Part shown: piece by piece, positions 1-33,750 of the stretch
Layout: each line of letters opens with the position of its first letter
Numbering within the stretch: position 1 is the stretch's first letter
Notes under the pieces: model-generated
The model's database searches: none
What the model was told of the DNA's origin: nothing
Seen by the model: only the letters and a program-made list of their open reading frames with translations
Translations under genes and position numbers: made by a program
Origin: Eubacteriales bacterium
GTDB taxonomy: Bacteria > Bacillota > Clostridia > Christensenellales > Aristaeellaceae
Assembly: GCA_028693055.1 (NCBI GenBank)
Contig: JAQUWD010000045.1
Location: 1-33,750, forward strand
Direction of reading: 5' to 3'
DNA: 33,750 bases

Positions 1-27
1 AGCACGGGGCTTTCGCACCTATCTAGG

Positions 28-1521
28 CTACCGCTGTTGCATATTTCTGCAAGTTGGTAAACTTGATTTTAAGTTACTTCCATTATTTTCCTGAATGTAC
101 TTTTTCACGGTAAGAAGAAAAGAACCTTGGAACTTCAAGACCTTGTTCGATATAAAGCCCTCAGACGTTCCGTAACGGGCGAACGACCAGTTTTCACCAT
201 GAAGCAGAACCGTTACCTGTTTGTTTTTCGGGATTTGCTCTCGCAACACCCATTGCTTATCAGGCCAGTCACGAAATCCTGTATTCGCCGTGGTCTTCGC
301 GCACAATGCGTGGGAATCGTCCAGCGGACGCAGCTTAGCGAATTCAACATAACCGAAGGAATCGCCGCAGCGGACATAGGGCTGATTTTGTCGGCTGCCT
401 GAATCATGGGCGAAACCCAGCAGGCTCATTTGCGTACCCTCTTCCACCTCAAGGGTTTTTGGCTGTGCTGTGCCTATGAATACATCGCAGCGCGTCAGCG
501 TCAGGTTCTCGTTTGCTACAACTGTTTGGAGATCAGCGCCTGTCTGATTGGTGCTCAAATAGGTATCCAACATGTACCCCGTAAGGTCGCCAATGCGCAC
601 ATAAGCCCATTGACCGTTATCAGATAATAACTGCGCAGGCGTACCATCACAGAATAAGCCGATGCTGTTGCTGTTTTTGTTTGCCGCATCGCGAAGATTA
701 ACTCGCTTGTCCGGCGCGGAGGAGTGCACAACGATGGTCTCCGCTTCACTAGCCGTGCTAGGCTGAAAGAAGCGCTCGGGTATAAAGCCGCCGTATTGTA
801 CCGATCCATAGAGCGTATAGGTGATTTGCCGATAACCATCCACCTCGAGTAGTACCTGCACTGTATCACCGCTATGCACAGAGGGGACATACTGAAGCGG
901 TTTTCCGATTTCGCTGCACGAGCCGTAAATCGGTACAACCTGTCCTTCCGGGCAGTACACCACAGCGTCGTGCACGCCCGAGGTGTCTAGCCGAAGATCG
1001 CCGGATACGACCGTCATTGTCAAGGCAGATTGATCCACAAAACCGATAAAATTGCTGATTTGCACAAAAGCACTTGTCTCCGTCTGGGCTAGCACACTAA
1101 CGATCAGCGATTCTTCCAAGCGGCCGATCGGATTCCCCTTGTACTCTGCATTGTCAAAGACGTCCGCCGCAACGTTCATCATGGCACGAGGCACCTGCAC
1201 GGGATGCTCCTGCTCAAAGCGCGACAAATCTAACCCATCAACATCCAGTAGCTGCGATCGTTTCACATAGGCGTTCAACTCCACGCCGATCTCATCCATG
1301 CCGCCAAGGGTGATGTAGACCCAATCACCCTTGTTTTCAAGATAGTCATAGGAAATCCACAGGCTGGCAGGCGCAATAGCGATCTGTGTCCCGTTAGGCT
1401 TGCTGTACAATGTAACCGTGCCTGTTTCGCTGCTTAGAACCGCGTCCTGAATGGTATATTCGGCACTAGCCGTGCCGCACAGCAGCATCAAAACGGTGAG
1501 CCATACAAATAATCTTTTCAT
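28..1521 (-). CDS. Exported SH3b-repeat protein
   Basis: The protein (about 497 aa) begins with a Sec signal peptide (MKRLFVW, a hydrophobic stretch, then TASA before the mature part). At least three bacterial SH3-like segments can be seen: near residues 30-90, near 265-325 (VNLRDAANKNS, then WAYVRIGDLTGYM) and near 410-470 (TGFRDWPDKQ, then EGFIS). Such domains usually bind cell wall or peptides; no catalytic domain is visible. An ATG four codons upstream lies inside the GGAGGA ribosome site, so I chose the ATG at 1521, which has that site 7 nt before it. It is the last gene of the five-gene leftward run and follows a hairpin terminator with no visible promoter of its own. Role unknown; wall attachment or ligand binding is inference. 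Confidence 0.75.
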   Translation of the reverse strand: MKRLFVWLTVLMLLCGTASAEYTIQDAVLSSETGTVTLYSKPNGTQIAIAPASLWISYDYLENKGDWVYITLGGMDEIGVELNAYVKRSQLLDVDGLDLSRFEQEHPVQVPRAMMNVAADVFDNAEYKGNPIGRLEESLIVSVLAQTETSAFVQISNFIGFVDQSALTMTVVSGDLRLDTSGVHDAVVYCPEGQVVPIYGSCSEIGKPLQYVPSVHSGDTVQVLLEVDGYRQITYTLYGSVQYGGFIPERFFQPSTASEAETIVVHSSAPDKRVNLRDAANKNSNSIGLFCDGTPAQLLSDNGQWAYVRIGDLTGYMLDTYLSTNQTGADLQTVVANENLTLTRCDVFIGTAQPKTLEVEEGTQMSLLGFAHDSGSRQNQPYVRCGDSFGYVEFAKLRPLDDSHALCAKTTANTGFRDWPDKQWVLREQIPKNKQVTVLLHGENWSFARYGTSEGFISNKVLKFQGSFLLTVKKYIQENNGSNLKSSLPTCRNMQQR

Positions 1522-1539
1522 CTGTTCCTCCATCAGAAG

Positions 1540-1578
1540 GAAGAAAGCCGTCTTTGCATAAGCGACGGCTTTCTTTCC
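1540..1578 (-). terminator. Hairpin terminator after the clostripain gene
   Basis: Inverted arms AGAAAGCCGTC (1542-1552) and GACGGCTTTCT (1564-1574) pair perfectly over 11 bp around an 11-nt loop. On the leftward transcript the stem is followed by a T/C-rich tract. It sits between the C11 peptidase stop and the ribosome site of the SH3 gene, so it probably attenuates rather than fully ends transcription. Confidence 0.65.
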
Positions 1579-1583
1579 TAATC

Positions 1584-3572
1584 TTAATCCAACATATCGT
1601 AGGTCACCCTTTTATTGGCGACATCCCATTGAATTTCAAAGGGCTCGGAGCGTTGAACGTTACCAAACACATCCGTGACAACAAAAGCCATCGCATAAGT
1701 ACCCGCAGGCAGCATCTCGATTGACAGCCCTGGCGCTTCGGGATAAGAGAAGCCTTCTTCAACGCTATTACCGGTAGCGCTGCCTGTGTAAACATTAACG
1801 AATCTCCGTAGCAAGCATAGCTGCATGTTGGCAAAATCACTTACGTCCCATACGTCCCGGCTGGGCAGGTCGGTGGACGAGTCGTTTTGGTTCCATACGC
1901 CGTAGAGTGTATACGTCCCATAAATCGGCATATTCGGATCGGCGGCAAGCGCTTCCGCATCCGTGCTGTACACATAACCCACACGGAATTCGTACTGTAG
2001 GTTGTCTTTTACCAGGGCCTCCAGCTCATTTTCGACAATGAAGGGAATGCGATAGAGCGTCATATCGTCCAGCTCTTCCTTGATGGAAAGCTGGCAAATC
2101 GTTCCGTTCACCGCAAGCCACTCTCCGGGGAATTCATAGTGGAAATAGCCTTCGTCAAAGGAGCCTGGCACATTGACGTCCATGCCGAGAGCAACGTATT
2201 CCTCCTGCTCTTCGTCATATTGCATAAGCTGTGCGTCAACGCTTACAACAGCCTTCGGCGCGTTGGTGATGTGCAGCGTCGGAAACGCGCTGTCCGAATC
2301 GAAACCAGCCTCGAACACCACCGAATAATCGGCGCGCGAAATATCGCTTTGACGCTGCACCTGATCGTAGACCCATTCGGGCGCAGTCCACTTCATGCTG
2401 ACTCTGTCAAGGAACGACAGATAGGACGCACTCTTGCAGTTGCGCGCGTAATGATCCAGTCGTGTGCCCTCATCCTGCGGCGCGTAATAGAACGACAACC
2501 CATGCGCGCCAAGCTGCGCGTTCCCGTGCACCTCGCTAACGACGGCTTCTTGGACGGCGGCAGTCACAGCGTCCGCTGTCTCTTTGCTCAAGGGGCCCTT
2601 AGCCGCGCGGTTGGCCATGTCCACAAGGTCATAGAGCGTACCTTCATCATAGGTTTGCGTGTGCTGTATGTCATAGCTGAAATCGCTGAATAGCTGCGGA
2701 TCGTCAAGCAGCGTACCGATCTCGGCAAACATCTTGTCAAACGCAGAGCTCACTGCGTCAATCTTGCGCAGATCGATGGTGGAATACGTAAGGGTTGCCA
2801 GCGTTGTTTCGCTGATTCCCGTATATTTTTCCATCATCGCATCGCCATACGCCTTGCCCAGCTCCGCCCCATCACAGGTTGGATGATCGTAGAGGTATTG
2901 TAGCCACTGGGTGTAGGGGCCGCCCTCGCCGGGAACGATTTCCTCCGAAGCAACAAGGTAGTTCGCATAGGGCGCAAACGCCTGTGCGACCTCCAGCGTT
3001 GCCATCAGGCAAGCGTCGGTGACGATCGTCTCGAAGGAAACGCCGCTGCCTCGCAGTGCACGGGCAACATCCTCCACCTGCATGATCGCATAATCGTGCA
3101 GCTGATCTTGGATGATGCCAGAATAGCTTCCGCCGCCGTGATCCCACAGCACCAACGCATACTTTTTGGCTGGCATGGCTTCCGCCGCCCACTGGATAAA
3201 GCTTTCCAAGGTTTCGGCGCTAGCCATATTGGCAAGGGGCTGCTCATCCATCAGTCTGAAGCATTCATCCGCATAGCTGAAGCGTTGAAGCCTGTCGCTC
3301 TTGATCTCCAGTTCATCAAAGACCTCCAGTGTATGCCATGTTTCCGTTCCACCTGTTTGGAAAACAAAATTGACATTCTTGTTGGTCGTCGTATCAACGA
3401 TCTCGCCAAGGTTCACCGTTGCCGCCATGTTCGCTGTTTCCAAGTCGGTGCCGCACAGATAGAGCATCACCGTCCATTCGGCAAGGTCATCCGTTTTTTC
3501 CGCCATAGCGGTTACACTGCCGAGTAGCAGCATAATCGCCAAGCACAGGCTTAATAGGCATTTCTTTTTCAT
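1584..3572 (-). CDS. Exported clostripain-family cysteine peptidase (C11)
   Basis: This 662-aa protein has a signal peptide (MKKKCLLSL, ending TAMAEK) and the hallmark of peptidase family C11: the opening strand WTVMLYLCGTDLE, the catalytic His in LWDHGGGSYSG (His145) and the catalytic Cys in VTDACLMATLEVA (Cys188). Clostripains are secreted endopeptidases that cut after basic residues and mature autocatalytically; the specificity of this one is not visible. The C-terminal third (about 400-660) is beta-rich with no assigned catalytic role. The ATG at 3572 was chosen because AAGGAG lies 8 nt upstream; a GTG three codons earlier overlaps that site. It is 22 nt downstream of the M13 peptidase gene, so the two are probably co-transcribed. 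Confidence 0.88.
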   Translation of the reverse strand: MKKKCLLSLCLAIMLLLGSVTAMAEKTDDLAEWTVMLYLCGTDLETANMAATVNLGEIVDTTTNKNVNFVFQTGGTETWHTLEVFDELEIKSDRLQRFSYADECFRLMDEQPLANMASAETLESFIQWAAEAMPAKKYALVLWDHGGGSYSGIIQDQLHDYAIMQVEDVARALRGSGVSFETIVTDACLMATLEVAQAFAPYANYLVASEEIVPGEGGPYTQWLQYLYDHPTCDGAELGKAYGDAMMEKYTGISETTLATLTYSTIDLRKIDAVSSAFDKMFAEIGTLLDDPQLFSDFSYDIQHTQTYDEGTLYDLVDMANRAAKGPLSKETADAVTAAVQEAVVSEVHGNAQLGAHGLSFYYAPQDEGTRLDHYARNCKSASYLSFLDRVSMKWTAPEWVYDQVQRQSDISRADYSVVFEAGFDSDSAFPTLHITNAPKAVVSVDAQLMQYDEEQEEYVALGMDVNVPGSFDEGYFHYEFPGEWLAVNGTICQLSIKEELDDMTLYRIPFIVENELEALVKDNLQYEFRVGYVYSTDAEALAADPNMPIYGTYTLYGVWNQNDSSTDLPSRDVWDVSDFANMQLCLLRRFVNVYTGSATGNSVEEGFSYPEAPGLSIEMLPAGTYAMAFVVTDVFGNVQRSEPFEIQWDVANKRVTYDMLD

Positions 3573-3594
3573 CAAGAGCACTCCTTTTCAGTAC

Positions 3595-5622
3595 TTACCA
3601 TACGCTTAAACGATCTTCGGGTGCAAGGTACATACCGTCGCCTTCCACCACTTGATAGGTATCATAGAACTCCTGAAATTGCTGCGCGGTCACATTGGTG
3701 CGCAGGTAGCCAAGCGGATGAACCTCTGATTGAATCAAAATCTCCACGATTTGCTGCGGCATCCGTGTGCGCCAGCAGCGAGCAAGACTTCGGAAATAGG
3801 TATCGTAGTCAAAGTTCTCTTTTTCTGCGCCCAATTCGAGCGTGCAGGAAACGCCGCCCAAATCAGCAACGGTTTCGCCCAGCGTCAGTTGACCATCCAC
3901 GTACAGACCGGGCAACGCTTCAATGCTTGAAAAATACGCCTGTACCTTGTCCGTGCGCTCCGTGAAGGCCGCACGATCCTCCTCCGTCCACCAGTTGCGC
4001 ATGTTGCCGCTCTTGTCAAACTGACTGCCGGTTGTATCAAAGCCGTGGGTGATCTCATGCCCGATGATGTAGCCGATGGTTCCCAGCTTCGCCGCTTCAT
4101 CGCCGTTTACATCATATAGATCGCCGCCAAGAACACCTGCCAAAATGTTGATGGAATTGTCCGTGGGCGAATAAAACGCGTTCACGGTCTGGGGCGCCAT
4201 TGTCCACTCGCTGTGGTCGATCGGTTCAAGAACAGTGGCTATGTCCTTCTCACGCTGATCATTCGCGATCGTCATCATGGCTTCTAAAATGGTGCCGCCC
4301 TCGTCGTAGCCGCGAAGCGTCAGCCCATCGAGTGTGTAAGGCGACCAATCGTCCGGATAAGCTACACGGACGATCAGGTTGTCTAACTTTTCCAAGGCAT
4401 AGGCTCGCGTTTCTTCACCCATCCAAGTTGCTTTCTCCAAGCGCCCACGGAATACCCTGCGGATATCCTCGACCATTTGGGTCACTTCTTGCTTCGTATC
4501 CGCAGACACATAGGTTTCCACATACATCTGCGCAACGTCCATCATCAGCATCCCGTTGCAGGTCGCATAGGCCATATCCGCCACGACGCTATGATAGTCC
4601 GCCATTCCCGCAATCGCGGCATTTGCGGTATCCATCACGTCCAAGCAGGTCTGATCCAGCATTTGCGCGCAGGTGAGCAGCGTGCGGCAAATCAGATAAT
4701 GCTTGATCTTTTCCAGATTCTCCACTGTATATAGCGCACTTACATTCGCCAGATCGTCGGGATTATGGAGAATAAACGTGTCCACGCCTGCCGTTGTATA
4801 GCGAGAAACCATCTGCGCAATCGGAAAATTGGGGGATATTTCTTCCAACTCTGCAAGGGTGCGACGATTGTAAATCCGCTCGTAATAATCCGCTTGCTTC
4901 ATGTCCGACAGTCCATAGGCGTGGGCAGCCATCCATCCGTCAAAGGCAAAGGCGTCCTCCGCCATGGCTTCGGCCTGCTCCCCTGTATAACCAACGCGTT
5001 TAAGCATCGCCACCATCACCTGTGTGGTGGCTTGCTGTCTGCGCGCGCCCGATTCCGTTTGGGACTTGTATTCACCCGCGTCGCCCAGCAGGAATGTGCG
5101 CCCTGTCACCGTAACGGCTTTATGGTCGCTATCCTTGAAATCCACATCGCTCGCACAGGCGAAAAGCGTGCGATAGGGTACGTCTGTGCGCATTAGATAC
5201 GCTGTTAGTTCATCCATATCAGAAATGGCTGTGATCGCTTCAATGTATGGAATTACGGGTGTCATTCCCAGTTCATTTCGTTTGTCCATGTCCATCATCA
5301 GCCCGTACAGCGTCTGTGCGCGGCGGCCGGCATCTGTGTCTATCGTTTCCCCATTTAAGAGCGCCAGCACTTCACCTTGCACCTCGTAGCCTCGCTCTTG
5401 AAAGGTGCCGGTCATCATCGCGCCCTCGGGATATTGCGCCGTCAACAGCCATTCCTGATTGACCGCAGCGTGCAGGTCATCCTGAATGCGGATTTCATCG
5501 TCCGCAGCGACGCTGCACCCAATGTCGCTGTTGATCCAATCACAGCTTGCAAAAGCGACCGCACTTGAGAAGATCATCGTGCTCGCCAGCGCTAGAGCCA
5601 GTGTTTTGCGTAAACTGTTCAT
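3595..5622 (-). CDS. Exported M13-family metallopeptidase (neprilysin/PepO type)
   Basis: A 675-aa gluzincin with an export signal (MNSLRKTLALALA, ending AVAFASCD). The zinc site is clear: IIGHEITHGFD (HEITH, residues 522-526) and the third ligand in GETVADLGG (Glu583). The upstream NAFYSPTDNSINI motif is also typical of M13. The length matches the usual 630-700 aa of bacterial PepO. PepO-type enzymes cleave oligopeptides rather than whole proteins. Cys27 could be a lipidation site, but FASC is a poor lipobox, so free secretion is equally possible. GGAGGA is 9 nt before the ATG. It lies 30 nt after the upstream unknown gene and 22 nt before the C11 peptidase gene, in a probable operon. Confidence 0.92.
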   Translation of the reverse strand: MNSLRKTLALALASTMIFSSAVAFASCDWINSDIGCSVAADDEIRIQDDLHAAVNQEWLLTAQYPEGAMMTGTFQERGYEVQGEVLALLNGETIDTDAGRRAQTLYGLMMDMDKRNELGMTPVIPYIEAITAISDMDELTAYLMRTDVPYRTLFACASDVDFKDSDHKAVTVTGRTFLLGDAGEYKSQTESGARRQQATTQVMVAMLKRVGYTGEQAEAMAEDAFAFDGWMAAHAYGLSDMKQADYYERIYNRRTLAELEEISPNFPIAQMVSRYTTAGVDTFILHNPDDLANVSALYTVENLEKIKHYLICRTLLTCAQMLDQTCLDVMDTANAAIAGMADYHSVVADMAYATCNGMLMMDVAQMYVETYVSADTKQEVTQMVEDIRRVFRGRLEKATWMGEETRAYALEKLDNLIVRVAYPDDWSPYTLDGLTLRGYDEGGTILEAMMTIANDQREKDIATVLEPIDHSEWTMAPQTVNAFYSPTDNSINILAGVLGGDLYDVNGDEAAKLGTIGYIIGHEITHGFDTTGSQFDKSGNMRNWWTEEDRAAFTERTDKVQAYFSSIEALPGLYVDGQLTLGETVADLGGVSCTLELGAEKENFDYDTYFRSLARCWRTRMPQQIVEILIQSEVHPLGYLRTNVTAQQFQEFYDTYQVVEGDGMYLAPEDRLSVW

Positions 5623-5652
5623 CCTTGCGTTTCCTCCAGTAACTCTCAGTGA

Positions 5653-6531
5653 TTAGTACCCACCATCAAGATAGAAGATTGAGCCAGTATCCAAATCATG
5701 GACAAGGATATGGCTGTCGCTCCACACCGCATTGATCGCTATGTATTCGTCATCATCTGTGTCGATGTATTGCAACGCTTCGTCGTCGATCGGTTCGCCG
5801 TTCTCATCCTGAAAGAGCCGATAGGCAAACTGCGCCAGCCAATGATGAACCGTGCCGTTATCCTGCGTGATCGTAATGATACCTTGATCTATGGTATAGG
5901 TCAGCTTGACAACATCCGCTTCCTCTGCGTCTGTATAGGTCAAGAACTCGCCTGTGCCATCCGCTGCAAAGCGGTAGCTGGGCGCATCTAGCGGAGCGGC
6001 GCCGAGTTTATCGGCTTTGGACCATTCAAGCTCGTCGGCTGACAGCGTCTCACAGGTGGGCAGCAGCAGCATACCCTCGCGCATGGGCAGGAATAGCTTA
6101 CTGGGCTCATAGAACACGCCGTCTTCCTCCGGCACAGCAGCATAGAGCAGCAGCGTAGGCATGTCCGCAGTTCCTTCTACTGTGCCGTCGCCCGACTCCA
6201 TTCCCTCTGATGCAATACCCGTTTTCAGCGTGTAGGCCAGTTCGTCGCCCTCCAGCGTGAACGCGCCGGTCGCAGGGTCGAAGGTATACGCTCCCCGACG
6301 CATGAGCGCATCGCCGGGCGTTTCAGTCGCTATCACCTGCCAGGCTTCATACGCTTCAAAGGTTCCATCGGCATGCAGCACCAGATACTCATATTCGTCG
6401 TTGCTGCTGCACGCCGCCCATGTGCCGTAAAAGCCCTCCATGGAAGCAAGCGTTGTAAAACCATCCTCCTGTGCCAGTGCCACACTATTCAGAAGCAAGC
6501 AGCAAAGAAGTAACCCTAAAAATCGTTTCAT
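5653..6531 (-). CDS. Secreted protein of unknown function
   Basis: I do not recognise this 292-aa protein. It has a signal peptide (MKRFLGLLLCCLLLNSVALAQ) and an acidic, beta-rich mature part. Two blocks share a similar layout of alternating strands: FYGTWAACSSNDEYEYLVLHADGTFEA-type sequence near residues 35-60, and SYRFAADGTGEFLTYTDA near 183-200. The pattern of a W, a 'DGTFE' turn and a following strand is seen in lipocalin-like and other small beta-barrel proteins, but that is a shape resemblance only. The ATG at 6531 has AAAGGA 9 nt upstream; a TTG two codons earlier is less well placed. It sits between the finger-repeat gene and the M13 peptidase gene in the leftward run. Confidence 0.7.
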   Translation of the reverse strand: MKRFLGLLLCCLLLNSVALAQEDGFTTLASMEGFYGTWAACSSNDEYEYLVLHADGTFEAYEAWQVIATETPGDALMRRGAYTFDPATGAFTLEGDELAYTLKTGIASEGMESGDGTVEGTADMPTLLLYAAVPEEDGVFYEPSKLFLPMREGMLLLPTCETLSADELEWSKADKLGAAPLDAPSYRFAADGTGEFLTYTDAEEADVVKLTYTIDQGIITITQDNGTVHHWLAQFAYRLFQDENGEPIDDEALQYIDTDDDEYIAINAVWSDSHILVHDLDTGSIFYLDGGY

Positions 6532-6590
6532 AATCAAAATTCCTTTCTGATATTAATAATGATCCGATTGCACAGTACCTTACGACGTGT

Positions 6591-7535
6591 TTATTCTTGC
6601 GGATAGGTCTCGTTTTCATCGGACGGATAAGTTTCACTGATGTTATCTTCTGAAGGGTACGTCTCCACCCTATCGTTTGCCGATGGATAGCTCACACATT
6701 GATGATTCCGGAACTCGTTGCCAGCCTCAAACCATTCCCCGCAAATTTTGCACTGTACCCGATTGCTGTTTTCTTCTGGATAGCTGACGCATTGATGATT
6801 TCGGAACTCGTTGCCAGCTTCAAACCATTCCCCGCAGATTTCGCACTGTACCAGATTGCTGCTTTCTTCTGGATAGCTGACGCATTGATGATTGCGAAAC
6901 TCGTTGCCGGCCTCAAACCATTCCCCGCAAATTTCGCACTGTACCCGATTGCTGACTATTTGCGGCGAGGCGTTCGTGCGGGCGGTTACAGTCGGCGTAA
7001 CATTATCTTGGAGTGTGATCGTTTGAAGCATCGCCGTAAGCTCCGCCCCAACAACCATATCAATCGTTGTGGGATAATAGCATTCAACCATCAGCGTGTT
7101 TGCGCCTCTTGCAACCAAGTAGAAAGCGTGCTGATAGGAAAGATCTTCCACCATTTTTTCATAAAGAACCGCGATAACCGGGATGGAATCAGAGAACAAG
7201 CCCCCGAGGGTGGCGTCATTCACCGTGAATTCATCCGTCTTGGCTTGCAGCGTTAGTCCATCGGTTGCCTCTTCGATAGAAATGTTGTCCAAATTCTGAA
7301 AGGAAAGGAAAGCCGTTGGGGTTTGCGCAAAATAGACAACCTCCCGGTTTTCTGAATCAACGAAGAAATAAGCTGGGTCATAAGCCATGAAAACGCCCAT
7401 ACCGTTCTCATAGCGTTCCATTGTTACTTGCATTTCACTGTCGCCTATCCAAACAGGCACAGATAAGGTTTCCGCCGATGCTGAAAATCCACTGAATAGA
7501 AATAGTACCAATAGCCAAGCGCCAATTTTTCTCAT
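6591..7535 (-). CDS. Exported protein with three C2HC finger repeats
   Basis: A 314-aa protein with a signal peptide (MRKIGAWLLVLFLFSGFSASAE). Residues about 22-190 form a mixed alpha/beta domain that I do not recognise. Then come three copies of a 31-residue unit starting VQCEICGEWFEAGNEF and ending in HQCVSYPEE. Each has CxxC, 12 residues, then HxC, the spacing of a small C2HC zinc finger. The tail repeats a short YPS motif (ETYPSEDN, ETYPSDEN, ETYPQE). GGAGGT lies 7 nt before the ATG. It is the first gene of the leftward run of exported proteins and diverges from the two-component system. Zinc binding outside the membrane and the gene's role are inference. Confidence 0.75.
   Translation of the reverse strand: MRKIGAWLLVLFLFSGFSASAETLSVPVWIGDSEMQVTMERYENGMGVFMAYDPAYFFVDSENREVVYFAQTPTAFLSFQNLDNISIEEATDGLTLQAKTDEFTVNDATLGGLFSDSIPVIAVLYEKMVEDLSYQHAFYLVARGANTLMVECYYPTTIDMVVGAELTAMLQTITLQDNVTPTVTARTNASPQIVSNRVQCEICGEWFEAGNEFRNHQCVSYPEESSNLVQCEICGEWFEAGNEFRNHQCVSYPEENSNRVQCKICGEWFEAGNEFRNHQCVSYPSANDRVETYPSEDNISETYPSDENETYPQE
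6684..6944 (-). repeat. Three tandem 93-bp units encoding C2HC fingers
   Basis: Units begin at 6944, 6851 and 6758 (reading leftward), an exact 93-bp period. The marker string cattgatgatt recurs at 6697, 6790 and 6883. Units differ at only a few positions, several synonymous, and the third ends early. The near-identity suggests recent tandem duplication or gene conversion. Confidence 0.9.
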
Positions 7536-7565
7536 GAGTATTACCTCCGTTTTGAATGTACTTGA

Positions 7566-7574
7566 ATTTTAGCA
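7566..7574 (-). promoter_or_regulatory. Extended -10 for the leftward exported-protein run
   Basis: On the leftward strand the string TGC-TAAAAT is an extended -10 placed to give a leader of about 24 nt before the finger-repeat gene. No good -35 hexamer is visible at 17 bp, which would fit an activator-dependent promoter. Confidence 0.4.
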
Positions 7575-7654
7575 TATTCCTATCTTCTTTTTTGCGCATT
7601 TCACACCTCAAAGGATACACTTTACGAATTAGCGTAGTTTTTCTTCGCGAGTTT

Positions 7655-7663
7655 TGCTATGAT
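7655..7663 (+). promoter_or_regulatory. Extended -10 for the LytTR/GHKL operon
   Basis: TGC-TATGAT lies about 37 nt upstream of the regulator ATG. The -35 position (about 7635-7640) reads TAGTTT, a poor match. It faces the leftward extended -10 across roughly 80 bp, so the two promoters probably share regulatory sites. Confidence 0.4.
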
Positions 7664-7699
7664 ATATATTGGTATTGTTTATACGAAAGGAAAACAACG

Positions 7700-8416
7700 A
7701 TGCTCTTGCAGATTGTGATATGCGACGACGATGCACAAACGGTTTCGTCGCTTCGAGATATGCTCCTACAGTGTCTTAAATCCGAAGGCTACCAAGCAAA
7801 TATTCGCGTGTACTCGACGGGTGAAGACTTTCTAAAAGATCCTGCACCCTATGACGTTCTTTTCATGGACATTTTTATGCCCGGCAAGAACGGCATGGAT
7901 ATTGTGCGCGAAATGCAGGCGGATGCGGTTCGTCACACCGTTTTCATCACATCCAGCCATGACTTTGCCATTGCGGCCTTTCAGGTGCGAGCCGCCCATT
8001 ATTTACTCAAGCCCTTGCAGAAAAAGGATGTGCAGGAAGCGCTAGGACGCTGCCTTTCCGATCTAGCGAAAGACCAAGTCCTGCAAGTAAAGATGGGGCA
8101 CGATACGTTGCCTGTGGCAATGCGTTCCATCCGCTATATTGAGGTATACAACAAGCAATCCATCCTGCACACCGTGCAAGGCGACATTGAAACGCACACG
8201 ACGCTGGACTATTTATATGGACAGCTTGACAGCAACCTGTTTATCAAAGCGCAGCGCAGCTTTATTGTGAACATGGCATACATTCAGTCGTTTCAAAGTG
8301 ATCGTTTGCTGCTCAAGAACGGCACGATTGTCATGCTTTCGCGTTCAAGCAAAGCTGAGCTCAAAAAACAATACCAAGCTTATTTGTTTCGTCTAGCGAG
8401 GAGGTGCGGCATATGA
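7700..8416 (+). CDS. LytTR-family response regulator
   Basis: A 238-aa regulator with an N-terminal receiver domain (acidic pocket ICDDD, phosphoacceptor Asp57 in FMDIFMPGKNG, conserved Lys in YLLKPL) and a C-terminal LytTR DNA-binding domain from about residue 135 (IRYIEVYNKQSILHT, then FIKAQRSFIVNMAYI). This is the AgrA/VirR/LytR architecture. The open frame extends 48 codons upstream, but the ATG at 7700 has AAAGGA 8 nt before it and gives the standard receiver start. It overlaps the kinase gene by 4 bp (ATGA), so the pair is translationally coupled. It probably controls the flanking exported-peptidase genes; that link is inferred from position only. Confidence 0.92.
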   Translation: MLLQIVICDDDAQTVSSLRDMLLQCLKSEGYQANIRVYSTGEDFLKDPAPYDVLFMDIFMPGKNGMDIVREMQADAVRHTVFITSSHDFAIAAFQVRAAHYLLKPLQKKDVQEALGRCLSDLAKDQVLQVKMGHDTLPVAMRSIRYIEVYNKQSILHTVQGDIETHTTLDYLYGQLDSNLFIKAQRSFIVNMAYIQSFQSDRLLLKNGTIVMLSRSSKAELKKQYQAYLFRLARRCGI

Positions 8417-9756
8417 TCGTATTTCTACAATTGCTTTGCGGCTGCTTGGTGCAGCTGGTTCCATTTGCATTCCTGTGTTTCTATCCGTTCCATTCGCATT
8501 TTCGTCTTTCCCTACGCAAAACGCTGGTCATCACAGGCGTACTGTTGCTGACCTTGGCTCTGTGCTTCGCAGGAGCAGCTTACCTGCTCGATCAGCATAT
8601 GCCGGATGAACCGGCGCAGATGAACGCCATCAACATCGTGTTCTTTCTTTGTCTTTTGCCGTGCTTCGGCTGGTATTGCTATGCGCTGAAAATTTCGTGG
8701 CAAAAAAAGCTATTCATCTTCGCGTTTACGCTAACGGCGGCGCTTACCGTCACCTGCATTCAAAACGCGCTATGGGCGGATTCCCCCACAAGAAGCATGC
8801 CATATGAGCATCCGACGCTGCTGAGTCTAGCCATCAGCACCTCCGCGCTGCTGCCGCTGCTGATGCTCATGCTACGCGTGTGCTACATGCCCATGGCCGA
8901 TGGACTGAGTGCAAAGGAATCCGGCACGTTAGCGCTTGTATCGCTTACATTGTTTCTGATGCTTGCCTGCGGCATTGTGCCGATGGATTTTGTCCAGCTG
9001 CACCGCAGCAGCTGGCTTTGTATGATGTTTATCATGCTGCTTATTTCCGTCTTTGTGATCTATGTTGCAGTGTTTCGTATGCTGTTCTACGCCCATGAGC
9101 GCATTGCTGTGCAGCAGGCGCTGAACCGTAGCGAGCGTCAACTGGAAATGAATCGTGAACAGTACCGACATATTACGGATAACATCGACTATGCCCAGCG
9201 GCAGCGTCACGAGCTGCGCCATCATATGCTGGCGGTGCAAGGCCTGCTTCATGAGGGTAAGACGGAAGAGGTGCAAAGCTATCTGGCGCATCAAATCGAG
9301 GGCTTGGATGTGCATGGCATCCCCGCTGTATGCGACAGCCCGATCGTGAATTCGTTGATTGGCTATTATGCCGATCAGGCGCAAAACGACGGGATTACCT
9401 TTACAACGCATATCAACATGCCGCCGCATGTTTCCATTCGCGACGATGATATGGCCGTGCTTTTGGGCAATCTGCTCGACAACGCACTTTGCGCCGCTGC
9501 TGCTGCAGAAACGGATCAGCGCTCTATCTTGCTGAACATCATCTATTCTGGTTCCATGCTGGCGATTACGGTCGATAATGGCTATAGCAGACTACGAGTA
9601 GACGAAGCGCATTCCTATCAATCCACGAAACCCGGACATATTGGCATTGGACTAAAAAACATTGAAGCCATTGCGCAGGCCTATGACGGCGGCGTTGAAC
9701 TCACGCACGATCCGCAGCAATTCCACGCCTCCGTAATGCTCAACATGGCTTCATGA
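8413..9756 (+). CDS. AgrC-like GHKL sensor histidine kinase
   Basis: A 447-aa membrane kinase. Residues about 1-220 hold six or so hydrophobic segments with short connecting loops. A linker follows, then an H-box of the HPK10/AgrC kind (RQRHELRHHMLAVQ; probable phospho-His at 266), an N-box (LLGNLLDNAL) and a glycine box (GHIGIGLKNIE, near 408-418). No PAS, HAMP or large extracellular domain is present, as in AgrC/ComD peptide receptors. The ATG at 8413 overlaps the regulator stop and has AGGAGG 8 nt upstream. No agrD-like or other pheromone gene was found beside it, so the ligand is unknown. Confidence 0.9.
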   Translation: MIVFLQLLCGCLVQLVPFAFLCFYPFHSHFRLSLRKTLVITGVLLLTLALCFAGAAYLLDQHMPDEPAQMNAINIVFFLCLLPCFGWYCYALKISWQKKLFIFAFTLTAALTVTCIQNALWADSPTRSMPYEHPTLLSLAISTSALLPLLMLMLRVCYMPMADGLSAKESGTLALVSLTLFLMLACGIVPMDFVQLHRSSWLCMMFIMLLISVFVIYVAVFRMLFYAHERIAVQQALNRSERQLEMNREQYRHITDNIDYAQRQRHELRHHMLAVQGLLHEGKTEEVQSYLAHQIEGLDVHGIPAVCDSPIVNSLIGYYADQAQNDGITFTTHINMPPHVSIRDDDMAVLLGNLLDNALCAAAAAETDQRSILLNIIYSGSMLAITVDNGYSRLRVDEAHSYQSTKPGHIGIGLKNIEAIAQAYDGGVELTHDPQQFHASVMLNMAS

Positions 9757-9802
9757 GTGGAATAAAGAAACGACATGACATAATGAAAGGGAGTATCAGA
9801 CA

Positions 9803-10795
9803 ATGAGGAGAAAAATGGTTTCGTTTCTTGTGATGATCTGTTTGATTTGCAGCACATGCATTGCTGCGTTTGGTGAGGAGACAATCGATTATCATGACCC
9901 CTCCCAATGGGCGTACGATCAAATTGGAGATGACAAACAGGCGGATTTATTCCTTGTCTGCCCAACGGTGGATTTGGGACAAAACGGGAATATGAACATG
10001 TCGCTGGAGGATCAACAAACCAAAGAATCCTTTGTCGGCGCTCTGAATATGGAACGCGGTATTTACGAGGATACGCTGACGATGTATGCCCCTTATTATC
10101 GGCAGGCAACGTTCCCTATTTATTCCTTAACAAGTTCCGAAAGGGAATGTTATCTAAGCCTTGCCTATCAAGACGTTCGCGAGGCGTTTCTTGCCTACCT
10201 TGACAGCGTGCCGCAGGATCGTCCCTTTGTTCTTGCCGGTTTTTCACAAGGCTCTGATATGATCCTGCGATTGATGAAGGAGTTTTTGGGCGATCCGACT
10301 TTGCAGGATCGGCTGATTGCAGCCTATTGCATCGGATGGCGCATCACGGACGAGGATCTGGAAAGCTACCCATGGATTATCCCTGCGGCGGGAGCCGATG
10401 ACGTTGGCGTCGTCATTAGCTTTAATTCCGAAGCGGAGGGAATCATGGATTCGCTGATTGTCCCCAACGGAACAAAAACCCACGCCATTAATCCGCTAAA
10501 TTGGCGAACGGATAACACCTATGCAGACGCGTCGGAAAACAAAGGCGCATGCTTTACGAATTACAGCGGCGAAATTGTTAAGGAAGTCAGTGCGCTTACG
10601 GGCGCTTATCTCGACGAAACGCGGGGAACCTTGAAACTGCCGGATATCGCACCCGAGGACTACTCAAACAGCCTTTTCCCCGACGGCGTATATCATCTGT
10701 ACGACTATCAGTTTTTCTACCGCAATTTGCAGGAAAACGTAGCCCTGCGAACCGATGCGTATTTTTCGCAGAAATTGTTAAAGGATGCGGCATAA
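9803..10795 (+). CDS. Exported DUF3089-like alpha/beta hydrolase
   Basis: A 330-aa protein with a signal peptide (MRRKMVSFLVMICLICSTCIAAFGEE). Near residue 45 it has ADLFLVCPTVDLG, and near 100 APYYRQATF, both features of the DUF3089 group. The nucleophile elbow VLAGFSQGSDM gives Ser148 (GxSxG). A later Asp in ADDVGVVISFNSEAEG and a His in NGTKTHAINPLNWRTD are plausible remaining triad members. An esterase or lipase activity is likely; the substrate is not evident. AAAGGGAG is 9 nt before the ATG. The gene starts 46 nt after the kinase stop, so it may be read through from the two-component operon. Confidence 0.75.
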   Translation: MRRKMVSFLVMICLICSTCIAAFGEETIDYHDPSQWAYDQIGDDKQADLFLVCPTVDLGQNGNMNMSLEDQQTKESFVGALNMERGIYEDTLTMYAPYYRQATFPIYSLTSSERECYLSLAYQDVREAFLAYLDSVPQDRPFVLAGFSQGSDMILRLMKEFLGDPTLQDRLIAAYCIGWRITDEDLESYPWIIPAAGADDVGVVISFNSEAEGIMDSLIVPNGTKTHAINPLNWRTDNTYADASENKGACFTNYSGEIVKEVSALTGAYLDETRGTLKLPDIAPEDYSNSLFPDGVYHLYDYQFFYRNLQENVALRTDAYFSQKLLKDAA

Positions 10796-11178
10796 AGCCT
10801 GATGGTTTATCAAGCTGACAAACGAGACGAGCTTTTGATGTAAAGAAGCGTATCGCGGATGATTCGCCCGACAAGAACCCCCAAAGCAAATCCGCGTTTG
10901 CCATGCATTCATCCTTGCATTTATCATTTGCTGCGGATTGCTGCAGCCCTTTACTGCATATAAAGACCTGCCATTCGCACCATCTGCTCAGTGGCTAACG
11001 TGATGTGAATGAGCCGTCCAAAGAACTTCTGCAAGCATTCTACCCGGACAGCATCCTGCCAATCAGCCACGAATTTGCACCAAATAGCCAAATTGATTGC
11101 ACACGGGTTATTGTTTGTGATAAAAATAGATAGGGATCAATCGATGTACAAACGAAAAGATACGAGGTCGAAATACTA
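10796..11178. other. 383-bp gap holding a gene relic and no intact gene
   Basis: No intact open frame with a ribosome site exists here on either strand. The middle part holds the remains of a small secreted-protein gene (listed separately, 10859-11133). The first 60 bp contain only an imperfect inverted repeat (ATCAAGCT and AGCTTTTGAT) with no clear terminator. The last 45 bp are the leader of the M6 peptidase gene; weak -35/-10 pairs around 11093-11126 are not convincing. Confidence 0.6.
10859..11133 (+). pseudogene. Relic of a small secreted-protein gene (two frameshifts)
   Basis: Three consecutive frames join into one plausible protein. An ATG at 10859 begins MIRPTRTPK. At a run of five C (10878-10882) the frame changes to KQIRVCHAFILAFIICCG and LLQPFTAYKDLPFAPSAQ, a typical signal peptide with an FTA cleavage site. 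That frame stops at TGA (11001). A third frame, open only from 10999, then reads DVNEPSKELLQAFYPDSI and LPISHEFAPNSQIDC to a TAG at 11131. Each switch needs one indel. The rebuilt product would be about 90 aa. I do not recognise it, it lacks a clear ribosome site, and chance cannot be excluded. Confidence 0.4.
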
Positions 11179-13389
11179 ATGAACAGAGCAAAAACGGGGC
11201 TAATCCTGCTGCTGACGATTTTGTTGATACTTTGCGCTTCCTCTGCGCTAGCCGGAACTGCCTGTCCGGGCATCATCCCTTTCACTGAGCCAGCCACAGG
11301 CGAAATAGTGCAGATCTATAACAGGGGCGACGAGTATTTCAGCTACATGACCGATACCGACGGCAATCTGCTGGTGCTGGATGAAAACGACTACCTGCGC
11401 TATGTGACTGAGGAAGACGGCGTATACGCGCTGGGCGGTTCCGTGACACAAGCCAAAGTGCGCACGATCAGCACAAATGTGAACGTCCACAATCATAGCG
11501 ACAGCCTGCAAAGCAAATTGCAGGCGCTGCGAAACGAAGTGGCAGCGAGCCGACCTAGTACCTATGCGCTGACCCCTGATCCCATTCCGCTTGATTATAA
11601 TTTTGTGGGCGACCGCGCCGAAGGCCTTGCTCAAGTATGCACCACCGAAGAAGACAAGTATCTGGACGAACCATCCAATTACCCGCCCATGGATTCAACC
11701 TGCCCGTTGCTGGTGCTCAAGCTGCAATTTAACGACGTCAAATGCATTTTCAGTGATCAGCAGTGGCATGACCGTATCTTTGAAAACGGGGTAACCCAGT
11801 ATTATCAAACCGTGTCCAATGGCAAGTTCACCTATGTGCCCGTTGCGGAAACGGGGGGAACGCTCAACGACGGCGTTGTCACCGTCACGCTGCCGTTTGC
11901 GTGCCCGCGCTATGCCCTTGCCGACCCGACCAATCAGCTGGTACAGAATGACCCAATTTCCGGACTGTATCGCGGTACAGATCATAAAAACTATGCCATA
12001 TACAATATGGGTTCGCTCTATGCCTATGCTATGCTGGAGGCTGAAAGCAGCGTCAATTTTGCCAGCTTCGACCGCAATAACGATGGCTTCATCAGTCCGA
12101 CCGAGCTAGCTGTGTTGGTGGTATATAGCGGCTTTGAGGCATCCTACGGCGGCGCGTACGCCGCAGAGGGTAAGCCCGCCGTATGGGCGCACAGCTGGAA
12201 GTACAACAACATGCTCTCCAATGGCGATTCGGCTGACTATCACTACATGACCATGCGGGTGGGCGGCAAGCGTGTGACCAAGTACACCGTCATTGGGGAA
12301 CTGTCTAATTACACGTCGGAATACGATTACGACACAAAGAGCGGCACGCCCCAGCAAGCACAATACGGCACAGCTGCGCATGAGCTGGGGCACGATATGG
12401 GTCTGCCTGATCTGTACGCTACTAGGGACGCGAATCCGTCGCAGCGGGTGGAGGGGCTCAGCCTAATGGGCACGGGCAGCTGGGGTGCAAAGCCGGGCGA
12501 GCAGCTCTGCTCGTCACCAACACACCTTGATCCCGTGAGCAAAATCTATTTGGGCTTCTATAACGCGGTCAGCACTGACACTACCGGAAACTTCACGCTC
12601 TATGCCACCGAGCCCTCAAGTAACTATAACATTCTGCGCGTCAACACCTCTGACCCGAATGTGTATTACCTAATTGAAAACCGACAATATACCGGCTTCG
12701 ACGCGGGACTGGCGCTGTTCTACGGTTCATCTGGAGGCGGGCTGGTCGTGTGGCGTGTGGATCAGAATGCGTTGCAATCAGGATGGTGGCCGAATACCGT
12801 CAACAACGTGGAAGACCATTATGGTCTGATGCCGATCTTCTTGAAAAAAGTAACCAATCCGGACGTAGAGGTATTCGAGCCGTTCTGGAGTGTGAACTCC
12901 ATTCCTAATGCCACCGTACTCCAAAGCTCGCCACAGCTCACGTTTTCGGCGCTCAGTCTGCCCAACAGCAGCATGAATCTTCTCGTCGAACGTACATTGT
13001 CTTTTGCTGGAACACCCTCCTATAACATACCTTCACAGCTCGTGGATGTGCCAATGACGGAGCTTGATGTGTCCGGCGGCGTCTACGGCGGTTATACGCC
13101 CTACACCTTCAGCCTTTCTGACGCCCCCGATTGGCTAAACATCAGCGCGGCGGGTATGCTCTTTGGCACACCATTGGCGCCATCAACAGCCACATCGGCG
13201 GTCGTGACCGCAACGGATTCGCTTGGGAACACCGCAAGTATCTCCATTACCGTGGGCGAAGTGAAGCCCTCGATTATCCCGCCACAAACCGGCGACACGC
13301 GGCAGCCGCTGCTCTATACGGTGCTGATCGCGGTGAGCCTTGTAGGTCTGCTTTTACTTTGGAGAAGAAGGCGGGTGATGCGGCTATAA
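11179..13389 (+). CDS. Exported M6-family metalloprotease with PPQTG sorting tail
   Basis: A 736-aa protein with a signal peptide (MNRAKTGLILLLTILLILC, ending SSALAG). The zinc site GTAAHELGHDMGLPDLY (HELGH, 401-405, followed by LPD) identifies the M6/immune-inhibitor-A type. Residues about 615-690 resemble a bacterial Ig-like module (PYTFSLSDAPDWLNIS, then GTP, then VTATDSLGNTASISITV). The C-terminus has IPPQTGD (PPQTG at 701-705), a hydrophobic segment (LLYTVLIAVSLVGLLLLW) and RRRR, the layout of a sortase substrate. The ATG at 11179 has GAGG about 11 nt upstream, weaker than its neighbours. M6 enzymes are secreted endoproteases; here it is probably wall-anchored. No sortase gene lies in the window. 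Confidence 0.88.
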   Translation: MNRAKTGLILLLTILLILCASSALAGTACPGIIPFTEPATGEIVQIYNRGDEYFSYMTDTDGNLLVLDENDYLRYVTEEDGVYALGGSVTQAKVRTISTNVNVHNHSDSLQSKLQALRNEVAASRPSTYALTPDPIPLDYNFVGDRAEGLAQVCTTEEDKYLDEPSNYPPMDSTCPLLVLKLQFNDVKCIFSDQQWHDRIFENGVTQYYQTVSNGKFTYVPVAETGGTLNDGVVTVTLPFACPRYALADPTNQLVQNDPISGLYRGTDHKNYAIYNMGSLYAYAMLEAESSVNFASFDRNNDGFISPTELAVLVVYSGFEASYGGAYAAEGKPAVWAHSWKYNNMLSNGDSADYHYMTMRVGGKRVTKYTVIGELSNYTSEYDYDTKSGTPQQAQYGTAAHELGHDMGLPDLYATRDANPSQRVEGLSLMGTGSWGAKPGEQLCSSPTHLDPVSKIYLGFYNAVSTDTTGNFTLYATEPSSNYNILRVNTSDPNVYYLIENRQYTGFDAGLALFYGSSGGGLVVWRVDQNALQSGWWPNTVNNVEDHYGLMPIFLKKVTNPDVEVFEPFWSVNSIPNATVLQSSPQLTFSALSLPNSSMNLLVERTLSFAGTPSYNIPSQLVDVPMTELDVSGGVYGGYTPYTFSLSDAPDWLNISAAGMLFGTPLAPSTATSAVVTATDSLGNTASISITVGEVKPSIIPPQTGDTRQPLLYTVLIAVSLVGLLLLWRRRRVMRL

Positions 13390-13443
13390 AGATTCAAAGA
13401 AAAAACACCGCCTTTTCCGGAATGGCGTGGGTAGAACAAGCCT

Positions 13444-13472
13444 TTGATGCCCAGTCCCCCATCCTTTATTGT
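13444..13472 (+). promoter_or_regulatory. Candidate promoter for the oligoendopeptidase gene
   Basis: TTGATG (13444-13449) and TATTGT (13467-13472) are 17 bp apart, each matching four of six consensus bases, about 35 nt upstream of the ATG. No strong terminator separates this gene from the M6 gene, so read-through is also possible. Confidence 0.3.
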
Positions 13473-13507
13473 TGCGATACAAACCCAATTTTAAGGAGGA
13501 ACAAACC

Positions 13508-15358
13508 ATGACGAAACCACAACGAATTCTCGCCTGCCTGTTCGCACTGATTCTTGCACTCAGCATGAGCTTAACCGCGTTGGCAGAAGAAAGACAGACC
13601 ACTTGGGAGCTGACTGACCTGTATGCGGACGACGTAGCCGTAGAGGCAGAGATCACCGAAATTCAAACGCTAATCGACCAGTTACCCAGCTTCCGCGGCA
13701 CGCTGAAAACCGTGGAGGGTGTGGTGGCGTGGTATGCCTTTCAGGATGAGCTGCTCACCAAGCTCAACCGTTTGGGCTGCTACGCAACGCTCAAGACCAG
13801 CTTGAATGCAGGCGACAGCGCCGCGCAGACGCTCTCCGGACGCATTGACAACCTTTCCTTTTCAGCCACCGAGAGCTCAGCCTTTGCCGCCAACGAGCTT
13901 TTCTCACAGGATGCAGCGTTGCTGGACGAGCTGGAGCAGGATGAGCGCATGACGCCCTATCTGCTGGATTTCCAGCGTGCACGCAAGGAAAGCGTGCACC
14001 TGCTGGGCGAGGAGCAGGAAAACCTACTGCTGCCGCTGACTCGCCTCACCTACGGCGCGAGCGACCTGTTCAGCACGCTGAGCTACCTTGAGCTTCCCTA
14101 TTCGGAAATCGAATTCCCGGACGGCGTGACCCGTACCGCCGATGAGAACAACTATGGTCTGGCGCTGCTGGGCGGCTTTACGCAAGAGTTCCGCAAGTCA
14201 TACTCCGAAGCCATGATGAGCGCCTACGCTTCTTTCCGCAACACCTATGCGCAAAATTTCCAAAACTACTGCACCGGCGTGAGCGAGAACGCCAAGGCGC
14301 ACGGCTATGCCTCTGCGCTGGAAGCCGACCTTGCGACCAGCGATGTGGAGCCCACGCTCTATCGGACCATCATCGACGCCTCGCTCACTGGCAACGACCT
14401 TGTGGGCCGCTATGCCAACCTGATGAAGCAGGAGCTGGGCTTGAGCGAGATCTACGGCTTTGACATGAACCTGCCCATCGCCCCCGAGCCCGGCATCACC
14501 TACACCTATGATGAAGCCTGCGAGATCGTGCTAGCCGCTCTGGCTCCACTGGGCGAAACCTATGTGGCCGACGCGCGCAAGGCGCTGGCGGGCGGCTGGG
14601 TGGACGCATACGCCGCCCAGGGCAAGCGCACAGGCGCTTTCTCCATGGGCATCCGGGGCGCGCATCCCTACATGCTGCTCAACTTTGACGGCACGTTCCA
14701 CGCCATGTCCACCCTCGCTCACGAGCTGGGGCACACCATGAACCAGTGGTATGCCGATCAGGCGCAGGAAACGGCTTACAACGCTAACCCCGGCACCATC
14801 GTCACCGAGGTTACCTCTACGCTGAACGAGCTGCTGCTGTCCGATTATATGATTAAGAACGCGCAGACGGACGCCGAACGCAAATACTACATCGCGCAGG
14901 AGATGAGCACGCTCTACTCCACCTTCTTCACGCAGGCGCAGTTCGCGCGCTTCCAACAAATTAGCATGGAGGCGTTGGAAAGTGGCGAAACCCTTACCGC
15001 CGACCTATTGGAGCAGCTGTGGCTGGAAAACAGCGAAAAATACAGCGGTGGCGAGATGCAAACGCTGACGCACAGCGGCATGGGCTGGGCGCGCATTCCC
15101 CACTTCTTTCAGGGCTATTATGTGTACCAGTATGCGGTTGCAATTTCCGCCTCCTGCGACATCACCCAGCGGATCACCTCCGGCGAGGAGGGGGCTGTGG
15201 AGAGCTACCTGACCTACATCGCCTCCGGCGACCCTGCCTCCACGGCAGAAACGCTAGCCATCGCGGGTGTGGATGCGACGAATGGCGATTTTGTCAACAA
15301 TCTGCTAGTCCGCTTCGGCACGTTAATGGACGAGTACGAGGCAATTGAAGTGAAATGA
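13508..15358 (+). CDS. Exported oligoendopeptidase F-like M3 peptidase
   Basis: A 616-aa thimet-type zinc peptidase. The catalytic motif is STLAHELGHTMNQWY (HELGH, 405-409), with the third-ligand helix ETAYNANPGTIVTEVTSTLNELLL downstream (Glu in the TEVTS segment). The segment near 375-390 (GIRGAHPYMLLNFDG) is also characteristic of PepF. PepF is normally a cytosolic enzyme that cuts short peptides; this copy carries a Sec signal peptide (MTKPQRILACLFALILAL, ending LTALAEE). The ATG at 13508 follows AAGGAGG by 8 nt; a longer frame exists but has no ribosome site. The stop codon is inside a perfect 37-bp palindrome. The M16C peptidase gene follows 65 nt later. Confidence 0.9.
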   Translation: MTKPQRILACLFALILALSMSLTALAEERQTTWELTDLYADDVAVEAEITEIQTLIDQLPSFRGTLKTVEGVVAWYAFQDELLTKLNRLGCYATLKTSLNAGDSAAQTLSGRIDNLSFSATESSAFAANELFSQDAALLDELEQDERMTPYLLDFQRARKESVHLLGEEQENLLLPLTRLTYGASDLFSTLSYLELPYSEIEFPDGVTRTADENNYGLALLGGFTQEFRKSYSEAMMSAYASFRNTYAQNFQNYCTGVSENAKAHGYASALEADLATSDVEPTLYRTIIDASLTGNDLVGRYANLMKQELGLSEIYGFDMNLPIAPEPGITYTYDEACEIVLAALAPLGETYVADARKALAGGWVDAYAAQGKRTGAFSMGIRGAHPYMLLNFDGTFHAMSTLAHELGHTMNQWYADQAQETAYNANPGTIVTEVTSTLNELLLSDYMIKNAQTDAERKYYIAQEMSTLYSTFFTQAQFARFQQISMEALESGETLTADLLEQLWLENSEKYSGGEMQTLTHSGMGWARIPHFFQGYYVYQYAVAISASCDITQRITSGEEGAVESYLTYIASGDPASTAETLAIAGVDATNGDFVNNLLVRFGTLMDEYEAIEVK

Positions 15359-15377
15359 TTCATTTCACTTCAATTGC
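15341..15377. repeat. Perfect 18-bp-arm palindrome over the pepF-like stop codon
   Basis: The arm gcaattgaagtgaaatga (15341-15358) is followed by one t and then its exact reverse complement (15360-15377). The left arm encodes the last codons (AIEVK) and the TGA of the M3 peptidase. No T-run follows, so it is not a classical terminator. It may stabilise the 3' end of the upstream message or tune expression of the M16C gene. Confidence 0.9.
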
Positions 15378-15423
15378 GCTATGGCTTGCTCCTGTGCTTA
15401 TATACAGAGAAAGGAAACCTTCC

Positions 15424-18402
15424 ATGAAGAAAAAATTCTTTGCTTTCTTACTGAGTCTGGCGCTTTTGTTGACCGTTTTCGGGCTTGCCGCCGCCGAAGC
15501 AATCACCCTGCCCCAAGTGGGCGATGAAATCAGCGGGTTCGTGGTGAAATCCATCACGCCCATGCAACCGCTGGGCGCGACTGGCGTGCTGTTTGAGCAC
15601 CAAAAAACCGGCGCGCAGCTACTGTACCTAGCCTCGGAGGACACCAACCGTTCCTTCGACATCGCGTTCCGCACGCCTGCGCTGGACAACATGGGCAAGC
15701 CTCATGTGTTTGAGCACATGACTATTTGCGGCTCGCAGAAGTACCCGGATGCGAACATGTTCCTCTCCGTCGTCAATCAGGCGTACAGCACCTTCATCAA
15801 CGCTACCACCTATCACGGCATGACCAGCTACCCGCTCGCCTCCCTGAGCGAGGATCAGCTGCTGGCGCTGATGGATTATTACCTCTCCGGCGTGTTTGAG
15901 CCGCTGGTGTATACCGAGCCGCGCATGGTGCAGCGCGAGGCGTGGCGCTACGAGCTGACGGACGCGGATGCGCCACTCACGCTTGCGGGCACCGTGTACA
16001 GCGAAATGCAGGGCGCGTTGACCGCGAGCCGACAGGCAGATCATAACAACATGCTCTCGCTCTTTCAAGGCGGCAAAACCGCTTACTTGAGCGGCGGTAT
16101 GCCCTCCGACATTCCCTTACTCACACAAGAATCGCTCATCGCGTTCCACGATGCGTACTATCATCCATCCAATGCGCTCATCACGCTGTACGGCAAGATG
16201 GATTACGCCAGCTTCATGACCTTGATCGATCAGCAGTATCTCTCCAAGTACGACCGCAAGGACATCGAAGTGGAAATGGGCCGCGTGGAGCCTTATACCG
16301 AGACGCTTTACGCCACTTATGACGCACCCGTGGAGCAAGGCGCGCAGACCGAGAACGCCTCCTATATTTATTACAGCTTCGGCGCGGACGGCGCTGAGCT
16401 GGAGGATTATCTAAGTCTGAATCTGCTTTCCTCACTGCTGTGGCAGGAGTCCTCTCCCCTCATGCAGGCGCTACGCGAGGCACTGCCGCAGGCCAGCATC
16501 AGTATGGGTGTGAACATCGATCTCCCTGTGCCTACGTTCTCCATCGTCGCCAGCGGCGTGAACGAAAGCGACCGCGACCTGTTTGTGAAAACCGTGGATG
16601 ACAGCCTTGCGCAAATCGCGGGAGACGGCATCAGCCAAACCGATCTGGACGCGCTGCTCTCCGCCGCCAAGCTGGAGCTGCTACTCGTGGGTGAGGATCA
16701 GAATCTGGGTGTGAACGCCAGTCAGGCCATTTCGCTGTTCTGGACCTATTTTGGCCGAACGGATTACTACCCCGCCTTCGAAGCAGCCATTGATAAGGCG
16801 GACACCCAGCAGATGCTGGATACGCTGAACCGCTGGGTGCTCGGCAATACATACCGGGCTGTGGCTGTCACGCGTCCTGCTGCCGGGCTAGCCGAGCAAA
16901 ATGCCGCCAAGCTGGAAGAAGAGCTGGCGCAGGTGAAGGCCGACATGACCGACGAAGAAATCGCCGATCGGGTGCAACAGACGGCAGACTTCGCCGAGTG
17001 GAGCGCCGCTGCGCCCGACGCCGAGCTGATGGCGCAGGTTGTCGTCACCACACCCGATACCCTCCCCGTGGAGCTGGTACACTACGACGTCACGGACGAG
17101 GAACAGGACGGCGTGCGCTACGTCACCTCCGAGGCGCAGGTAACCGGCGTGGGTACACTACGCTTGATGCTGGACGGCTCTACCATTCCCGTGGAGCAGC
17201 TCCAGGATGTGGAGCTATACCTCAACCTGCTTGGCAGCGTGGATACAGACGAGCATAGCAAGGAAGAGCTGAGCAGCCTGATCCTGCGCTACACGAGCGG
17301 CTTTGGCGCCGGATTGAACGCGCAAAATTCCTACGTGGAAGGTGCCACGCCGCTGTACACAGCTATGCTTTCCTGCAACGTGCTGCGCGAGGATGTACCC
17401 GCTGCCGCCGCGTTGCTAAGGGAGCTGATACTGCGCAGCGATTTCACCGATACCGATACCATTCGTCAATACATCGTCCGCGAGAATTCCTACTTTGAGC
17501 AGACACTGGATGAAGACGTACTCAGTGTGCAGCTTTTACGCGCAAGTGCAGCGCTCGACAGCGTTTCCGCCTACAGCGCCCAGCTTTCGGGCTTTGACTT
17601 CTATGAGTATATGACCAGCATGCTCACGCTGGACGACGCAGCGCTCACTGCTCGTCTGGAGGCGGCGCGGGATTTCGTGCTGAGCCGTACGGGCGCGATT
17701 GTCGCCTGTGCCGGAGACAAGGACACCATCGCCGCCATACGCACCGAGCTGGGCGCGCTGCTGGCTGAGCTGCCCGCCACCGAGCGCGAGCCGGTCGATT
17801 ACTCCGTACTGTGCAAGGATATTCAATGGGACGCCGTTACGGTCAACTCCACCGTGCAGATGAACGTCATCGTCGGCGCTTCGGACGGCTTTACCGGCAA
17901 GGACGTCGTACTCACAGCGCTGATGGATGACACCTACCTGCTGCCGCAGCTGCGCAGCGCGTTGGGCGCTTACGGCGCATATTCCTCCCTGGAGCCGTTC
18001 GGTCAGCTTCTGTATTCCTACCGCGATCCCAATCTCGTCGGCACCTTCGAGGTGTTTGAGGCCCTGCCCGAATACCTGCGCACGGCAGACATCACGAAGG
18101 ATATGGTGAATACCTACATCGTGGGCAGCTACACCAGCCTGTCCCGCCCACAGGGCGCGCTCAGCGGTGCAATCACCGCTGTCAATAACTCGTTGATCGG
18201 CCTGACCGAGGAAATCCGCCTGCGCTGGATGGAAGAAGCCCGCCAGACGACCGTGGACGATGTGCGAGCGCTGGCCGACCGCATCCAGAACCTTGTAGAT
18301 AACGGCGTGCGCTCCACCTCCGCCACCGCCTCGACCATCGAAAAGAACAAGGAGCTTTTCACCTCGGTCGTGACCCTGAACACGTCGGCCAACGAGGAAT
18401 AA
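15424..18402 (+). CDS. Exported M16C (presequence protease-like) peptidase
   Basis: A 992-aa two-halved inverzincin. The zinc motif is HVFEHMTICGS (HVFEH, 94-98), followed by KYPDANMF, FINATTYHGMTSYP and the third ligand in TVYSEMQGAL (Glu194), the pattern of PreP/M16C rather than M16A/B. The length fits the family (about 970-1000 aa). M16C enzymes enclose peptides up to some tens of residues. A signal peptide is present (MKKKFFAFLLSLALLLTVFG, then LAAAEA), so this one acts outside the membrane. The ATG at 15424 has AAAGGA 8 nt upstream; an upstream ATG at 15355 falls in the palindrome and gives a non-family extension. A strong terminator follows. Confidence 0.92.
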   Translation: MKKKFFAFLLSLALLLTVFGLAAAEAITLPQVGDEISGFVVKSITPMQPLGATGVLFEHQKTGAQLLYLASEDTNRSFDIAFRTPALDNMGKPHVFEHMTICGSQKYPDANMFLSVVNQAYSTFINATTYHGMTSYPLASLSEDQLLALMDYYLSGVFEPLVYTEPRMVQREAWRYELTDADAPLTLAGTVYSEMQGALTASRQADHNNMLSLFQGGKTAYLSGGMPSDIPLLTQESLIAFHDAYYHPSNALITLYGKMDYASFMTLIDQQYLSKYDRKDIEVEMGRVEPYTETLYATYDAPVEQGAQTENASYIYYSFGADGAELEDYLSLNLLSSLLWQESSPLMQALREALPQASISMGVNIDLPVPTFSIVASGVNESDRDLFVKTVDDSLAQIAGDGISQTDLDALLSAAKLELLLVGEDQNLGVNASQAISLFWTYFGRTDYYPAFEAAIDKADTQQMLDTLNRWVLGNTYRAVAVTRPAAGLAEQNAAKLEEELAQVKADMTDEEIADRVQQTADFAEWSAAAPDAELMAQVVVTTPDTLPVELVHYDVTDEEQDGVRYVTSEAQVTGVGTLRLMLDGSTIPVEQLQDVELYLNLLGSVDTDEHSKEELSSLILRYTSGFGAGLNAQNSYVEGATPLYTAMLSCNVLREDVPAAAALLRELILRSDFTDTDTIRQYIVRENSYFEQTLDEDVLSVQLLRASAALDSVSAYSAQLSGFDFYEYMTSMLTLDDAALTARLEAARDFVLSRTGAIVACAGDKDTIAAIRTELGALLAELPATEREPVDYSVLCKDIQWDAVTVNSTVQMNVIVGASDGFTGKDVVLTALMDDTYLLPQLRSALGAYGAYSSLEPFGQLLYSYRDPNLVGTFEVFEALPEYLRTADITKDMVNTYIVGSYTSLSRPQGALSGAITAVNNSLIGLTEEIRLRWMEEARQTTVDDVRALADRIQNLVDNGVRSTSATASTIEKNKELFTSVVTLNTSANEE

Positions 18403-18420
18403 GCTCACCGCTAATCAATG

Positions 18421-18460
18421 AACAGGCCGAGCGTGCGTAATTTGCTCGGCCTGTTTCTTC
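18421..18460 (+). terminator. Rho-independent terminator after the M16C gene
   Basis: AACAGGCCGAGC (18421-18432) pairs perfectly with GCTCGGCCTGTT (18444-18455) across an 11-nt loop, and TCTTC follows. It closes the rightward peptidase run. Confidence 0.85.
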
Positions 18461-18532
18461 AAATTCGGCTTGCATATGTGCGTTCAAGGACAATACTGAG
18501 ACCATCAAGCTTTCTGGGAAAGGTGGCGTGAA

Positions 18533-19803
18533 ATGAAAAGACACCTTATGATTGTGTTGGCGGTGCTATGCTGCCTCTTGTGCCTTGCCGCTCTGTCCGT
18601 ATATGCGCTTCCCAGGGGAATGCAGACCGTGGATTGGTCTTTGATGACCGAGGGAGATCAGAAAAGCAAGGAGGAAAACTGGACGGTCTATGTGGTACGG
18701 GAGAACCGCAAGGTTTTGCTGGAAGGAAACAATGGGCGCTATGCGGGCTGTAACCCAGGCGAGACCTTTTACTACGCGCGCATATGGGACGCGCAGATCG
18801 CCCAGCCCATTCTACGCATTCACGCTGTCATGGCCTCCGTCGCCGTCTGGCTGGACGATGACCTTGTATATACAGACATGCCATTGCCAGAGAACCTCGA
18901 GGATAGGTTTGTCCTTCCCATGCTGACGACAGATCGCGCGGGTGCTGTGGAGATTCCTCTGTATGGCGAGGTATACGGTCATACGCTAACCATTGCACAA
19001 GCCTCGCCGCTAGAGAGCGAAACCGGCTATGCGTATGTGTATCCCTGTGACGTTGAGGTCAATTGCACATACGGCTACGAACGCGGACTCATTGCGCAGG
19101 CGAATCGCACGGGCTTGATGGAGCTAACGCTGTGCGGCATTGCCGTGCTGCTTTGCTATCTGAGCTGCAAGCACGGCGAGAGCGCATTCCTTCTACTGGC
19201 GCTGCTGGCATGTTTGCGGCTTTTGGGCGTGATCGCTGGCACAGATTTCTTCTATCAATATACGGCGCTTTGGGGCATGGATTTCGGCGTGTTTGCTAGT
19301 CGCCTATCCTTTAGCGTGATGCTGGGCTTCTTAACTTTTAAATGTGACCGAGCCCGTTCTCTTATGGGTGCAATGGCGGCGCTGCATGGGTTGTCTGCCA
19401 TCGCTGCGCTGATCATTCAAGCCATCGGGCTAACCAATAATACTTTTGTATTCATCAGCTTTCTGCCTGATCGCCTGACCCTTGTTTTCTGGGTCAGTGC
19501 CGTTGCGCTTGCGGCGGTGCAGGCGCATCGGCACAGCCCGGTCTGCTTCGCTTGGATATGCGCTCAAAGAACGGTCTGTTCGTGTTTACCTGTGAAAACA
19601 CCATGCCCAAGGTGCAAGCCTCTGCAAAGCATACGGACTCAAGTGTCCACGGCTATGGCCTGCGCATTATCGAACGAATATTAGAGCCCTATGGGCGCTT
19701 GATGACCACGCAGGTGAAGGACGTTATCTATTCCATCACCATTGCACTGCCGTTGGGCTTCTTGGAAAGCGGCGCTTCACAGCCACTCGACTCACCGCAA
19801 TGA
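18533..19803 (+). pseudogene. GHKL sensor kinase pseudogene (internal deletion, frame change)
   Basis: The first frame encodes a signal anchor (MKRHLMIVLAVLCCLLCLAA), an extracellular beta-rich domain to about residue 185 and then several membrane segments (LMELTLCGIAVLLCYLS to FWVSAVALAAVQAHR), like 7TMR-DISM-type kinases. Around 19510-19550 this frame loses sense. A second frame then reads LDMRSKNGLFVFTCEN and VHGYGLRIIERILEPYG (glycine box of the GHKL ATPase) to a TGA at 19801. The linker, the phospho-His segment and the N-box are missing, so well over 100 residues were lost and the reading frame was broken. AAAGGTGG is 6 nt before the ATG. It is tail-to-tail with a damaged LytTR regulator, 8 bp apart. 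Confidence 0.85.
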
Positions 19804-19811
19804 TAGGGCTA

Positions 19812-20537
19812 TCAGGCGTCGTGGAGATAGTTCAAAAAACGCTCTCGCAGATCAGCAAGCCGATACCGGCTCACAGGGATATGCTGGCCATTCTCAAGAA
19901 CAGCATCGGAGCGCACAAGGGTGGAAATCGCATCCAAGCTCACAATATAACCTTGATGGCACCGAAAAAAACGCTGCTTTGGTAGCTCCTGCTCGATGTC
20001 ACTGATCTTCAGGCGCGTAGGCAATACAGTCCCATCACGAAGAAAAAATTGTACGCCACGACGTAGCATTTCGACATAGCGGATTTGACAAACCTCCAGA
20101 CGCGAAAGCCCATCTACGGTTTGAATAACAATCGTTTGCGCCTGCTGCTTTTGGATGGCTGCTTTCAATGCTTCCAGCAGGCGTTCCTCTTCTACAGGCT
20201 TTGCCAAGAAGCGCAGAGCCTCCAGCTCATAACCATACAGCGCGCAGTCTCTGTTGCTGGATACAAAGATCACGGGAATCTGCACCGCATCCTTGCGCAG
20301 CTCACGCGCCAGTGTCATGCCGTCCAATCGATCCAGCATTACGTCCAGCAGCAGGATGGAGGGCTTTTTGCCGCTGCGAATATCCTTTAGCAACGCTTCC
20401 CCGCTTTCATAGCACAGAACGTCGCATTCAAAGCATAACTGGCGTAAGGCAGACTGAACCTGCGGCAAAAACGCGCTTAGAAAGCGCTACTCGTCATCGC
20501 ATAACGCGACAATGCTTTTCTCTGGCTGCATCATCAT
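19812..20537 (-). pseudogene. LytTR response regulator with in-frame TAG
   Basis: The frame reads MMMQPEKSIVALCDDE, TAG (20489-20487), then RFLSAFLPQVQSALRQL and onwards without another stop for about 225 codons. The receiver is otherwise well preserved (phospho-Asp in ILLLDVMLDRLDGM, Lys in FLAKPVEE), as is the LytTR domain (IRYVEMLRRGVQFFLRDG, FFRCHQGYIVSLDAI). The stop falls immediately after the acidic pocket, so no receiver can form without read-through. Three ATGs in tandem (20537, 20534, 20531) follow GAGGGAAAGGA; the third has the best spacing. A TTG at 20468 could restart translation but has no ribosome site. Its presumed partner kinase next door is also broken. Confidence 0.85.
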
Positions 20538-20758
20538 AGTCCTTTCCCTCCAAGACCGATGGCATATGGTTTCAGCTTTGTATCTATTATTATGCCACAT
20601 ATTTCTCGACTGAACAAGAACACATTCCTCCGCCCGGCTTCATTGCGCCTTGCCAATCCAACCGGCACGCGCAGACATGGCACGACCCGGCAGCGCGGTT
20701 GATCGCAGGGCAGAAGCTCAAGATGCTCCGGACGTAGAACATTAAGGAGCCTTTCCAT
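20534..20758 (-). CDS. Doubtful 74-codon frame coupled to the radical SAM gene
   Basis: The ATG at 20758 shares one base with the TAA of the radical SAM gene (TAATG), and the frame runs to a TGA among the tandem ATGs of the regulator. The product (MERLLNVLRPEHLELL at its start) is rich in Arg, Cys and Pro. I recognise no domain, and its second half lies over the promoter of the regulator. It may be a small coupled protein or simply spacer. Confidence 0.2.
   Translation of the reverse strand: MERLLNVLRPEHLELLPCDQPRCRVVPCLRVPVGLARRNEAGRRNVFLFSREICGIIIDTKLKPYAIGLGGKGL
20589..20617 (-). promoter_or_regulatory. Candidate promoter of the damaged LytTR regulator
   Basis: On the leftward strand TTGTTC (20617-20612) and CATAAT (20594-20589) are 17 bp apart, with TGG directly before the -10 making it an extended -10. 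The leader to the tandem ATGs would be about 45 nt. Confidence 0.4.
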
Positions 20759-21621
20759 TAAAACATGCTCATTTGCTCTGTTTTGCTCTCATAGCGTTGT
20801 AAATAAGCGAATACCTCTTGAGGATGGTATAGCATGCCATGCTCCTTGCAAACGGCAATCACGAGAGCCATCAGCCTTCCATTATTCGGGCTGTCACACA
20901 GATACGCGTTGCCAAAGGTCTCAACATAGCGCTGCTTCATGCCGGGAAACAGCTGATCCAGCTTGCTATAGAAATATTCTCGGTCTCCTTCCCGCAGCGT
21001 CACCCCGATGCCAAAGCACATAACGCCCTTTGCCTGCACCTCTACGCAAGCGTCCAAGAGGGCGCGTAGGTTTTGCTCCGTATCGTTGATAAAGGGCAAA
21101 AACGGGCTTAACCAGACGACTGTAGGTATGCCTTCATCGCGCATGATTTTCAGCGTTTCGATCCGTTCCTTGGTCGTGGACACATTCGGCTCAAGCTTGC
21201 GGCAAAGCGTTTCATCGGCGGTTGTCAAGGTCATCTGCACCACGCATTTGCTTTGTGCATTGATTTGTTTGAGCACATCCAAATCTCGTAGAATATCAGC
21301 AGATTTGGTTAAAACAGAAACGCCGCAGCCATACTTTCGAATCAGCTGTAGACATTGCCTTGTGAGCTTTAGTTCCCTCTCCAAGGGTAAATAGGGATCG
21401 CACATAGCCCCGGTTCCGATCATGCAAGGCTTTCTTTTGCGCCGAAGCTCTTGCTCTAAGATACGAACGGCGTCGCGCTTGACTTCGATATCCTCAAAAT
21501 CATGCTTCATTTGGTAGCAGACGCTGCGACTGTCGCAGTAGATACAGCCATGAAGGCAGCCGCGGTATAGATTCATGCCGTTCTGGGGAGATAGGATGGT
21601 TTTATAATCAGCATAATGCAT
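20758..21621 (-). CDS. SPL-type radical SAM protein
   Basis: A 287-aa protein with the radical SAM cluster motif CLHGCIYC (Cys22, Cys26, Cys29) preceded by SPQNGMNLYRG, the signature of the SPL/Rv2578c-like group related to spore photoproduct lyase. Further matches are IGTGAMCDPYLPLE (near 62-75), SVLTKS (near 99) and PTVVWLSPFLPFINDT. It should bind a [4Fe-4S] cluster and cleave S-adenosylmethionine to a 5'-deoxyadenosyl radical; the substrate is not known for this subgroup. True SPL is longer (about 340 aa), so a DNA-repair role is not claimed. GGAAAGG is 9 nt before the ATG. Confidence 0.88.
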   Translation of the reverse strand: MHYADYKTILSPQNGMNLYRGCLHGCIYCDSRSVCYQMKHDFEDIEVKRDAVRILEQELRRKRKPCMIGTGAMCDPYLPLERELKLTRQCLQLIRKYGCGVSVLTKSADILRDLDVLKQINAQSKCVVQMTLTTADETLCRKLEPNVSTTKERIETLKIMRDEGIPTVVWLSPFLPFINDTEQNLRALLDACVEVQAKGVMCFGIGVTLREGDREYFYSKLDQLFPGMKQRYVETFGNAYLCDSPNNGRLMALVIAVCKEHGMLYHPQEVFAYLQRYESKTEQMSMF

Positions 21622-21643
21622 AGCGCAGCACCTTTCCCCAATC

Positions 21644-21671
21644 GTTATAAAAAGGAAAGCACCCGTACCAA
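21644..21671 (-). promoter_or_regulatory. Candidate promoter of the radical SAM gene inside the hup terminator
   Basis: Leftward TTGGTA (21671-21666) and TATAAC (21649-21644) are 16 bp apart. The -35 lies in the loop and second arm of the hup terminator hairpin, so one sequence would serve both as terminator and promoter. Confidence 0.35.
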
Positions 21672-21685
21672 AAGGTACGGGTGCT
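21651..21685 (-). terminator. Rho-independent terminator of hup
   Basis: AGCACCCGTACC pairs perfectly with GGTACGGGTGCT around a 4-nt loop (21658-21685). On the leftward transcript the stem is followed by TTTCCTTTTT. This is a textbook terminator for the highly expressed hup gene. Confidence 0.9.
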
Positions 21686-21723
21686 CAAGCCGCCATCGGT
21701 GACAGCGGTCAGAAGAAGGAACC

Positions 21724-21999
21724 TTACTTGTTTACGCTGTCCTTCAGAGCCTTGCCGGCCTTGAATACAGGAGCCTTGGAAGCGTCGATTTTGATCTGCT
21801 CGCCAGTGCGGGGGTTGCGGGCCATACGAGCGGGACGGCTGCGGACTTCGAAAGAACCGAAACCAACAATCTGTACCTTCTCATCGGCAACCAGCGCCTC
21901 GGTGATCACATCGGTCACAGCGGCCAGAGCCTTGTCAGCGTCCTTCTTAGTAAAACCGGTCTTCTTAACGATGGCAGCAGTCAATTCAGCTTTGTTCAT
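21724..21999 (-). CDS. hup: DNA-binding protein HU
   Basis: A 91-aa histone-like protein with the full HU pattern: MNKAELTAAIVKKTGF, then VQIVGFGSFEVRSRPARMARNPRTGEQIKI (the DNA-gripping arms) and AFKAGKALKDSVNK at the end. It bends and compacts DNA as a dimer. The frame extends nine codons further upstream, but the ATG at 21999 has AAGGAGG 8 nt before it and gives the exact family start. It lies downstream of mazG with about 90 bp between, containing its own extended -10, and ends in a strong terminator. Confidence 0.97.
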   Translation of the reverse strand: MNKAELTAAIVKKTGFTKKDADKALAAVTDVITEALVADEKVQIVGFGSFEVRSRPARMARNPRTGEQIKIDASKAPVFKAGKALKDSVNK

Positions 22000-22022
22000 A
22001 ATGTGTTCCTCCTTTTGTTTTA

Positions 22023-22056
22023 CCATGCATAAGCATGGGGCTTTTTGATCTTACCA
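22023..22056 (-). promoter_or_regulatory. hup promoter (-10) and leader hairpin
   Basis: Leftward TGG-TAAGAT (22056-22048) is an extended -10 for hup; the -35 position is poor. Directly downstream, in the leader, CCATGC-ATAA-GCATGG (22023-22038) forms a small perfect hairpin just before the ribosome site. Confidence 0.4.
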
Positions 22057-22073
22057 CAGAAAGCTCAGCAATA

Positions 22074-22096
22074 TTGAGTTTCGGGCTGAAACTCAA
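22074..22096. repeat. Inverted repeat over the mazG stop, upstream of hup
   Basis: TTGAGTTTC and GAAACTCAA form a perfect 9-bp stem with a 5-nt loop. It covers the mazG TGA (22095-22093) and lies just upstream of the hup promoter, so it may be a weak mazG terminator or an operator. No T-run follows. Confidence 0.55.
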
Positions 22097-23538
22097 CGTG
22101 CATCACGCTTTCCTGCCTCCCAGTATACATCCATTTCTGATAAAGTCAAGTCCCCCAAGCATTTTCCCGCTTCGTTAATAGATTTTTCCATTTTTTTGAA
22201 ACGGGTAATGAATTTTTCTATAGCGCCAAATAAAGCAATATCGCCATTCTTTTCGCATAGACGGCAAACATTGACCGCCGCAAAGAAAAGATCGCCCAGC
22301 TCCTCTTCCGTATCCCAGTTTTTCTCGAGGCATTCCTTTACTTCGTCCGCCTCTTCATAGACCTTGGATAGAGCGTCTGCCGGACTGGCAAAATCAAAAC
22401 CGACCTTGGCAGCCTTGTGCTGCACCTTTGCAGCCCGCATTAAGGGAGAAAGCCCGGTGGACACATCCTCCATCGCCTGGGCGGTGGAGGTAATGCCCCG
22501 CTGCTTGCGCTTGATCGCCTCCCAGTTTTCCAGCACCTTCTCAGAGGTATCCGCCTGCACCGTGCCAAAAATATGAGGGTGACGTTCAATCATTTTCTGA
22601 CAAATGGCTGTGGTAACATCTAGAATGTCAAAATCACCATGCTGACGGGCGATTTCCGCATGGAAAACCACCTGTAGCAGCACATCGCCCAGCTCGTCAT
22701 ACATGTGGTCCACGTCCCCGTCGCGCACCGCTTGGATATACTCATAGCTTTCCTCTAAAAGGTTGGTGAGCAGGCTTTCATAGGTCTGCTCCTTATCCCA
22801 GGGGCAGCCGTCCGGGGCCCTGAGGCGGTTCATCACATGAACTAAATCGTCCATATCAAAGCGGGTGCGAGCCGTAAGCGGTGCGGCGGGGACATACACA
22901 GCCGTCAAATGATCATACTGCTTCTGTCGATCCAGCTCCAGAAGTGAAATCTCTGCACAGCTGAGAACCCCGGTTTTCTCATCGCCGGTAATCAGCTGAA
23001 TCGTCATTTCCTCCGGCATCAAGGTCATCAGCTTTAGCTTGCAGTCGCTGGCGCATTCGCGGCTGTGCAGCTCGCACAAAAGCAGCGGTTCTTCGGGGGA
23101 GACGCGCGCCTCTACATATTCAGCCGCCGCAAAAACCCGCACATCCGCATTCCTGCGCCCCGCCATGGCAAGGCACTGATCTGCAACGCCGACGCCCGGC
23201 AGCACAACGATCTTCGCTTCTCGCGGCTTTAACCGCTGCAAGGTAAAAATGCTGCTGTCAAAGGCGGGATCGCTGACCCCATAGCAAAAGGAGCCTTCCT
23301 TCAGCTCGGTTAGCAGCGTTACCGCAGCCGCTTGGTTAAATGCGTCGAAATCTTCGCATTTTTCATAGAGCTGATCCAAAGAAACAAAGGAAATGCCCTC
23401 GCTGCGTAAAAAGGCGCTGATGGGATGCCGCTCCGTGCGCAGAATAACCTTTCTAGCCTGCTTTAAAACCCGCTCCGTCTCTCTGGTCAGGTAGCGCTCA
23501 TCGCCTGTACCCAGCGTAACAACCGTAATTTCCGCCAT
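22093..23538 (-). CDS. mazG: YabN-type MazG nucleotide pyrophosphohydrolase
   Basis: A 481-aa fusion. Residues 1-220 are a tetrapyrrole (corrin/porphyrin) methylase-like domain (ITVVTLGTGDERYLT, VVLPGVGVADQCLAMAG). From about 225 comes a MazG domain (RLRAPDGCPWDKEQTYESL, the metal-binding LLEESYE and DELGDVLLQVVFHAEIA), with a second, weaker MazG half (EEADEVKECLEKNWDTEEELGDLFFAAVN). This is the YabN architecture of Firmicutes. MazG hydrolyses NTPs to NMP and PPi and is linked to clearing aberrant nucleotides; the methylase half has no established substrate. AAAGGA lies 10 nt upstream. It follows the SpoVB-like gene by 24 nt. Confidence 0.93.
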   Translation of the reverse strand: MAEITVVTLGTGDERYLTRETERVLKQARKVILRTERHPISAFLRSEGISFVSLDQLYEKCEDFDAFNQAAAVTLLTELKEGSFCYGVSDPAFDSSIFTLQRLKPREAKIVVLPGVGVADQCLAMAGRRNADVRVFAAAEYVEARVSPEEPLLLCELHSRECASDCKLKLMTLMPEEMTIQLITGDEKTGVLSCAEISLLELDRQKQYDHLTAVYVPAAPLTARTRFDMDDLVHVMNRLRAPDGCPWDKEQTYESLLTNLLEESYEYIQAVRDGDVDHMYDELGDVLLQVVFHAEIARQHGDFDILDVTTAICQKMIERHPHIFGTVQADTSEKVLENWEAIKRKQRGITSTAQAMEDVSTGLSPLMRAAKVQHKAAKVGFDFASPADALSKVYEEADEVKECLEKNWDTEEELGDLFFAAVNVCRLCEKNGDIALFGAIEKFITRFKKMEKSINEAGKCLGDLTLSEMDVYWEAGKRDAR

Positions 23539-23562
23539 TCTCGTTCCATCCTTTCGTAAGCC

Positions 23563-25167
23563 TTACGGGTTTTGCTCCCCGTTTTCGCTCTTGGAATGTT
23601 TTCTGTGAAATTTACGCAGGAACGGGGCGATATCGCTCCTTTGCACCGCGCCTGTAACCAGCGAAAAGAAAACGTATCCCCCAATGCCCAGCATTACAAT
23701 CAAGATGGTCCACAGCCTGCCAGAGGGCAGCCATTTACCCAGCAGAAAGACCATAACGCCCATCAAAGCCGACGCCAGCGCGGGGCGCAGAAAAATGTTG
23801 ACGATATCTCGCTTAAGCCCGGTGTATTTATGCACATAGTATAGATTAGGAACCATGCTTAGGGTATAGCAGGTGATGGAGGCAATGGAAGCGCCGTAGA
23901 TATTGATCTGGGGCATAGCGATCAGCGTATAGTTCAAGTAAACCTTCACAATTACGCCTACCAGCAGCGTATACATCGGGATGCGCTGCTTCCGTAAGCC
24001 TTGAAGAATACCGCTTGTGCTTTGCACAACGGTAAACAGCACAATCGTTATCGCGGATAGGCTCAGCATTTTTCCCGTTCCCTCCAACGTTTCAGGGGAG
24101 GAAAAATGGAACATTAAGCTGAGTAAACGGGTGCTGAGCACGCACATGGCTACGGTGCAGGGCAATCCAACCACAAAGGAAAGCCGAAGCCCCAGCGCGC
24201 TTTGCTTGCGCATACCCACACCGTCCCCTTGGGCGATGCAGCGGGAAATGGAGGGTACTAAGCTCATGGCAATCGCGGCCGCCAGCGCGGAGGGCACATT
24301 AATCAGCGTAAGCACATAGCCGGAATACCGGCCGTACAGCCCCAGCGCCGTGCCGCGCTCAATCCCCGCATCTACCAATCGATTCAGCAGCAAACCGCTG
24401 TCGATAAACGCAGACATGGGCACGATGCAAGCGCCTACGGTGATGGGAATACTCAGGGACATGAGACGGGTCATAATGGATTTGGTGGAGTAAAGCGGGA
24501 TTCCCTCTGCTTGGGGCAATTCAGCATATTCCCCTTTATTGCGCCGATAGGTCAAAAACATATACAAAAGAGCCAGTGCTTCGGCAATGGAGGTGCCTAG
24601 CAGCACGCCGGCGGCGGCGTAAGCAATCGAAACCTTCATGCCAAAATAAGCCAGCGGCAGCGCAATCAGCACCTTCGCGCATTGCTCGATCATCTGGGAC
24701 ATGGCGGTTGGCACCATATTCTGCTGACCCTGCATAAAGCCCCGGAAGGCCGACATCGTACACACCAGCAGCAAGGCGGGTGCAATCGCCGCAAAGCCCG
24801 GCTGCGTCGCCAGATCGCCGGAGCGCTTCGCCAGCCATGGGCTCATGGCGATCATCAAAACCATAGCAATAAAGCCTAAAGCCGATAGCAGATACAGGGC
24901 TACCCGAAAAATTCTTTTTGCGTTTTTAGGGTCATCCTTTGCCAGCGAGAAGCTGACCATTCGGCTAATCGCCACAGGCAAGCCGGCAGATGAAATAGCA
25001 AGCAGCATATTATAGGTGGGAAACACCAGCTGATAGGTTCCCATGCCTTGGTCGCCAATCAGCCATGCCAAAGGAATCCGATGCAGCGCGCCAATAATCT
25101 TGGAAATAATGCCCACGACGCTTAAAACCGTCATGCCGCCTACGATGGATTTCTGTGCCTTGCTCAA
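23563..25167 (-). CDS. spoVB: SpoVB/MurJ-like MOP-superfamily flippase
   Basis: A 534-aa membrane protein with about 14 hydrophobic segments. The N-terminus (SIVGGMTVLSVVGIISKIIG, then IPLAWLIGDQGMGTYQL) is typical of the SpoVB/YabM/YtgP group of polysaccharide or lipid II flippases. In Bacillus, SpoVB is needed for the spore cortex and YabM sits in this same gene order, so a role in moving a lipid-linked precursor in sporulation is likely but not proven. Translation starts with TTG at 25167, 7 nt after GGAGG. It has its own -35/-10 pair and is followed 24 nt later by mazG. Confidence 0.85.
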   Translation of the reverse strand: MSKAQKSIVGGMTVLSVVGIISKIIGALHRIPLAWLIGDQGMGTYQLVFPTYNMLLAISSAGLPVAISRMVSFSLAKDDPKNAKRIFRVALYLLSALGFIAMVLMIAMSPWLAKRSGDLATQPGFAAIAPALLLVCTMSAFRGFMQGQQNMVPTAMSQMIEQCAKVLIALPLAYFGMKVSIAYAAAGVLLGTSIAEALALLYMFLTYRRNKGEYAELPQAEGIPLYSTKSIMTRLMSLSIPITVGACIVPMSAFIDSGLLLNRLVDAGIERGTALGLYGRYSGYVLTLINVPSALAAAIAMSLVPSISRCIAQGDGVGMRKQSALGLRLSFVVGLPCTVAMCVLSTRLLSLMFHFSSPETLEGTGKMLSLSAITIVLFTVVQSTSGILQGLRKQRIPMYTLLVGVIVKVYLNYTLIAMPQINIYGASIASITCYTLSMVPNLYYVHKYTGLKRDIVNIFLRPALASALMGVMVFLLGKWLPSGRLWTILIVMLGIGGYVFFSLVTGAVQRSDIAPFLRKFHRKHSKSENGEQNP

Positions 25168-25223
25168 AGCGGTTCCTCCGTGCGTTCTACTACGCGGCTT
25201 ATGAAAAAAACCGCGACATGCCT

Positions 25224-25252
25224 ATTATAAGCGCATTGCCACGGTTTAGCAA
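25224..25252 (-). promoter_or_regulatory. Vegetative-type promoter of spoVB-mazG
   Basis: Leftward TTGCTA (25252-25247), a 17-bp spacer and a perfect TATAAT (25229-25224). Downstream in the leader CGCGG and CCGCG (25193-25215) can form a short stem before the ribosome site. Confidence 0.6.
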
Positions 25253-25256
25253 GTTT

Positions 25257-25272
25257 GGCGGCTTTTGCCGCC
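25257..25272 (-). terminator. Short GC hairpin after spoVT
   Basis: GGCGGC-AAAA-GCCGCC on the leftward strand begins 3 nt after the spoVT stop. It lacks a T-run, so it is at best a partial terminator. Confidence 0.4.
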
Positions 25273-25275
25273 CGG

Positions 25276-25830
25276 TCACTGCTCCATTTGGCGGCCTACG
25301 ATTCCGGCCGCGGTTTCGGCTACCTTTAGTTCCGCGTCTCCCATTTTAGCGCCCTGCTCCTTGGAAAGCAGCAGCACCGCGCCAATGGCCTCGCCGTCCG
25401 CAATGATGGGCGATACCACCTGAGCCGTATACCCGGTAATATCCTCTTCGTTGGTCACAGCCACAATTTTCCCGCCTACCGACCGGTTAATCGCCAGCGT
25501 CTGGCGGTTTGCGATGGCCACCTCCATGTCCGGGCTGATGGGCTTGTCGGACAGCTCTTTTTTGCTAACGCCGCTGGCCGCCACCACCTGATCACGGTCA
25601 ACAATGCATGCGATATGCCCCATGGCGCGGAAAATAGATTCCGTATAATCTTTCGCAAAAGCCGACATTTCTCCAATAGGAGAGTATTTCTTAAGAATGA
25701 CCTCGCCGTCGCGATCGGTATAAATTTCCAGCGGATCTCCCTCTCGAATTCTCAATGTTCTGCGAATTTCCTTGGGAATGACCACACGCCCAAGCTCGTC
25801 GATCCTGCGCACAATACCTGTTGCCCGCAT
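25276..25830 (-). CDS. spoVT: Stage V sporulation protein T, AbrB-family regulator
   Basis: A 184-aa protein. The N-terminal swapped-hairpin AbrB domain (MRATGIVRRIDELGRVVIPK and EIRRTLRIREGDPLEIYTDR) is followed by a GAF-like domain (AMGHIACIVDRDQVVAASGV to VVSPIIADGEAIGAVLLLS). This is the SpoVT layout, close to the usual 178 aa. In Bacillus, SpoVT is made in the forespore and adjusts sigma-G-dependent genes. AAGGAGG is 8 nt before the ATG. It heads the spoVT - spoVB - mazG - hup series and has a candidate sigma-G promoter about 70 nt upstream. Confidence 0.96.
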   Translation of the reverse strand: MRATGIVRRIDELGRVVIPKEIRRTLRIREGDPLEIYTDRDGEVILKKYSPIGEMSAFAKDYTESIFRAMGHIACIVDRDQVVAASGVSKKELSDKPISPDMEVAIANRQTLAINRSVGGKIVAVTNEEDITGYTAQVVSPIIADGEAIGAVLLLSKEQGAKMGDAELKVAETAAGIVGRQMEQ

Positions 25831-25900
25831 CTGTTTTGCCTCCTTGACGGCGCTCTCCGCGTTGTCCTCCGCTTTTGGCTGCCGTTTGTCTTTGCAACCC

Positions 25901-25930
25901 TAATATGGGATTTTTGAGAGTGTCTTATGC
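25901..25930 (-). promoter_or_regulatory. Candidate sigma-G promoter of spoVT
   Basis: Leftward GCATA (25930-25926), 18 bp, then CATATTA (25907-25901). This fits the forespore sigma-G pattern (GMATA-like -35 and CATnnTA -10). spoVT is a known sigma-G target in Bacillus; use here is inferred from the match. No sigma-A pair of similar quality is visible. Confidence 0.5.
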
Positions 25931-25993
25931 GGGGGAAAGATATGGAAAGTTCGGGAAAATCAGTGAAAGAATGCGGGAGACTCATTGCGTTTT

Positions 25994-27166
25994 TTAATGG
26001 TTCAGCCACATCCACGCACATTCCGCGTAAAGGGTCGCGGCAATGGGCAGCGCCCGCTCGTCGATGGTAAAGCGGCTGTTGTGCGCCGGGCCGGACGAGC
26101 CGGCTGTTTCCGGCGCGGCCGTGCCTACATAAGCATAGGCTCCCGGCACTTGAAGAAGGAATTCGGCAAAATCATCGCCGCCGCAGGATAGAGCGCGATC
26201 GGTAATCAGCGCGTTCGTTCCGAATAACGCAGTCACTCTGCCGCCGATTTCAGCGCAAACGTCAGGGCTGTTGACCAGTGGCGAGGCATAATCCACCCAT
26301 TCCACCGTTGCTTCACCGCCATACAGCTCCGCAACGGACTTTGCCAGCCGTTCTAACCGCGCGTTTACGGAGGTGCGCAGCTCGGGCGTAAATAGGCGCG
26401 TTGTGCCCTCGAGCACCGCTTCCTCCGCAACGATATTATAAGCCGTACCAGCCGATATTTTACCAACGCCTAGGATCACAGCGTCGGTGGGCGAGGTGCA
26501 CCGCGTCACGATTCCCTGAGCCGCCACTACGATTTGGGCGGCGATGTAAGCCGCGTCAGCGCCAAGCTGGGGCGTGGATACATGGGCAGCCTTTCCTTTA
26601 ATGCGGATGGTAAAATGATCCACTGAAGCGTTATTGGGGCCTGCCTTCACGCCCACCGTACCCACGGCAAGGTCGGGCGCGGAATGGATACCAAACACAC
26701 GAAAGGCCCCGTCCAGCAGCCCCGCTTCCACAAAACGGTTTGCACCATAGCCGATTTCCTCAGCCTGCTGGAAGAAAAGCCGAACCGTACCGCCAAACTG
26801 GCCTCTTCGCCGCGCCAATACCCGCGCCGCCGCCATCAAAGTGGAGGCATGCATATCATGGCCGCAGGCATGCATCACGCCGGGGTTTTGTGAGCGAAAT
26901 GGTAGCTCTGCTTCCTCCTGAATGGGCAGCGCGTCGATGTCGGCACGCAGCACAATCGTCGGTCCCTCTCCCCCATATCCAATAATCTCTCCATATACGC
27001 CCGTGTCGTCTACCCGGCGATGAGGAACGCCTATCTCGTCCAGCTCCCGCTCAATCTTTTCCGCTGTCTGATACTCCTGTCTGGACAGTTCAGGATGGGC
27101 ATGAAAAAAGCGACGCAGGGAAGCAAGCCAAGCTTGCTCCCCTACAATTTCTTGATAAATCGTCAT
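25994..27166 (-). CDS. M20-family amidohydrolase (N-acyl amino acid deacylase type)
   Basis: A 390-aa zinc or cobalt/manganese hydrolase: RRFFHAHPELSRQEYQTA at the start, LRADIDALPIQE (near 75), GVMHACGHDMHASTL (metal site, near 95-105), FFQQAEEIGYGA (catalytic Glu and ligand) and FGIHSAPD. This is the aminoacylase/hippuricase/YxeP subgroup, which removes acyl groups from amino acids in the cytoplasm; the exact substrate is unknown. The ATG at 27166 overlaps the metQ stop by 4 bp (ATGA); the open frame extends 14 codons upstream but only inside metQ. Being coupled to a MetQ importer suggests that the imported ligand, or a mixture including N-acyl amino acids, is its substrate. Confidence 0.88.
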   Translation of the reverse strand: MTIYQEIVGEQAWLASLRRFFHAHPELSRQEYQTAEKIERELDEIGVPHRRVDDTGVYGEIIGYGGEGPTIVLRADIDALPIQEEAELPFRSQNPGVMHACGHDMHASTLMAAARVLARRRGQFGGTVRLFFQQAEEIGYGANRFVEAGLLDGAFRVFGIHSAPDLAVGTVGVKAGPNNASVDHFTIRIKGKAAHVSTPQLGADAAYIAAQIVVAAQGIVTRCTSPTDAVILGVGKISAGTAYNIVAEEAVLEGTTRLFTPELRTSVNARLERLAKSVAELYGGEATVEWVDYASPLVNSPDVCAEIGGRVTALFGTNALITDRALSCGGDDFAEFLLQVPGAYAYVGTAAPETAGSSGPAHNSRFTIDERALPIAATLYAECAWMWLNH

Positions 27167-27999
27167 TGTGCCGCTGCTTCCTCCGCGCCCGTCACCGTGG
27201 TTTCCCATGCGGGAATGATGGTGCCGTTGTACAGCTCGTAGAGCAGCTTGGCTTCCTCGTCGGTTTGGAGCAGCTCCAGAATGTGCGCGAAGATAGGCGT
27301 GTCCTTCTCAGCGGTACGGCAGACCAGAATGTTCACATAGGGATTGTCGCTTCCCTCGGCAGGAGTTTCGATGAAAATCGCATCATCCAGCGTATATCCA
27401 TAGCCCAAAGCGTTTCCGCCGTTGATAATCGCCGCAGTCACATCAGGAAGAAGGCTGGGCAGCTGCGCAGCGTCGGTCTCGATGATTTCTAGGTTGAGGG
27501 GATTTTCGGTGACGTCCTTTTTCTCACCCAGATAGCCCACCTCGGGATCCATGGTCAGCAGCCCGGCAGTTTCCAGCAGCTTTAGCGCGCGGCCGCCGTT
27601 GGAGGGGTCGTTGGGAATGGCGATGCTGTCTCCCTCTTTGATTTCTGTCGCATCCTTCACCTTGAGGGAGTACAGTCCAAGAGGCGCGATGATGGTGTCG
27701 CCCACCACGCTCAGCTCATAACCGTTGGACTCAATCTCGCTGTTTAAATATTTGTAATGCTGAAAAGCGTTCAGATCAATTTCTCCGTCCGCCAGCGCGC
27801 GGTTGGGTTGGGGATAAGAGGAGAACTCAACCAGCTCTAGCGTAATTCCCTCTTCCTTTAGCTTTTCAATGACCGGCTCCCAATAATCGTTATAATCTCC
27901 GCACACGCCCAGGGTATAGGTGGTCTTTTCCTCCGCATAGGCGGAGAAGCATAGGGTGAATACCAGTAGAATCGCAAGAACTGCCGCTGTCTTTTTCAT
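27163..27999 (-). CDS. metQ: MetQ/NlpA-type amino acid-binding protein
   Basis: A 278-aa solute-binding protein: TYTLGVCGDYNDYWEPVIEK, then FSSYPQPNRALADGEIDLNA and FQHYKYL, SLKVKDATEIKEGDSIAIPN and DPSNGGRALKLLETAGLL, all typical of MetQ. It should deliver methionine or a related amino acid to MetN-MetI. The signal peptide (MKKTAAVLAILLVFTLCFSAYAEEK) ends in a type I site (AYA), and its only Cys, in FTLCF, does not form a lipobox, which is odd for a Gram-positive binding protein. TAGGAGG is 8 nt before the ATG. It lies 20 nt after metI and overlaps the amidohydrolase gene by 4 bp. Confidence 0.92.
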   Translation of the reverse strand: MKKTAAVLAILLVFTLCFSAYAEEKTTYTLGVCGDYNDYWEPVIEKLKEEGITLELVEFSSYPQPNRALADGEIDLNAFQHYKYLNSEIESNGYELSVVGDTIIAPLGLYSLKVKDATEIKEGDSIAIPNDPSNGGRALKLLETAGLLTMDPEVGYLGEKKDVTENPLNLEIIETDAAQLPSLLPDVTAAIINGGNALGYGYTLDDAIFIETPAEGSDNPYVNILVCRTAEKDTPIFAHILELLQTDEEAKLLYELYNGTIIPAWETTVTGAEEAAAQ

Positions 28000-28019
28000 G
28001 ATGAATGCCTCCTAAAAAA

Positions 28020-28700
28020 TTAATGAGTGGTTTTACGAATGATGATATTGCCGAAGCCTTGTATCAGGCTGACGACCGCTACAAGAATGACGACCGTGGC
28101 GTAGGTGATATCCACTTGGTTACGGTTGTAGCCATAGCGAATGGCGAAATCGCCAAGTCCGCCGCCGCCAACCGCGCCCGCCATAGCCGTTAAGCCCACC
28201 AAGCTGATCACCGTAATGGTGGTGCCGCGCACAATGCCGGGAATGCTTTCCCGCAGGTATACCCGGAAAATAATCTTTATGGGGCTAACCCCCATGGATT
28301 GAGCCGCCTCAATCAAGCCGTGATCTACCTCTGCCAGCGCGGATTCAATCTGTCGGGAGAAAAACGGTACCGTGCCGAAAATCAAGGGGATGATCGCCCC
28401 GGCGGTGCCGATGGCCTTGCCTACGATTAGGCGCGTCAGCGGAATCAATGCAGCCAGAAGAATGATAAACGGTACGGAGCGGAATATGTTAATCACCTTG
28501 TCCAGCACCGTAAAAACTGGCTTATTCGCCATAATGCGCCCCTCTGCGGTTACGGTAAGCACTACGCCGAAGATCATGCCAAGCAGAAACGAGATAAGGC
28601 CGGAAACAACCATCATATACAGCGTTTCGCCAAAGGCAATCCATAAATCTGGCCATTTGTCGATTACGTTGGGAATCAGATTATTCAGCAGCTCTGCCAT
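28020..28700 (-). CDS. metI: Methionine-type ABC transporter permease MetI
   Basis: A 226-aa inner-membrane permease with five or so hydrophobic segments. The cytoplasmic coupling loop is clear (LIEAAQSMGVSPIKIIFRVYL, residues about 130-150), as is the conserved LVGLTAMAGAVGGGGLGDFAIRYGY near 170-195. It pairs with MetN and receives substrate from MetQ. The ATG at 28700 lies 20 nt inside the metN 3' end, with a strong GGAGGTGAT ribosome site. Confidence 0.95.
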   Translation of the reverse strand: MAELLNNLIPNVIDKWPDLWIAFGETLYMMVVSGLISFLLGMIFGVVLTVTAEGRIMANKPVFTVLDKVINIFRSVPFIILLAALIPLTRLIVGKAIGTAGAIIPLIFGTVPFFSRQIESALAEVDHGLIEAAQSMGVSPIKIIFRVYLRESIPGIVRGTTITVISLVGLTAMAGAVGGGGLGDFAIRYGYNRNQVDITYATVVILVAVVSLIQGFGNIIIRKTTH

Positions 28701-29727
28701 CGGCGATCACCTCCACGCTTACATTCCGTTCCTTCAAGTAATTCAGCGCCTGCTCAATCCGCTCATCCTCGCCGCCCATGATGGCGACCAAACCGCCCAG
28801 TGGCGCGTCCTCAATGATTTCAATAGAGGAAAAGATAATGCTCATGTTTACCCTATATTCCCGAGAAAGCACCGAGATCACCGGCTCGGCGACATTGCGG
28901 GAATCGTAGGTCAAGCGCACAATCCGTTCGTCCTGCTGTAGCTGAACCACCGGCGATTTTTCTTCCAGTAGATCATAAACCTTTTGCAGATTGGAGGTGG
29001 TACGAATAAAATCTTGGGTTATGGGCTGCTCAGGATGGGCGAAAATATCAAACACCCCGCCAAGCTCCACCACACGACCGTTCTCCATGACCGCGACGCG
29101 GTGGCAGACCTCCTTCACCACCGCCATTTCATGGGTGATGATCACAATGGTAAGCCCCAGCTCCCGGTTTAAATCCCGTAGCAAGCGCAGGATCGACTGA
29201 GTGGTTTGCGGGTCTAACGCGCTGGTCGCCTCGTCGCACAAGAGCACCTTAGGATCGCTGGCCAATGCCCGAGCTATGGCCACCCGCTGCTTCTGCCCGC
29301 CGGATAACTGGCTGGGATAGGCGTTCTCCTTGTCCTCCATGTCCACTAGCTTCAGCAACCCCCGTACCTTCTCCCGCTCCTGCTCCTTGGTTAGCCCTGC
29401 ATCCAGCAACGGGAAGGCAATGTTACCGTAAACCGTACGGGAACGCATCAGGTTAAAATGCTGGAAGATCATGCCGATATTGCTTCGCGCCTTACGAAGC
29501 TCGCCGGGGCGTAGCGCCGTCAGCTCTTTGCCGTCTACGGTTACCTTGCCCTCCGTAGGCGTTTCCAGCATGTTGATGCAGCGTACCAAGGTGGATTTGC
29601 CCGCACCGGAAAATCCGATAATACCAAAAATCTCGCCCGCCCCTATGGACAGGCTCACGTCGCTAACCGCCTCTACGCTTTCGCAGCCTGCGCCAAAGGT
29701 CTTGCTGACGTGCTCCAGTTCAATCAT
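28681..29727 (-). CDS. metN: Methionine-type ABC transporter ATPase MetN
   Basis: A 348-aa ATPase: Walker [12 protein letters not shown]-loop IFQHFNLM, signature [15 protein letters not shown], Walker [13 protein letters not shown] and H-loop IITHE. The C-terminal NIL/ACT-like domain (about 265-348, [18 protein letters not shown]) is the part that in MetN binds methionine and shuts the pump down when methionine is plentiful. The ATG at 29727 has AGGAGG 7 nt upstream; a longer frame starts at 29748 but overlaps the ribosome site. It is the first gene of the transporter operon. Confidence 0.95.
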
Positions 29728-29762
29728 TCCATACCCTCCTGACCCCATCGGGAATGGTTTGT

Positions 29763-29792
29763 ATTATAGCGCATCTACCGAAAAGGTGTTAA
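29763..29792 (-). promoter_or_regulatory. Promoter of metN-metI-metQ-amidohydrolase
   Basis: Leftward TTAACA (29792-29787), an 18-bp spacer and TATAAT (29768-29763). The expected leader is only about 30 nt, too short for a SAM riboswitch or T-box. Confidence 0.6.
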
Positions 29793-29804
29793 TACCGAAA
29801 GCAG

Positions 29805-29839
29805 TGAGCCTGCTATCGTTTTTATCGATAACAGGCTCA
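29805..29839. repeat. Long inverted repeat between the LysR gene and the met promoter
   Basis: Arms of 14 bp (29805-29818 and 29826-29839) pair with one mismatch around a 7-nt A/T loop. The stem begins two bases after the LysR stop. The inner ATCGATA-type symmetry also fits a T-N11-A LysR operator just upstream of the metN -35. It may act as terminator, operator or both. Confidence 0.6.
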
Positions 29840-29840
29840 T

Positions 29841-30752
29841 TTAATGTAGGACGTTCACATTGCACTTTTTCAGCTCTTCGATGTAGATTTCCCCCAATCG
29901 GCTCACTGCGCTTCCTTGACGCTTGATATAGCCGATCCGCATCAGCTTAGCGCTGTCAAGGGGCACCACCGTATAATCCGTGCCGTTCAGCTCTTCGCAA
30001 AGGATGCCGGAGCACAGCGTGTAAGCGTTCAGACCGATCATCAGATTGAGCAGCGTGGCTCGATCGCTAGCCTTGATTACCTGTCGATAATGATAGGTGC
30101 TGTAAACCTCTTCCGCTAGATAGAAGGATTGGTTGTTGCCTTGGTCGAACGAGGAACAGGGGTAGGGGGAAAGCTCCTCCAGCGTTAGGCGCTCGCGCCC
30201 AGCCAGCGGATGGGACGCAGCCAAAAACACATAGGTATTGCACTGAAAAAGCTCCACAAACTCAAGGCCGTTATCCGACAGCAGCTTTGCGATAATTTCA
30301 CCGTTAAAATCGTCCATATACAGCACGCCCAGCTCGCTTTTATAGCCGCGCACGTTCTCGATGATTTCAGAGGTTTTGCATTCGTAAATACCAAAGGCAT
30401 ACTGATCAGGCCCGCAGCGTTTCGCCATTTCGATAAACGCCTTCACCGCGAAGGTGTAATGCTGCGCGGAAACACTAAAGCTTTTTTTGCTTTCCCGGTG
30501 ATAAATAAATTTCTCCTCCGTCAGCCGGTATTGATCCACCAGCTGGCGGGCATAGGCGAGGAATTCCTCTCCCTCCTGCGTAACCGTCACGCCCCGGTTG
30601 GTACGCCTAAAAACGGTAAAGCCCAGCTCTGTTTCCAGATTGGTAATGCTAGCCGACAGGCTGGACTGGGCAATAAACAGCGACTGCGCCGCACGGTTCA
30701 TTGACATGGTCTCCGCCACGGTAACCACATAAGTCAGCTGCTGCAACGTCAT
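29841..30752 (-). CDS. LysR-type transcriptional regulator
   Basis: A 303-aa LTTR. The N-terminal winged helix is clear (MTLQQLTYVVTVAETMSMNR, then AAQSLFIAQSSLSASITNLE and FRRTNRGVTVTQEGEEFLAY), followed by a two-lobe sensor domain. The ATG at 30752 has GGAGG 10 nt upstream; the ATG at 30761 is too close to that site. It is immediately upstream of, and co-oriented with, metNIQ, which differs from the usual divergent LTTR layout. It is a good candidate to control the met operon, with a ligand in sulphur amino acid metabolism, but that is inference. Confidence 0.88.
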   Translation of the reverse strand: MTLQQLTYVVTVAETMSMNRAAQSLFIAQSSLSASITNLETELGFTVFRRTNRGVTVTQEGEEFLAYARQLVDQYRLTEEKFIYHRESKKSFSVSAQHYTFAVKAFIEMAKRCGPDQYAFGIYECKTSEIIENVRGYKSELGVLYMDDFNGEIIAKLLSDNGLEFVELFQCNTYVFLAASHPLAGRERLTLEELSPYPCSSFDQGNNQSFYLAEEVYSTYHYRQVIKASDRATLLNLMIGLNAYTLCSGILCEELNGTDYTVVPLDSAKLMRIGYIKRQGSAVSRLGEIYIEELKKCNVNVLH

Positions 30753-30770
30753 CGAATGCATTCCTCCCGT

Positions 30771-30808
30771 CCTTGCCTACGCAAGGCTACTATTGGTTCA
30801 GTATAGCA
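30771..30808 (-). promoter_or_regulatory. Promoter and leader repeat of the LysR gene
   Basis: Leftward TGC-TATACT (30808-30800) is an extended -10 for the LysR gene. In the leader, CCTTGC-CTAC-GCAAGG (30771-30786) is a perfect 6-bp inverted repeat, possibly an autoregulatory site. Confidence 0.45.
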
Positions 30809-30833
30809 TATTACTTAAAAAAATGCAGAAATA

Positions 30834-30875
30834 AAAATCTCCCATACGCTTTCAAAGCAGCGCATAGGAGATTTT
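30834..30875 (-). terminator. Rho-independent terminator of the sugar permease operon
   Basis: AAAATCTCC and GGAGATTTT form the base, continued by the ATACGCT/AGCGCAT arms, 16 nt downstream of the MalG-type stop. The leftward transcript continues with TTTATTTCTG. Confidence 0.8.
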
Positions 30876-30890
30876 GGCACGCGTAAAACG

Positions 30891-31763
30891 TTACCCTTTC
30901 GTGGAGCCGCCGGTAATACCCTCCACATAAAACTTCTGCATGATGACAAACAGAATCGAAATGGGAATAGACACCAGCACGCCGCCTGCGCAGAACTGAC
31001 CGAAATACACCGTCTTACGGGTACGGTCCAACATGCCGAACAAGCCTAGCGCCACTGTCCAGTCTGTGGCCTTGCCGGAGTTGAGCATGATCTTCGCCAT
31101 GATGAAATCCATCCATGGAGCTAAAAAGGCGGAGATGATGGTATACACGAGGATGGGCTTGGACATGGGTACAATGACCTGCCAGAAGATACGGTTTTCC
31201 GACGCTCCATCTAGCTTGGCGGCTTCGCTGACCGACTGGGGAATGGTGTCAAAAAAGCCTTTTGCAATCAGGTAGCCAAGCCCGGAGGAGGCGGAGTAAA
31301 TCAAGATCAGCCCGATGTGGCTGTTGGTCATATTGAAGGTCTTTAGGATGAAGTATACGGCGATCATCGACAGGAAGCCGGGAAACAGCCCAAGAATCAT
31401 ACTCAGGTTCATCAACGGCTTTCGGCCCGGAAAGCGCATACGGCTCATCACGTAGGCGACCATCAGCACAAAAAAGGTGGAAATGATACAATTGAAAATA
31501 GCAATGATAAAGGTATTGAGCATCCATTGGGGAAACTGGCTGGCTGCATCAGTGGCAAAAAGCAGCTTACGGTACTGCTCCAGCGTATAGGTTTCCGGGA
31601 AGAAGCGACTGATGCTCATGGAATTGGAAGCCGAGAAGGAGTTCAGCACCAGCCATACGATGGGGATCAACCAGAAAAAGGCCAGCACCAGCAGCACAAT
31701 ATGACGCATGGGATAGAAACGGGCTCCGCCGATATACCATCCCTTTTTGTGAGAAGCGTTCAT
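30891..31763 (-). CDS. MalG-type carbohydrate ABC transporter permease
   Basis: A 290-aa permease with six hydrophobic segments. The cytoplasmic coupling motif is EAAKLDGASENRIFWQVIVP (about residues 190-210). The N-terminal loop with SFSASNSMSISRFFPETYTL and the end SILFVIMQKFYVEGITGGSTKG are characteristic of MalG/MdxG-like maltodextrin-family permeases. The sugar is not determinable from sequence alone. The ATG at 31763 overlaps the MalF-type stop (ATGA) with AGGAGG 7 nt upstream. No ATPase gene is present in the window, so a shared MsmX/UgpC-type ATPase probably powers it. Confidence 0.93.
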   Translation of the reverse strand: MNASHKKGWYIGGARFYPMRHIVLLVLAFFWLIPIVWLVLNSFSASNSMSISRFFPETYTLEQYRKLLFATDAASQFPQWMLNTFIIAIFNCIISTFFVLMVAYVMSRMRFPGRKPLMNLSMILGLFPGFLSMIAVYFILKTFNMTNSHIGLILIYSASSGLGYLIAKGFFDTIPQSVSEAAKLDGASENRIFWQVIVPMSKPILVYTIISAFLAPWMDFIMAKIMLNSGKATDWTVALGLFGMLDRTRKTVYFGQFCAGGVLVSIPISILFVIMQKFYVEGITGGSTKG

Positions 31764-33223
31764 CGCATAGCCTCCTCTCGATTGCCGCGGATCACGACGT
31801 TAAAGCAGACCAGCGTTATCACCGAGCATACTACAAATACCAAAATACCGATGACGGAAGCCATTTTGTAGTTGTAGTAATTATTGGTGAGGCGGAAGAG
31901 CCAAGTGACCAGCAAATCGGTTTCCCGCGCATGGGAACCTGCCAGCAGCAGATCTTGGGTTTCGTACACGCCCTCGGTAAGCAGATAAATGACATTGAAA
32001 TTGTTGATGTTCTGCACGACGGAATTGATTAAATAAGGCCCGGTAACAAAGAGCATATAAGGCATGGTGATGCTTTTAAACTGCTGATAGGCGTTCGCGC
32101 CGTCGATGGTAGCCGCCTCATAGAGATCCTGCGGAATGTTCATCAGCACTCCGGTAGCGATCAGCAGCAAGTACGGCACGCCAACCCAGATATTGATCAG
32201 GATGATCATGACCCGCGCCCAGTTGGCGTCGGTTAAAAAGGGGATATAGCTGAGACGGTCGGAGACCAGCCCCACCTGCTTGAGCAAATCAGTCAAGCCT
32301 ATATTGCTGCATATCGTATTCACAATGCCCTGATCGGCAAAGAAGCTGCGCACCAGCAGTAACGATACAAATTGCGGCACCGCCATAGCGATGATAAAGC
32401 AGGTTCGCCACATTTTTTTTGCGCGGGTACGCTTGTTGTTGATCAGCAGGGCCAGAAGAATGCCGCCGATATAGCAGGTAAAGGTGGAGGTAACAGCCCA
32501 AATCAACGTCCAGATCAAAACAATCTGGAAGGAATACCCAAAGGTAATGGTCATGGAGGTGGAGAACAGGGCTTTAAAATTATCCAGCCCCACCCATGTG
32601 AACAGCGCGTTGGGAGGCATATGCTGCTGATCGTAATTGGTAAAAGCCACGGCAATCATAACAATCAGCGGAATGACCGTAAACAGGATCACGCCCGTTA
32701 TGGGTAGCGCCAGAAGCGTACGGTAATACTTCTTGTCAAGCGCATTGTGGAGGTCCTCCCGAAGGCTGGAAATATGCTCCCCTTTTTCAGCGGTTTGCTG
32801 TAGCCGATAGGCGGAGCGCACGCTGTTCATCCACAGGAGGATAAACATAGCGATGATAATCAGGCTGACAATGCCGTAAAGTAAAATCTTAAAGCTATGA
32901 TCATAATCATTCCAGACATTGGTAAACAGCACTGGGTCAAAAACCTTCTGGGCCTGAACGCTGCCTAACGTGCCAAATTTTGCAAGATTATCCGCGGCAA
33001 AGGTTGCGCAGAACAAGCAAAAGCAGATTTCAAGAACAAACAGCGCCGCTCCCTGCAAATATTTACCCCGGCGAATATGACCCGCGCCCATAAGAACCAC
33101 GGAAAGCTTTACAAACCCGTCGCTATGTACGACGGCCGCTCCCCATTCATAAAAATAGCGGCCGATTCCGGCAAAGAAATTCTTTACACCGGAGCCGGTT
33201 CCGCCTGCTTTATTCGATTTCAT
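31760..33223 (-). CDS. MalF-type carbohydrate ABC transporter permease
   Basis: A 487-aa permease. An N-terminal extension of about 150 residues carries two or three extra hydrophobic segments (LQGAALFVLEICFCLFCATF, ILLYGIVSLIIIAMFILLWM), as in MalF/MdxF/GanP. The core has LPITGVILFTVIPLIVMIAVAF, and the coupling loop is EAATIDGANAYQQFKSITMP (near 390-410). It forms the channel with the MalG-type partner. GGAGG is 8 nt before the ATG. A 200-nt structured gap separates it from the binding-protein gene upstream. Confidence 0.93.
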   Translation of the reverse strand: MKSNKAGGTGSGVKNFFAGIGRYFYEWGAAVVHSDGFVKLSVVLMGAGHIRRGKYLQGAALFVLEICFCLFCATFAADNLAKFGTLGSVQAQKVFDPVLFTNVWNDYDHSFKILLYGIVSLIIIAMFILLWMNSVRSAYRLQQTAEKGEHISSLREDLHNALDKKYYRTLLALPITGVILFTVIPLIVMIAVAFTNYDQQHMPPNALFTWVGLDNFKALFSTSMTITFGYSFQIVLIWTLIWAVTSTFTCYIGGILLALLINNKRTRAKKMWRTCFIIAMAVPQFVSLLLVRSFFADQGIVNTICSNIGLTDLLKQVGLVSDRLSYIPFLTDANWARVMIILINIWVGVPYLLLIATGVLMNIPQDLYEAATIDGANAYQQFKSITMPYMLFVTGPYLINSVVQNINNFNVIYLLTEGVYETQDLLLAGSHARETDLLVTWLFRLTNNYYNYKMASVIGILVFVVCSVITLVCFNVVIRGNREEAMR

Positions 33224-33254
33224 GCGGGTTTCCTCCCTCTGTCAATCGGAAAAA

Positions 33255-33360
33255 AGAGCCGTCTCAAAGCCGTGAATACAGCTGTATCACGGAGACGGAG
33301 GAATGATAGAGGCTTCCCTCCTTGCCCCCGCTCCGTGATACAGTCTTTTGAGACAGCTCT
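33255..33360 (-). repeat. Nested double hairpin between binding-protein and permease genes
   Basis: Outer arms of 14 bp (33255-33268 and 33347-33360, one mismatch that is a wobble pair in RNA) enclose a perfect 13-bp inner pair (CTGTATCACGGAG at 33282-33294, CTCCGTGATACAG at 33331-33343). On the leftward transcript the outer stem is followed by TTTTTTCC, so it can act as a terminator. It probably keeps permease expression below that of the binding protein. Confidence 0.75.
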
Positions 33361-33372
33361 GACCCTTTAAGG

Positions 33373-33410
33373 ATCCATATGGATTAAGACCTCAAGGAGA
33401 GATGCTCTCC
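33373..33410 (-). repeat. Palindrome and small hairpin after the binding-protein gene
   Basis: ATCCATATGGAT (33373-33384) is a perfect palindrome, and GGAGAG-ATG-CTCTCC (33396-33410) a perfect 6-bp stem 13 nt past the binding-protein stop. They add to the secondary structure protecting the 3' end of that message. Confidence 0.5.
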
Positions 33411-33423
33411 CATCGTTTCGATG

Positions 33424-33750
33424 TTAGTTCACAGGCGCGGTGATACCGGCCACGCATGCTTCCAGTAGCTCGGCTACCGGCGTATTGTCGGGGTTGCCGT
33501 TGGCCAAAATGGTTCCCAAGGAAGCGGCGGGGGTCCAATAGTTACCGCCTACGCGCTGTACGGTGGCATACTGACCCTGCACTGCCAATGCGGCAATGGC
33601 GGGATTCGCAGCTACGGCCTCAGCACCGGCGGCGTTGATGTTGGAGGGGCCGTCGCCCTGATCTTCGAAACGGAGGGTCTGGTTTTCTTCATTGGTCAGC
33701 CAGTCAGCCAGCATCATGGCATAGCCAACGTTAGCGGAGAAGGGGTTCAC
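33424..33750 (-). CDS. Sugar ABC transporter substrate-binding protein, C-terminal part
   Basis: Only the last 108 codons are inside the window; the frame runs off the right edge and the first codon seen (GTG) is internal, not a start. The segment NPFSANVGYAMMLADWLTNE, then QTLRFEDQGDGPSNI and GNYWTPAASLGTILANGNPD matches the C-terminal helices of MalE-like family 1 extracellular solute-binding proteins. It heads the importer whose permeases follow. The ligand cannot be judged from this part. Confidence 0.85.
   Translation of the reverse strand: MNPFSANVGYAMMLADWLTNEENQTLRFEDQGDGPSNINAAGAEAVAANPAIAALAVQGQYATVQRVGGNYWTPAASLGTILANGNPDNTPVAELLEACVAGITAPVN

Follow-up and report, generated by a model that had tools for sequence, protein, structure and literature searches.

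Analysis of a 33,750-nt window, which is the entire contig C74 of a draft genome (3.83 Mb, 116 contigs, 94.6% complete), revealed that genes for exported peptidases of families C11, M13, M6, M3 and M16C flank, on either side, an intact LytTR regulator gene and the gene of a GHKL kinase. Related kinase pairs recur beside exported peptidases in other genomes, which suggests local control of extracellular protein digestion. We consider the chances about even that the window carries an accessory exported-proteolysis island under direct local control of its LytTR/GHKL pair. The window genes were assigned to families with Pfam and NCBIfam profiles, and the features are as follows.

28 to 1533, minus strand: exported SH3-domain protein (Pfam SH3_3, 46.9 bits)
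1584 to 3581, minus strand: exported C11 (clostripain-family) peptidase (Peptidase_C11, 130 bits; DHG and DAC motifs intact)
3595 to 5622, minus strand: exported M13 (PepO-like) peptidase (M13_N, 212 bits; M13, 159 bits; catalytic motifs HEITH and ETVAD intact)
5653 to 6537, minus strand: secreted protein without assigned family (lipocalin-like matches, sub-threshold only; N-terminal hydrophobic segment)
6591 to 7535, minus strand: exported C2H2/C2HC-like finger-repeat protein (about three near-identical 93-bp units)
7536 to 7699, no strand: divergent promoter region (weak candidate paired repeat, 7567/7589)
7700 to 8416, plus strand: LytTR response regulator (Response_reg, 52.6 bits; LytTR, 65.1 bits; start read from the sequence)
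8404 to 9756, plus strand: GHKL sensor kinase with seven hydrophobic segments (HATPase_c_5, 59.3 bits)
9803 to 10795, plus strand: exported DUF3089 hydrolase-like protein (Pfam, 166 bits; GFSQG motif intact)
11179 to 13389, plus strand: M6 metallopeptidase with sorting-like C-terminus (TIGR03296, 137.8 bits; LPXTG model, 17.3 bits; motif HELGHDMGLPDLY intact)
13469 to 15358, likely start 13508, plus strand: exported M3 (PepF-like) peptidase (445 bits; HELGH motif intact)
15355 to 18402, likely start 15424, plus strand: exported M16C (presequence-protease-like) peptidase (M16C_assoc, PreP_C; HVFEH motif intact)
18533 to 19803, plus strand: decayed sensor kinase (N-terminal part and GHKL end fragment in different frames)
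19812 to 20468, minus strand: decayed LytTR regulator, interrupted by a stop close to its N-terminus (Pfam LytTR, 62.7 bits)

The families named in the sequence-only reading (C11, M13, M6, M3, M16C, LytTR/GHKL, finger, SH3 and DUF3089) were borne out by these profiles. The export signals that it had placed on all five peptidases were confirmed as well, each of these enzymes starting with a hydrophobic segment. Such a segment was also found at the N-termini of the DUF3089 protein, the secreted protein without assigned family and the finger protein; the SH3 protein fell below the simple threshold for hydrophobic segments, yet its N-terminus resembles a signal peptide. The M6 protein scored above the cut-offs of both TIGR03296 (110.8 bits) and the LPXTG model (15.9 bits) and ends in a sorting-like PPQTGD sequence, so it is probably anchored to the wall. 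The M3 score was below the equivalog cut-off of 490.6 bits. The nearest solved chains were the zymogen 6mzo for C11 and InhA (4yu5) for M6, and the nearest solved structures for M16C were the presequence proteases 2fge and 6xos. The regulator, for which position 7556 had been proposed as the start, begins at about 7700.

The genes to the left of the regulator, those for the finger protein, the secreted protein without assigned family, M13, C11 and SH3, all point away from it, and the kinase, DUF3089, M6, M3 and M16C genes lie downstream of it, with a gap of 380 bp between DUF3089 and M6. Beyond the decayed pair, the region 20758-33750 contains ordinary genes (radical SAM, HU, MazG, MurJ-like, SpoVT and an M20 peptidase adjoining an NlpA-type transporter protein), and ABC transporters and a LysR-like regulator were read by eye at the far end. 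No Rfam match was found anywhere in the window, nor any plasmid match in its left 400 bases. It was also noticed that window positions 1-127 and the end of contig C68 (L033, 16292-16418) share a 127-bp repeat with 99.2% identity; since the last SH3 codons lie inside this repeat, the C-terminus of the SH3 protein may have been altered by the repeat element.

The genome had 15 matches to the five peptidase families (C11, six; M16C, two; M13, two at E 1e-40; M6, two; M3, three), a count in which two C11 matches at contig ends may be one gene, one C11 match contains a stop codon, one M6 match falls short of the cut-off and one M3 match is just 22% identical. Five of them fall in a single 18.4-kb stretch inside the window, for which a union bound over anchors gave 1e-4 under the assumption of random placement; the five peptidase genes thus sit closer together than chance. 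Contigs C68 and C74 together carry eight of the 15, including an M16C paralogue on C68 with 50% identity to that of the window. On C68, genes for an SH3 protein, a small secreted protein and M13 are divergent from a LytTR-PAS protein (L032, 9107-13364), a regulator-like protein in which no receiver domain was matched, and a second stretch (L033, 4903-12833) carries SH3, small secreted protein, repeat protein, C11 and M16C genes near two other response regulators. Elsewhere in this genome, C11 adjoins a small secreted protein on contigs without a LytTR gene (L076, 8551-11300; L077, 7680-10403, where the C11 gene is interrupted), and contigs C102 and C116 each end within a C11 gene (L079, 9986-10546; L078, 58-1830); their overlapping ends read almost alike, so that the pieces may belong to one gene. 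An exported M3 paralogue on C95 (L092, 9211-11052), 71% identical to the window M3, adjoins a 5′-nucleotidase-like exported protein named by eye. As many as fifteen C11 matches were seen in one 3.0-Mb genome (G149).

Homologues of the window kinase were detected in 76 of 200 genomes of the family at E 1e-10, with identities of at most 29% over the full length and up to 32% in partial matches. When the 29 best loci outside this genome, one per genome, were extended and read, nine from seven genera had a peptidase gene of family C11, M16C or M13 no more than 5 kb away, the distances to the kinase being 9-952 bp: 1) C11 at L040, L048, L049, L054 and L060, 2) M16C at L042, L043 and L046, and 3) M13 at L063. 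No such peptidase was seen in the stretches read of the remaining 20. A later set of 20 kinase loci, taken from a search of 308 genomes, gave four links, all to C11 (L131, L140, L142 and L143), of which just two are independent because L131 and L140 are close kin of earlier loci; the five families were absent from the other 16, as judged by tblastn for all 20 and by gene lists for 13. Further links may have been missed, since for 26 of the 49 loci less than 5 kb was read to one side or to both. An apparent M6 neighbour at L132 was rejected and not counted, being a short match within a non-peptidase protein.

In 40 genomes, a peptidase of these families was found near 5 of 12 LytTR genes adjoining the closest kinases versus 1 of 129 other LytTR genes (p 1e-5), and the same comparison for the later loci (4 of 20 versus 1 of 129) gave p 0.001. 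Neither value allows for shared ancestry, and the selection of the 12 followed inspection of the first loci. Placed on the tree of kinases, the C11 label required four changes and the M16C label three, so that a single inherited event is insufficient unless losses occurred. The window kinase itself forms a long branch within no supported group of linked kinases, and the five families were absent from the stretches read around four other kinases of this genome (L071, L073, L074 and L075). Gene order on the same strand was regulator, kinase, AIM24 and M16C at L046, and C11, regulator and kinase at L048 and L054. An M16C gene adjoining an AIM24-family gene was seen at both L046 (159-6095) and L069 (9639-16549), the latter with two M16C copies.

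The promoters in g26 genomes contain the sequence CACTCGTCCCA twice, 20 bp apart, in the interval that separates the regulator gene from the divergent gene for C11 or the small secreted protein. This pair was carried, with at most two mismatches, by L035, L037, L038, L040, L130 and L131, and in degenerate form by L134, which belongs to a different genus; a second, looser repeat pair lay between the C11 and secreted protein genes in L040 and L131. Of 300 shuffles, 0-1 equalled the pair in L035 and L040, 0-2 in L131, 12-14 in L049 and 7-51 in L134. A pattern search of 24 genomes returned 20 matches, nine of them at kinase-locus promoters; the other 11 look like chance, because the backwards control was commoner (54, summed columns). 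In four genomes every match was at the locus: one apiece in G163 and G185, each a single contig, and two apiece in G132, which has two contigs, and G215, a draft of 70% completeness. The promoter between M16C and the regulator at L042 had a different pair, AATTGCCGAA, 19 bp apart, which none of 300 shuffles equalled.

No copy of the g26 motif was found in the window, and no direct repeat in its gaps, 7536-7699 included, clearly exceeded shuffles singly. On C68, the divergent LytTR promoter has a pair similar to the weak one at 7567/7589, a likeness reached by 0 of 100 and then 6 of 1000 shuffles and the highest among 22 intergenic regions; as six regions were tried, its significance is about 0.04 after correction. 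We regard the window pair as an operator candidate and a lead, not a result. Promoter and terminator scans gave fewer sites than shuffled sequences and were left unused.

By analogy with the relatives, a local operator may control the neighbouring genes of the window, and the repetition of its layout on C68, with SH3, small secreted protein and M13 genes divergent from a LytTR protein, speaks for such control. In the proposed sequence of events, the membrane GHKL kinase would detect a cue and phosphorylate the LytTR regulator, which would bind to paired direct repeats within the divergent promoter at 7536-7699 so as to drive two outward units, the left one running from the finger protein through the secreted protein without assigned family, M13 and C11 to the SH3 protein, and the right one comprising regulator, kinase, DUF3089 and probably also M6, M3 and M16C. 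The M6 and C11 enzymes would then cleave extracellular proteins, and M13, M3 and M16C would shorten the resulting peptides. Several findings weigh against this scheme: the position of the window kinase outside any supported group of linked kinases, the lack in the window of the g26 motif and of a repeat that singly exceeds shuffles, the 380-bp gap ahead of M6, the missing receiver match of the C68 regulator-like protein, and peptidase genes without a LytTR neighbour, both in this genome (C11 on C106 and C61) and in relatives. In our judgement, local control is more likely for the g26 version than for the window.

It is also conceivable, and we give it a real but clearly less than even likelihood, that the island is a loose one, in which exported proteins were gathered by transfer and duplication and the pair regulates itself, the finger protein or distant genes only. 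This would fit the view obtained when starting from the peptidases. In a sample of 40 relatives including this genome, with 149 LytTR matches, 6 of 165 peptidase genes outside this genome had a LytTR match at a distance of 5 kb or less, and 159 lay farther away. By family, the counts within 5 kb outside this genome were 3 of 73 for C11 (chance expectation 0.78), 2 of 34 for M16C (0.57), 1 of 11 for lower-identity M16C (0.18), 0 of 16 for M13 (0.24) and 0 of 31 for M3 (0.45), which indicates that these peptidases usually occur without the regulator. The C11 genes of this genome on C106 and C61 had no LytTR match on either contig, and the five-family set was present in no other locus examined. 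The expectation of the sequence-only reading that relatives would keep the peptidase genes together with the pair thus largely failed from the side of the peptidases; from that of the kinase the link held, with 9 of 29 loci linked.

The window cluster is, moreover, largely missing from genus mates: M16C was found in 0 of 10 and M13 in 1 of 10 at E 1e-40, and the kinase in 2 of 16 at E 1e-20. The C11 genes of four genus mates (L096-L099) had a different context, which is common to C102 of this genome, and M6, as defined by TIGR03296, occurred in 3 of the 40 genomes, this one among them. This absence and the scattering of M3, M16C, C11 and M13 paralogues across the genome agree with a loose gathering; against it stand the linkage of related kinases to peptidases in several genera and the local repeats in one clade.

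A further explanation, which we consider unlikely, is that part of the island was first controlled by the pair now decayed at 18533-20468, the intact pair being a later neighbour or its successor. The decayed kinase is split between two frames with its middle missing. The closest relatives found for this pair are those at L183 (605-3542) and L186 (5987-9583), with 39-40% identity for the regulator and 34-35% for the kinase N-terminus, where a GHKL kinase and a LytTR regulator are divergent from exported SH3 proteins bearing C-terminal C2HC fingers homologous to the finger repeats of the window. However, there are two such loci only and they are mutually close (regulators 80% identical). Finger homologues were found in seven other genomes out of 308, and at the other five loci the stretches read contained neither a LytTR nor a kinase match.

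The secreted partners were examined as well. For A1, the small secreted protein beside the g26 pair, a predicted model (pLDDT 82.9) had PsbP-family or photosynthetic-complex entries as its 14 best solved matches (best E 1.8e-5, TM 0.47-0.57), followed by DcrB and Mog1; on this model, the g26 secreted partner is predicted to have a PsbP fold. Proteins related to A1 (profile comparison, 91%) accompany M13 and C11 on C68 of this genome. Sequence alone did not support a domain common to the finger protein and the small secreted protein (2-6%); the value rose to 41% with three finger sequences and was 15% against a second set; the finger protein model (pLDDT 45.5) was too poor for use.

The intact pair was classed as a LytTR/GHKL two-component system by its receiver and LytTR domains and the adjacent GHKL kinase, all above Pfam cut-offs, and the kinase had no solved-structure match at E 0.01. 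AgrC is likewise a multi-segment GHKL kinase of comparable layout, and the M13, M3 and M16C families prefer peptides as substrates. The pair, described as AgrC/AgrA-like, shares with Agr a LytTR regulator and a multi-segment GHKL kinase, and does not qualify as Agr by the AgrB test: AgrB (PF04647) was present in 7 of 18 genomes searched and had no match in this one at 94.6% completeness, which indicates that no classical Agr system is present. An Agr-type peptide quorum, in which the kinase senses a self-made peptide later destroyed by the exported peptidases in a feedback loop, would suit that kinase layout and those substrates, but is very improbable in view of this result, the location of AgrB away from the kinase-peptidase loci in g26 relatives and the lack of a small gene in the regulator-kinase-DUF3089 interval among ORFs of at least 80 aa.

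Returning to direct local control, a wider and doubtful generalization would be that this bacterial family has an undescribed class of dedicated sensory modules, in which a GHKL/LytTR pair acts on its own neighbours and an interchangeable exported peptidase (C11, M16C or M13) is joined by a secreted partner of the PsbP-fold or SH3/zinc-finger type. Either this partner or the products of the peptidase would inform the kinase of protein outside the cell, and the window, with its five families, would be an expanded version of such a module. If local control is true, the timing of extracellular protein digestion in uncultured bacteria could be tested on a small circuit in which one kinase and one regulator act through a predicted operator on one or two target promoters, and the neighbouring genes would offer a handle on the signals of orphan GHKL kinases.

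Searches of an open literature library turned up no account of a peptidase island that carries a LytTR/GHKL pair of its own. Among known systems, the accessible portions of the reports on VirSR of Clostridium perfringens describe ccp (alpha-clostripain) as the single target conserved across all strains compared, with its regulation demonstrated (PMC2838878; PMC3146509). The window likewise has a gene of this target family, C11, as judged by Pfam, motifs and 6mzo. It differs in that kinase, regulator and peptidase genes are adjacent in the window and its relatives, an adjacency not mentioned for VirSR-ccp in those portions, and in that regulation was demonstrated there and is predicted here. 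Paired direct repeats ahead of the target, a mark of VirSR-type control, are clear in the g26 relatives, whereas in the window the sole candidate is the weak pair with a counterpart on C68, a likeness reached by 6 of 1000 shuffles with six regions tried. The Agr system (AgrBDCA) resembles the window in its LytTR regulator and multi-segment GHKL kinase and differs in AgrB, not detected in this genome, and in AgrD, for which no similar gene was recognized. The LytTR regulatory systems LRS (HdrRM/BrsRM), according to the available part of their description, combine a LytTR-domain regulator with an inhibitory membrane protein and have paired direct repeats 11-13 bp apart ahead of operons (PMC6193735). 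Similar to these are the repeats of g26, which are 11 bp long with a spacing of 20 bp, whereas the window regulator has a receiver domain and a GHKL kinase in place of the inhibitory membrane protein. Finally, the loci of relatives with C11, a small secreted protein and LytTR/GHKL genes (L040, L049, L054 and L131) share with the window a pair adjoining an exported peptidase; they have one peptidase family, a PsbP-fold partner and, in g26, a clear repeat pair, whereas the window, with no clear repeat, combines its pair with a finger protein and five peptidase families.
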